64,000 nucleotides of DNA. Source: Theristus sp. LFF4_11. Taxonomy: Eukaryota; Nematoda; Chromadorea; Monhysterida; Xyalidae. Under the pieces are notes generated by a model. It was not told where the DNA came from, searched no databases, and was given only the letters and a program-made list of their open reading frames with translations. The position numbers and the translations under genes were made by a program. Below are positions 1 through 64,000 of the stretch, in pieces. Each line of letters starts with the position of its first letter. Position 1 is the stretch's first letter. The stretch is from positions 1 through 64,000 of the forward strand of contig JASANC010004154.1 in the NCBI GenBank assembly GCA_030248135.1, written 5' to 3'.

Positions 1-689
1 CGGATCGACCGGTACCGGATCGACCGCATGCCAGAATGGCTGTGTTTTTCTAAGGCAAAAATTTGGTATTACTCGTGCGATCCCGCATAGTTGTTCCAGA
101 GCCGGGAGTTTGGGGGGGGCCGATATAGATAGCTGGAGCAAATTTTCCAGACAGATAGATAGCTGGAAAATTTTGGGGGGGCCGCGGGGGGGCCATGTGA
201 CGGCTTGCGGACAAAAGACCGCACGTGCCAAAAGACCGCAGATTTGAGATTTTTTTGTGACCAAAAGACCGCAGATGCTATCAAACCAAAATACCGCACG
301 TGCCAAAAGACCGCACCAAAATCAGTCACTGCGTACGTGATTATGATATGTTATTTTATGTTTATTTTGTCTTCCCATCCTTTTTTATTCTACAAAAATC
401 ATTGATTGAGCCGTCGATCCTTAAAATCGGTTGAGCACAGAGCCGGCAAAGTCGCGTGACAGGTCGGCGCACAAGACACATGTCGTGACGCACAAACAGC
501 GAACACATAACGTCGTGAATCACGATTTCCTTGGCCGATTTTGGCAATCCATGACACACACGGTGAAACGTACTAACAGCCAACACATAACGTCGCCCAG
601 ATCACGATTTCCTCGGCCGATTTCGACGATCGACTGCTCAATCATCTCAGCAGAACATCCGGAACACGTTGATATGTAGTTTGTGGTTA

Positions 690-790
690 CCGTATTACCT
701 CTAATAAACCCCCATAGGGGTTTATTTCTTCAGCGACTTCTGGGGGTGGGGGTTTATTTTTGGGGGAGGGGCTTTATTGGGGTTGGGGGG
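690..790 (+). repeat. Partial TA-flanked G-rich MITE
   Basis: It starts TA|CCGTATTACCTCTAATAAAC, the same terminus as the complete 406-bp element at 40301-40706, then runs into G-rich sequence and loses its right end near 790. Confidence 0.6.
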
Positions 791-1203
791 GCGGGGGCCG
801 ATATAGATAGCTGGAGCAAATTTTTTAGATAGATAGATAGCTGGAAAATTTTGGGGGGGGGCCGCGGGGGGGGCCATGTGACTTTGGGGGGGGCGGTCAA
901 AATTTTGAAATTGGATAGATAGATAGCTAAAACGCTAAAAAAGCTTTAAAAACAGCTAAATAATGCTTAAAACATGCTGAAAATCAAGTATAAATGCATA
1001 TTTTAACTAAAATTAGCGAAATTTTCAAGCATTTCGAGCAAAAATGGTCAATTTTGGTCAAAAATTGACTCATTTTATGTGTTCGAAGACAGAAATTTTC
1101 AGATAGATAGCTGGCTGAATTTTTTTTTAGATAGATAATAGCTGAGCCGAAAAAACCTTTCTGATAGAGATTGATTCGAAAATTTTTTGGGGGGGGCCAG
1201 CCC

Positions 1204-2248
1204 TAGAGATGTGAGGGTCAAAAAAAAAAATTTTTTTTTAATTTTTTTTTTAAAAAAAAAGTAAAAAAAAATGAGCATTTTTTTTTTATTTTTTTTATTA
1301 AAAATTTTTGAAATTTTTTCTTTAATGTGCCCTGAAAATGCCGTTTTTGGCATAATTTTTCGAAAGTTCAACAAAAATTTTCTTTGACTTTACCTTGTCA
1401 CTTAGTCTTCAACGCTGCAGGTGGTATTCTGGATTGATTTATCGACTGTTTTCAGCCTTGGTGAGTGATGATCGACTCGCGCATTGAAGTACTTGAGCGT
1501 CGCAAAGGCTAGTTCAACAAATTCCGATGTCGCTAAGGTGAGATAGAAGCAGAGAACTCACATTTACGCATCGTTTTTCAGGATCTCGAAAGGTGGAAAT
1601 TGCAGCTTTGCCTACATTACTAAACCAAAGCCAAGTTTACAGTCTGTTTTGTTGTTTTAGTTCGGTTTCAATGAAGTCGTTGTAGGTTCCTAATCCTAAG
1701 CCCAATCCTAATCCTAATGAAGTCGTTGTAGGTTCCTAATCCTAAACCTAATCCTAATCCTAAGTGAAGCCTTTTTAACAAAGTGAAAGTGCCTTGATTG
1801 ACAGCTTTGTTGAAGAGGTGAAACATTGGGATCACGGATCAGCTCCAGCTCCGGTTTAGGTTTGTAGTTTTACGGAAATTGCACTGTCTGCCACTGCAAG
1901 CGTAACTTCGTTGGTTGCTCGTTGCTGTTTCGCCTCGTGTCGTCAGCGTGATCACACCGGTTTGTTGTGGAACTTGTTTCCATGTTATTTGAGGTGAATT
2001 GAGAGGCAAAACACGAGACGTGATGTCGTCGGTGGGAAAATGGGGTCGCCGAAACCAAGTCTGAAATTTTCACCCTCCTCCCATATGAGTGGGGGTCATA
2101 TGGTAAGTCGGTGGCTCCTCAGATGGTGATATTCGGACTCCCTGAAAAATTCTGAACAACTTTCATTTTAAAAAAAAAAATTTTAGAAAAAAAATTTTTT
2201 TTTTTTTAAAAGAAAAAAAATAGAAATTTTTTTTTCTTGACATCTCTA
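1204..2248. mobile_element. Non-autonomous hAT-type element, copy A1
   Basis: The ends TAGAGATGTGAGGG and TTGACATCTCTA are inverted and flanked by a perfect 8-bp duplication GCCAGCCC (1196-1203, 2249-2256). An 8-bp duplication and a TA-G-starting end are typical of the hAT superfamily. The sub-terminal A/T homopolymer tracts and the middle are shared with copy A2 at 36347-37612. There is no transposase reading frame, so it depends on a partner in trans. Telomere-like CCTAAT runs at 1683-1765 are internal to this element. Confidence 0.75.
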
Positions 2249-2292
2249 GCCAGCCCCCCCCCAGGCCCCCCCCCCTAGAACAACTATGCGAT

Positions 2293-2420
2293 CCCGTGCA
2301 CCCCCCTCACGAAATTTTTCTGCCAGTGCACCCCCCCCCTCAGGAAAATTTGCTGCCCGTGCACCCCCCTCACCGAGAAGGCACCTGACACCCCCTCTAA
2401 AATTTGGCAAACACCCCCCC
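2293..2420. repeat. Short C-rich tandem repeats
   Basis: A unit of roughly 35-38 bases beginning GTGCACCCCCCTCA is repeated about three times with drift, followed by more C-rich sequence. No coding signal is seen. Confidence 0.5.
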
Positions 2421-2696
2421 CCTCACCCAAGGTCCCGCATTCGCTACTGACCGGATGTTGCGACGGCACGACACGAGGCAGCAACCAGACAACGTAGCGC
2501 TTGCAAACGGAGCAGGCGGACGCTCTGCGAGCAGTACCGTGGGCCCAAAAAAAATTTCGAAGGGGGGGGGGTATGGTGCCGTGGGGGGGGGTGCCGACCA
2601 AAAAGTGAGGGGGGGTCCAAACTATGGTAACGTGGGACCCCCGTCGGTAAAACGGTCCAAACCTCCAAAATGGGCTGCTGACGGTTTTACGAGGTA

Positions 2697-2855
2697 ATAT
2701 CAAAGAAAATTTTTGTTGAACTTTCGAAAAATTGTGCCATTTGAGGTTTTCAGAACACATTAGAAGAAAATTTTTTGAATTTAAACCAAAATCGGCATTT
2801 TAGTTTTTTTTAAATCACTTTAAAAAATTTTGATTTTTGTTTAACAACCCTAAAG
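2697..2855. repeat. Relic end of a hAT-type element
   Basis: This stretch repeats the pattern of the A/D element ends (GTTGAACTTTCGAAAAATTG followed by A/T runs) and ends in AACCCTA, but no matching left end was found, so it is a truncated copy. The rest of 2421-3137 holds G/C-rich low-complexity sequence and a possible tiny first exon of TECR (ATG at 2923, donor GTGAGT at 2929). Confidence 0.45.
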
Positions 2856-3137
2856 TGAACTACCTACCTCGACGACGGAGCCGGATCGCTGCTGTTTTTC
2901 GTTCGACTCGTTTTGTGTCAAAATGCTTGTGAGTATCTGCTCTTGTTGTTTTGTTTTCGAACTCGAGTTAAAGAAATACTGTTGGACTATGTTGCGCAAA
3001 TTGCTTAAAAAAACAGCGGCAAATTAAAATTATTGAACTTTTCTGGAAAACACATGTGTGGTGGCCGTGGGTGCCTGTGCATCATTATCAGTACCTAAAG
3101 CGAAAGCAAGTTTTCGAGGGGGTGTCGTCACGTGGGG

Positions 3138-3552
3138 GCATAGTTGTTCCAGAGCCGAGGGGTTGGGGTGGGGCGATTCCGCCGATATAGATTGCTGGAG
3201 CAAATTTTTCAGATAGCTGGAAAATTTGGGGGGGACTTTGGGGCCTGGGGGTCAAAATTTTCATATTTGATAGATATCTAAAACGCTAAAGAACCATAAA
3301 AACAGCAAAATAATGCTAAAAATACACTAAAAATCAAGTATATACGCGTATTTTACCTAAAATTAGCGAAATTTTTTAAGAATTACGAGCAAAAAATGGT
3401 CAAAAGTCAAAAAAAGTTTCATGCCTTTGAAGACAAAAATTGTCAGAAAAATAACTGGCTGTGAAATTTTTTTCAGATAATTTTCAGCCGAAAAAAACAT
3501 GTGTAAAATACCAGAGATTCGAAAAAGTCCCCCCCCCCTCCTGGAACTTATC
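3138..3552. repeat. Second copy of the GCATAGTTGTTC repeat
   Basis: It begins GCATAGTTGTTCCAGAG and continues with the same GCCGATATAGAT and GGTCAAAATTTT blocks seen near 795-1000, ending near a degenerate inverted end around 3540. It is a second, shorter member of the family that makes up 85-2289. Confidence 0.5.
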
Positions 3553-3693
3553 TAAAAAATTGGTGAATAAAACGGCTTTAAAACGTAAATAACAATCATC
3601 CATCAAGGTTTTTTACGATCCCTTGTTCTGTTCACGAGAGCAGCTCTGCTCCAGCATTGGTCAGCTCAGCCTCTCATACTGAGCAGGAGCGCG

Positions 3694-6600
3694 ATGCTGT
3701 TGAAAACAACAATCAGATATCATGGTTTGCAGATTGAAATCTGCGACGCAAAGACGCAAAAGAAGATTTTGGAGCTTGATGACGTCAGTCCATCAGACAC
3801 AATCAGCGAAATCAAGACCGAGATCCACTTGAAACGTTCGTTTTTCTCGCAACTTTTCATTCTCAAAACCTTTTTGTCATATGCGTGTGGCATGTATTCT
3901 GCGTTTCAGCTCTTAATTCAGGCCTGCTTTCTGTCGGCTAATTATTGATTTTCAAAGGGGGGTGACTTATTCATAACACACATTCATGACGTGTTGCGTG
4001 GGGATGTGCGTGCGTGCCTTTCTCTCATGCCGCCCGCCCCTCCCGCCACCACCTGCTGTATTTCAAATCAGAAAGGTATTGCACCCATTTCTTCGACAAA
4101 CGTTTCGTTCATTGGCGAAATAATCAATCATTCAAATGAAAGTAACAAGAAAAACCGCAAATTCAGGCGCCAACCTCTACCCCGACCGCCAGGCGTTGCG
4201 CTTGGAGCCGCGCGGCAAATCGCTGAAGGACGACGAAACGTTGGGCGAGCTGAATCTGCCGGCGCGCGGCGGGCAACTGTACTTGCGTGACCTGGGAGCA
4301 CAAATCGGCTGGAAAACGGTCGGATAAGTGTCGGTTTTTTTGTGATTTACTTTTTTGGATGATGGTTGGTTGGAGGGCTCACCCCGCACGATTGCCTTGT
4401 GCGCTGTCTGTGCGTACAGAAACCGTAAAAACCCTGTGCAGCATTCGTGGTGTCTGTGCCAGGCCACGAAGCCACGAAAGCTGACGTTTGCGCAGCGACA
4501 ACGAGCAGATTTGGTGTGTGCCTTGTTAGTTCGCAAGCGAGTGATTGGCTAGGCTGGGCTGGGGATTTTCTGTTTCAATTTTGTGAAATAATGGATACAG
4601 AATTCATTTCTTTATGAGGTTCTTTTCCAGGTTTTCCTAATCGAATATGCCGGTCCATTTTTCATCTATCCGATTTTCTATCTGCGGCCGGAGTTTATAT
4701 ACGGGAGAGGTAAAGTTATAAATACTGGATTGAATATTTTTAAAACATCAGAAGTATTATAGCGGCGTTCTAAAGTATGCTTTTCGTTTGCTTGTGCAAC
4801 TTGTTTTGAGCGTGCGTCAAAAGAATCCGTTCCATGCTTGATGCGGCAATTCAAAATTATCAAAGTGACTTTGTCGCTTCTCAGGGGACTCGGTCAAGTT
4901 AACAGCTTTGAGTTACAAGCTACAAGTTACAAGTTTCAAGCGTGAAACTGATTTTCTGTACCACAGTCAAACTTTAAATTATAGGCAGTCAACTGATTTG
5001 TTGGTGATCCACACGTGATGCACGCTTTCTGTGCAGGTATTGCTGTGGAGGCAGAGTCTGTCCTATGTGGAAAGCATGCATATCACCTATCACGTGATAA
5101 CCACCCAATCAGCTTATAGCCTATAATTTAGAGTTCGACTCCATGCGCAAGACAAGAAGACAAATTATCGTTTCAAAAACCTTGTAAGCACAAAAGTTTC
5201 ACGTTCCGTGAAAAGCAGTATGGTGTAAGCAAAAAATCCGGTTTCTCAATGCGACGGCGTCGCAAGATTGAATTGCCGCGGAATTTAAGAAAAGTTTTTT
5301 GTCTTATATGTTTAACGCATTGAGTATCGAAACCAAAAGAAACGATAGTATGCATTCGATTTCTTCAGTCCGTCGTTTCAGTCAGTCCGTCCCAAACTGA
5401 ACTTGCGAACCTTTCAGGCGCTGCTTACGTATCGTACGCGCAAGCGGTGCATTTGGCTGTCGCCTGCTGGACGTTCCACTACGGCAAACGTTTATATGAG
5501 ACGCAGTTCGTACACCGATTCAGCCACGGCACCATGCCTCTGATGAATGTCTTCAAGGCTGGTTTTTTTGCAGAAAAACGTCGGTTTTTTTGCAGAAATT
5601 TTGGACCGTTTGCAGAAATTTTTTAGCAGATTTCTGCAAATTGCAGAAATAGATTTGCATACAAACTTTGGTTCTGCAATATTCATTTTGTGCTTAGCGC
5701 TTGACTGAAGTTTCACATCAGCATGGAAGAAATTTCAAATAGGTTTTTTTTGTCAAAAACAGCTGTTTCGGCGGTTGCTGTAGCGCAATGATTGGCGTTT
5801 TGTTTTGCCTTCGTAAATAAAACCGGAATATTTCAAATTCGAAAAACAAAGCAGAATCAGTCAGTTTTTGCTTGTGGGCTGCGGACTGACACCGCATTGT
5901 CAAATAAAATCAAATCGAAAATTATTGTTTGCTGTTAGGCTTTCTGTTTGGAATTAGATTGAAGTGATCCATCATCCACACAACAGAAGATTCAGAAATA
6001 AGACATTGGCGGAGATGCGCAAGTTTGTCCTCGAGCTTGTCGAGAATTTCAACAACCGATTCGAAGACGAGCACAGCGTTCTCAAGGCTGCCAAAATATT
6101 CTACCGTCTGAGATGGATGGATCTTAACAGCTGCTGGCGTACGGAAATGCTGATCTGCTGTATCTGCACCAGTTTTATTCATCAATTTTGCCGGGCAAGG
6201 GCAGCACCGCTGACGAATGGAAACGATTCAAATGCGAACGAATTCAATTCCCTGGTCCGAGTATAACTGCAGGCAAGCATGCAGTATCTGGGGATGAAAA
6301 CAAAGAGGCGACACAAAATCAAACCGAACAAAGTGAACTGTACCGTTGAGAACGTCGAACCGACCGAAGCAACGCAGTCCAAGGCATCGAGACGAGTCCG
6401 CACACTCAAGGCGCTCAGCGGCACTAGCTGGGGCTAGGGTTAGGGGAAAAAAAAATCCGGATTTTTTTTTAAATTAAAAAAAAATTTTTTAAAAAAAAAA
6501 AATTTTTTTTTTACAAGTTAGGTTTGTTCGAAGCGTCTCGTCGAGCTGAGTTCATCTAGACTATTTTCAGAACGATCCGGAAAACTATAAGAGCGAAAAT

Positions 6601-9600
6601 CGTGTTTTATTGAAATTATGTCCATTTCATAGAGGGAAAGTTGCATTTTCAACAGTAAAACAGGACAATTTTCGACGTGTACTTGAATATTGAACCGTTC
6701 TTAGTTGTTCCTCTTTAGAAAATTACCAAAATTTGACTGTGTTCAAAAATTCCTGTTTGCTGTAGCTAAGTCGGCAACCCCTGTCGACCCGGTCGCCCCC
6801 CCCCCCCCAAGACACTTACTTTCAGGTTCAACCAGCTATGCTATCTGCCACATGGCGAGAGCCCACTCTTCAAATCATCGTATCGAAAACACGTACCATG
6901 ATTTCGCGATCACGTTGCGGGCAACTGACAGACGCAAGTTTAACACGTTAGTTTAGCTCAGCACGCAAGTTTTAACATGTGGCCATGTTATCGGGTACCT
7001 GAAAAACGGTCGTGTGATGTGGTATTAACCAACATCCCCGCTCCAATTGTTTAACAATATATCGCACAACTCCATTGTAGACCTATAACGTACGCCAATC
7101 AACAAGATATCATGTTCATCTCATGGCCTACCGACTGAAAAAACATGTTCTAAGTTGCAAGAAAACGATTTCTGAAACGATATTTCAATTCAGTTAAGTC
7201 ATTTCAACGCTAAAAATTGACTCTAGAAGTCATCCAAATCGAAAAACACGGAGTACGTCGGTCAAAATGACCAAATAATGACATGTACCTAAGCACACAA
7301 AGAAGTTGGGAAGAAAATTTGGTTTGAACTTTCAAAAAATTATGCCATAAATCGAATTTTCAGAGCAAAGTAGAAGAAAAATTTTTCAAATTTTTTTTTA
7401 AGTTTGAAAAAAAAAATCCAAATTTTTTTTAAAAAAAAAAAACGAAAAAAAAAATAAAAAAAAAATTTTTTTTTCAAAGCCCCTAACCCTAGCTGGGGCG
7501 CCACAAAAGAGACACTGCTGACGGTGCACCGCGCGACAGTCAAGAGCGTCATCAACTACGCTGCCCCGGTCTGGGCGCCCAACGCAGCCGCCACGAACAT
7601 TGAAAAACTGCAGCGGGTGCAGAATGCAGCGCTCCGCGTCGCCACGGGTTGCCACACTGCCGCGCCTGTCCATCACCTGCATACGGAGTGCGCCGAGCTG
7701 CCGGTGGAGGAACACCTCCGCATGCTCTGCGTACAATATCTCGCGAGCGCGCGCTACGATGACGCACATCCGTATCATCGCGAGGCGTCCGTCTCCACGC
7801 GACACAGAGCCATGAAACACACGCTGGCGTCAAGGTTCGATCACGAGGCCGCCCAGGCGATCAACGTCCAGCACTCGACGCGCCAACAGCTCCTGAACTT
7901 TGTTCACAGCGTGTCTGTCGCGGACGTCATTGCACGGTGTCCGGCGAACCCTGTGCTCAACGCGCCAGCGCCACCCATCTCATTAACTGAGCGCGAACTG
8001 CCACGCTACACGAGGCGTCGATTGGCACAACTGCGGTCGGGCTACTGCTCGATGTTGGCGTCATACCAGCACAAGATAGACAGCCGATGTCCAGCGCGAT
8101 GCCCACTCTGCAACGACGCTGACGAAGACGTTCGCCACATCTTCATGTGTCCTGTTCGAGCGCTCGACGTCGTCGCGCGAGACCTGTGGGACCGGCCGGC
8201 ACAGGTCGCGAAGGCACTGCGTCTGCCGACGGAACAATAATCAGCAGCAGCACGGCAACAAACAACAACAACAACCGACCGAAGCCATCGCTTTGATTGC
8301 GGAATTTGAGCAATGAGGGTTTTCATTTGATATTAATTGTGTTGTTAGGTTGAGTTGAATGATTTGAAACAAATGACTTGGTTCGGTTTTGGTGTTTTTT
8401 CTGAATCTTTGAAAAATTCTGCGGTAAAACGATGCAATTGGCAATTGCAATTCTGAGCATCGTAAAGAAATGATGCTCAGAACGAAAAAATGATATTATA
8501 CAACCACAGAAACCATTTTCGTCATAATTTTGAAATTTGCAGAAACCGAATTTCATTTGCAGAATTTTACCAAATTTCTGCAAATTGCAGAACCGACTTT
8601 TTGAAAAAAAGCCTAGCTTCAAGGTGAACCACCGAGTCACGTTCTTTTGCGACCGCTCTGTCTCAACTGCCTTTTTGATGCCGTTATTGAGTGGTGAAAC
8701 TTTTGGAAACATTGCACCCGAAAGGAACCACACCAAACCGCTTAAGATTACTGGAACCCACAGAACCAACCAATCCATGAACATGAAAATGGAACTTTGC
8801 TTCCAGAATTCCGCCTACTATTGGGGATTTTGTGCGTACGTCGCTTATTTCGTCAACCATCCGCTGTACACGGCGCCAAGTGAGTTTCACAGTTGTGGTG
8901 TTTGAATGTTCTCATTTGTTTTACTGATTGTGTTACGCAGTTGGTCTCTTCAATTTCAATCGCAATCACAAGTTTTCTTTGCAATGATTTTGTAATCTGT
9001 AATGACAGATTTTTACACTGCATTGGGGTTCGATTGTTTTATCATTACTTCTTTCAGTGTTCGGCAGCGCTCAACTCGCCACGGGACTCGCAGTGTTCTG
9101 TGTCAGTTTGCACTGTCATTTTTACTCTGTTTCGAAACCGTTTGCCATTTGTGAACGAGCAGTTGCCAGAATACCCGGACTGACCCTGACAAACAACGGC
9201 ATTTCCAGTTGCTAATGTTGTTGGGCGTATAATACAGTACACCACACACTCAAAAAGTGTCCTAGAGGAAGTACCCAAAAATAATCAAATTAGTCACCGA
9301 GTAAAAACCCGCCTCCCTTTCTTTGTAGAGCGATTCACTATAGAACTGAGTAACTTGCAGAAATTTTCTTGATATATTCGATGCCAGAACAGGACACTGT
9401 CATCAGAACGCAGCCCTTAATGAAATTCTAAACGGCACTCTATGAGTCGTGCAACGAAAAATATCAACTGACGGGCAATATAAGCTCCCGCAGGCGAAAA
9501 CCAAACACAGTGAAGCACGTGAGCTCGCATTCATTTGTGTACGTGTGCGTTTTCCATGAATGGTCAGTTTGCCGAACTCGGCAACTATGCGATCCACGCG

Positions 9601-10719
9601 CTGCTGCGTGACCTGAGGCCGCCGGGCAGCAAAGTGCGCCGCGTGCCGATGCCGAATGCGAATCCGTTCACGGTGTTGTTCAACTATGTGTCGTGTCCGA
9701 ACTACACATTCGAAGTGATGGCGTGGCTCGCGTTCAGTGTGACGACGCAGTGCTTGCCGGGTGATTTGCAAATTTGGTTTTTTGCCGTATGTCGTTTGCG
9801 GCACTTGTAATCCATCTGTTGTGGTGTTGTTTTGGGTATTTTTGGCGAGGTTTTTAGCCGGGGCAAACCCAGAAAAGCGTACAGAACGCCGTCGAGCAGG
9901 GTTCCGATCAAGTTTTCTCTGCCATCAAATGCCTGTACGTACACCCCTCGGCGGGGCTCGGTCCCCCGAAGCACCAGGCCACGAGGGTGACAAGGGAGAT
10001 GACAAGTGGGTAGCAGGCGAACGCCAGCATGGCAGGTGGCTACTGTCACAACGACTCCTGCTGTCATGCACTGTCGGCCTGGTAGCCCAGGCGAGGCCCG
10101 CCGATTGGCGGATATCCCAGAAAGCTCCGCTCGGGATTCCTGCTTAGGTTTTGGCGTCTTGTTTGTCAACAGATTAGTTTGCCTTCAGATTAGCTGTCAC
10201 CCTCGTCTCGTGGCTTGGTGGTAGTGCGTTAGACTACAGTCTGTGCGCTCGGGGGATCGAGCCCCGCCGAGGGGTGTATGGGCACTTAATGACAGAGAAA
10301 ACTCGATGGGCGCCCTGCTCAATGGCGTTCTGTACGCTTCTCTGGGTTAGCCCTGGCAAAAAACATCGCCTAAAAATCCCAGCAACGACAACAACAACAA
10401 AGTTTGCATGCTCAGGTTAAATCGATCACCAAGATCAAGCACACTGCTCGGCATCTTTTTGCAATGTGGCCAATCAGCTTGTTGCAACTGTGGCCAATCA
10501 GCTTGTTGCAACTGTGGCCAATCAGCTTGTCGCATGAGGTGTATCTCGGACTTTTGAATAATGGCACGTTCTAACGAAAGACTGATTTCAGCACTGATAT
10601 TCTGTTTCGTGGGCGCGGTGCAGATGACGATTTGGGCCAAGAATAAACATCAAAATTACAAACGAGAATTCAGCAACTATCCGAAGCGGCGTACCGCGAT
10701 TGTACCGTTTTTGTTGTGA
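3694..10719 (+). CDS. TECR: Trans-2,3-enoyl-CoA reductase (TECR/Tsc13 family)
   Basis: It catalyses the last, NADPH-dependent step of very-long-chain fatty acid elongation in the ER membrane. Eight exons join in phase: 3694-3835, 4167-4318, 4631-4709, 5418-5557, 8807-8879, 9058-9101, 9568-9760, 10592-10719, giving 316 residues against about 308 in the human protein. Recognisable blocks are the N-terminal ubiquitin-like part ([28 protein letters not shown]), [26 protein letters not shown], the steroid-reductase-type block SCPNYTFEV and the C-terminus IVPFLL. The junction after 5557 needs a GC donor (AAG|GCTGGT); all others are GT-AG. Intron 4 is 3.2 kb and full of transposons. An alternative start is ATG CTT at 2923 with donor GTGAGT, spliced in phase to 3733. 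The family is near certain; the exact N-terminus is not. Confidence 0.9.
4963..5140. repeat. MITE of the CAGTCGAAC family
   Basis: Inverted ends CAGTCAAACT and AGTTCGACT enclose an imperfect palindrome with CAAT-rich and CACGTGAT boxes. At least six further copies lie in this window, some flanked by TA. It sits in TECR intron 3. Confidence 0.7.
6371..8240 (+). pseudogene. 5'-truncated non-LTR retrotransposon reverse transcriptase
   Basis: From 7492 to the stop at 8240 the frame reads like the C-terminus of a Jockey/CR1-type RT protein: [10 protein letters not shown], then [11 protein letters not shown], then a terminal Cys/His motif CPLCxxxxxxxxHIFMC. The upstream part continues to the left of 6434 in a compatible frame (ending [10 protein letters not shown]), interrupted by the hAT element at 6435-7491. 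There is no endonuclease or RT core and the 5' end fades out near 6370, so this is a dead fragment. It is GC-richer than the surrounding intron (TECR intron 4), consistent with insertion. Confidence 0.75.
6435..7491. mobile_element. Non-autonomous hAT-type element, copy D
   Basis: The ends TAGGGTTAGGGG and CCCCTAACCCTA are inverted and flanked by an exact 8-bp duplication GCTGGGGC (6427-6434, 7492-7499). It interrupts the non-LTR RT fragment at the codons for SWG, and the frame continues on the far side. The A/T-rich sub-terminal sequence and the GAACTTTCAAAAAATTATG block relate it to copies A1 and A2. No transposase is present. Confidence 0.8.
9812..9990 (-). repeat. tRNA-derived SINE, copy 1
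   Basis: On the minus strand it starts with a tRNA-like head (TCGTGGCCTGGTG ... GGGACCGAGCCCC, the latter resembling a Pol III B box), continues with a conserved body (TTCTGTACGCTTTTCTGGG) and ends in a CAA-rich tail. It lies in TECR intron 7, head to head with copy 2. Confidence 0.65.
10196..10405 (+). repeat. tRNA-derived SINE, copy 2
   Basis: The head TCGTGGCTTGGTGGTAGTG and the B-box-like GGGGATCGAGCCCC are followed by the same body (TTCTGTACGCTTCTCTGG) and an ACAACAACAACAAAG tail. This is the most complete copy of the family. A tRNA gene was rejected because the acceptor stem does not close. Confidence 0.7.
10462..10530. repeat. 24-bp tandem repeat, three units
   Basis: The unit CTGTGGCCAATCAGCTTGTT plus four bases is repeated three times almost exactly, just upstream of the last TECR exon. 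Confidence 0.75.
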
Positions 10720-12490
10720 TAAAAATTATGCGGTTTTTACACAGTTTTTTTAAGCTAACTTGTCCATGAAATTTTTTGAAATGTCCTTGAAATGTAACCC
10801 ATTTGATTCATGCGCTGATCATTTATTTCTATGGTTCTTGTTGTTGTGATTTTTCTTGTTGCTTTTCTGTGCTCATTGTCGGTTATCATTTCCGGTGTTT
10901 CAAAATTTACGTGATTTTCAGCACTTTTCGAATTGAATTTATAGATTAGATTTGATTTGATTTGAAGTAAACACCCCGCTTAGTCAGTATGTGTAGCGAG
11001 CGAACATTTCGCAATAAACGATTTTCATCTGTCTGTTCCATTTCTGCGCAGCACGTGTGTTACGTGCCACTTGGATATTCCTGTCTAGCATCGCGCACTT
11101 TTTAGTACCGAAGCGCAGCTAAGCTTATGCAATATCAGCACTGGCTTGCGTTTGACTTATTTTCAGAGTTGAAGATGTTTTTTGGTCGCCTTGTGCGTTT
11201 TCAAGGCAAGGCTAATCGGTTTAGTGAGCAGTCACTTGCCAATGACGTGACTTGGTTGTTGAAGTTTTTTCGGATCTTTTCCAGGAGTTATCATTGTTGT
11301 TTGTCGGTTTCATTTGTTGTATTTCTGTCGTGATACGAGTAATTGTTTTCAGTAAACACAATCCCGGGTACCCAATCCCGCTCTTTTTGTTTTTTTTTGC
11401 GTAATTGTACGGTTGATTTGTTTCTTCATTGTAAGTCTGATTATGTGTGTGTTACCATTTGCTCAGGAGTTCGTTTTTACCGTTTCAATGCGAATAAAAG
11501 TGTGAACTTTTGCAAAACGTTTGAAGTTTTGAAGACTGTTTTGTTCCAGCCAGACAAAGTGGTGCGCAGCTCATTCTGGTGTGTACTTTTTTCGGACCGG
11601 TTTTCTCGTGTTTTTTCTGCCATAGCAATGTTATATTGAAACAGTTCCCGACAAAACAAACCGGTTTTCAACAAAGTTTTAATACGCTTTTCCAAGGTAA
11701 AATTACCCGCATTGGGCTGACGTTAATTGTTTTTTTTTCAGAAACAGCAACGTTTTACAGCTGAAAGTGCATTTTTGCGGCAAAAACTGCGTGAAATTGC
11801 CGACTGGGAAAAATGAGCAACGCCGATTCTTTGTGACAGCCGCGTGCTTTTGGACCAGTAAGTTGCGCAAAAAATCAAAACACGGTTGGGTTGCTGCCAA
11901 CCCGAAAGTTTACCTTTTGAAGTGTACGCGGGTGGTGCTGTAAACACGTGCGCTTGTTAATGATAACCAGTGACAGCTTGATTTCTGTTTTTGGCAGTGG
12001 TTCTCTTGCCATGAGACGGCATGGCTTTATCTGCTTTTAGTTTTTTATGCTTTTTTGTACAATTGAAAACAATTAGCTTTTAACGGCGCGTCAAATTTGA
12101 ATTCATCCATTCATTCAAAAAACAATCTGCACTGATTGGCTGCATTTTGTTTGCTTAGACAAATCAGTAAGCCCATGACAAAAAAAAACTGCTGACCACC
12201 TTTGAGAAACACATTTTAACCGCTGTAAATTGTGTTTATTTGTAACAACGGTTATTGGCTGATTTCGCATTTCGATTTCCGAACGGCGTTTCCTTCCAAG
12301 TTCGCTGTGTTATTTCAGCAACCGATAGTGCAAATCGCCCTTTTTTATCTTTCCAGATCACAACTGTCAATCAAGATCCGCCGTACCTTTCAAAAAAGCT
12401 ATATCCTGGTGACAGACAGTGGCACTTTGACAACTCAATTCTGAGATATTTCAAAAGCCTTCAATCTCCGACCTCAGTGGTCACACAAAA
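10720..12490. other. Intergenic, TECR to ASPG
   Basis: It is T-rich with no convincing exon. It should hold the TECR 3' UTR and the ASPG promoter and 5' UTR. Short T-rich open frames lack homology and splice context. No terminal repeats were recognised. Confidence 0.5.
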
Positions 12491-15400
12491 ATGGCGACCA
12501 ACACCAATCAGACACCACCAAAGGAGCCGCTGACCATTGGTGTGCCGCCAACGACCACGCCACGAAGCAACAATAACAACAACAACAATGACAGCCCGCC
12601 GTCAACAACGACAAAACCCGTCACTACCAATGAGAACTTGCTGTCGGCGAATGTAGACACAGGGTGTGGGCACAGTTCAGACAGCAGCGACACGAGCGTC
12701 CATGTGAAACGCATCGACTCTGCGTACACGCCGAAGGCCTTCAAACTGACCACCACCGCCGGACCGCTGAGCACGAACGCGAAGGTGCGTTCAGGTTTTT
12801 TTCCGAAATTTGATTGACAGTTTTTTTCCACAGGTGCACTGAGTTGTTTTTGTGAGCTGCATTGGAAGCTTTTTTGAAAAAATGTGATTGTTTCGCTGGA
12901 ACTTAGATCTGCATCTGCATGCGCTTTCTTTCTCGTAATTTGCTGGGCGCTGGCCGCTTGAAGCGCCATGTGGTGCGCAGACGGTTTTTTGGGTCATTCA
13001 TGAAGCAGTATTTAGTGACCGCGTAGCTACGCGTCACTAAATGGTGTTTCATGAATGCCGCTTTGTTATGACAAGCGTGAGCAGACAAACATTTCCATTC
13101 GATTTCTTTTTTGTGGATGGAGGATGAAGGCAAATAGTTTGTGCAGTCAACAAGCGATACTGTTCGTTAAAAACGGTTCTTTGCGGTAAAATTACGTTGA
13201 ATTTTATATCTACATCCATAAGTGATGGTGAAGTAGGGATGGCACGAAAAAAACCGTTTTTTCATAAAAGTAACTTGTGTTTAACCGTCTTTTTTACGCC
13301 AAAAATAAAAAGCCGGTTTTTTAGCAACAGAAAATCTGAGTTTTCAGTCGTCGAAACAAATCCAAATTTGTCGAATCCACAATTTTGTTAACACACCTAG
13401 AGCTGCAGCATATTAATCAGCGTTTTTTCAGCTGCAGCCAATTCATTTGGAGGATTTTCTGAAGTTTCTGAAAATAGTATATGAATCTATATGAACCTTT
13501 TTTGTTGCTGTTAGTTGTGTTTTACTTTGTGCATTGACGCATGACATCAAAATGCGCTGATTTTAACTCTCAAATCTCAACCATAAACCTGTTTTCCTCT
13601 CAGCCACTGTTTGCTAAAAACAACTTGCACGTTGCATTTTTTTTCAGTTTGGTGGATTACTTCAGAAAGTTTACAAGTTTTGGACGAATTATTAAACATA
13701 TCCCAAAATGACCGCTGTGCTTCGCTCACGTTCTTTTGCCAGAGTAGCTGATGCTGAACAGCGCTGCGAAATTGGAAAAGTGCACAGCGAAACTGATTTA
13801 TTTCATGCCAAGCTGAAATTGAACTATTTGCAAGTGGAGGTTTGGAAGGAATACGGCTGTGAACTTGAAACTGATTAAAATTGCCATTCGCATTTATTTT
13901 TATTCTTCATTTTAGGCTCACCCGAAGAACTGGCCGGTGAGGCACTTTTTGCAGTTTTTTTGGGTAGCACTAACATAAGCTTGCCAAACGTTGGGTAGCC
14001 ATCATAACCCCGATTTTCAAAGTAGTTTTTTCAAGTTTCAAAAGTCTTTCAGCTCTTTCATCCTACCAACTGGTATTTGTTTGGGGCGTTTTGCTGTTGT
14101 GCTTGCGGACACACTTTACGTCTGTTTAAAAATAGGCTCATCCGACAAAAACACCAGTTCTTTTCCGGTGCTAACTGTGCGTAAATCTGATTTTTTCTCA
14201 ATCTTGGGAGTGAAAATGACCGGAATCTCTGCGGTTTAAAAAAAACTTTGAAAGACAACGCCCTGAAATAACAACGTTAACTCAAAAGACGTTCATGCAA
14301 AATGCAAATTTTGTATCCTCAGTTGCCTTCTGATCATCGTATCTTGAACCTTTGTTTTGCTTTCGAGAAAAAAAAACGCTTGCGACGCTTGTCATGCTGC
14401 TAAAAAACTGCTCCTTTGGGGCTTCGGGTTGCTGCAAATGTAGCACACTTAAAACTAACCCCAAGTCAGCCGTCAACAACATATATCACTAACAAAAAAC
14501 ACTTCCGCTTTCGTAACAAAAGCAATGGGGTTTGGTTAACCTGAAATAAAAATTCCTGATTCCAGCCGAACAAAAAATGCCGACAACTTTCAGGATTTAG
14601 CGAAACGCGTCCAATTGCCGTCGTCCGTTGACGCGAAGGCGGATCTGGAGAGTCGCGTGCTCGTGCTCTACACGGGCGGCACCATCGGCATGAAATCACA
14701 CGACGGCGGTGAATTCTGACGCAACGTTTAAAAACATTAGAGCGGAAAAGTGGAGTTTCTTTCGCATAAAAACATTTGAAGTCGTCGAAAGCAGTTGCGC
14801 TTTTTCAGCTGTTTGATACCAACAAACAATGGGCATTCGAAGTGCGCAGGGTGTAAACGGACAACCCGGATGTCTGAACTCAGTGTACCCAAAAACCTTC
14901 GTGTTGTCATAATTTTAAGACCGAAGGTAGCTACAGAAAGTTGGGGATTGTTCGTTTACACCGTGCCCGCATGTTGCCCACTTGCATTGAACTTGCAAAC
15001 GCGCGTGTTCACCATCACATGCTGCCTGGCGGACGCCAGATTGGCATGATGCCGTCAAAGAACAACACCAAGCGCACCTGGTGACAGGTTCTCCAACAAA
15101 CGTGCGCTACAAAGCACGCAGCACCGCAAACTTCTCCGTTTTGTTTGCAGTGTACGCCCCGGAGCCGAACTATCTGCCGGACGCGATGCGCAAAGTGCCG
15201 CACTTGAACGACACCGACTACGTACGGCGGCACTACCCGGACGCCGATCCACAGCCGTTCTGCCTGCCGCCGGTGAAGATGTGCACCCGGCGGATACTGT
15301 GGTGGATCGTCGAGTACGAACCGTTGCTGGACAGCTCCGATATGACGTTCGATGATTGGATACGGATCGCGAAGGATATTTATGTGCGTGCGCGCATGTG

Positions 15401-18400
15401 CATGGGGTTCTTTTGTTTTCTGGTGTGGTGGAAGTAGTTCTCGTTGATTGGCTCTCTGGTACAGTCTACCTCTATAACATATCCAGCTAGCTGATTGGTT
15501 GGTGATCACGTGATGCATGCACCACGTCTCACGTGATCACCATCAATCAATCAGTCGGTTGTCTATAAATTACAGTTCGACTGTAGGTCGAAGTGAGTTT
15601 GTTCTGATTGACAATCCTTTGCACTGTCACAAATAATGGATGCTGCAGCAATGGCTGCTATCGCTGTTTTCGCATCATTTGGTCACTTTTTGTTCATCTA
15701 TCTATCTATCTATACTACTAAAACAGGTAGACCGTGTGTCTTAGCGTGTCAATTTTGGTCGATTTAAATTGGCGCCAATCTATTCTGAATTTGCCATATA
15801 TATATCATCATCTCTAGCTGCACTCCAGGGCCCCAATCAATATGCGTTTGCACGCAAAGATAGACAAAATTTTTTATGGCTGTGCGGCAATTTGAAATCA
15901 CCGAAACTTGACGTATTCTGTCGGCAGATTCGTGCAAAAAAATTGGGGAAAAAGCTAATCAGAATCTTTCCTCACTAAATAATTTTATTTTATATAGTAT
16001 TCGAACTACGTTCGGGCGCGACACATCTTTTCAGCTGTGCGGCTTTTCCACACATCATTCAACATTACGCCGCCTCCTTTACACGAAAAGATAGAACTTC
16101 ATTACAATAGCTAACAAGAAGTAATTGATTGTTTCTGAACAAAAAATAGACTGTAGTTCCACAAGATATAGATTGCAGCATCAACAAAGATGTGGCCATG
16201 ATCGACGGCGAAGCAGTGGAACGGTCCACATAAAATCGATCAATTTTTTAACGAGAGTAACAGTTGAATGATTCTGATCAGAAGAGGTTTTTTAAATATT
16301 TTGGACGGGAATTTTAAACGAAGCAGTTGGGTGTTGCTGATCAAAAATTGTTTTATCATACTTTTAACCGCCATGACAGTAAAATGCAACTCATTAAGAA
16401 GCTTAAAAGATTGCTTTTTGAACGGGATAGCTGTTGCTGATCATACAAGATTGTTTTTATTATACTGAACAGAAATGACAGCGAAATGCAGCTGACTGAA
16501 CCAGGTTGCTTTCAATTTTTTTAAATATTTTAAACCGGTATCAGCTGATTGTTGCTGATCAAACGACATGTTTTTTTAAATTTTTTTGAACAGGAATAGC
16601 AAAGATTGATTTTGATGCTTTGAGCGGGAATGACTGTTAATTGTCGCTCATCATCAAAAGATTGTTTTTTGATACCTTAAACGGGAATGATTTTTTAATA
16701 TTTTGAACGGGAATAGCATTTGAGTGTGGCTGATCAAAGATTATTTTATTATACTTTTAACGGTCATGATAGTGAAATGAAACTGACTAAAAAGATTGAA
16801 AGATTGCTGCTGATTTTGAACGGGATTTCAAAAAGATTTTGAACATGATAGTTGTTGCTGATCATAATACAAGATTGTTTTTGTTATACTGAAAAGAAAT
16901 GAAAGCGAAATGCAGCTGACTAAAACAGATTGCTTTTAGTTTTTTTAATATTTTAAACCGGTATCGGTTGATTGTTCCAGATCAAACGACGTTTTTTTAA
17001 TTTTTTTTGATCAGGAATGGTAGTTGAACGACATTTGACGACATGGAAAAGCTAACAAAACAAGATTGATTTTTGATATTTTGAGGGAATGGCTGTTAAT
17101 TGTCGCTGATCAAAGAACATTTTTGATACTTTAAACGGGAATGACAGTGGAATACAAAAAAGAATTAAACTACACTTAAGCGATATTGAAGAAGGTAACA
17201 AATCAGAGTTTATCTTGATACTTTAAATGGCAGTTGTTTGTTGCTAATTAAAAAAGATTGTTTTTCATATTTTGAATGGCAATGCAGTTATGTTGCTACT
17301 GTTGCTTGCAGATCAAAGAATATTTACGCTGAATTAAAAAAACAGCGGTTCTCATCAAAATGATTGGCAAGTTGAAAAATAGTATCTGTGGCTCTGAATG
17401 ATGCTGAAACAGCATTAACCAAACCACATAGTAATACGTGATACGGTGACTAAATCAGGTTACGATTGAATCGACAGCAATAAAATCAGCAAAATCACAT
17501 ACTTGACAAAAAACACTGTTTTCAAAAAACTGAAATGCTATGATTTTCAAAAAATAGAAGCATCGACGGATACGAGTTATTTAAAAATGAACGTTCATTT
17601 CTATGATAAATCAACAACAGTCGGTTGAAGCAGCTCAAAATCAAAATGCAATGCATTTTTAGTCCGGATCGTGGGCATAGGTCAAAAAGCGAAAATCCAC
17701 TCAAAAATAATAATTGTAGTTATCAGCTAACCGTGCCGTAGGCACGGGTCAATTTGCTAGTTACAAAAAATTGCAGCACTCAATTGTGTTTTCGTCTTGA
17801 ATGATATGAGTCTCACATGTGGCTTATTACTCTTGTTGAGATCTGTTTTCTGTTCAGAACTGCTACCAAAAATACGACGGCTTTGTGGTGCTGCACGGGA
17901 CGGACACGTTGGCGTACACATCCAGTGCGCTCAGTTTCATGCTGGAGAACCTTGGCAAGCCTGTGGTCATCACGGGCGCTCAGGTAAAAAAACCCGGTTT
18001 TTGTTGTCACAGAAGTGCTGAAATAGTTTTTTTCGGGATATAATAGCTGTCACAGATTCTTTGTATGTTTTCTGGCCTCTCAGCGCAGAAAAAGGGTGAG
18101 AAAATTGAATAAGATTTCGATTTTTTGTCAGATTCCAGTTGTCGAGGTGCGAAGCGACGGCCGTGAGAATTTGATCGGAGCCTTGATTGTTGCGGGCGGC
18201 TATGACATTCCTGAAGTTGGTCTCCGCTTTTTTCGGTCGTGCATTTGTGTTTCAGAGGTTTTTTTTCAATTGTGCCCCCCCCCCCCACCGGTTCCAGAAA
18301 TCCGACCGTTGCAAACTCGAGTGGTTTGGTGTGAAGCACCATTCATGGAGCTTGAAGCGTCAGCGTCACTTCACCGGCCGTGATGTTCGCTGCACGTTCA

Positions 18401-21400
18401 TGAATGAAACATAGCGCAGCTTCGAGCGCACGCTACTGCATGAATGGGCGTCAACTGGGTGTTGAGCATCCCGCAAACGGTGCCCATTTGGTTATGCTGT
18501 GTCTGCCAATTCAATCAAATCTACCCAATCAAATTCTCGTATGATAAAAGCTGCGTACATAAAATGCACTTAGGTCTCCGTGTACTTCAACAATAAACTG
18601 CTGCGCGGCAATCGTGTGTCGAAGCTGGACAACAGCGGACTGGACGCATTCAACAGTCCCAACATGGCGCCGCTCGCACAAATGGAGATCACTGTGAAAG
18701 GTGTGCTGTGCCAATGGAGATGGATTGTTGTATTGTTGACATTGTTGTCGTTTTTTAATCTGACCGGTGGATTTATTGCTTTTTTCTCTTGTTGTACAAT
18801 GCCAGCACTGCGTGTGTTAATTTCTGAAATTTTTGCACAAACTTTTTCCTCAGTCGACTGGGACTCGATCTTTCGTCCGCCGGCCACCGAGCCGTGTCGT
18901 GTCCATTCGAACCTGAACCGCCGTGTCGGCATGTTGCGCATCTTTCCGTCGATCGCCATCGAAGCGGTAAACTTGCCCGTTTGCAATGTCCACTCGCTGG
19001 TTGGCTGCATCGTTGGACATAAAGTGAAAGCACACTGATTGAATAGTTTTCAGTTTCAGGTTTTTCAGAAAGGCTAGAGTTGATGACGGGCAATAAATTT
19101 AGCGGGTGAATCGCCGCTCTCTTGCAAAGTTTAGAAATGAAAAAACCGGCAAAAAATTTATGAAAAAGATGCTCGGTTCTGTTTTTTGCGGTGCAGGTTC
19201 GCGCATTCCTCTCGCCACCGATGGAGGGTGTCGTGTTGCAGACGTTTGGCGCCGGGAATCTGCCGAGCTGCCGACTGGACATTCTGGCGGCCATCAGAGA
19301 GGCCACACGACGTGGTGTGCTGATCGTGAATTGCTCGCAGTGTATCAAGGGAGCCGTTGATATTCACTATGCCACTGGAAAGGTCGGTGTCGCGCGAAAT
19401 CATGTCATTGATTTTCGCTATTTTTTGACTTCCATTTCGGTATTCCACATGTTTTTCTGAACGTCAGTCCGTTTCCGGTTTTTATTAAACAATGAATTCA
19501 CTGAGCGGCGGTTAATTGAGTGATTGGTGCCACGCGTAATTGAGCCAATCTGCGTTCACGTCGCTGATTTTTCTGTTCGTTTCAGATCGGAAACTGCACC
19601 TTGACTTTCACATCTTTTAGTGGCATAAACCTGTGGCGCTCTTGTTGTTCAGATCCTAATGGAAGCCGGCGTCATGGGCGGCTCGGATTTGACGCCGGAG
19701 GCAGCGCTGACGAAACTGTCGTACGTGCTCGGGCATGATGATTGGCCGCTGGACACGAAACGAAGAGTAAGCTTGATGGACGATGGCAGAGTCGTGGTGC
19801 TGTTGGTTTCGTGTTATCGCGAAGCGTGTACGTACCGCCGCAAGAACGTTTGAGATGGAATCGCTCACGAATCACTCCCCGACGTCAGTGCGAAAGAATC
19901 GATTAAATTTGATAGAAGAACTCCATGCCCCATGCCCGTCGTCTGGTCACTGTTTTTACTTTTTACCAATTGAACAACAATGGGTGTCCTTCTGAATGGC
20001 GGTCTGTACGCTTCTCTGGGTTAGCCCTGGCTTAAAACATCGCCTAAAAATCCCATCAACACCAACCACCAACAACAACAACTGATCGATTGATGTATTT
20101 TTTCAACTTTGCATTTCCGATGATGCGCAAGAACATCCGCGGCGAGTTGACCGAGTCCTACCGCGCGCGCATCTCCTCGTTGAGCGGCACGAACCCGATG
20201 GTGGAGTTGGTGCCGAAACTGGTGAAGTTCTTCCGCGTCGGCACCAGCGCCGAGCTGAATCTGCTCAAGGAGGCCTTGTTCCCGGCACTCGTCTGCTCGG
20301 CCGCCGAACGCGGCGACACGCAGCTCATGGACGCGCTCGTCGACAGTGTCAGCGACTGGTTTTTTGTTTTTTTCTGGATTTTTTTCCGGATTTTTTTCTC
20401 AGTTTTATTCCGAATTCTTCATTCAACGCACAAAGGACAAAAAAGTTTTGACAAACAGATGATGAACATCTGCATGTTGTGCTCTTTTGTTCGGGAAAGC
20501 AATTGTGAGGCATCATCGGATGAGCAGATTTCCTGATTGGGATTCGATCCACGCCCAGGTGTCTTTGGGAAGTGTATTGTGCTCAAGAGACGTTTCGAAA
20601 GTTTCCAAGACAAACGTTTTTTCTACTTGCTGCTCCGACAATGTTTCAAGCTCCTCTTGATGATGAATTTATTTTTTTATATATTTTTTTTATTTGTTTG
20701 CGCGCCGGTTCCGGAAACCCTAAGGTACCAAACTCCGGCGGAAACAGGCAATACTGCCCCGAGCCCAATTTGCCCTCGGCTCTGGAGGGAGTAGACCATT
20801 AGATCTTGTTAGGTCACTTTAGTTTCATCATGGTGTGTCTTGTCCGCAGCGAGGTTCGAACTTTCCACCTTCTGAACGGCAGGCGAAAGCCCTACACCTG
20901 CGCTACAGACGCGACTATTATTTGTTGCTTTCCTTTTTGAGTCCAGTTTTGCAGTGGGTCATCAATATCATGAATGCTCTTCTGATGTTTCACACTTACT
21001 ACTTAATGTAGCAGCGGTGGTATCCCCCAATAAACTGATCCGGTCGTCTGTATCTAATCTGGCTTCGAAGAAGTCCAGACTGCTAGTGTTTTTGCAGCGG
21101 CTTTTTGCAACACCCTGCAAATTGGCCGAAATCGTTTCCCCTGTCTCCGCTTCATTAGCAGATGGAATAAAAAACTTTGAATTGAAGAAAAATCTTCCTA
21201 TGCCATCCATGCAGCCAATCACATATTTCGCACGTTGCATATTCCGCTGATGTTTCAGGGTGCGCACTTAGGCCGCGGCGACTACGACCGGCGGACGGCG
21301 TTGCACGTGGCTGCCGCTGAGAACCACGCAGAGACGGTCGAGTACTTGCTGATGAAGGGCGTCAATGTGCACGCACGGTTGGTGGGTGCGCTGGTGTGGC

Positions 21401-24157
21401 TGGGTGAACTGGTGCAGCAAGTTGAAGTGCACACACAGTCGAACTTTGAATTATAGGGAATCCGCTGATTGGTTGGTGGTCACGTGCATGTATGCTTTTT
21501 GTACAGGACGACAGACGACGCTCCATAGCAATGCCTGCACAAAACGCATGCATGACCTAACCAACAACCAATCAGCTGGCTGATGGGTGGCGTCATGGGT
21601 GGCCGATCGTGTTTACGGACTTTTCCACGACCTTTTTCTTGTGAAACAGTTTGATACACATAAAAACCACAACTATCTGATAGTTCTTAAGTTATGATTC
21701 AAGAAGAAAACCAAGTGCCGTGTGTGTCTGCAGCGACCGCTGGGGTCACACAGCGCTGTTCGGCGCCATACACGGACGCCACTTGCGCATCATCGCAGCG
21801 CTGAGGCAAGCCGGCGCGCACATCACCATGAGCCCCACGTCGGTGCGTTCGTTCAATTAACACTCACACTCTACACTTTCTGTGCTGTTTATAACTGTTT
21901 TTTTTAATAGTTTTCTGCTTTTCGCAAAGTACAGGGTGAGCCAAAAAAAGGTTCCAGTTCTAAAATGCTGTCACTGGCTTGTGCTGAAGTGTTTCAAGCT
22001 GAAAATTGGAACACTATTAGAAAACATTTGGAGTTTTTTCTGACTAATTTTTTGTCGCGGTATGTTGCCCCTGTCACTCACTACAGCAAAATATCTGGAA
22101 AATATGAAAAATCGACAAATGTTGTGATTTGCAGAGGGTTGATTTAGCCGTAACAAAGATCAAATGATGAACATTGGTGACAACCCGAGTGTTCACAACA
22201 CAAAAAAATGATGAAAAAAGCAATACGCACATGCAGTAGCATGAAAAATGCCAATGCCGAGATGCATTTGAACAGTCTTTGATCACCCTGATGTTTCAGT
22301 TTGAGGCTGAGCGTGCGTGAGCGGTTCTGCTCAGAACAGATGCGAATTTGTCTTTCCAGAGGCAAATTGTTTTTTCTTTTTTTAATTCACACAATTTGCC
22401 ACTCTGATTTTTTCACCATAGCAAACTGGTTGTTTTCTGCAGTGAAAGATGCAATTCCATTTTCAGTCTTTGCTGCCATCATGGTTAAGTGGACGGCAGA
22501 GCAGCGAGTCTAGTCTGCCAATTAGTGGGAACATGCGAATAACTTTTCCACAGTGGTTCGGCAATTTCGTACAAAATTTAATTTGACCCCGCGTGATGAT
22601 ACATCAATTCGGAAGTCCGTTTATGAGCAATGATAAACCGTGAGATTAAGGATGAACATTGTTTTTCATCAAAAACTGATATTTTTTGAAAATTTCACTG
22701 TAAAACCAAACTTGTTAGCCAAAAGAATTTTTGATCACAAAAAAACCTCCCAAAGTGTTTTAACAGTGTTCCAAATTTTTAACCAGGAGGTCCCTTTGTT
22801 ACGGCTAAATCAACCCTCTGCAAATCACAACATTGTCGATTTTTCATGTTTTCCAGATATTCTGCTGTAGTGAGTGATAGAGGCAACACACCATGACAAA
22901 AATTTGGTCAGAAAAACCTCCAAATGTTTTTTAGTAGTGTTCCAATTTTCAGCTCGAAACACCTCAGCACAAGCCAGTGAGAGCCTTTTAGAAATGGAAC
23001 CTTTTTTTAGCTCACCCTGTAAATTGGATGACGGGGGATGGGATCTGCCAAGAATCACAGCTGTATTTCACAAAAGTTCTGACATGAGTGGTTGATTCCT
23101 GGCTTTCTGCGAGGTGCGACTGCATACGTACGGTATTATAAACGGCAATTTCAACACGTGGAATGAAACAAAGACGAGTTTCGCTGGAAAAAAGTTTTTA
23201 CGGTTGCAGGTCGGTATGGAGATGTGCCTGCTGGCGTCCAGCAACGATCTGAGCGGTCTGCAGGCGTGGCTTTCTGCCGGCGCCGATGTGAACGCCGCTG
23301 ACTACGACGGCAGAACGGCACTGCATGTGGTAAACAAAGACCGGCTGCATACAAGAATCTGTGGAAAATGATTTTCGAACAACTTGGTGTTACCCGATGT
23401 GCAAAGCTCTGCTACCCCGATGTTGCCTTTCGATGAAAGTGTTTGCTTGTTTACTGCACATAGGGCGCCCATTCCGTATCGACTCTGTATGCTTGGTTTC
23501 CTGTCATATAATTTGGATGTTTTTTCATTTTACGGAGGTTTTATCACAAGACCTATCGCCGAACATCGTAAGAACAGCCGTTTGTTGTCTTTCACTTTTA
23601 AGACCATTCATGCACTCGCTCGCGCTGAAGCTGAAGCGTCACTGTAGGCGGGAAGCTGCGCTGTTTTTGCTTCATGAACGTGCAGCGACCGTGACGCCAG
23701 CGCTTCCAAGTTCCGTGAATGACGCTTTAAGTAACGCCCACTCCAGTCCGAAGAACTTGCCGACTGAACTTACACGGACTGTTCGTATTCTGAGTGTTTG
23801 TCACCGCTCGTGGCCTGGTGGTAGCGCGTTTGGCTCGTTGTCTGTGCGCTCGGGGAATCGAGCCCCGCGGAGCGGAGAGTGTGGCACTTAATGACTGAGA
23901 AAACTCGATGGGCACCTTATTCGCCGGCGTTCTGTACGCTTTTCTGGGTTGGCCGTGCGTTTTATGCGCCCCAATTTGTGCCTAACTGCTTCTCCCATTG
24001 GCAGGCGTGCAGCCGCGGATCGATCGAGGTGGCCAAGTTCCTGCTCGCCAACAACGCCGACCGCTTTCGTCGCGACAATTTCGGCAACACGGCGATGAAA
24101 GAGGCGCAGCAGAGCGGGTGCGAGCAGCTCGTCGAGTTGTTGAGTGAGAAAAAATGA
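12491..24157 (+). CDS. ASPG: L-asparaginase with C-terminal ankyrin repeats (60-kDa lysophospholipase/ASPG type)
   Basis: It hydrolyses L-asparagine to aspartate and ammonia; relatives are cytosolic. Exons: 12491-12784, 14594-14708, 15151-15383, 17858-17983, 18132-18215, 18574-18700, 18854-18966, 19197-19382, 19653-19766, 20120-20347, 21259-21377, 21734-21842, 23210-23329, 24005-24157; 706 residues, all phases compatible. The first 98 residues are low complexity (Asn/Thr/Ser-rich). Catalytic landmarks are YTGGTIG, HGTDT and the SDGREN block; SPNMAPLA and [10 protein letters not shown] follow as in the family. About five ankyrin-like units start near [14 protein letters not shown]. Exon 10 aligns ungapped from 20120, but the bases before it are TTCCG, not AG; the first AG lies at 20130-20131, so splicing there (20132) would drop four residues in frame. 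A possible 21-nt microexon is 13916-13936. Introns host a Helitron, a mariner relic, SINEs and MITEs. Confidence 0.9.
12987..13062. repeat. Short hairpin MITE
   Basis: The arms TCATTCATGAAGCAGTATTT and its near-complement close a hairpin around TAGTGACCGCGTAGCTACGCG. A related copy lies at about 34657-34735, and TTCATGAA-bearing relatives lie near 18340-18445 and 23605-23725. Confidence 0.55.
13707..13877 (+). CDS. Possible 56-residue small ORF in ASPG intron 1
   Basis: ATG in a good context (CAAAATGACC) opens a 56-codon frame of mixed, non-repetitive composition ([20 protein letters not shown]...). A TTTTTTTTCAG acceptor lies about 60 bases upstream, which would suit an alternative first exon or a nested gene. 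No family is recognised. It may be chance. Confidence 0.2.
15462..15583. repeat. MITE of the CAGTCGAAC family, TA-flanked
   Basis: A 122-bp palindrome from CAGTCTACCTC to GTTCGACTG with TA on both sides. It is the tidiest copy and supports TA target duplication, as in Tc1/mariner-derived MITEs. It lies in ASPG intron 3. Confidence 0.75.
15709..17760 (+). mobile_element. Non-autonomous Helitron
   Basis: The 5' end is TCTATACTACTAAAA preceded by A. The 3' end is a GC hairpin (CCGTGCCGTAGGCACGG, 17731-17747) a few bases before the terminal CTAG, followed by T. These are the hallmarks of a Helitron inserted between A and T, without terminal inverted repeats. The 2.05-kb interior is A/T-rich with degenerate internal repeats (TTGTTGCTGATCA motifs) and no Rep/helicase frame, so it cannot move alone. 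A second Helitron tail lies at 37285-37314. Confidence 0.8.
19985..20083 (+). repeat. tRNA-derived SINE, copy 3 (3' part only)
   Basis: Only the body (TCTGTACGCTTCTCTGGG) and the CAACAACAACAAC tail of the family are present. It lies just upstream of the ASPG exon whose acceptor is abnormal. Confidence 0.6.
20704..20915 (-). repeat. Second tRNA-derived SINE family
   Basis: On the minus strand the head reads GTAGCGCAGGTGTAGGG ... AGTTCGAACCTC (A- and B-box-like), followed by a body with GGAGTTTGG and GGAACCGGC. Pieces of the same tail occur near 18285-18340 (minus) and 32118-32172 (plus). It does not fold as an intact tRNA. Confidence 0.4.
21436..21585. repeat. MITE of the CAGTCGAAC family, right end decayed
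   Basis: It starts CAGTCGAACTTTGAATTATA and contains the GATTGGTTGGTGGTCACGTG and CCAACCAATCAGCTG arms, but the right terminus is lost. It lies in ASPG intron 11. Confidence 0.6.
21932..23019 (+). mobile_element. Decayed Tc1/mariner-type transposon
   Basis: Both ends are CAGGGTGAGC(C/T)AAAAAAAGG in inverted orientation, flanked by TA at 21930-21931 and 23020-23021. The inverted repeats run about 220 bp inward and differ at several sites. Between them, from about 22482, a short frame starts [10 protein letters not shown] and continues after two in-frame stops with a helix-turn-helix-like stretch ([10 protein letters not shown]), the usual start of a mariner-like transposase. The rest is missing, so the element is dead. 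It lies in ASPG intron 12. Confidence 0.75.
23799..23965 (+). repeat. tRNA-derived SINE, copy 4
   Basis: The head (CTCGTGGCCTGGTGGTAGCG), B-box-like GGAATCGAGCCCC and body (TTCTGTACGCTTTTCTGG) match copy 2; the CAA tail is lost. It lies in the last ASPG intron. Confidence 0.65.
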
Positions 24158-25513
24158 AGCTGGTCGCCAGCATTCGCGGAGTCTGTGCAGCCCTTAAAGG
24201 GGCATTCATGACCCCATAGATACGACGTCTCTGATACGCATGTGTCTGTTGTGTGCGTGCGTGCTGCGGTCTGCTGATTGGCTGCGCAATGTTGGAAAAT
24301 TCGACTTTCAAATAATTTTTCTTTCAACTGTTCGAAAATCAGCCTATCATCCTGTCGGTAAGGCACAATGGAACAGTGAACGTTTGTGCAGCTGCTCCAT
24401 TGATTGAATTCATATAATCGGCTTAATCAGGACCGGTGATCTTTTTCTAAGTCTGGTTTGTTTGACTGTGCATTCACGACGAATGCAAGATTGAATATCA
24501 GCAGTCATTGTTGTTTGCGGAAACATAAAAAAGACCGGTTTGTCAGTGAACCATTTTGTTTATATGCTGATTTAAGACTGCTGCTAATATATGCGTTGCT
24601 GACCTATATGTATGTTCTCTATTGAGCTTGTTTATTATTATTGTTTATTATTATACTGTATTATTATTTGCAAGACTGACATTCATTGTGCTTTCTTGTC
24701 TCACAGTTCCTGATTTTCTGTGTTGTTTTGTGTCAGCTAATTTGAAAATTCTGTCTCAAAATTTGTTTGTTTGTTTAATGATTCTTCTGTTTTTGGTCCG
24801 TTTATTTATTTACTTTTGTTGTTTTCAATATCCGAGCTTTAGAAAACTGTTATAGCAGCTTGAAACTTTGTGAACTTGCTGTGTGTTGTGTTCTGGTCAA
24901 TACTGTGAGTGGTGAGCTGATAAATATCTTACTTAGCCGATATTTAGCATTTATGTGATAAGTTTGACTGGTAGCACTGTTTGTAGTACATTTACTAGCT
25001 GGTGAAATGAGCATAATTATCGGACATCTGCTTTGTGCTGTTTGTTTTGCATAATTTTCAGCTGTAAAAAAGTATGAGCATAATTATCGGACATCTGCTT
25101 TGTGCTGTTTGTTTTGCATAATTTTCAGCTGTAAAAAAGTATGAGAACTTTGTGCTAAATATTTGATGTCAAACATTTACGCAGTATGCAATTGGAAACG
25201 TTTTATTATTGCTGTTGCATGTATACATAGTAGCAAATGCGTAAATGAAAGGAACATGTGATTGAAACGATGCCTGGCCACAATGGTGAAAAAAGTCAGT
25301 TCCAGTCTGAACTTGGTCAGTTAAACATGACCAACCTACAACTAGAACGTTGCACAGTGTGGTGTGTTGATGTTTGAGTGAAACATGGTTATCTTGTATG
25401 ATCATATGTATCGCAGCGCAGGTCAATCAAAACAGGAAATTGAACAAGTCGCAAATTGGATTGTGATTAAAAAACAAAGAAATAAAGAAACTGAATTATA
25501 AACAAAATAAAAA
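24158..25513. other. Intergenic with a 67-bp direct duplication
   Basis: T-rich sequence with no convincing exon. A 67-bp unit starting GAGCATAATTATCGGACATC is present twice in tandem at 25009-25142, apparently identical. Confidence 0.7.
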
Positions 25514-28500
25514 ATGCGGCGCTCATCGCGTTTGGAGCGATCGGACTGGAATCCACGACCGAACCCGTTCATCCGGGAGTAAGCGTGTTTTCGATTGTTG
25601 CAGATTAGGTTTGGCTTTTTGTGGTGTTTGTGCTCCTTGTTATTGTGTAAATATTTACGTTTGGCGGTATTATCCTATCGTACTCTTTATTGTCAATGAT
25701 TGTATCAGGTGTCAGCCAGCATGATGGTCGCTTCGGCCAAAGGGTTTTGTTTTAATGATGGCTTGATCTTCAGTCGTGTTAGCCGGTGTACACACATGCA
25801 CAATACTGTATCTGTGGAGTGTAGAGTTTATCAAAATCGAATTTGATATCGAAACTCGAAATCGTACCAACAAACAACAGCAAAGAGTCGCGTGTCAAGA
25901 AAAATGAAAGCACACCTAAACCTGAAACTCGTCATTCCACTCGGCCACCACAATCACAGGCGTATGCGTTACGTGCAAGAACGTTGCGAAGGCGTCTACC
26001 GGGTCACTTGCGACGACGACGATGTTGATCGAGAGGACATGTCGTCGGGTGATGAACGCTTTGTTGTGCCTGATCACGTCGTTGAGTACGCGGACGAAGA
26101 CGACCTGTTCTTGGACGATGTCGATGATGCGGAAAGCACCGAGGCGCAGTCGCAAGGGTGCGGTTTGTAGATTTTCTTCCATTATTTTGGGGCAATATTT
26201 TGTTGAGTTTTTTTGAAACCGGTTCATTCGATAGCCACAAGGACTGACACTGACGATTTTGCAGCCCTCAAAGATTTAAGACTCGCTTTTTGAGTCGACC
26301 GACCCGGCCTCCACACCTCTAGGCACAGTTTTTGAAATGTTCTCAAATTTTGACGAAATTAAAACCAATCGAACCGTCTCAATGCGCTGAGTTCGAAAAT
26401 CATATTTATTTTTTAATTTGACCCGGTTTTATGCTTCAAAAAACAAAAAACCGTTTTTTGGGGATCTTTAGAAAAATAGTTCTAACTCGCCTCTGCGTTA
26501 AGCTATTAACAAAATTCAAAAACCAATCGATTTCGCTATTGTTTGCGCACATTTTTTATGTTAACAATGTTGTACAAAAAATGCTGTTTCATGCTTTAAA
26601 TTTGAGAAAAACTAAAAGAGTATGTGGTTTTTGCCCTGTTTAGGCACTTTTAAAGCGGATGCGGAGTAGGGTTGCTAAGTGATTCTGAAAGCCCTTGAAA
26701 AATGCTACAAGTATGCAAAAAATAAAAAAAATCGGTTGCCCTTTAAGAAGTAACGAAGCATTACAATATCGGTCGCGCGCATACATAAAGGGTATTTCCC
26801 GGTATGTCGACAAATTGTGGAGCAACGGAGACAAAAACCAAAAACGGGTATTAGGGCAACTTTTTGCGCTGAATCCGAAAAAGTAAGTGCCGTTGCGAAA
26901 TTTTGTTACAGTAACCCAATATTTGCATTTTTTTGGCTTTTTGGCTCTTTTTTGGATTGTTTCTAATCCGTGTGGTGTTATACTTGAACTAATCAGGTCA
27001 AATTTGGTATCAATCGGCTCCCCTTGATTATGCGAACAATTTCCATTTAGATACCGCAACTATATTATAATTACCGTAACCCGCAGAGCACGATTTTTGC
27101 TATTTCTAACCATTTTTAGGCCTGAAAGTGACATTTTTCATCCCTGCAGTGTTCTAGTTGTTCCAATTGAATCAAATGTGTATCAGTCAATTAGTCTTGA
27201 TCAGATAAACAACTTTCATTTGGATACCGTAACCAAAGTTTGACTTTCGTACCCCTTTAAGCACGGTATTCTAATAAGTTTTCACCATTTTCAGGCACGA
27301 AATTGGCTTTATGGTCCATGCAATGTTATACTTGAACGAATCTAGTCAAATTTAGCATCAATCGACTCCCGTTAATTAGGCAAACAACTTTCACTCAGAT
27401 ACCGTAATCCTTGTTTGACTACCGTACTTCATGAAGCACGGTATTTTAGTAATTTTGTACCTTTTTCAATCCTGAAATTGGCTATTTTGATCCATGTAGT
27501 GTTACCCTTGAACAATTCTAGTCAAATTCGCGATCAATACACTCCCATTGATCAGGGAAACAACTTTCACTCAGATACCGTAATCATTGCTTGACTACCG
27601 TTCCAAGTGTGTTCCTCCCCACCCTCAAATTTTTAAAGGCCATCTCAGGTGTTGAAAGTTGAAACCTTAAAAAAATTTTGGGTAAAAAAATCTTACTTAG
27701 AAAAACGTTCAAAATCTGAGTTCAAAAACCTGATCGCGAATTTGACTAGAATTGTTCAAGGGTAACACTACATGGATCAAAATAGCCAATTTCAGGATTG
27801 AAAAAGGTACAAAATTACTAAAATACCGTGCTTCATGAAGTACGGTAGTCAAACAAGGATTACGGTATCTGAGTGAAAGTTGTTTGCCTAATTAACGGGA
27901 GTCGATTGATGCTAAATTTGACTAGATTCGTTCAAGTATAACATTGCATGGACCATAAAGCCAATTTCATGCCTGAAAATGGTGAAAACTTATTAGAATA
28001 CCGTGCTTAAAGGGGTACGAAAGTCAAACTTTGGTTACGGTATCCAAATGAAAGTTGTTTATCTGATCAAGACTAATTGACTGATACACATTTGATTCAA
28101 TTGGAACAACTAGAACACTACAGGGATGAAAAATGTCACTTTTAGGCCTAAAAATGGTTAAAAATAGCAAAAATCGTGCTCTGCGGGTTACGGTAATTAT
28201 AATATAGTTGCGGTATCTAAATGGAAATTGTTCGCATAATCAAGGGGAGCCGATTGATACCAAATTTGACCTGATTAGTTCAAGTATAACACCACACGGA
28301 TTAGAAACAATCCAAAAAAGAGCCAAAAAGCCAAAAAAATGCAAATATTGGGTTACTGTAACAAAATTTCGCAACGGCACTTACTTTTTCGGATTCAGCG
28401 CAAAAAGCTGCCCTAATACCCGTTTTTGGTTTTTGTCTCCGTTGCTCCACAATTTGTCGACATACCGGGAAATACCCTTTATGTATGCGCGCGACCGATA

Positions 28501-31500
28501 TTGTAATGCTTCGTTACTTCTTAAAGGGCAACCGATTTTTTTTTATTTTTTGCATACTTGTAGCATTTTTCAAGGGCTTTCAGAATCACTTAGCAACCCT
28601 ATTCCGCATCCGCTTTAAAAGTGCCTTAACAGGGCAAAAACCACATACTCTTTTAGTTTTTCTTAAATTTAAAGCATAAAACAGCATTTTTTTGTGTAAC
28701 ATTGTTAACATAAAAAATGTGCACAAGCAATAGCGAAATCGATTGGTTTTTGAATTTTGTTAATAGCTTAACGCAGAGGCGAGTTAGAACCATTTTTCTA
28801 AAGATCCCCAAAAAAACGGTTTTTTCGTTTTTTGAAGCATAAAACCGGGTCAAATTAAAAAATAAATATGATTTTCGAACTCAGCGCATCGAGACGGTTC
28901 GGTTGGTGCTAATTTCGTCAAAATTTGAAAACTTTTCAAAAACTGTGCCTAAGGGGGGTCGGTATTCTGAAAAAGCCGATCTTAAAATGTCTTGCATTGA
29001 AGTTTTTTTGCAATGTGCCAATTCTTAACAATTTTTCTGTTTTCACAGTATTTCGAAAATTTTCCGTCTCAAGATGAATTCTCAAGAAGAATAAAATTCA
29101 ACCGGCTTATCATCTGTTTTGTGATAATTTGGATGATGTGCCTGACTGTGGGGGACGGATAAATGATTCAAAAGTGACCTCATTTGAGCGTTCAGACCGT
29201 CAACATCGAAGACAACACGACGACGCCTGTCATCCAGACGCAAACATTCGCCCTCGACCGACCAAAAGTCGACCTCAGCAACGAAACGAAACCGCAGACT
29301 GTCGAAAAGCGCCTCCGACAAGGACTCGGATGATGAAGTTGAGACGAATACAAAAAACAACAAGCGCAACACTGCCGGCAAACCGACGGCGTCATCAACG
29401 GTCGCCGTGTCACGAAGTCGTCGATCTAACGCAACACCGCACCAGTGCTCACCAAGGAAACGACGGCGAAAAACGAGCGGTGCTCGCTCGAAAAACTCAC
29501 CAACGCAAAATGCACGGAACGGCGAACCGCGGCAGTTACGAAGCAGCAGCGGATCTTCGGTGAAGTCGACAGAAAACAGAAATGGCAGAGACAGCGCCAG
29601 CGCATCGCCCACAGACGCACCAAACGAGCCGATGGTCACACGGTCGAAGAGCCGCAGTTCGGAGGCGACCCGCAGGATCATTGTCCAGTCCGACTCGGAT
29701 GGCCAAAACACGGATGCAACGACCAGCGCACTACGCCAGAACAAAGAGCTCTTCCAAGATGGACTGACACAGCCGAGAGACACGGCGCTCCGTACGTGTG
29801 TTGGGGGGAATGGTGAAATGTGCAGTTATTTTTGGTTTCGGCTCTTTGTCGTCGTGTCTGCAGTTTGCGCTCTCGACACGATTTTTTGCTTCAAAGATTG
29901 TCAAGCGGCATTTTTGGAACAGTGAAGGCAATCGAATACAAAGTCAGCACGAGCGATCGAAATCAGACACAAAAAGATCGTGGCGAGACCGAGTACCGTA
30001 GCGGCAGCGGGTAGAGAGATGCCGTGCACTGGACATTTCACACTTTGGGTTTTTCATCTGACAACAATTGTGATTATTGTTTCGGGAGATTTTTGCAATT
30101 TTGTTTATTGTTAAACGATGGTGGTTTCTGTGTTTCAGATTCACCGCCTCCTGCACAACGCACATTGAGCATGGCGGAGAAAAGGGAAAAGATCCGAGAG
30201 ATGCTTGCGAACAATCAACTGGTGAAATTGGATGGTGTAACCGAAATACGAATGCAGCAGCTGACTGAGATTGTCTGCGAAGGTGTGGTCTGCGAATCTG
30301 CATACAGTCGAACTCTAAATTATAGGCAATCAGCTGATTGGTCGGTGATCATTCACGTGATGGGTGCTTTCTGTGCATGGCAGATTCCGCCCCCACAGCA
30401 ACAGCAGCGCAGAACGCATCACGTTGTCACCGATCAATCAGCTGTTTGATTATAATTTAGAGTTTGACTGTGGGCTCGATTGGAAAAACACGATAACTGA
30501 GCATTGACGTGGCTACAAATGAAGTCGTTGAACATAGCATTTTGGAACATTTGTTTGATCTGTTTTCTCCAAGTTTTCCTACATTCGACTCAATGCACGC
30601 GTAAGAAATATGCAATCAGCTTCATCAAAATTGCCGCAGTGTCCCATCACGAGATAGGACAGAGAGTCGGTTTGGGCAATTTTCAAATTGCCGACATCAA
30701 GCAAAAAACGTAGTTTTTTTCGACGTGCACAACAAGCAAGCGCTCGTGAATCCAAACGCAAATACAGGTCCAACTCAATAACATATCCAAATAGCTGATT
30801 GGTTGGTGATGGTGGTCACGTGATGCATGCATTCTGTCTGTGCAAGACGGCCGCCGCAATTCTCAGCAATTCATGCACAGAATGCCTGCAATGCAACCAA
30901 TCAGCTAGTTGGATATGTTTTCGAGTTCGACTGTAGATCAATGAAGAATCTTTCAGTTCAACGCGACTGCAGTGTGGCAGAGAGTGATCGCTCGTGCGCA
31001 AAGCAGGCGCCCAGTCTACAGAACGAGCCGAGTGCGTTCAACTGCGAAACGACCCCGCACAAGGCGACGCCAGCAGCAGCCGCGGGGCAAAGCAGCGAGC
31101 CGGCCGCAGCCGGTGCGTTTCGCGTGAACGCGCTCTCTTTCGCCGCTGCTCTTTCGCCGCGCATCGGTCGGTAGTGCTGCGGTTTTGCTACTGGTTTTCT
31201 TGATGGTTTTCTTTTGTGATTTCAATTGTGGGTGTGTTTTCGGCTTACAATATTTGTTTTTGAGGGTTTTGGTCCGACATCAGGTCTGTGGTTGTTTATG
31301 AATAACGTTTTCAAGGCCGTTCGGGCTGCGAGCGGTGCACTAATACCTTCGATTTGCACTGTTGCACACGCACAACAGCACGCACAGACGTGCATATAAT
31401 TGCGACAATACTCTGTGCGCATGTATGTGCCAGTGTGTTTGTTTGTCATGCTAAAAACATGTGTTGAACCACGGTATTCAGACAAGGACTGCACAAACAA

Positions 31501-33631
31501 ATGGGATTAAAAACATGACACGTATTACTTAAAAAAAGTTTTTCTTTCAGTGAAACGAATTGAGAAACTGCACGAGATCGATCAACGAGCGACGGTGAAA
31601 TTCACAGTAGCAGAAGAGCATCGAGCGAGTGACCACCAGACGCCAGATGACAAAAATGTCGACAAATTTTACGAGGATCTCGCAAACACGCCGTCGACCA
31701 GCAAACAAGGTGGTGCGCGTTTTTTGGTGGATTTTAATTCGAACCCACAGCTTGAAAAGAGACGTGGGGTTTTAAATTCGACTCTTCTGATAATGCAGGC
31801 ATGTATTAAAAAAATTAATGTTAGCGTTGTCTCAAACTCAGATTTCCTTTGTCCATTGCACACGTTCTGTTTCTTTGTTCAGGTTTCACCTCGCCACGGC
31901 CGTCACGTGCCACTGGAGTGACACCGGCGTTACGTCAGCTGTCGTGCGCGGCATCGCCAACAACGAATGGTAATTGGTTTGCGTGGTTGAGCGATTTTAA
32001 ATTGCGATCGCTCATGATTGATTGCTGTATTTGATCATCGACCACGATGATTGGTCAGAAATGTCACTTTTGTGGCAAGGGCATTGGTCCACAAGACCAT
32101 CACTGGCGGTCCGTTCACTGCTACACCAAACCGGAGTTTGCTGGCTTCGAGTTTCTGGAACCGGCGGGGGAGAAACCAAATCAAAAAAAATCATTCAAGA
32201 ACCAGATCAACAAAAAGAAACCCGAACAAGACCAAAAACAAAAACAACATTTCATTCAATGTCAAACGGCACTGCCCACAGCAATGGTGTGATGCTGAAA
32301 AAATCTTTTTCAAATCACCAATTGAAAAAAACAATTTTTCGAGCGTCTTCGAAAGCAGGTCTCGCTGGCTCGTCGCAAGCAAGCAACGACGACGACGTCG
32401 ATTTGAAGCCGAGCAAATTGCAACATGCAAATGCTCGCCGCATCTTTGACGACGATTCGCAGCCGATCGCAGGATCCGTAAGAAATCAACAACAACAACA
32501 ACAAGTGAATGAAGCGCGTGCCACGCACACTCCGTTCGCAGCGACCGATCAGAGCACAGGCGGTGCGTTGTTGTGTTGTCATCCGTCCGTTCCATGTCAA
32601 TTTTTAAGGTTCTGCGACTCACTGAATTACAGAGCCAGCACCGGCCTGGATGGAGCAGGTGTTCGAGGCGTGGCCGGAAGCGGGCATCGACGCCGATCCA
32701 TTCTGGGAGCCGCCGCTACAACTGAGGCTGCTGGTTTGCAGTGGTTTTACTTGATCTTTTTTCTTGATATTCTAATTCAATTGATCATCCAGTGGAGTTT
32801 CTTCATTCATTCTTCCGTTGAAGCTGTTAAAACCAGATACCAGAGGCCTCTATACCAGTGTTTCCGTTTTTTCGCGCAAGTTGATTCACCGCCTCTCATG
32901 CTCAGTGATGTAGCACTATTGGACTGTTAAGTTTTGTAAAACTGACCCCAGGCACAGCTGGAGAGAACATTCAAAGCATTTTTTTATCTCATTACAGGCT
33001 GGCGATCCGAACCCACCAGAAGACGATCATCAACAGCAGCAACAACAGCCGGTGGTGCACAACCACGTCGAGGCGGCTGTTGATGCAGCGCCGATGAACG
33101 ATGTGCAGGAGGCTGATGATCACGATGATGAAATGCACGCTGATGAGGCCGTGGATGCGGTTGACTTAGAGATGATGCATTGGGATGATGACCCGCATGT
33201 CGACGTTATTAGTCCGGAGCAAATTGAGATCGCATTGGACGAACCGGACCCGGACGACTTGCGAGAGTTCCACGAGGAACAAGAGGTCGTTTAAGGCAAG
33301 CAGAGAAAAACGAATGGAAAATAGAAGTTGAAATAAAAATACACAGAAAACATCGACCAAAAAAGTTTACTCTTTGAGGCCAATTCTGGCAGCAGCCAAC
33401 AATCAGCTTGCAACATCTTGAATCACTTGTTCGAATCACACGCCTTTATTTATTTTTTTTCAGTTTTCGTCGAGTGACAGTGACTCTGCGGACGTGCCAG
33501 AATGGAACCGCGCTGGCCTTTCGCCGCGAGCACTGAAACTACAGCGGCGCCGCCAACGTCAGCAACGCGAGCGCTTGGTGCTTCTGGAGAAGTTGCGCGA
33601 AAAGCGTGCGCATTTCAACAGTAAACAGTAG
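25514..33631 (+). CDS. Unrecognised 745-residue charged protein, probably nuclear
   Basis: Eleven exons join with consistent phases: 25514-25578, 25888-26157, 29196-29791, 30139-30282, 30957-31112, 31551-31709, 31883-31969, 32359-32562, 32633-32733, 32998-33285, 33464-33631. The product starts MRRSSRLERSDWNP, has an acidic block around residues 70-110 (FVVPDHVVEYADEDDLFLDD), a long Ser/Arg/Lys-rich stretch with KRRRK (residues about 112-311), a short Lys/Glu helix (MAEKREKIREML), poly-Gln, a Trp-rich piece (AWMEQVF, DPFWEPP), an acidic His/Asp-rich block and a basic C-terminal helix (ALKLQRRRQRQQRERL). I do not recognise the family; the composition suggests a chromatin-associated protein, which is inference. 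Exon 2 could also start at 25881 in a frame rich in Lys/Pro/Thr, but that frame stops at 26028. Intron 2 contains the foldback element. Confidence 0.7.
26277..28990. mobile_element. Foldback-type palindrome with 1.25-kb inverted arms
   Basis: The left arm (about 26277-27537) and right arm (about 27732-28990) are near-identical reverse complements separated by about 195 bp; the outermost clear terminus is AGGCACAGTTTTTGAAA, with weaker similarity beyond. Within each arm a unit of roughly 125-170 bp is repeated in tandem with drift, marked by AGATACCGTAA and CAAACAACTTTCA. Long inverted arms built of tandem sub-repeats resemble Foldback elements of Drosophila. No transposase is seen and the open frames in the arms are mirror copies of each other. 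It lies within an intron. Confidence 0.75.
30305..30470. repeat. MITE of the CAGTCGAAC family
   Basis: Inverted ends CAGTCGAACTCTAAATTATA and TATAATTTAGAGTTTGACTG enclose the usual CACGTGA boxes. It lies in an intron of the unrecognised gene. Confidence 0.75.
30765..30933. repeat. MITE of the CAGTCGAAC family, TA-flanked
   Basis: It runs from CAGGTCCAACTC to GAGTTCGACTG with TA on each side, ending 23 bases before the exon at 30957. Confidence 0.75.
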
Positions 33632-34490
33632 ATTTTTATGCATAATTTTTTAAATGTTTGCATAGTTTTTTAAAAATCTTTGTTTTTTAACAAAAAAAGA
33701 TACCGGTTTCTCTTTCTAAAAAACCAATTTTCGTGTTTTTCTGAAAATCTGGTCAGTCGGTTCGGCTTGGTGGATGGGCGAAAATTTCGTTTTATACTGT
33801 TATATGTTTGCTTATTGAAGTTCTCGGTGTGTTGGAATGACAATATGTCGAGTTTTTTCTCACTGCTACCGTTCTTCCTTTAATCTGCGTTTTTCACTTT
33901 CTCTTTTTTTGATAATTGCGCTTATACTTTGGTTGAGTTTCGATCAAAACATTGCCGGAAAATGTCTTCGCAGTTTTTTATCAATCCAAAATATCTAAGT
34001 CTCAGGCTGCGCTTTTTTGTTGTTTTCTGTTTGTTTACATTTTCGTTGTTATTGTCTTACATTACAATCTGTCTGGTGTGATCAATGATCATTATTACAT
34101 CTTGTCTTCGTCATACTGTCCACTGCCAGTCATTCTAATGTCAGCAAGTCACACTGAGAGAACAAAAATGCTATCGACAAATTTGGGGTCCAGGAATGAC
34201 AACGACCGTGTTCAAACTACAAAAGCATTCACATTGCACACCTGCCTTCAAGTAAACAACACGGGCGGTTATACCATTTTAATTCTGCCAAATCCGAAAT
34301 TGTGACACCTGCGCAAATTGTTTTTGCTTGTTCGGACAAAAAGCAATGCAAATTTTCCGCATAAAATGGACGAGTTTATGCAGTATCACCCAGTTCTCAA
34401 AAAAGCTGTCCCAAAGACCCTTTCCGTCCGCGTGCTCTGAACTGAACGTCCACAAAATTCACCCCCCCCCCTTTCGAATTGAACCACAGC
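33632..34490. other. Intergenic
   Basis: T-rich, probably 3' UTR of the upstream gene and promoter of the small secreted protein gene. No exon or repeat was recognised. Confidence 0.5.
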
Positions 34491-35041
34491 ATGCAAGTGA
34501 AAACTGTACTGATCGTGTTCGTTCTTTGCACGATGGCATTGATTGCGGTGCATGCGTCAAGCTCTGAAGAACCAGGTAGTGCAGGTTGATTTGATCTGCG
34601 TAATTTTTGCAGGTGACGGTTTTTTCGATAGACAAACGGTCGAGTCAGGTTCTACTAAAGGGGCATTCATGAAGCAGTATGTAGTGACCGCTCAGCTATT
34701 TTTTAGCACAGCTACGCGTCACTAAATACTTTAAATACTGACCGAACCACGCTGGGTCCACCGAGCGCGCACATACTGCAGAATGCGCCTCCGTTTGGTG
34801 TTCCCATTGAAACTCAATCACCATCATACCGGAATGTAACTGTGCTGCGCAAAAGTTCGCCTGTAACTTTCCGAGAAAACCACGTTTGCTTTGTCCAACT
34901 GCAGAAGGCTGCATGACCGCCGACGGGACGCTATTGAACTTTGGAGAAGAGAAAATCACGGACGGCTTGCGTGAGTTCTGCGACGAGGACGGGCTCGTCA
35001 CGAACTGGCTGTCGGCGGAAGATGGGGAACTCGAGAACTGA
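34491..35041 (+). CDS. Small secreted protein, two exons
   Basis: Exons 34491-34575 and 34905-35041 join G|AA in phase and encode 73 residues. The N-terminus (MQVKTVLIVFVLCTMALIAV followed by HASSSEE) is a classic signal peptide with likely cleavage near HA-SS. The mature part is about 50 residues, acidic, with two cysteines (EGCMTADG and REFCDEDG) that could form one disulfide, and contains no second membrane segment. The donor is GTAGTG and the acceptor ACTGCAG. The intron carries a hairpin MITE. No family is recognised. A small secreted acidic protein could be a neuropeptide-like, immune or effector-type product; nothing here decides between them. Confidence 0.6.
34657..34735. repeat. Hairpin MITE, second copy
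   Basis: It shares GGCATTCATGAAGCAGTATG, TAGTGACCGC and CTACGCGTCACTAAAT with the copy at 12987-13062. It lies in the intron of the small secreted protein gene. The stretch 35042-35336 downstream holds nothing recognisable. Confidence 0.5.
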
Positions 35042-35336
35042 GAGCGAAGGGCAAGAAAAAGACAGCTAACACGCACGTCACTATGACAAAACTGTGCAAA
35101 GTAACCGCTGAAAAACATTGTTTTCTATTATTGTGTCAATTAAAAAAACTGTAAAAAACACTGATTGCTAGGCAACCTCCCTGCTACTGTTGTCAACTTC
35201 TGTGGCCCACATCAGAAATAAAATGAATCTTTTTAATTTTGCGCTCAAACTATTGAATAAGGCACTAAGAGCGAACCAATTTCTTCAATCGACGAAACGT
35301 TCAAACATCAAGCGGAAATAATCAAATATTGCAGTT

Positions 35337-38300
35337 TCAAGCTTCTGATGTCTCATTTTCGGTGCTATTACTCTGCTTGTTCGCAATATCCACCGGCCCC
35401 TCAATACTGCTGAGTAGCAGCGTTTTGTTCGCCTGCAGAATTGCGTCCAAAAAGTCGATATCTTCCGTGCGTTTGTCTAGCTCTTTATAGGGCGTCCAGC
35501 TTTGGTCAGCCTCCAGTCGATAGGCGCCACGAAACGAGTGCGGACAATTGGGGCCCCATTCCTGAAAATCACTAAAAGAACGTGTTGATGGGAAACGTGC
35601 ATTGAAAACACCGTATCAGATATTCAGAAATGACGCAGTGACAATCGCTGCATGCCACCAGACCTGTGCACAAGCATAGGTGCACGGTACACCTCAATTT
35701 CACTCAGTGCCGCGATTTCTTAAATGGTGTCCCTGAAACTGAAGCAAATTCCCTCAATTCGATTCGAAGTAACTGAAAGATTTGAGGTACAACAGTGCGG
35801 CTTGCGGGACGATTTGAGAGCCAGCTTACGTTTGTGGCGTACCACACCGCCACTCGCACGGGTCTACTGCGCGCTCACAGACACACAAAAATGTGATCTA
35901 CGCAAACTGCATCCTCTACATCACGACTAGGGTTGGCACAGGAAAAAAACGGTTTCTTTTCCGTTTTAAAACCGTTTTTTTCAGTTTTTTTTCCTGAAAA
36001 AATAAAGAACCGGTTTTTTACCTTAAAAATTTTCAAACTTCGTGGTCAAAAAAATCACAATTCTTCGTTTGACTGATAAAATGTAAAATTATATTTTTGA
36101 AAAAACGGTGCAGTGAACTGTGTCGAACTGAACTGGTGAAGCATCATTTTGCAGAAGCTTTTGTGGCAAGGATCAAGTGAAATACGATGAAGACAAGGTG
36201 ACTGCTAAACTAAGTGCATATGCAGACTGACTGACGATGTTGTCGATTTGCAAAGGGTAACTGATGAAATGTTATTTTTCGAACGCAATCCGCTACCGGT
36301 TTCACTTTGCAGTTCTGCAAATCTCGCCCCCTAATCGGGGTCAGCTTAGAGATGTAAGGGTAAAAAAAAATTTTTTTTAAATTTTTTTTAAAAAAGTAAA
36401 AAAAATGAGCATTTTTTTAGTTTTTTTATTAAAAATTTTTGAAATTTTTTCTTTAATCTGCCCTGAAAATGCCGTTTTTGGCATAATTTTTCGAAAGTTC
36501 AACAAAAATTTTCTTTGACTTTACCTTGTCACTTAGTCTTCAACGCTGCAGGTGGTATTCTGGATTGATTTATCGACTGTTTTCAGCCTTGGTGAGTGAT
36601 GATCGACTCGCGCATTGAAGTACTTGAGCGTCGCAAAGGCTAGTTCAACAAATTCCGATGCCGCTAAGGTGAGATAGAAGCAGAGAACTCACATTTACGC
36701 ATCGTTTTTCAGGATCTCGAAAGGTCGAAATTGCACTGTCTGCCACTGCAAGCGTAACTTCGTTGGTTGCTCGTTGCTGTTTCGCCTCGTGTCGTCAGCA
36801 TGATCACACCGGTTTGTTGTTGAACTTGTTTCCGTGTTATTTGAGGTGAATTGAGAGGCAAAACACGAGACGTGATGTCGTCGGTGGGAAAATGGGGTCG
36901 CCGAAACCAAGTCTGAAATTTTCACCCTCCTCCCATATGAGTGGGGGTCATATGGTAAGTCGGTGGCTCCTCAGATGGTGATATGGCTGTAGGAGAACTG
37001 AGGGAAGGAGAACTGAGCACGGAGAACTGAGGGAAGGAGAACTGGTCACGCGGAAAACTGAGTCCTACGCATGCGCCCTCAGCGGAGGACTGAGTCCCAC
37101 ATGTTTTTCTGGTTACATGTGAGTTTTTCTTCATTACCGTTGTTCAGCTTTGGTTTATTTAGAATTTTAAACCAAGAAGGCCTTGGTTAAAAAAATCAAC
37201 ACGTTTCCCGTTCCAGGAAAACAAGCAAATGTCGATTAATCCGCGGGTGCACCTTGCTGTTAACAAAATCGCAAACATTTTTTACCCGGGCCGTAGGCAC
37301 GGGTCAACTGCTAGTAATTAAAAATAAAAGGATTTGTTTGTTATTAATAATAAATAGGTATAGGGACAGGGAACAAGGCAAAAACGCATTTGGTGATCAG
37401 TTCTCCGGGGCCTCAGTCCTCCTTCCCTCAGTTCTCCGCCCGCGCGTGTAAGCTGTGACCAGTCCTCCGGGCCTCAGTCCTCCTTCCCTCAGTTCTCCGC
37501 CACCCGGTGATATTCGGACTCCCTGAAAAATTCTGAACAACTTTCATTTAAAAAAAATTAAAAAAAAATTTTTTAAAGAAAAAAAATAGAATTTTTTTTC
37601 TTGACATCTCTAGGTCAGCTATCCGGTCTCCTTGCAACCGTCCCTCACCGCTCCCCACACCTACACGGTCACTGCCCAGTCTTTGTTTTCAATTTATTGA
37701 ACGTGCTGCCCTGGAAACCAATAAAAGCGAAATTGGTTTGATTTGAAACAAAAATTGGGTAGCATTGGGTGGCAAATTGGGTCGGTTGTATGCCCGAAAA
37801 CAGCATTTTACGCTGCTCAAAATCACTAATTTTAATGTATTTCCTATTTTGAGTTCAAGATGCCAAGTTCTGGAAAGTTTAGGAGCTGGGAAGCATTCGG
37901 GTTTTTATGGTTTTAAAACGGTTTTAAAACGGAAAAGAAACCGGTTTTTTTCCTGGCAATATAAAAAACCGGTTTTTTACCAACCCTAATCACGACATTC
38001 AATCAATGCAGCGAATCAGCGAATTGCGCACGAAAAAAGATAAACCACCCACCAAGAAAGACGTAAAGAAGAGAAACGTAAAATACAAAAGTAGTTTTTA
38101 AAAAATTCAAAAAAAAACCAAAATAACAATTCAATTCAATTCAAAAAAGTTGAAATAAATTAATACAAAAAACTGCGATTGTGCCGCCCGACCCACTTCC
38201 GGCGAAATCATCGACCAGAAATGCTGGCCGGAGGCGCGCGCATACAAATGGTAGACGGTGCTCGGGCGTTTCACGAAGTTGCACGCGGCGTGGTGCAGTA

Positions 38301-38963
38301 TTTGGTCGCGTTTCGCCTCGGCGAGCACCCGCTGCGCCTGTTGCTGCAGTTGGCGCATCTGCTCGGCGATGACGCCCAGGCGGCCGTGTGCGCGCGCTCG
38401 CACGAACTCGTCCGACTGCAAGCAGGGCGCTCAAATACAGTCGAACTCTAAATTAGGTCTGTACATTTTTTTGACAAAATGTCATTGTCTGGAACACCGC
38501 ATCGCATACTGTCTTTCTTGCGCAAATTGTTTTCAGCACACAACAAACACACCAGAGCATAGGGAATCAGCTGATTGGTTCGTGGTCACGCTTTCTATGC
38601 ATGCTTTCTGTGCAGAACGCGTGACCACCAACCAATCAGCTGATTCCCTATAATTTAGAGTTCGACTGCAGACGAAATCAATCATGTTGATCGTGGTTCT
38701 CTGTCAGAGTTTCAACAGGTGCAGTCTACACAGATTATATGCAATCAGCTGATTGAGCGGAGATCACGTGATGCATCCAAAGGCAGCATTGTGGAGGCGG
38801 CGTCCAAGAAACTGATTCTGCAAACCAAACTGACACCCAACCGCTTGTATCTGTCGTGCCAGTTCCACCAAGTCCTGCGCGTCTGAGCATTTCGTTGTTC
38901 GATATGGATCGACCAATTGGAGGCCGGACGGATTTGAGCTGGATTCGACTAGATTTACGGTCA
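35337..38963 (-). CDS. C1orf50: C1orf50/DUF2452 family protein
   Basis: Three minus-strand exons join in phase: 38963-38842, 38415-38197 and 35561-35337 (stop at 35337-35339). The product contains the family blocks [73 protein letters not shown] and [17 protein letters not shown]2452 proteins are small and conserved across animals, and I know of no firm biochemical role. The first exon starts with a split codon, so the N-terminus lies upstream; a Ser/Pro-rich frame ending at 39266 with donor GTGATC has the right phase, but I see no initiator there. The 2.6-kb last intron contains a stack of nested transposons. Confidence 0.85.
36985..37505. mobile_element. Element C nested in A2
   Basis: Its termini carry GGAGAACTGAGGGAAGG in inverted orientation and further degenerate GGAGAACTGAG copies. 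It is flanked by the 8-bp duplication GGTGATAT (36977-36984, 37506-37513), and the uninterrupted sequence is seen in A1 at about 2124-2140. It has no coding content. An 8-bp duplication fits hAT or P-type elements. Confidence 0.75.
37285..37314 (+). mobile_element. Helitron 3' end inside element C
   Basis: A GC hairpin (CCGGGCCGTAGGCACGG) followed by GTCAACTGCTAG and then T matches the tail of the Helitron at 17760. The 5' end was not located within C. Confidence 0.6.
38438..38668. repeat. MITE of the CAGTCGAAC family with internal insertion
   Basis: It runs from CAGTCGAACTCTAAATTA to ATTTAGAGTTCGACTG; extra sequence at about 38455-38560 interrupts the left arm. It abuts the upstream side of a C1orf50 exon. 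Confidence 0.65.
38722..38776. repeat. Partial MITE of the CAGTCGAAC family
   Basis: Only the left end (CAGTCTACACAGATTATATG) and a CACGTGATGCAT box remain. Confidence 0.45.
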
Positions 38964-40017
38964 CTGAAAGAAATCAGTCATGACACGAGTGTTAAGTCCT
39001 AGCCGGAAGGCAATAAAACAGTGCGAGCGAAAACAAACGCTGATAAATGCGATATTATTTAGAAATGCGCACCATTGCACGGTCGAATGCGTGCGTGTTT
39101 TCCTGTGCAACATTCCTGCGTTGCAGCAGTGTTATAACACAGCACACAGTCTTCAGACAAGGACTTGCCAAGAGACGACAACCAACCAACCAGGCGTTGC
39201 GCTGTGCTTCTTCGGTCGTACGGATACGATCCCATTGGCGTTGGCCGATGCCGGCCACGGATCACCGCTTGTTGACTCCGGCGTGGACTCCAGTTTTGTT
39301 ATGGCAAACGTGTCGTCTCAATTGAAAGGAACGTTGAAAGCGCTGTTTTTGTGACTATGAAAATTGTCAGTTTCTAAACTACACCTGTCATCAAAACTAG
39401 AAAAACGTGACCCTTGTACATGCTACGAAGGAATCAATAAAACCGCGAAAATGTGTTGTAACTGCACTGATAAACAAAACAACTCGGTTTGCTATTCCTT
39501 TTTTAATGGAAATAACCGCACTATAAATTTGTGTTCTGATTTGGAAAATGATGATCACAAAATAAGGTAAGCAGCAAACCAAAACTTCACCGCTCTGTAA
39601 AATGTTACACAGAAGAACTCTCACAACAAAAAGTCCATCGTCCAGGTACATACATTTTTAAAAGTTTATCATTTCACCAACTCACGCGAGATTCCAAAGC
39701 ACTGTTCCATTTACAAAACCTTCAATAAAACAAACATTTTAAAATCAAATCAACACAACGGCGAACGGAGCAAAACAAATAAATTACTAGGGTTCAAACT
39801 CAGGCAGAGGGAGAAAGCAAAATGACAAGAGGACAATAAATATTGGAGACAAGATTCATGAAAAAAACAATCAAAGAAATCTAGATAGAAGATTGTTCAA
39901 GTTTATGATTTGTTCATACTCGTAATACCGATAACACATAAGCAAGTAAGAAGTCATAAATCAGAGAGCCACTCCACGTTGACTGAGTTTCAATTTCAAA
40001 TTGTTGTGGTGGTTCGA
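38964..40017. other. Spacer between C1orf50 and the hAT element B2
   Basis: It should contain the missing 5' end of the C1orf50 gene on the minus strand (Ser/Pro-rich frame about 39330-39266). On the plus strand it contains the isolated Cys-rich candidate exon listed separately. No terminal repeats were recognised. Confidence 0.4.
39371..39567 (+). CDS. Candidate isolated exon encoding a Cys-rich glycosylated segment
   Basis: An ATTGTCAG acceptor precedes and a GTAAGC donor follows an open frame with eight or more cysteines and four N-glycosylation sequons (NKT, NCT, NNS, NRT) in about 45 residues (core DPCTCYEGINK, MCCNCTD, SVCYSFF, LCSDLEND). Such density looks like an extracellular domain. 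No partner exon was found on either side and the family is not recognised. It may be a remnant of a gene broken by repeats. Confidence 0.3.
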
Positions 40018-40300
40018 TAGGGTTGGCACAGGAAAAAAACCGGTTTCTTTTCCGTTTTAAAACCGTTTTTTTCAGTTTTTTTCTGAAAAAATAAAAAACC
40101 GGTTTTAAACCTTAAAATTTTTCAAACTTCGCGGTGAAAAATCACAATTCTTCGTTTGATTGATAAAATGTAAAATTATATTTTTGAAAAAACAGTGCAG
40201 TGAACTGTGTCGAACTGAACTGGTGAAGCATCAGAAGCTTTTGTGGCAAGGGTCAAGTGAAATACGATGAAGACAAGGTGACTGCTAAACTAAGTGCATA

Positions 40301-40706
40301 CCGTATTACCTCTAATAAACCCCCATGGGGGTTTATTTCTTCAGCGACTTCTGGGGGTGGGGGTTTATTTTTGGGGGGGGCTTTATTTTTGGGGGGGTTT
40401 ATTTGGAAACCATTTTTAGGGGTGGGCAAAATGGCAAAAATACCTTCCATGGCAGGAAGGAAGTCGCAGAAACTTCTACTCTACATAGAAATTTCCTTTT
40501 ACAACAGCCTTTTGTAATGAAATTACCATTAACTCATCCACTTGGGGCCTTTGGTAGCACAATTTCATCATTTTCACTGCAACCAGCCACTGAATTCGCT
40601 GGGTATGTGTTTCAAACAGGTTTCAATAATCCCCCATGGGGGATTATTTTTGGGGGGGATTATTTGGAAACTTGTCGAGGGGGGGGGTTTAATAGAGGTA
40701 ATACGG
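40301..40706. mobile_element. TA-flanked G-rich MITE inside B2
   Basis: The ends CCGTATTACCTCTAATAAAC and AATAGAGGTAATACGG are inverted with TA on both sides (40299-40300, 40707-40708). Copy B1 shows the empty site GTGCATATGCAG at about 36220. The interior has repeated GGGGGTTTATTT runs. It is a Tc1/mariner-type MITE. Confidence 0.8.
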
Positions 40707-40746
40707 TATGCAGACTAACTGACGATGTTGTCGATTTGCAACGGGT

Positions 40747-40751
40747 AACTG
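40747..40751. repeat. 5-bp target site duplication, left
   Basis: AACTG abuts the left LTR; the same five bases follow the right LTR at 60422-60426. The pre-insertion site in related copy B1 reads GGGTAACTGATG at about 36258. Confidence 0.85.
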
Positions 40752-41575
40752 TGTCGTGAAAACGACGGGACCGAGAGATTTGTAATCCGAATACAGGAGA
40801 AATATGTTCCTGTATTACCATCGAATTACAAATCCACAGGGTGACGCTTTCGTAACACGATGCACAACGCTGGCAAAGTTCACCGTGGCTGCGTGAGATA
40901 AAGCAGCACGGTGAATACGCTTGAAGCCTCGTAGTGCATCAACAACAATGGTCTTTGAGAAAAACACTTGGGGTGTATTTTGCTCTTAGACCTTTAGAAA
41001 CCACTTTTTCCAGGGAAAATTAATGGGACTGAAAAAGGGGAATCTGACTTTGAATACATTTAGAGCGATTTCAAAAGAATTAGAAAGTCAGATTCTCCCA
41101 GTTTGGGAAATGCGGGGGCACTTTTTCTTTTTGGTGAACTTTAGGGCTGCGGTGGATTGCCGTTCTTCCGATCTCCCTTTTGTTAACCTTTCGTAAGCAA
41201 CCTTTTGAATTTGTGTTTTTGATTGTTATTCTTTCTCAACGTGAGAACTGCCGGGGCGAACGCGAATTCATTATTTCTCGGATTACTGTAATTTAGGCCT
41301 TTTTACCAGCTGGATTGACAAGAAATTTCATTCGCAACTTCATTCTCAATTTCTCTCTCAACCGTATTTTGTACTTGTTGTGCTATATACTTGTGTATTT
41401 TTGTGTTTACCTTGTATACTGACTTAGTGCTTCGACGCCAAGTCGGTGTTATTACCCAGTGTCTTATCGTACCATAACTCGGACTTAAACGTCCTTTTTG
41501 TAATATCAACGCTGATTCCTAGTCGTGATCTGTGACTGATATTAAAGCGGCCACAGGCAGTCAGAGTTCACGACA
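40752..41575 (+). repeat. 5' LTR
   Basis: 824 bp, TG...CA ends. An inverted pair around ATTTGTAAT/ATTACAAAT (about 40777-40840) can form a hairpin. A TATA-like CTATATAC lies at 41383, and the recurrent motif GGTGTTATTACCCAGTGT lies at about 41445-41462. A clear AATAAA was not seen; ATTAAA occurs near 41541. Confidence 0.93.
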
Positions 41576-42728
41576 AGTGGTGACCACGCTGGGAGACAAC
41601 GCATTGTCTCCTGATTAGTTTTCTTTGTCTTGTTGTTTTGTTTTTTCTGTTGTTCTAGTAATTATATCCACGTCTGCTACGTTTGTTAATTTCATTAGAA
41701 CATAATTCGCATTTTAAGTGACTTGTTATATAATCTTCATACAGTTGTCTCTTCACAGTGTAGACAGAACGACAAGTATTCCGCATCGAGCGTCAAGTAA
41801 GTGTTAGCCTGTTAAGCCTGGTAGTTAGTAAGTAAGCCTGTTAAGTATCAGGTGTACCGTAGTTTATATCAAGCCTTGCACACATCCGGCTTTGAATCTA
41901 CAATACTTTTGCTCTTTTTGTTCACGCCAGTACACAACGGTTGAGCTCACCCGTCTGCTTGAATATAAAATATCTGGATTTCCTACTGCACCGATCATTG
42001 TTTGTTCATTTTTTCTGATACAAGCATCTCCGCTCTAGTGCTTTCTTACACTTACGGTATCTGTGATATTGTAAATATTTTGCGATTTGGATTTCTATAA
42101 AAGATTTTTAAATTTGCAAATCTATATAATTTTGTCATTCATCTCTTTGGTCATTTGAAACTGAGAACCTATCTGTTTTACTCTCTTAAATCTGATTTGC
42201 ACCTGATTGTCTTCTTAAATCAGCAACCTTTTCATCTTACTTTTTAATCCTTTGGACGGTAACAGCCGGGTTTTTTCGGTCTTGCATTTGCCGCTCCTGT
42301 GTCTCTCTCTAGTCTGCACCCGCGAAATTGCTCATCTAACCTTTTATTTATTTATCAAATAAATTATTGATATTATTTATTTATTATTTAAATCTTTATC
42401 AATTATATAATTAACCATATTTATTATTTATAAGTCTATTGATCTTGTTTATTTTGTCGCTTTTTGCTGGAACTGCGTATTCCTTTCTAATATTGCAACA
42501 GCGCGCATAGGCAACCAAGACGAATTAAATTTTTTATCTATTATAGTCACCACTACAGCAGATTAACGACAACTGACAACCGGTGCACACGAAGGGCGAC
42601 TCGCGCGTGGCACTAACCAAACAGCAAGGCGTGAAGGTTCTGCTAGATCGATCTGGTGTTCCTCGAGCGAGTTTTTCTTGCTTTTTCTTTGTCGTTGAAT
42701 TTGAAGTTTGTGCAGTCAGCATTGAATC
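41576..42728 (+). promoter_or_regulatory. Leader of the LTR element with splice-site-like signals
   Basis: The 1.15-kb leader has a strong 5' splice consensus CAA|GTAAGT at 41797 and a second GTAAG near 41826. A TTTGTGCAG acceptor ends at 42715, 13 bases before the ORF1 ATG. A very A/T-rich patch lies at 42345-42435. Removal of 41797-42715 would shorten the leader; the same donor could serve ORF2. This is an inference from consensus sequences only. Confidence 0.4.
41578..41595 (+). other. Candidate primer binding site
   Basis: TGGTGACCACGCTGGGAG starts two bases after the LTR, where a tRNA primer site is expected, and begins with TGG to pair with a tRNA CCA end. I cannot assign the tRNA without a tRNA set from the host. 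Confidence 0.45.
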
Positions 42729-45700
42729 ATGAGTAAGCAGGATCAGTCAGGCTCAGGCAAAGGTCAGGGTGGATCAAAAGTAAAACCTGAGTCAGAAGAT
42801 TATTCTGATCAAGATAATGAGAGCGGTGAGACGCCAGGAATGCCTAGTTCGGCTAAGTACTCTCGAATGTACGGTAGAACTAGAAGGTACGCCATGACAT
42901 TCTTGAGAAACCGGGGCCATATTTCACCGCTGTCTTCTTTTGATCAGAGTAAGGAATCGATAGAAAGTTTTCTGGGAAAGTTGCTCAAAAGGGAAGAAAC
43001 TGCCTCTCGGAATGCTGAGTCTCTGACTTATTATTTCGATAAGTTGTCAACGATTGTGACAGAATGGGAGTGCTATCTCACAAAACTGGAAGAAGATAGC
43101 ACATGTTCCAAAGATTTGAAAAATGCCGAAATCGGCATTTATGAAAGGGCCAAAAAGGGGCTGGATGGACAATTAGGCTTTGAAGAAGTTTTTGCGCGTG
43201 TGACACGAGGCCTGCAAGAATGGCAACAACATTTGTCTACCATCCACACATTGCAGCAAACGTTGCACGCCGACAAAAACGACAGTCAGAGCCAAAGTGT
43301 TGCTGAGGCTGGTCACACTGGTAGTTCTAGTATTCCGGCTAATCTGCCAGGAAGTAGTGGAAAATTGGTTCCGGTTTCAGTTCCTTCAAGTTCTGATAAC
43401 CAAGCTGCATCTGAGGCTTTGACTTCGATGCGGTGGAATTACCCAGTTTCATGTCAAAACAACTATTTGCCAATGGCAACAAATTTGATTTCATCAACTG
43501 GTGTCACATCAACGTGTAACCAGATAGCTGGTTCACAAAACGACTTTCAGAGTCGAAGTCAACAATCTCAAGTTGCAGGAAATTTGGCAGCATCCGGTGT
43601 TATCATGTCCTCTAACATGGATACCTATAACTTTGCGCCAGTATCGACTGTCGATACATCCGCAGCACTTGTGCCATACCAAACGCAGGTGGTTCCAAAC
43701 AATTATCTGCTTTATGGTACAGACCCGATGGGCTATGGCACATCGGCCATGAACCAGCCGAATGTGATTGAAAGTGGACCTTTTTGGTCGTCCACTAATG
43801 ACAGACAACCATTCATGATGGAACAAGGGCCTTATTTCTTTAACTCGGCCACACCTGGTTCCTTTTTGCATGGTCAGCAGTTGCCTGTCAACTGTCACGT
43901 ACCAAATTTTTCGGTACCACCTCCACCGGTCACCGCCAGTACAATGGGATTCCATGGCGCCTTTTCGCCATCATTCCTGCCAACCACCGGCCAATCGTAT
44001 GTTCCATACAGAACTGGACATACGGCATTTCAAACGGGCAACCAAGCCGATCACGGCTTTCCTGGAATGGCAAGATCTGTTGGGGCTGGCGTACCGCCAA
44101 TGGAACAACGCTTTCAGAACATGAAGTTCCATGTTCCGTCAGTACGTCCTTGCACCTTCGACGGCACTGATGACATGGAATTCCCAGCTTTCTGGGACAT
44201 GTTCCTGGCAACGGTGGAAAGAAACCCGGAATTAAGTCCGGTCATAAAATTTTCCATCTTGCATGGATTACTGAAAGGCGATCCAAAACGTCTAATAATG
44301 GGACTACCCATAACAGACGCAAATTACGCGATCGCTCTGAATATTCTGTACAATCGGTACGGAAATAAACAAAGGATAAGGAACAAGATCCAACATGAAT
44401 TAGCAGGCATTCCGCCTGCCAAGTTGGATTTGAAGTCCTTGAACAAGACGCTCACTGCAATTCAAGCGTGCGTACTGAAGTTGTTGACTAGTCAACAACC
44501 TGCAAACCATTTTCTGATCGTAAAAGCGATTATGGAAAAATTTCCATCTGAAATAATAGAGCAGGTTTCAGCCACAAAACCGGTTAATGCCGAATGGCAA
44601 ACACACCCGTTGATTCACGCCTTAAGCGATGTCATTCGACGTCGCGAAGAGCTTGTTGACTTATCACTGGAGCGTGTTGAGGCCAACAAACGTTGGGCTA
44701 CTTATCGGCGTCAATGGGAACGACCGGAAAGAATTAGTAAACCAAAGACAGTGATTCGCGAACGCAAATCACCTTCACGTGAGCGATCAACTAGTTCAAG
44801 GCCAGCTAGTTCTCGCAATTCTAGCGCTCGTCGCTTTTCATCTCCTGGTATCTCCAGTGAAAATGAAGCGACTATTTTTGTGACTGAAACTGCTTCGCGA
44901 GAGAAATCTCCACAGCCAACCGGGAAAGTAAAAGAAAAATCAATAAAACCATCCACCACTAGGGTCGATAACAATGATTCTCAAAATAAAGGTTCCAATT
45001 CTAAAACATCGGCAACTAAATTAAAAGTAAAGACTGGCAAAGCTAAGCGGAAGCCGACCGGCACCAAGTTGCCTCGACCTTGCGCTTATTGTAGTGAAAA
45101 TCACCGTCACATTGACTGCAGAAAATATCAAACAGTTAAACAACGGTTAGCCCGATTAACGGAAACAAAACGTTGCCTTATCTGTTTGGAAACCGGTCAT
45201 ATGGCGTCCAAATGTACCGTACGCAATGTACGTGTCTGCAGTTTTTGCAAAGGCAAAAACCATCATATGAGTTTGTGTTTTCGTCACGAACGCATCAATA
45301 AAAGTAAAAGGGCAGATGATTCAGACAATTCAAAAATTTCTGTTTCTGCACCTTGCATATCTGATCAAAAATCATCATCAGATGATGACGTCACGAATCA
45401 GAGCGGCTCAGAATCAGACGACTCTAGCGCTTCGCATGAAATCAGTGAAAGTGCCGCAGCGTCTGAACAAGATCATGGCGAAACAGTTGCTACTGTCTGC
45501 AATGAACACGAAGCACAATTATTAACAGCTCAAGTGTTCCTTTGCTCTGAAAAATCCGCAAATAATTCAGTTGGAGCCACTGCTCTAATTGATAGTGGAT
45601 CATGTAGAACTTGGGTCACACCAGGGTTAGTTGAAGAACTAAACCTTGAGGTAACTGAATTTGGTAATTTGTCAGTCAGACCATTCCGAACGAAGAATAA

Positions 45701-48700
45701 CCAGCAACCATGTTATTCTATACCAGATAAAAGAGTCAGTCTGTGTATCAAATTACCTGATGATTCACATCTAAAAGTCACAGCAAATGTAGCGCCGACC
45801 GAGAAAATGGTAGGTCGAATTTTTATGCGTCCATTGTCCAAAACCGATTTGCAATTCATATATGATGCACGAATCGACAATCAAATGGGCATCAATCTCA
45901 ACGACACAATGGTGTCTCAACATCCGGACGTGATTTTGGGAATGAATTGTTTTTCCGCTATCATGTTCGGAAATCTGAACGATCCATTTTCAGCTCCAAT
46001 GATTAAGCTGCCAAGTGGATTGCTGTTGATGAACACGCAACTGGGCTATATCATTGTTGGCTCAGATTCGGAAAAACCATCACCGTCACCGTTAACTCTG
46101 CTTCCTCTTCTAAACGATGACGCAGATATTGACATGACCGTCAATCCAAACCAATTGATCCGCTTCAGCGGAGCAAAATCAAATCGATCGCGTCAAGCAA
46201 GTTTCTCTTTCACAGATGATTCTTGTGGTGTTTTACCCAATGTCTTACACACTCAGCCTGAAAATTCAACATCTGAATTGAATGAAGCCTTAACGACTTC
46301 ATTCAACGATTTTCAATGTCTAGAAGCAATTGGTATTTCTGATAGAGCAAGTAAATCAGAAGATCAAATTGCTACAGAGTGCTTTCAAGAAAAAACAAAG
46401 TTTGTTCACGACCCAGTAACAAACGACCAACGAGTCGAGGTTCCTTTTCCACCTCGACCTGGATCAACAGCAGTGCCAGACAACCGAGGTCTGGCTTATG
46501 CGCGATTCCAATCAATTCGTCGCAAATTGCTGGAAAACCCCTCACTTTTCGAACGATATCACAAAGGGTTTTTAGAACTCTTAGAAAAGGGTATAATCGA
46601 ACCGGTGTCAGAAGATGAAATTTTAAAGGAAGGCAAAATTCATTTTTTGGCACATCACCCGGTTTACCGCGAAGACCATGCAACCACAAAACAACGCACG
46701 GTTTTCGACTTTTCTGCTCGAGCGGGACCAGAAGAGCTTGCGTTAAACGACGTCTTCTTGAGAGGTGATCCGTGTATCGCCGACTTGGGCAAAACGTTAA
46801 TTCGCGCTCGCGAATATCCAATTTTATTGATAGCTGACATCATGAAAGCTTTTCTCATGGTCAGTATACCAAACGAAAATCGAAAACTAACAAATTTCTT
46901 TTGGATAGATTCGTTAGAAAGCCAAGAAATCAAAGTTTACGCATTTCGGCGTTTACCATTTGGTTTAACTTCGGCACCAGCATGTTTGGCTTACGCCATT
47001 AAATTCCTGATTGATCACAAAGGTGGTCCGTGGACAAAATACTGCAAAGATCACTTTTATGTCGATAATTTAATAACCGGCGTTGATGCTGTTGACGATG
47101 CCTTAGCATTGTACGCAGAAATCACAGAGGTGTTCCAAGAACATGCTTCATTCACTCTTCGAGAATGGCAAAGCAACTCGAAAGAGTTTATGAAAAGCGT
47201 GGACCAGTCCTTGTGCATGCAAGATTCAGACACAAAGGTGCTGGGCCTTAAATGGCACTCCGTCACAGACATACTACGTCTCCCGAAAATTTCAGTTCCA
47301 AAAGGACTGAAAAATTGGACTAAAAGATCTGTATTGTCTGTTGTCAACTCATGTTTTGACCCTCTGGGTTTCGCAGCACCCATAATTCTGCCAGCCAAAC
47401 TTTTACTACAAAAGTTGGCGCTGGAGAATCTAGATTGGGACACGCCAATACCCGATTCGTTGGCTTCCGAATGGGAAAAATTGATCCCAGACTTGGAAAT
47501 GCTGAATCAATTGGAAGTTCCCAGATATTTGGGCAACGTAATCAAAAACTGTGAACGACAAATTCACGTCTTTGCAGACGCGAGTGCGTTTTGTTATGCC
47601 GCAGTCGTTTACTTACGACTTACAGATCGCATATCAGGTCAAGAAACAACACACCTGATAATGGCAAAGTCACGCCTCAATCCAAATCCACGCAATCCTT
47701 TGTCGATTGTTAGGATGGAACTGATGGCGCTTCTAATTGCAACTAGACTCATTCACTACGTGCGCCAAGCAATGAGTGATGGAGACTCAATACCCGCTTT
47801 CACTTGGTCAGACAATCAGTGCGTCTTACACTGGTTGCGATCTTCAAAACATTTAGGTGTTTTCGTTGGCAATAGAATCAAAGAAATTCGAAATTGCCCG
47901 AACACCAAAAACTATTTTTTACGTTCGCATCACAACATCGGCGATGTTATGACACGCCCATCAGTCAAAGTCACTGACTTGATGGAAAGCGAATGGTTCA
48001 ACGGTCCTTCATGGCTTCGCAAAGAAACAGAATGGCCGAATGAAGAACTACCTTTGATGTCTCAAGACATAAAGAACTTGGTGGAAAAGGAATTCCGCAA
48101 AAGCGCGGTAAATCCTAAATTAACGACACTTGATGAAGAGAGAGCTGACATAATCGTCAGTCCCGCTCAAACTAATCAAGAAACTAACGTCTGGAACGAC
48201 CTTATCTTACGAGCATCTCAATTGCTCCGATTGTTGCATACGGTCGTTTACGTGCTAAGATTTTTGAAAATCAAACTCTGGCAGCATGTGAAACCTGAGA
48301 CCAAATCCAAATTCAACTATTTGGAAACAATCTTTAAGCGAATTCAAACAGGAGCTATTCAAACATCAGAGTTGAGACTTGCTCATGACTTTCTTTTAAG
48401 TCATAGCCAACGTTTGTCTCACCCAGAATTGTTTGATGCACTCGAAAATGACAAAACCCACACTTTGGTCACACAATTGCAATTGTTTCTCGACCAAAAT
48501 GGAGTTTTGCGATGTCAAAGTCGCGTCACGGATAAAGACGATCTGCCTCTCAGATCTAAATATCCGAAATTCTTGCCAAAAACAAGTCCTCTCACGGACT
48601 TGATAATCAACTACTTGCATCATAAAACTATGCATACTTCGGTTCAGTTTGTCATGGCTGAACTCAACAGAGGATATTGGCTGCCTACGGCACGACGAGT

Positions 48701-51700
48701 GATAAAACGCGTTATCAACACTTGCGTAACGTGCAAACGCTTACGTGGGCCACCGTTTTCGTTGCCGAAAATGGCTGCACTTCCCGCAAACCGCGTCACT
48801 CCCTCCACAGTTGGTTCACACATGGGTGTCGATTTATTTGGTCCTACAATCGTCTATGACGACTGTAGTTGCAAACAACGGATAAAACTGTGGATCGTGC
48901 TTTTCACATGTTTCTTCTCTCGAAGCGTGTTCCTGGATGTCGTCCGCGAAATATCGGCGCAAGAATTTATTCTGGCTTTAAAACGCCAAATTAGTCGAGT
49001 CGGCGCCATCCTGACATTAACGTCAGATAACGCACCTAATTTTGTTTCGACAAAAGGACTCTGGGAAGTGCTTCAGCGAGAGAAGGTGAATTGTGAAGCC
49101 ACTGTAGCTAATATCACAGACTTTTGCTCAAACAACGGCATTCAATGGTTTTTTGCACTACCACATTTTCCTCAGCACGGAGGTGTTTGGGAACGGATGT
49201 GTGGTATAGTGAAACAGGCACTAATTTCTGCCAAAGGCAGAAAACTGTTGCCCGTGACTCAGTTTCGCACAGTGCTATCTGAATGCGAAGCAATAGTGAA
49301 TTCTAGACCGATTACATACGTCTCAAATTCACTACATGAAATATCAGCATTACGTCCAATCGATTTCTGGTTTCCTAATGCATTGTTGGGAACACCAAGA
49401 GTTGATACTGCTGACATCAAAGCGGCTTATTTGCCCGAATGGAACAATAGAGAATCCTTGCTGAGGTTCTATGCCCAATCGCAAGAAGTTGTTGATAGGT
49501 TTTGGAAACTGTACGTCCAACTGTACCTGCCACAACTACGCGAGAAACAAGAAAGTAGCCACCGAAAGGGCAATCGTGCCGTCCCATCACGCCAACCAAT
49601 GGCTGGTGATGTTGTAATAATTCGAGATGACACACTACCAAGAGGAGTGTGGAAGTTCGGACGTATTAAGAAACTCATTGCTGGAACTGACGGCCAAAAT
49701 AGAGGTGCTGAGGTGTTTGGTTCGTCAGGCAGAACACTCAAACGACCGCTTCACCTTCTCTATCCTCTGGAATGTGCCGAAATGCCGAACGAAACAGAGG
49801 ATCAAGAAGATGAATCGGAAAAGGATGAGTCCGAAAAGCTTTTAGAATCAGTCCAAGACAGTGTAGCTTCACGGACTCGATCTAAAACTAAAGAGCAACC
49901 CAAAGTTCCAGTCAGCATCCTCAGCCAAAAATCGCTGGAAAAAGGTGGACGCCGAAGGAGCAGGTCCTTACCTTCTCATCGTGTCCGCTTTAACTTACCG
50001 GCATTGACCGTAGGACTAATAATGACCATGCTGATTCAACCATCTTCCGCTAGTTTTGAGAGCAACGCTCCAGAACCAAAGGAATGGTTTTGCTGGCTCA
50101 TCATGGTTTTTGGTTCCGTTGCAATGACTGTCGTCATTGCAAATTTTCTTTCGAGGATCATGTCCAATCATAAAAACCGTTCAAAACACCAAATAATCAA
50201 GGAAAAACAGTTAATTCCGGTTTGCTTGATGTCGAATAAAGCGCGACTTCCGGTTCAAACAACCGACGGAAGCGCTGGATTCGATGTCTATGCCATAGAA
50301 CGAACATTCATCCCACCTAGAAGTCATGTCAGTCTGAACACTCATTTAAAATTGGCGTCACCGTACACCATAATGGTTTGCCCGAGATCCGGTCTGGGAA
50401 AAAAGGGTGTTTTGCCAATGAGTGGACTAATCGATAATGACTACCGCGGTGAGATTAAAATACTCATGTTTAATCACACAGATAAGGTACAAGTAATAAA
50501 CGAAAATGAACGTTTTGCACAATTAATTTTTATGGAAAGTAAGTCACCTCGATTAAAAATTGAAGCCGATCTTCCAAGTACTGCTCGTGGCGAAAGAGGA
50601 TTTGGCTCGACCGGACAGACACAAATTTCAAGAAACATTACTCAAGTCGACCGAACTGAACCTCAGTCGAGCGTTCCCTGGATTGCCTTGTTGGGAAACA
50701 TTGGAGCCGGGAAGTCGTCTATTCTGGCTTCCTGGCAACGATCTTTCACAAACGTTCTGTGCATTCCAGAGGACGTGGAACAATGGAGTAATTTTGGAAC
50801 ACATAAAATAAACTTGCTAAAAAGAATGTATGATTTTCCAGAAACATACGCATGGATGCTACATTTACTGTCAATGCGTACGTCATTTCTGGAGAACAAA
50901 TCATACGACTGTCAACTTATTATCACTGAACGTGATTTAAGCTTTTCAAAAGTTTTTCTGGACTTTTATGCACAAAATATGTCTAGAGTAGCTTTTGAGT
51001 TGCTGGGGCTGCATAGGTCATTTTTGGAACACTTGCAGCAAAGAAAACCAAATTTGTACCTAAAAGTTTCATGCCCTCTCTCTACTTTACCAACGCGCAT
51101 ACTTCAGCGCAATAGGAACGCTGAAGCAAACATTTGCCGAACCTTGCTTCTGAGCTTAGAGGTCAAAACAGCTGAATTTTTAGACAGCTCCCAAACACCG
51201 TTTTTGTCTTTAGCAAACGATTCTCCTACATTTCCTTCGGATGAATTCTGGGCCGAAAAATTAGAAGAAATATGTAAAACTTCAAACATTCCAGCTCCAC
51301 AGCGACGACTTCAAAACAATCCGACAGTCGGCACCTCAGACGTACAGGATTGCGATAAAAATGAGCGCCTTCCGGCCCCTCGTCTCCGACGCGTCGAGCG
51401 ATCAAGTAACTTGCTCTCGTTGTTTATTTTTTGTTTCTTTTCAATTATTTTGAATATCAATTCTGTTTCCGCTGTCGATTCGCGCCTAGTCCAGTTAGCC
51501 AAAGAAGCGCTTGGTGGTTTTTTTCCGCAAAATAATGTCAGTGGTTCTCTTTGTTCAAGATCAGTATCAAACCCAAAAAGATTAAAGATAGTGGAAAGTC
51601 AACTTTGTGTTTCAAGAGGCATTGGCATTTTTCATTTACCAAAGAATCGCTACTGCTGGAGTATTTTGAACTGCCGCTTAAAACAAACCGATCACAGATT

Positions 51701-54404
51701 AGGAGTTCTGAATGGCAAAGGAAGATGCGTTCTGCACCACGGTGCCTGTGTTTGTCCTAGTTGGGCGACTGACTGCTCGCGTAGTGTAGACCATATTCCT
51801 AAAGGTATCGGCAAACCTAAAGACGTGCTATCTGCGCTTAAACCAAATTTTTGCTCTCTTCAACCGCATAAACTTTGCAGCAATAAAAGCGAAACCGCAT
51901 GGTGGTACAAGATTTTGCTTTATGACGGTTCGATTCACTACGTGACATCTTTACAAATCAAAACAGACAATGTAATTGAAGATCAGTATGTTTGTGTAGG
52001 AAATCAAAAATCAGTCAATGTTACTGGCACCAATGCGTTTTGCCAATCTCACTTTTGTAAAAACAAACCAACTGATAAAATTTGTTATTATAAAAATATT
52101 TTGCCAACTTTTTTAGTAAGTCCTCTAGGTTCAGTTCCGATTGCCGCATGGGGACTGCAAAAAGTTTCGTTTTTTGGAGATAAACCCGCGCATAATCCTC
52201 TCGCTCAACAAAATAACCAAATTTCGTCTCAGTGCACAAATACAGGTTTATCACTTAATCCTCAAAGTACTGAAGAAATAAATTTCATAAAAATTTGCGT
52301 CGGTGTTTACTGTCATTCAACTGAAAATCCAAAACGTCAAAATTATAATTTTCCGCGAGATATTCTGATTCAACCCCACGTTTTCTTCATCAAAATTTGG
52401 TCAAGCGACAATGTAGTCAGTGAATCTCAACTGAGTTGCGCAGCCAGCAATTTCTGTCATTTAGTTGACTGTTATTTATGTTTTGATTATTTAACTAATC
52501 CGTCTTGCGCTACTTTTGTTTATTCGGTTGTTCTTATTCTTATTTCATATTTTCTTGCATGCACCACTCTGTTAGTAATGTTTATTTTTAAAATTATTCT
52601 TGGTAAAATGTTTCAATTTTTACATACTAACAGGCATGCACAACAACAACACTCACTCTTACCGTACCTTTGCGCGAATGTTTACCTATTGCTCTTGCTT
52701 CATGTTCATCTTTTTGCGTTAAAAGCCGGCGCGTGCAGTGAATTTGCTATTATTACCGTTAACAACGAGCATTGTGCCGTATCTGCTGATAATTCAATCG
52801 AATGTATCATTAAACAATCAACTCGTATTAATCTAGCTCCTGAACATCAAACTGCTTGCCTCATTGTTTCTAATCGTCAAAATGACACTATTGGCAGCTT
52901 ACAGATCCGCGTTCATGAACTTAGTTTATCTTGCGATAAAAAGGTTTTGTACTTCACCAGAGACGTAGACTTTGTCACCAATAGCATCAAAAGATGCCCA
53001 TCCATGGGCTCCTGTTCCTATAAAAAATGTAACTCATTAAAACCAGATCAAGTAGTCGACGAATTTACAGCTGAATCCAGCAGCGCTCCCGGCTACAGCA
53101 GATGCGCAGCAGCACAGTCAGGCTGGTTTTCCGCCGACGGGGGCTGTTGGAGTTCTGGTTTCTCATGCTTGTTTTTTCGAAATTATGCAAAAGCCTTTTC
53201 TAACCATGTTTATGAGGTTTTTGAATGCCCGTCATTTAGCTTACAAGCGCAGCTTGACATAAAATTTAGTTCACAAACTAAAACCAGAGCTGTGCGCCTT
53301 CTGTTACCCGTGGCCTCTTCTGCTAAATGGAATTCTATGACCTTTCATCTGATTAGTAGTTTAAAGAAAGAAGTCTCTTTACTTTCAAATTCCAAATTTG
53401 TTATGAAAGATCGCAATAGTATGATTGTTACCAAAGCCAGCGACGATGGTTCACCTATTCCTAATAAAGTAGGCGCATTTCAATGCAAAACTTTCAAGGA
53501 CGCAGCTACAATGCATAAAACAAATTGTATATTTTCAAATAATGTATGTAATTGCCAACCTGCTGACGCATTACCCAATTGTCATTGTAATCAACACAAT
53601 ATTCTTAACTTGTTTTCTAAAAAAGAATTCAAGTTGCCAAAGATCAGTGCCGGGTTTACCATAATTCCAGATACTATGAGTTCAGTAACCGCAACATTTC
53701 AACAACATTCTTCTGTTGAATTACAAGTAGATTTAACTGATTTGCGTCTAAAAATTAAAGTTCATAAAAACACATGTGCCATAATACCTAAACAATTACA
53801 AGGGTGTTATGGATGTTATAGTGCTGCCACTTTTGAGTTTGTTTGTCAGACTAATTTTGGATTTGCAACTGCTTCGGTCGTCTGTAACGACGGTACGAGA
53901 TTTATTACCGACTGTCAAAAACAAAACAAAACAACTTTTGTTACGCTTCCTTTTTTTAAAGCTTCTATAGACACATTATGTAATGTTTCATGTCCTGCTG
54001 GCTCATCTACTTTTAAACTAACGGGTCAACTCTACTTTATTCCGTTTTCACGCGTTTCCAATGTTTCTACCTCAATAATTACTCAAGGTGCTGATATCGG
54101 AGGCATGCGCTTATCAAATTTAGATTTCACGTTTCTTACTTCTATTCTCAAATCGCACTGGTTTTGGGTTATTCTCGGAGTTGCCTCTGTGATACTTCTT
54201 TTATTGCTCACTTTCCCCCTTTTGCTTTCATGCTTTTCTCTTGTGGGGAGCGCTGCTAACGCAGGTTTCGGTAAAATTAGAAATCAATCTCCTTTAAGTT
54301 TTTTGCACCCCCTCCCAAGCATCTTTTCTCATTATGATTCTAATTCCAATCAAAATAAGTATCGTTTCGTAGATAATTTTAAACAAAGTTATGGTATTGA
54401 ATGA
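42729..54404 (+). CDS. ORF1: Gag-Pol-dUTPase-dNK-Env polyprotein
   Basis: One uninterrupted 3,891-codon frame. Approximate domains by residue: Gag with DUF1759-like block 464-654; three Cys/His knuckles 785-850; retropepsin with DSG at 955; reverse transcriptase with D1370, RLPFGLTSAP and YVDN at 1444; RNase H with D1617, E1664, D1695; integrase with HHCC zinc site near 1961-2005 and D2035, D2100, E2155; DUF5641-like tail to 2345; two hydrophobic segments 2424-2475; dUTPase 2495-2631; deoxynucleoside kinase 2646-2854; signal-like segment 2896-2917; Gn-like ectodomain; membrane segments 3265-3292 and 3312-3335; Gc-like ectodomain from 3336; final membrane anchor about 3811-3839 with a short tail. 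The RT motif has Asn where most relatives have the second Asp. No frameshift separates gag, pol and env, so output must be set by proteolysis, signal peptidase or spliced RNAs. Confidence 0.93.
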   Translation: MSKQDQSGSGKGQGGSKVKPESEDYSDQDNESGETPGMPSSAKYSRMYGRTRRYAMTFLRNRGHISPLSSFDQSKESIESFLGKLLKREETASRNAESLTYYFDKLSTIVTEWECYLTKLEEDSTCSKDLKNAEIGIYERAKKGLDGQLGFEEVFARVTRGLQEWQQHLSTIHTLQQTLHADKNDSQSQSVAEAGHTGSSSIPANLPGSSGKLVPVSVPSSSDNQAASEALTSMRWNYPVSCQNNYLPMATNLISSTGVTSTCNQIAGSQNDFQSRSQQSQVAGNLAASGVIMSSNMDTYNFAPVSTVDTSAALVPYQTQVVPNNYLLYGTDPMGYGTSAMNQPNVIESGPFWSSTNDRQPFMMEQGPYFFNSATPGSFLHGQQLPVNCHVPNFSVPPPPVTASTMGFHGAFSPSFLPTTGQSYVPYRTGHTAFQTGNQADHGFPGMARSVGAGVPPMEQRFQNMKFHVPSVRPCTFDGTDDMEFPAFWDMFLATVERNPELSPVIKFSILHGLLKGDPKRLIMGLPITDANYAIALNILYNRYGNKQRIRNKIQHELAGIPPAKLDLKSLNKTLTAIQACVLKLLTSQQPANHFLIVKAIMEKFPSEIIEQVSATKPVNAEWQTHPLIHALSDVIRRREELVDLSLERVEANKRWATYRRQWERPERISKPKTVIRERKSPSRERSTSSRPASSRNSSARRFSSPGISSENEATIFVTETASREKSPQPTGKVKEKSIKPSTTRVDNNDSQNKGSNSKTSATKLKVKTGKAKRKPTGTKLPRPCAYCSENHRHIDCRKYQTVKQRLARLTETKRCLICLETGHMASKCTVRNVRVCSFCKGKNHHMSLCFRHERINKSKRADDSDNSKISVSAPCISDQKSSSDDDVTNQSGSESDDSSASHEISESAAASEQDHGETVATVCNEHEAQLLTAQVFLCSEKSANNSVGATALIDSGSCRTWVTPGLVEELNLEVTEFGNLSVRPFRTKNNQQPCYSIPDKRVSLCIKLPDDSHLKVTANVAPTEKMVGRIFMRPLSKTDLQFIYDARIDNQMGINLNDTMVSQHPDVILGMNCFSAIMFGNLNDPFSAPMIKLPSGLLLMNTQLGYIIVGSDSEKPSPSPLTLLPLLNDDADIDMTVNPNQLIRFSGAKSNRSRQASFSFTDDSCGVLPNVLHTQPENSTSELNEALTTSFNDFQCLEAIGISDRASKSEDQIATECFQEKTKFVHDPVTNDQRVEVPFPPRPGSTAVPDNRGLAYARFQSIRRKLLENPSLFERYHKGFLELLEKGIIEPVSEDEILKEGKIHFLAHHPVYREDHATTKQRTVFDFSARAGPEELALNDVFLRGDPCIADLGKTLIRAREYPILLIADIMKAFLMVSIPNENRKLTNFFWIDSLESQEIKVYAFRRLPFGLTSAPACLAYAIKFLIDHKGGPWTKYCKDHFYVDNLITGVDAVDDALALYAEITEVFQEHASFTLREWQSNSKEFMKSVDQSLCMQDSDTKVLGLKWHSVTDILRLPKISVPKGLKNWTKRSVLSVVNSCFDPLGFAAPIILPAKLLLQKLALENLDWDTPIPDSLASEWEKLIPDLEMLNQLEVPRYLGNVIKNCERQIHVFADASAFCYAAVVYLRLTDRISGQETTHLIMAKSRLNPNPRNPLSIVRMELMALLIATRLIHYVRQAMSDGDSIPAFTWSDNQCVLHWLRSSKHLGVFVGNRIKEIRNCPNTKNYFLRSHHNIGDVMTRPSVKVTDLMESEWFNGPSWLRKETEWPNEELPLMSQDIKNLVEKEFRKSAVNPKLTTLDEERADIIVSPAQTNQETNVWNDLILRASQLLRLLHTVVYVLRFLKIKLWQHVKPETKSKFNYLETIFKRIQTGAIQTSELRLAHDFLLSHSQRLSHPELFDALENDKTHTLVTQLQLFLDQNGVLRCQSRVTDKDDLPLRSKYPKFLPKTSPLTDLIINYLHHKTMHTSVQFVMAELNRGYWLPTARRVIKRVINTCVTCKRLRGPPFSLPKMAALPANRVTPSTVGSHMGVDLFGPTIVYDDCSCKQRIKLWIVLFTCFFSRSVFLDVVREISAQEFILALKRQISRVGAILTLTSDNAPNFVSTKGLWEVLQREKVNCEATVANITDFCSNNGIQWFFALPHFPQHGGVWERMCGIVKQALISAKGRKLLPVTQFRTVLSECEAIVNSRPITYVSNSLHEISALRPIDFWFPNALLGTPRVDTADIKAAYLPEWNNRESLLRFYAQSQEVVDRFWKLYVQLYLPQLREKQESSHRKGNRAVPSRQPMAGDVVIIRDDTLPRGVWKFGRIKKLIAGTDGQNRGAEVFGSSGRTLKRPLHLLYPLECAEMPNETEDQEDESEKDESEKLLESVQDSVASRTRSKTKEQPKVPVSILSQKSLEKGGRRRSRSLPSHRVRFNLPALTVGLIMTMLIQPSSASFESNAPEPKEWFCWLIMVFGSVAMTVVIANFLSRIMSNHKNRSKHQIIKEKQLIPVCLMSNKARLPVQTTDGSAGFDVYAIERTFIPPRSHVSLNTHLKLASPYTIMVCPRSGLGKKGVLPMSGLIDNDYRGEIKILMFNHTDKVQVINENERFAQLIFMESKSPRLKIEADLPSTARGERGFGSTGQTQISRNITQVDRTEPQSSVPWIALLGNIGAGKSSILASWQRSFTNVLCIPEDVEQWSNFGTHKINLLKRMYDFPETYAWMLHLLSMRTSFLENKSYDCQLIITERDLSFSKVFLDFYAQNMSRVAFELLGLHRSFLEHLQQRKPNLYLKVSCPLSTLPTRILQRNRNAEANICRTLLLSLEVKTAEFLDSSQTPFLSLANDSPTFPSDEFWAEKLEEICKTSNIPAPQRRLQNNPTVGTSDVQDCDKNERLPAPRLRRVERSSNLLSLFIFCFFSIILNINSVSAVDSRLVQLAKEALGGFFPQNNVSGSLCSRSVSNPKRLKIVESQLCVSRGIGIFHLPKNRYCWSILNCRLKQTDHRLGVLNGKGRCVLHHGACVCPSWATDCSRSVDHIPKGIGKPKDVLSALKPNFCSLQPHKLCSNKSETAWWYKILLYDGSIHYVTSLQIKTDNVIEDQYVCVGNQKSVNVTGTNAFCQSHFCKNKPTDKICYYKNILPTFLVSPLGSVPIAAWGLQKVSFFGDKPAHNPLAQQNNQISSQCTNTGLSLNPQSTEEINFIKICVGVYCHSTENPKRQNYNFPRDILIQPHVFFIKIWSSDNVVSESQLSCAASNFCHLVDCYLCFDYLTNPSCATFVYSVVLILISYFLACTTLLVMFIFKIILGKMFQFLHTNRHAQQQHSLLPYLCANVYLLLLLHVHLFALKAGACSEFAIITVNNEHCAVSADNSIECIIKQSTRINLAPEHQTACLIVSNRQNDTIGSLQIRVHELSLSCDKKVLYFTRDVDFVTNSIKRCPSMGSCSYKKCNSLKPDQVVDEFTAESSSAPGYSRCAAAQSGWFSADGGCWSSGFSCLFFRNYAKAFSNHVYEVFECPSFSLQAQLDIKFSSQTKTRAVRLLLPVASSAKWNSMTFHLISSLKKEVSLLSNSKFVMKDRNSMIVTKASDDGSPIPNKVGAFQCKTFKDAATMHKTNCIFSNNVCNCQPADALPNCHCNQHNILNLFSKKEFKLPKISAGFTIIPDTMSSVTATFQQHSSVELQVDLTDLRLKIKVHKNTCAIIPKQLQGCYGCYSAATFEFVCQTNFGFATASVVCNDGTRFITDCQKQNKTTFVTLPFFKASIDTLCNVSCPAGSSTFKLTGQLYFIPFSRVSNVSTSIITQGADIGGMRLSNLDFTFLTSILKSHWFWVILGVASVILLLLLTFPLLLSCFSLVGSAANAGFGKIRNQSPLSFLHPLPSIFSHYDSNSNQNKYRFVDNFKQSYGIE
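45081..45278 (+). other. Three Gag zinc knuckles
   Basis: CxxCxxxHxxxxC followed by two CxxCxxxxHxxxxC motifs (residues 785, 816 and 837 of ORF1). These bind RNA in retroelement nucleocapsids. Confidence 0.85.
50209..50622 (+). other. dUTPase domain within ORF1
   Basis: It hydrolyses dUTP to dUMP and pyrophosphate, lowering uracil in new DNA. All five motifs of the trimeric dUTPase family are present in order: SAGFDVYA (residue 2515), CPRSGLGKKG, GLIDNDYRGEI (2566), ERFAQLIF and RGERGFGSTG (2620). The catalytic-type Asp in motif III and the Phe/Gly-rich motif V that closes over the base are kept, so activity is likely. It lies after integrase and directly before the kinase, a different place from the dUTPases of lentiviruses and betaretroviruses. 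Confidence 0.92.
50664..51290 (+). other. Deoxynucleoside kinase domain within ORF1
   Basis: It phosphorylates deoxynucleosides (dNK/TK2/dGK family). Landmarks are the P-loop GNIGAGKSS (residue 2656), the PEDVEQW block with the catalytic-base Glu, ITERDLSFSKVF corresponding to the ERS block, and a lid-like Arg-rich RILQRNRNAEAN. The length of about 205 residues fits the compact kinase fold. Substrate preference cannot be read by eye. Together with the adjacent dUTPase it forms a dNTP-supply module. I know of no described LTR retroelement with such a kinase, but I could not search. Confidence 0.9.
51361..54404 (+). other. Envelope region: Gn-like and phlebovirus Gc-like glycoproteins
   Basis: After a signal-like hydrophobic stretch (LLSLFIFCFFSIILNI) comes a Cys-rich ectodomain of about 340 residues, a membrane segment, a second internal signal (VYLLLLLHVHLFALKAGA) and a second Cys-rich ectodomain starting CSEF, then a C-terminal anchor. 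The second ectodomain shows the spacing of phlebovirus Gc, a class II fusion protein, including a Trp/Gly/Cys-rich patch (GWFSADGGCWSSG), CLFFRNYA and a C-terminal GCYGCYSAA block. C. elegans Cer elements are known to have envelopes of this origin. No break is seen; activity is untested. Confidence 0.8.
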
Positions 54405-54468
54405 TTCTTGGTTATCTTCAATTTTAGCGACTTCGAATTGAGTCATTCAAGACTACTCATTGCTTCAA

Positions 54469-54655
54469 CAGACGATCACGACTGCCGTTCGTTTCGACCA
54501 CGTGTACCAAACAACAGACGATCACGACTGCCGTTCGTTTCGACCACGTGTACCAAACAACAGACGATCACGACTGCCGTTGGTTGCGACCACCCGTGCC
54601 GAACAACAGACGATCTCAACCGCCGTCGTCTCGACTGTCCGTACCGCTAACCGAC
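54469..54655 (+). repeat. 46-bp tandem repeats between ORF1 and ORF2
   Basis: Units start at 54469, 54515, 54561 and 54607 with CAGACGATC; the first two are nearly identical and the last two drift. The unit is not a multiple of three and lies just after the ORF1 stop, so it is non-coding. Confidence 0.9.
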
Positions 54656-54685
54656 AACTTTGCCGGCAACCTTCTTTGAAAGGCT

Positions 54686-54706
54686 GTCGGTGTTGTTACC
54701 CAGTGT
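54686..54706 (+). promoter_or_regulatory. Recurrent TTACCCAGTGT motif upstream of ORF2
   Basis: GTCGGTGTTGTTACCCAGTGT differs by one base from the LTR copies at 41442-41462 and 60288-60308. The CAG ends at 54703, five bases before the ATG at 54708, so a 3' splice site here (cis from the leader, or spliced-leader trans-splicing) would make that ATG the first in the message. Confidence 0.5.
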
Positions 54707-54707
54707 A

Positions 54708-57700
54708 ATGTCAAACAAAACCCAATACACCGCTATCGTGGTGAAATGCGCCGTGGACTCCGCAACCGTGTGGATGGATGAGCAAGCGGAAAAAAGAGCG
54801 ACCGAAAGCCTGTTCGCAAACCGTCAAGTGCCTCGAGGAAAATATGGCGTGCTTGCTAAAGTTAGACTGGATTCTTTCACACGAAACATGCGAGAACAAC
54901 ACACGTCAGTCTACAAAATCGCACCTCTGGACTTCATCATCACGTTCGACCACATGGAGATCAATCCGGAGAACGCCGACGAAGGCATTTTGATCAAAAA
55001 CGTGTTCAAGATCCGTCGATCGGAAGATGTGCGTGGATTGGGAATCTTGATTTTGCCGACCGTGAAGGACGATCAACAACCTGATGAAGAAGACGCTAAG
55101 ACCGGACTAGTCTGTGCCGGGTTTGGAAAGTCGCACCGTAAACTGGACCGTTACTGCATGTCGTTTCGAAATCGCCACATCAGTCCAGAATTTCGACATT
55201 TGAAGAAACAAGGCGCCATCGTATTCTGCTGCGCTGTGGAGTTGAAAAACATCATGAAGGAAGAAGTCCGTCGAGGTCTGAGGAGATCGAACGACCCACC
55301 AATCACCAAAAGAGCGTACTCGTTAAAATGGGCCGTACCACTTGAATCCAACGCCACTCGCAGCATTCGCCACTACGATGAAAACGGTCAAGGCATCCAA
55401 AGCCTTCAGATTTTCCGAAGATTTGTCGAATTCTCAGTTGCAACAATCGTAAACGACTGTCATCTGGAAGCTCAACAGAAAGAAGAGAACGTCACCACTC
55501 GAGAAGTCGAATTTCGCAATGCTGGCAATCAACCAGGACCGCTGTCGTTGGATCTGGTCGCAGTCATCACATTGCCGAACAAACCGGTCAACTTCCGAAC
55601 CGCCGACAGTGCTGCTATGTCCACTACGGATTTGACTGGCCGACCGTTTCGTATCAACACGATGGTTCATGACACGGTGTTCGAAGATCTTCAGCAGAAG
55701 TTGGTGCTTGTACTCACGGTCAATCAGAGTATGATTCTGCACGAGAAAGGCCTCACAAGAAACAAACGAACGTGGAAGATCGAAAGAATCATTGACACAG
55801 ACATGGTGGCATTCCAAGTGCAGCTATTGCAACGGTCAGTGGACAAGTTCGCGAACAAACCGGAACCTCCATTCGACATCATTCCGAAGGTCTTCTTGCG
55901 AAGTGCTATTGAAAAACCGGAAAATCCGCTGAAGTTAGAACCGTTCGATCACGAATTTCTGAAGATTCCAGGAATGTCGCAGTTTCAAGCAAACGAAGTT
56001 CAAATTCAGGCAGCGCAGTTCATCCTGCATCGAAAACCGAAGCTATGCACTATCATCGGGCCTCCAGGTACAGGGAAAAGCCAGTTTTGTGCCGCAACAA
56101 TCTACCGTTTGATCAAGGAAAAGAAACGGGACGACGAAACTTGCAAAGTGTTGGTCTGTAGTTCATCAAACACCGCAACTGACGCCGTAGCGATGAAAAT
56201 CGCGGCCATTGCTAGAGCCGATGATCAAAGCGAACTAGCCGTACTTCGCGTCTTTTCGCCACAGCGAGAACGTTTGCCGCCAACGGACACGTATTCGTTT
56301 TCATTGCACGGACTCTCCACGGACATGTCGTTGCCGATCGAAGAAGACAAAGTGAACTTCGGAAATTTTGATGAAATTCAGGAGAAAAAGCGAAAACTGA
56401 ACGTCAAGAAAGAACGATTACAAGCTTTGTTCGAACAATGGGAGAAAATGAAGGCTGAACGCACCAAAGAAGATGAATCAACGAGAAAAAGGCGAAACGA
56501 AATCAAAAAAGAAATGCTCGCACTGCAAAGCCAAATCAACGGTGAAATCAAAGAAACCGCTGAATTAGTGAAGGCAGTTGTTGATCCAGACGTTGTTTGC
56601 GCGACTCTCGACGGCGCACACGACAGTCGTCTGAAGGACGACGCTTTCGACTTCGTGTTCGTGGATGAAGCAGCGCACTCGAATGAGCACGAATTATACT
56701 TGAGCCTCATAAAAATGAGAATGAACAAGGCAGGAAACGGAACTGTGGTCTTCATTGGAGACTCGAATCAACTACCACCGATAATCTTCGCACCTGGAGA
56801 AGCAGGCAAGCTGATGGCGAAAACAGCACACGAGCTACTCATTGACAGCAACAACGTGCCGGTGTTTATGTTGAGAACCCAGTATCGAATGCACCCGGAA
56901 ATCGCTGAATTCCCCAACGAAGCAGTTTACAAAGCACAGCTGCTGAACGGTGTATCAGCAAAAGAACGACAGCTCTCGTCAACCGGCTTCCCATTCCCCA
57001 AACAAGGAATTCCCATCGTGTTCGACTGGATCGATGGCGCAGAATACATCGCAGAAGGCAAGTCGTTCGCGAACGATGAAGAAGCGGACGCTGTCGTCAA
57101 CTATGTGACCTTCCTGCTGAAGCAACCTGAATTTGCCGACTTCAAGAACTTCCGAATTCTGGCACTTTACAACGGTCAGAAGAAGGCCATTATCAATCGG
57201 CTTTTGGCAAAAGAAATCAACCCGCCGCCGTCCCTGGTGATGACGGCGGACATGAGCCAAGGAAGCGAGGAAGAACTAATCATATTGTCGGGCGTGCGAT
57301 GCCAGCAAGACGCAAAGAAGCCGAACGTCGGTTTCCTGCGTGACTTCCGCCGCATCAACATGATGCTGACGAGGGCCCGGTCAGGCTTAATAGTCACTGG
57401 CCACGTGCCGACCCTTCGCGGCTCCGAAATCTTCCGTCGCTTCATCCTTCATTGCGACCGCAAGGGGGTCGTTTACCACGGCTACCACACGCACCTGGCG
57501 GAGGAACTCAGGCGGCCATGGTTCGACGCAGCGGGTAAAAGCGCGATCGCGGCAGAGAGGGCCGATATCGGGACCTTCGAGGCAGTAGAGTCGGCTACAG
57601 TTTCGGCGAACGTCAATCATGGGCTAGCGACAGCAATGATTGACCTAGACGCCCTGAAATTGACGGAGGCCGATGAGCCTGCGCCAGACACCTTCGAGAC

Positions 57701-58007
57701 ATCATCGGACGAGCCAGCCGCCGAAGCGCCCAGCGTCACAGCAGAGTCATCGACAGATGAACCATCAGTCGTACCCATGGCTCACCTGCCAACGTCAAGC
57801 GCCGACACACCGTCAACATCAACTGCTCCAACAGCCATGTCGGCGGAGGACTTCCCGGTGCTCCATCCAGAGCCGGCTGCCGAAGGACAATGGATCGTTG
57901 TTCGCGGAAATCGTGGCAAATCCAGAGGTCGTGGCAATTCGCGGAAGTCATACGCGCGACCGTCCATCTCGACCGACCCACCAACAAAGAAGTCGCACAC
58001 CGAATGA
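54708..58007 (+). CDS. ORF2: Upf1-like superfamily 1 helicase
   Basis: It encodes 1,099 residues from ATG 54708; an in-frame ATG at 54660 adds 16. I prefer 54708 because a splice-acceptor-like CAG lies just before it. SF1 motifs are complete and in order: GPPGTGKS (residue 451), SSSNTATDAVAMKI, VDEAAH (653), GDSNQLPP (684), QYRMHP (725), MSQGSEEE (849) and LTRARSG (887). A charged coiled coil (about 558-618) separates motif Ia from II. The N-terminal 430 residues are not recognised. The C-terminal 170 are Ser/Thr/Pro/Ala-rich and end with RGNRGKSRGRGNS, a likely RNA-binding patch. There are no introns. Upf1-like enzymes unwind RNA or DNA with ATP. Whether it acts in RNA stability, packaging or silencing evasion is open. 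The 3' third looks GC-richer than ORF1, hinting at separate origin. Confidence 0.9.
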   Translation: MSNKTQYTAIVVKCAVDSATVWMDEQAEKRATESLFANRQVPRGKYGVLAKVRLDSFTRNMREQHTSVYKIAPLDFIITFDHMEINPENADEGILIKNVFKIRRSEDVRGLGILILPTVKDDQQPDEEDAKTGLVCAGFGKSHRKLDRYCMSFRNRHISPEFRHLKKQGAIVFCCAVELKNIMKEEVRRGLRRSNDPPITKRAYSLKWAVPLESNATRSIRHYDENGQGIQSLQIFRRFVEFSVATIVNDCHLEAQQKEENVTTREVEFRNAGNQPGPLSLDLVAVITLPNKPVNFRTADSAAMSTTDLTGRPFRINTMVHDTVFEDLQQKLVLVLTVNQSMILHEKGLTRNKRTWKIERIIDTDMVAFQVQLLQRSVDKFANKPEPPFDIIPKVFLRSAIEKPENPLKLEPFDHEFLKIPGMSQFQANEVQIQAAQFILHRKPKLCTIIGPPGTGKSQFCAATIYRLIKEKKRDDETCKVLVCSSSNTATDAVAMKIAAIARADDQSELAVLRVFSPQRERLPPTDTYSFSLHGLSTDMSLPIEEDKVNFGNFDEIQEKKRKLNVKKERLQALFEQWEKMKAERTKEDESTRKRRNEIKKEMLALQSQINGEIKETAELVKAVVDPDVVCATLDGAHDSRLKDDAFDFVFVDEAAHSNEHELYLSLIKMRMNKAGNGTVVFIGDSNQLPPIIFAPGEAGKLMAKTAHELLIDSNNVPVFMLRTQYRMHPEIAEFPNEAVYKAQLLNGVSAKERQLSSTGFPFPKQGIPIVFDWIDGAEYIAEGKSFANDEEADAVVNYVTFLLKQPEFADFKNFRILALYNGQKKAIINRLLAKEINPPPSLVMTADMSQGSEEELIILSGVRCQQDAKKPNVGFLRDFRRINMMLTRARSGLIVTGHVPTLRGSEIFRRFILHCDRKGVVYHGYHTHLAEELRRPWFDAAGKSAIAAERADIGTFEAVESATVSANVNHGLATAMIDLDALKLTEADEPAPDTFETSSDEPAAEAPSVTAESSTDEPSVVPMAHLPTSSADTPSTSTAPTAMSAEDFPVLHPEPAAEGQWIVVRGNRGKSRGRGNSRKSYARPSISTDPPTKKSHTE

Positions 58008-58439
58008 GGCCGCCGTCATCAAATAGCCGTCAATAACAAATTTCGTAAGTTTGCTTGGTGCTTTACGTTCTGTTATTAATAGTGTTTCAGATAAAATTGA
58101 GGTTCTTATTTTATTTCACCTTTTAAAGCACATCTCTTTACCGGATTAGATCAGAACAATAATGGGTTCAAATTCTGATATCTTTTTTGACTTTTCAGCT
58201 GGTCTCATGAGTGCTCGACATTCTTGAGATGGTTTTTACCCAGTGTATTAACTCTAAAACAAACCTGAATTGGCTCTGTTCGGTGCAAATATAGAATCAC
58301 CTGTTTTACAGGAGTCATCAACTTAAATGCATGAACGCGCATATCGACACGACACACTCGACACCGGTGGTCACGCCAACATCACCAAAGCCATTCGTAC
58401 TTACTACGTCAATGATTCAGTTGCCCTTCGCTGGACGCG

Positions 58440-58707
58440 CGCCATCGTCCGTCCACCGCTTGGACACCAACTACGTCACAACTCCGCTCTGACTACTCAA
58501 CGCTCGTCAACAGCTACAACTCGCGCGTCAATATGCCAATCGTAAACTCCTGCCCGTGGTGTCATCAAACATCACACGACGTGAACCACCTATTCTTGTG
58601 TGCGCAACAACTTCCCGACTTCACAGCAACAACGCTCTGGTGCGATTCAGCCAATGCTGCATGCTTCCTAGGTCTACCTACGAACCCGATCAATACAACA
58701 TCTGGTC
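58440..58707 (+). pseudogene. Non-LTR RT C-terminus captured inside the LTR element
   Basis: One frame reads QLRSDYSTLVNSYNSRVN, then CPWCxxxxxxVNHLFLC, ending at a stop at 58705-58707. This matches the layout of the Jockey-type RT tail at 7990-8240 (QLRSGYCS, CPLCxxxxxxxxHIFMC). No RT core is present, so it is a remnant, either inserted into or mobilised with the element. Confidence 0.65.
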
Positions 58708-59390
58708 AATGAGCAACAACAACACATTTTTCGACACTCAATTTGAACTACAGTCGTCAATTCATCAACACGCATACCGACACAAACCATTTAACACTCA
58801 ATTGGAACTTCCGTTTCAACTTGAATTTCAGTAGATATTGCTTGTGACACCGTATCATTCTTGTCTTGAATGTTGCCTATGACGCCGTATCATCTTGTCT
58901 CGAATTTTGCTTGTGACATCATTGCGTGTCGGATTTTGCATGTTTCTCGGAATTGATTGGTAATTCGCGCTATTCTGATTATCATTTCTCCCTTTGCACC
59001 CTCGATTAGCGGAGATCTTATCATTTTTGAGAAAAGCAACTTCTAGTAGACGAATAATCTTGCCTTGATTGAGAATGCCTGTCGTGAACTTTGAAGATAA
59101 CGCCGTGTCATTCGTGTCTTGAGTTTTGCAAATAATTTTTATTGCTAGTTCCCAGTTTTCAGTGCGGATGCATTGCTGTCTTTTTTTATCCATTTCTATC
59201 CTGCTGGTCGTAGGTCATTCAAATTTGAGCGCTCTGCCATATCGCGACTGTGGCCTGATTGTTTCCATCTGATTTATTGGAATTTTGGGATTTATTGGCG
59301 CTATTCCCTTGGTTTGAAATTGGATCCCAAAAATAAAAATCAATGCTGACGATTTTCAATTGCATGACGAAGGATTCTTTGTTTGCATGG

Positions 59391-59431
59391 TAAGACATTG
59401 GGTAACAACACCGTGCCCCTTTCAAAGAAGA
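59391..59431 (-). repeat. Inverted copy of the ORF2 upstream segment
   Basis: On the minus strand it reads CTTCTTTGAAAGG, four differing bases, CGGTGTTGTTACCCA, matching 54671-54703 on the plus strand. The two copies bracket ORF2 and its 3' region at about 4.7 kb distance. Confidence 0.7.
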
Positions 59432-59597
59432 GACACTGCGAGTTGAAGTTAGTTGCGCACCTTCAACCAACCTTTCTAATGTTTTGCCTTGATGACGCGT
59501 CGCGTCATATTGCAAACGATCTCCTTTGGACACACGATGAGAAAATAACTAAAATTTTCTATTCGTTCAAAATTTTCCTATTCCTTGTGGGCGGAGT

Positions 59598-60421
59598 TGT
59601 CGTGAAAACGACGGGACCGAGAGATTTGTAATCCGAATACAGGAGAAATATGTTCCTGTATTACCATCGAATTACAAATCCACAGGGTGACGCTTTCGTA
59701 ACACGATGCACAACGCTGGCAAAGTTCACCGTGGCTGCGTGAGATAAAGCAGCACGGTGAATACGCTTGAAGCCTCGTAGTGCATCAACAACAATGGTCT
59801 TTGAGAAAAACACTTGGGGTGTATTTTGCTCTTAGACCTTTAGAAACCACTTTTTCCAGGGAAAATTAATGGGACTGAAAAAGGGGAATCTGACTTTGAA
59901 TACATTTAGAGCGATTTCAAAAGAATTAGAAAGTCAGATTCTCCCAGTTTGGGAAATGCGGGGGCACTTTTTCTTTTTGGTGAACTTTAGGGCTGCGGTG
60001 GATTGCCGTTCTTCCGATCTCCCTTTTGTTAACCTTTCGTAAGCAACCTTTTGAATTTGTGTTTTTGATTGTTATTCTTTCTCAACGTGAGAACTGCCGG
60101 GGCGAACGCGAATTCATTATTTCTCGGATTACTGTAATTTAGGCCTTTTTACCAGCTGGATTGACAAGAAATTTCATTCGCAACTTCATTCTCAATTTCT
60201 CTCTCAACCGTATTTTGTACTTGTTGTGCTATATACTTGTGTATTTTTGTGTTTACCTTGTATACTGACTTAGTGCTTCGACGCCAAGTCGGTGTTATTA
60301 CCCAGTGTCTTATCGTACCATAACTCGGACTTAAACGTCCTTTTTGTAATATCAACGCTGATTCCTAGTCGTGATCTGTGACTGATATTAAAGCGGCCAC
60401 AGGCAGTCAGAGTTCACGACA
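59598..60421 (+). repeat. 3' LTR
   Basis: 824 bp; I found no difference from the 5' LTR on reading both through. It ends at TTCACGACA and is followed by AACTG. Confidence 0.93.
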
Positions 60422-60885
60422 AACTGACGAAATGTTATTTTTCGAACGCAATCCGCTACCGGTTTCTCTTTGCAGTTCTGCAAATCTCGCCCCCTAATCG
60501 GGGTCAGCTATCCGTTCTCCTTGCAACCGTCCCTCCTCGCTCCCCACACCTACACGGTCACTGCCCAGTCTTTGTTTTCAATTTATTGAACGTGCTGCCC
60601 TGGAAACCAATAAACGCAAAATTGATTTGATTTGAAACAAAAAATTGGATAGCATTGGGTGGCAAAAATAACAAAATGGGTCGGTTGTATGCCCGAAAAC
60701 AGCATTTTACGCTGCTCAAAATCACTAATTTTGATGTATTTCCTATTTTGAGCTCAAGAAGCCAAGTTCTGGAAAGTTTAGGAGCTGGGAAGCATTCGGT
60801 TTTTATGGTTTTAAAACGGTTTTAAAACGGAAAAGAAACCGTTTTTTTCCTGGCAATATAAAAACCGGTTTTTTTACCAACCCTA

Positions 60886-61690
60886 GTTCGGCATTAAACA
60901 CAAAATTACATTCTTAAAAAGCGTTCTGTTAGAACTGAGAATGAAGAGTACGTCGCGTCACAAGCAATTGCGAAAACGTAAAAAAGCGACAAAGAAACAC
61001 AGAAATGCACAGAAAGACAATCTCAGAGACAACCGACAGAAACGAATGAACACAGAGAATCGGTAATAAGTCACATAAGTTTCAATACAATTCACATTTC
61101 TTTGCTTTTGAAGAAACATTCGACAAAATTCCATTATTTTCAATTCATTTAAATATAGCAACAATGTATCAATATCAGTCGACCAACTGTGCAAATACTG
61201 ACTGGTGGATGTGGATGGGTTTGACGGTCATGGACATTCGGTGCAGTCATCGAACGTTCACCTGGTGGCGTTGTGACACAAGAAAAACAACTCACGGCAA
61301 TGTGCAGCTTTCACAAGCAGTGCGGAAATGTACGCTCAGTGAAAACACCGTTTCAAAGCTGCTTTCTCCGGTCTTTCGTAATGGATCAACTAAGTGGGTC
61401 ACCGGCTTTTCAGAGAAGGGATGTCGTGGCGGTGGGTGACCTGACCACTGACCACAAAACCCTCCTTGAAAATACGCTGTTGATGAGTTCTGTTTAGTTC
61501 AGTTTCATTTAGCACCGCTGCGCACGGATAAAATGCACAAAGTAACACAAAAGCACAAACCACTGAGTTGAGTACATATGTTGCGCAAAATGCTCCCGCA
61601 TGTTGATCCATTCGAAAAACACCTCTGAAACCATCTCTGAAGCGTGTCTTCAAGCGAAACCCGAAAACCAACGAATCAACAACGGCCTCA
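60886..61690. other. Spacer with a possible 41-codon basic ORF
   Basis: ATG at 60941 opens 41 codons of very basic sequence (KQLRKRKKATKKHRN) ending at 61066. It could be the tail of something or chance. Other frames at 61164-61500 show no family. The 3' UTR of the DHHC gene should lie near its right end. Confidence 0.3.
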
Positions 61691-63328
61691 TCAGACGGAA
61701 TATTCGAACGGTCGCTTGCCAACATAGGGCACCACGAACGGATTCAGCCAGTCGACCGAGAACTGCCCGCCGAACACAACCTGCAGGCTTTTCCAGCGGT
61801 CACGGCGCTCCCAGGACGGCTGTTCCGCTTTCAATTGTTCGATGCCTGTCTCGTCGGTGCAGATTGCGTGCACCTGGTCGGAGGGATCAGAACAAGAACC
61901 GAGTGAATTGGACATAAAACTGGTGTTGCTTTGTCTCAAAATCCAACCCACAAACATAAAACAAACATCTGGTTGATTGGGTACTAAGTTACAAACCCGG
62001 TACTAAGTTACAAATGGACCCTCACTACGGGCGCCGGTTTTCGGGACGGTTTCGTATATTTCGTCTCGTTTCGAACTGCTCTGTATTGGGTGTTTCATCG
62101 GGAGTCGAGTGATTTGCAGAAACTGTAATCATGAAACTTCCAGGAAAGATGAGCTCAAAAGCTTACAAAATAGGCACCCGCAGCAATCAGTGGACAGAGT
62201 CTCAATTCCACCAGAGCAACCCCAACCAACACCACGCAACCAGCGCGTCTCACCTGCGTGCCGAACATGACGTACGTGAAGATCGAGAACAACAACGCCT
62301 CGAACAGAAAGAATATCAGCAGTATGGTGGTGGCGGGCGGACTGAACGAGCTGCACTGTTTCCAGTCGTTCGAGACACACAACACCAGCTGCCAGATGCC
62401 CCAGTAGAGGCCGTGCGTCGACAGCAGCGCGATGTAGAGAGTGAACAGCACGAAGAACTTCTGGTTGTGCTCGCCGATACAGTTGTTCACCCAGGGACAG
62501 TGGTGGTCCATCTTCTTGATGCACCGCTGGCAGACGGAACAGTGGTGCGCTCGTTGCGGCTTGATGCACGCGCACTTTGAGCATTTGTAGATCACCTGCG
62601 AAAGCGGGCAACGTTGCTGTTACAGCAACTTTGGGGACACTGCGACTCAGTGCGTTCGCTTGCACACGTGCAAAGGAAAACCATTTCAATCGTTCATGTG
62701 GCAATTCAAATAGTCGTACTTTTCAATGTAATCAAACCGACGTAGTTCAATTCAAAATTGGTAAAGTAAAGTAAATTAAATTGGTAAGTTACCAAGGGAA
62801 TTCGGATCAGTTCACCAATTTTTAATTCCCGCGTCATGCATGCAACTGTTAACAGATCCATGCGCGCATAGAGTCTCGGAACCAAAATAAAATATAATAG
62901 GTTTTGATTACAAATAGGGTTGGTAAAAAAACAGTTTTTACCTGGCCGAAAAAAACGGTTTTATTAGCGTTTCAAAAACCGCTTTATTTCCCAGCTCGAG
63001 AAAGCGTCCAGAAGTTGGCCCGTGCTATTAAAAATCACAAATACAGTCGAAAGGTGAGCCGACCTGTCCCTCCTTGAGACCGAGGCGCTGTATGTACTCG
63101 TCGGTGGCGTTGCCCTTCGGCACGGCACCCGGATTCGTCAGCATGGTCATGAGATGCGCCGCCAACGCCAACAACAGCAACAGATGAAACACGACCCCGT
63201 TGAGCGTCTGATGCAGCGGGCAGTGCGCGTCCGGCAGCAGCATGATCGCGACCACGCAGAACTCGCCGTAGAACAGCAGCAGCCACGTGATGACGGCGCA
63301 CGCGATGCCGCAACAGTCGCGCACGCAC
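61691..63328 (-). CDS. ZDHHC3/7: DHHC-type protein S-palmitoyltransferase, ZDHHC3/7-like (5' end not resolved)
   Basis: It transfers palmitate from palmitoyl-CoA to protein cysteines on Golgi membranes. Minus-strand exons 63328-63064, 62595-62254 and 61873-61691 join in phase (about 262 residues). They encode a hydrophobic N-terminal region ([18 protein letters not shown]), [13 protein letters not shown], the Cys-rich catalytic domain with [17 protein letters not shown], further membrane segments, [18 protein letters not shown] and the C-terminal FEYSV. The DHHC tetrad and its zinc-binding cysteines are all kept. The first exon begins with a split codon, so the N-terminal exon lies further right, possibly outside the window. 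The ending and [11 protein letters not shown] point to ZDHHC3/7. Confidence 0.9.
62917..62995. repeat. Partial hAT-type B element end
   Basis: TAGGGTTGGTAAAAAAAC followed by ACGGTTTTATTAGC-type palindromic sequence matches the right end of B1/B2 in reverse orientation. The other end is missing. It lies in the DHHC intron. Confidence 0.6.
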
Positions 63329-63431
63329 CTGTCCGCAACACACGCACAATCGACGACGGTCAGTGACAGAATCAACAGTTGATTAGGGGACGTCGTTGAA
63401 TTCAGTTGGGCAATTGCCGCCCCCTAGGCCC

Positions 63432-63666
63432 CAGGGGACAGGTTTTATAAAAGCGTAGTGAGTGGTCCAATAGTGCTACACGACTGAGCCCCTGAATGAA
63501 CTCATGAAACATCGCAGCTCCACCTTGTTCACGCAGTCATTCACAAATGTCTGCTCTTCAAAGCGATGCGAGGAAACTATAATTTGTTGATTCACGACTC
63601 TATGCAGGTGTTCAGTGGTGTAGCACTGTAGCACTTATTGGACTGCTAAGTTTTATGAAACTGGCC
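63432..63666. repeat. Inverted-repeat MITE
   Basis: Left arm (GGACAGGTTTTATAAAAGCG, GTCCAATAGTGCTACA) and right arm (TGTAGCACTTATTGGAC, AGTTTTATGAAACTGGCC) are inverted. A fragment of the same family lies at 32898-32953. The rest of 63329-63740 holds nothing recognisable. Confidence 0.45.
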
Positions 63667-63740
63667 TAAGTGATTCGCGCACTGTGAGTGACACCTGTTT
63701 TTTTTTAGCTCTTGTTGTCTGTCCACGACTGTACAGCATT

Positions 63741-64000
63741 TTTTGCGTCGCTTCTTCTTCTCTTCTGTTCTGTGTTTCGCTGATGATCTGTGCTTGCTAC
63801 GACCATTTGGCGGAGCAGCTGATTTGTCAAGCCTACAGGCAGACGTGAATCTAGTCGCTGACCACATCCACACCAAATCTCTCACCATAAATCCTTCTAA
63901 AACCAAACTCTTGGTGTTCGGTCGGTCAGCCTCTACCCGTCGCCCGCAGGTACACCTTACTGTTGACAACACCACCATAACCAATGTCAGTTCGGTAAAA
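63741..64000 (+). mobile_element. Non-LTR retrotransposon reverse transcriptase fragment, cut by window edge
   Basis: A frame open to the window end reads CFADDLCLLRPF (the RT catalytic FADD), then LSSLQADVN, then INPSKTKLLVFG, the usual order in Jockey/CR1-type RTs. Upstream the frame runs into low-complexity TTC repeats, so the 5' part is missing or decayed. Confidence 0.7.

Follow-up and report, generated by a model that had tools for sequence, protein, structure and literature searches.

Does a single retrovirus-like element of the BEL/Pao superfamily indeed encode, along with gag, pol and envelope, two enzymes of nucleotide metabolism and a large helicase, and, if so, where might these genes have come from and what could they do? 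The question is raised by contig JASANC010004154.1 (C2646) of the 159-Mb genome of Theristus sp. LFF4_11, where an initial annotation, made from a stretch of 64,000 nucleotides (the window), proposed a 19.67-kb BEL/Pao retrovirus with a dUTPase, a nucleoside kinase, an envelope and a helicase in two long open frames.

Boundaries of the provirus

The provirus occupies positions 40752-60421 of the window (19,670 bp) and is delimited by the following features.

40747..40751, no strand: target-site duplication AACTG, 5' copy, directly outside the 5' LTR (empty site)
40752..41575, plus strand: 5' LTR of 824 nt, TGTCGTG...CACGACA (LTR comparison)
41578..41594, plus strand: primer-binding site, TGGT and then 13 nt complementary to sequences of tRNA T-arm/acceptor form
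58008..59597, plus strand: tail without a long ORF before the 3' LTR, with the purine-rich end GTGGGCGGAGT
59598..60421, plus strand: 3' LTR of 824 nt, same as the 5' LTR, with the 21-nt motif described below at 60288-60308
60422..60426, no strand: target-site duplication AACTG, 3' copy, directly outside the 3' LTR (empty site)

The LTRs are identical at 824 of 824 positions, have TG...CA ends and are each flanked by AACTG, in agreement with the LTRs and target duplications of BEL/Pao elements. When 200 nt of flanking sequence from each side were joined with one AACTG and compared with the genome (40 of the 1,982 first-look candidates were scored), at least 42 matches were obtained, and 39 of the 42 cross the junction at 96-97% identity; these 39 begin at query position 156 or 158 and end at 397-400, so that only 43-45 nt lie to the left of the junction. 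One match covers query positions 3-400 at 83% identity, and the remaining two are parts of one further locus. Because the joined flanks align across the junction in other copies, the provirus lies within a dispersed repeat for which the empty site is seen, and the match to this uninterrupted repeat indicates that the boundaries of the provirus are real. Misassembly of the locus was rejected given the target-site duplication, the LTR identity and the empty site. The extent of the element is, accordingly, as initially proposed, and its description as intact holds for the open frames and the identical LTRs, activity being outside the meaning of that word.

The 13-nt complement of the primer-binding site has five pattern matches of tRNA T-arm/acceptor form in the genome, compared with none for the control (these are candidate tRNA sequences), and the preceding TGGT is probably the complement of A-CCA. 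The only repeat pairs of at least 60 nt at 39.5-62 kb are the LTRs and a 46-bp array. The tail contains ORFs of 92-112 aa that look like chance. In the genome at large, (TTAGGC)4 has 8,669 overlapping matches, compared with none for the control, and this abundance of TTAGGC telomere repeats supports a nematode host.

Gene content of the two open frames

Both long frames and all the initially listed domains were recovered by Pfam and motif analysis. The first frame, ORF1, is organized as follows.

42729..54404, plus strand: ORF1, Gag-Pol-dUTPase-dNK-Env polyprotein of 3,891 aa without stop codons (ORF list, Pfam)
44172..44579, plus strand: gag DUF1759 domain (Pfam, 1.3e-19)
45081..45278, plus strand: three CCHC-type zinc knuckles, of which the first lacks one residue relative to the other two (motif reading)
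45591..45602, plus strand: protease-like motif DSG, residue 955 (motif only)
46794..47141, plus strand: reverse transcriptase core, active-site YVDN at residue 1444 (Pfam below cut-off, motif)
47319..47813, plus strand: Peptidase_A17 (Pao) domain (Pfam, 7.4e-46)
48591..49193, plus strand: integrase, HHCC zinc domain (Integrase_H2C2) and candidate catalytic D, D, E (Pfam, motif reading)
49470..49766, plus strand: DUF5641 (Pfam, 8.6e-12)
50238..50615, plus strand: dUTPase, five motifs all present (Pfam PF00692, 1.1e-29; motifs by eye)
50685..51245, plus strand: deoxynucleoside kinase (dNK) domain with P-loop GNIGAGKSS, EDVEQW, ERD and RNRNAE (Pfam, motifs, fold)
51348..52730, plus strand: Gn-like part of the envelope precursor (38-41% identity to a sister BEL/Pao family over the best stretches; hydrophobic segments)
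52734..53729, plus strand: Gc, Phlebovirus_G2 fusion domain (Pfam, 1.3e-73), with a hydrophobic anchor at 54168-54224

The order gag-PR-RT-IN with Peptidase_A17 and DUF1759, in which PR is recognized by motif only (the DSG that we take to be the protease motif), is that of BEL/Pao elements, and so is the presence of the HHCC zinc domain in the integrase. The RVT_1 score of ORF1 is 22.2 bits, under the Pfam cut-off of 29.6. There is no Pfam match to rve in ORF1, and the candidate integrase triad, D (GVDLFGP), D (TSDNAPNF) and E (GGVWE), was identified by eye, the spacing script having picked three other combinations; DUF5641 is presumably the C-terminal region of the integrase. The co-occurrence, in one frame, of YVDN in the RT and a phlebovirus-like Env is, according to the main text of PMC9094657, typical of nematode belpaoviruses.

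The Pfam match of the kinase domain is modest (6.1e-15, 56 bits). We take the P-loop, E-x-V-x-x-W, ER and R-x-R lid to be the motifs of the dNK family (PF01712) and, likewise, the five motifs of the dUTPase to be its catalytic ones. Sequence comparison with solved kinases gave five matches, to the Drosophila enzyme and related ones (best E 6.4e-7), and the structure model, which was built with 28 database relatives and has a mean pLDDT of 86.4, matches dCK and other deoxynucleoside kinases in all 50 fold matches listed (query TM 0.60-0.74). After ER, the window kinase has D, whereas the insect kinases and those of the gypsy-type loci described below have S, a difference that may alter substrate use. 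When the dUTPase-dNK stretch was compared with proteins of ~1,200-3,800 aa, six of the 2,514 candidates matched, over 32-43% of the stretch, and these six have a dUTPase and no dNK in the precomputed Pfam list.

The second frame, ORF2, and the sequences associated with its start are the following.

41442..41462, plus strand: 21-nt LTR motif GTCGGTGTTATTACCCAGTGT, located 59 nt downstream of a TATA-like sequence (41383)
54466..54635, plus strand: 46-bp tandem repeat, 3.7 copies, between ORF1 and ORF2
54686..54706, plus strand: recurrence of the 21-nt LTR motif with one mismatch, one base before the ORF2 ATG
54708..58007, plus strand: ORF2, UPF1-like SF1 helicase of 1,099 aa from ATG (ORF list, Pfam, fold)
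55989-56789, plus strand: AAA_11 in ORF2 (Pfam)
56823-57404, plus strand: AAA_12 in ORF2 (Pfam)

An alternative start of ORF2, TTG at 54660, would give 1,115 aa. The presence of AAA_11 and AAA_12 and of the motifs GPPGTGKS, VDEAAH and GDSNQLPP (Walker A, DEAx and motif III) places the protein among UPF1-like SF1 helicases; the core is most similar to NAM7/UPF1 by both sequence and fold, and its motifs and fold are shared with SEN1 and SMUBP-2 as well. Unlike UPF1, ORF2 has no UPF1_Zn_bind (CH) domain (Pfam, up to E 0.1; the domain is present in the comparison protein P0001), and its N-terminal ~415 aa have no Pfam match. The structure model (mean pLDDT 50.8) is usable in the core only, most of the N- and C-terminal parts being below 40. 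In the database protein search, 367 relatives pass E 0.001, the 120 listed of the 367 being 26-30% identical over 42-48% of ORF2, and no close relative was found outside the Theristus genome. The G+C content is higher around ORF2, at 52% for 56-58 kb.

The local alignment of the LTR with the region preceding ORF2 has a score of 37, compared with a maximum of 27 in 200 shuffles; none of five other region pairs rose above its own shuffles in the same test. A degenerate pattern of the 21-nt motif, with up to two mismatches, has four sites in the 159 Mb, namely, both LTRs, the site before ORF2 and the related LTR on contig C2490, and none for the control; the tail holds a weaker antisense copy with four mismatches. 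From these sequence matches, we infer that the motif is a start or leader element common to the LTR and ORF2. A spliced-leader interpretation of the motif was dropped: the genome lacks the canonical SL1 22-mer of C. elegans, and the motif is specific to the element.

Relatives of the kinase and helicase in the same genome

Beyond what the initial annotation described, the dNK recurs in a sister BEL/Pao family and in gypsy-type elements of the same genome, and so does the helicase outside the window. The initial annotation had named, as a case against it, other copies of the LTR family that all lack ORF2 and the dUTPase-kinase block; instead, the one copy found to have internal sequence, on C2490, keeps an ORF2 fragment, an 81% identical piece of the helicase located between pieces of the window LTR (73% and 90%). 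Judging by this arrangement, the C2490 locus is an old, internally deleted copy of the window LTR family that carried the helicase, and the notion of the ORF2 helicase as a one-off was rejected on this basis. Further matches to the LTR lie on C2119, C3631, C125, C141 and C2430; over the sequence read from the first four of these contigs, nothing but LTR fragments was seen.

Fourteen matches to the dUTPase-dNK stretch were obtained in the genome. The sister BEL/Pao family, present on four contigs (C1046, C2022, C436 and C374), is, in tblastn comparisons of the fetched loci and where the domains could be read in one piece, 53-55% identical to the window element in PR-RT, 58% in IN, 52% in dNK and 61% in G2; the gag parts are 25-69% identical and the rest of the envelope region 28-43%. 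In C1046, C2022 and C436, a Gn-like block is found on both sides of the kinase. No dUTPase or helicase match was detected by tblastn in the fetched sister-family loci, so these two genes appear to be inessential to the lineage, and the dUTPase is found in the window element only, among the BEL/Pao copies read. Envelope matches occur on 35 contigs of the genome, five of which, the window's included, also appear in the dNK match list, so that the kinase marks a single branch within a wider set of enveloped elements; beyond this branch, envelopes have at most 42% identity, and at most 34% over long stretches.

For the helicase, the genome search gave 16 matches on 12 contigs, with relatives at 39-49% identity on C1974 (where the N-terminal part is included), C68, C3364, C1395, C553 and C1073, and one at 26% on C2160. 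Eleven of the 12 contigs, that is, all except the window's, have no envelope match, so part of the helicase family may belong to other elements or to host genes. C1377 and C2160/C3402 also contain dUTPase or dNK genes, which were left out of the comparison as belonging to other elements or being other genes.

At three loci (C2356, C1424 and C2275), a dNK ORF is followed by a helicase ORF, with helicases 29% identical to ORF2; from locus to locus, identity is 53-60% for the kinases and 37-43% for the helicases. On C2275 and C1424, the two genes are downstream of a Ty3/gypsy pol (RVT_1, RNase H, H2C2, rve), with 68% identity between the two pols. The sequence read from C2356 covers the kinase, part of the helicase and two upstream ORFs that have no Pfam match, no pol being seen. 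No LTRs of these gypsy-type elements were located in the two fetched stretches (L034, L035). Given that two Ty3/gypsy elements each have a dNK of their own with a helicase after it, the pairing of the two genes extends to two LTR superfamilies.

In a tree of 66 sequences, the BEL pair groups together (100/100), as does the gypsy-type trio (100/99). Taken together, the five retroelement kinases require two changes on the tree, and they form one clade in 0% of 200 bootstrap trees, a result weakened by the long branches; the window dNK groups weakly with a mollusc kinase and others and not with the named bacterial ones. Separate capture of the kinase in BEL and gypsy elements is, on this tree, somewhat favoured. 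The BEL and gypsy helicases form one clade in 56% of 200 bootstrap trees, with very long retroelement branches. Searches of IMG/VR confirmed none of the 65 stretches found with the kinase alignment, nor the single stretch that matched the ORF2 pattern. The initial remark that the gene set recalls large DNA viruses is apt for the functions, but the comparisons do not bear out a DNA-virus origin, which for the kinase is neither supported nor excluded.

Precedents, competing explanations and possible roles

According to the main text of PMC9094657, Atlas virus (Belpaoviridae, Semotivirus) shares with the window element a BEL/Pao pol, YVDN, identical LTRs, a single long polyprotein and a phlebovirus-like Gn-Gc envelope. 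With 9,204 nt, 271-nt LTRs and 2,828 aa, it differs from the window element, which has 19,670 nt and 824-nt LTRs and adds the dUTPase, the dNK and a second ORF; the words 'dUTPase' and 'helicase' do not occur in that main text. The Vesta, Juno and TelKA LTR elements of bdelloid rotifers also have a dUTPase, along with ORFs for captured enzymes that different element types share, but there the dUTPase is between PR and RT, whereas in the window element it follows IN, and the enzymes are GDSL or DEDDy ones; the abstract and early results mention neither a kinase nor a UPF1-like helicase, and the word 'helicase' occurs once in the article (PMC5408684). The giant Burro elements of planarians are also very large, with a dUTPase, an Env-like region and a long polyprotein; unlike the BEL/Pao window element, they are Ty3/gypsy elements in which the dUTPase separates PR from RT, and the word 'kinase' is absent from the main text of the review (PMC6431247). 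Acquisition of SF1 helicases by insect retroelements, including fusions with LTR-element proteins, is described in passages of PMC5563155 and PMC6338049, but those helicases are of the plus-RNA-virus type, whereas ORF2 is UPF1-like and accompanies dNTP enzymes. LTR elements with a dUTPase and insect retroelements with a helicase are already known. Among the matches listed from the open-access literature, none describes a deoxynucleoside kinase in an LTR element or retrovirus; the two articles naming both LTR retrotransposons and deoxynucleoside kinase deal, by title and abstract, with other topics, and there is no co-mention of endogenous retrovirus, deoxynucleoside kinase and dUTPase.

In our best reading, the window element is an enveloped belpaovirus that integrated recently and brings along enzymes for dNTP supply and an accessory helicase; it would be both expressed and active. 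This enveloped BEL/Pao provirus probably makes its own clean dNTP supply with which to reverse-transcribe an RNA of about twice the usual length, and the extra enzymes are likely to help in copying such a long genome when DNA building blocks are in short supply. Genomic RNA would run from LTR to LTR and be primed on a host tRNA, and ORF1 would be cleaved into virion proteins, so that the dUTPase and the kinase could be packaged with the RT, as in dUTPase-carrying retroviruses. The predicted activities, phosphorylation of deoxynucleosides by the kinase and removal of dUTP by the dUTPase, would matter most in cells whose dNTP pools are low. ORF2 would have an mRNA of its own, with a start or splice site close to the 21-nt motif derived from the LTR. 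The target of the UPF1-like helicase would be the long RNA of the element itself: with ORF1 stopping more than 5 kb short of the 3' LTR, protection of this RNA from nonsense-mediated decay would be the simplest role, and unwinding of the RNA for copying perhaps another. The role of the helicase is less certain than that of the kinase, RNA protection and interference with silencing being candidates alike.

Could the dUTPase-dNK block and ORF2, instead, be functionless recent passengers that an ordinary belpaovirus picked up via template switching and that persist because the insertion is young? The identical LTRs imply little time for decay, the dUTPase is confined, among the BEL/Pao copies read, to the window element, and ORF2 lies 3' of the polyprotein, where, according to the main text of PMC6431247, LTR elements can acquire passengers. 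Nevertheless, we consider this explanation unlikely, given that the kinase is shared with the sister family, with its motifs kept and with an identity (52%) close to that of pol (53-58%), that the helicase was already present in the older C2490 copy, and that the gypsy-type loci retain both genes at the identities given above. That the locus is a composite, in which a second element or a host gene, ORF2, was inserted into a BEL/Pao element or joined to it in assembly, is suggested by the 46-bp repeat that precedes ORF2, by the higher G+C content of its surroundings and by the failure to see ORF2 in the sister family; yet ORF2 is enclosed by identical LTRs with one target-site duplication and an empty site, no further long repeat pair is found around it, an LTR motif adjoins its start, and the same LTR family has the helicase on C2490, so we regard a composite as highly improbable.

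A different explanation, which addresses ORF2 alone, is that this helicase modulates silencing or is antiviral, disturbing host small-RNA silencing or competing with host helicases, and gives no aid in copying. In its favour, the VDEAAH motif may be MOV10-like. The SF1 helicases of insect retroelements have, moreover, been proposed as suppressors of RNA silencing, with a weak effect in the assay, in passages of PMC5563155 and PMC6338049. However, the insect proteins are of the plus-RNA-virus type, whereas ORF2 is UPF1-like and has no match to Viral_helicase1 (PF01443) up to E 0.1, and the explanation has no bearing on the dNTP enzymes; we find it rather doubtful, although worth keeping in view. 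The dNTP-supply reading is the simplest because the kinase is retained at a pol-like level of identity and with intact motifs.

More tentatively, nematode LTR elements of two superfamilies might have converged on a 'DNA-virus toolkit' of a dNK and a UPF1-like helicase, joined in the window element by a dUTPase; they would then form a class of enveloped retroviruses of large size, with self-supplied dNTPs and a helicase expressed from an LTR-derived internal start, that have thereby escaped the usual 10-kb limit. The dUTPase of lentiviruses is linked to their growth in cells that do not divide, and one defence of host cells is to deprive RT of dNTPs. With a deoxynucleoside kinase of its own, a retrovirus-like element would directly counter such starvation, and a UPF1-like helicase in an element with a long post-stop RNA region would be an answer to the decay of long viral RNAs. 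That these genes recur in both BEL/Pao and gypsy elements of a single genome points to selection more than to accident, and it is relevant to the growth of retroelements into large, gene-rich viruses.

Kinase-helicase loci on other contigs

On three other contigs of the same genome (C-numbers, with the stretches read from them as L-numbers), a kinase ORF is followed by a UPF1-like helicase ORF:
C2275:5001-15000 (L034), both ORFs downstream of a Ty3/gypsy pol
C1424:3001-13000 (L035), both ORFs downstream of a Ty3/gypsy pol
C2356:90510-94112 (L021), with no pol seen in this interval
LTRs of the kinase-helicase elements were looked for at C2275:5001-15000 and C1424:3001-13000 and were not found.

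Flanks and 3' tail of the provirus

Both flanks of the BEL/Pao provirus (window 40552-40751 and 60427-60626) are included in a dispersed repeat, for which 40 of the 1,982 first-look candidates were scored. Within the 3' tail, the 21-nt LTR motif recurs antisense with 4 mismatches (59395-59415, minus strand), preceded, as it is upstream of ORF2, by TTGAAAGG.

Other deoxynucleoside kinase and dUTPase loci

The deoxynucleoside kinase is also present in a sister BEL/Pao family (contigs C1046, C2022, C436 and C374; L023-L029), with a Gn-like envelope block on both sides of the kinase in the C1046, C2022 and C436 copies; the reading frames of some copies are broken, and the copy at C436:10001-20000 (L028) is interrupted by arrays of ~149-bp and ~173-bp repeats. 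The same arrangement of ORFs, with a dUTPase among them, is found, on opposite strands, at C2160:164264-167656 and C3402:8198-11590 (L016, L017). At C1377:9001-17714 (L036, L019), adjacent deoxynucleoside kinase and dUTPase ORFs adjoin a Peptidase_C48-like ORF; we would guess that this is possibly a Maverick/Polinton-like or DNA-virus element.
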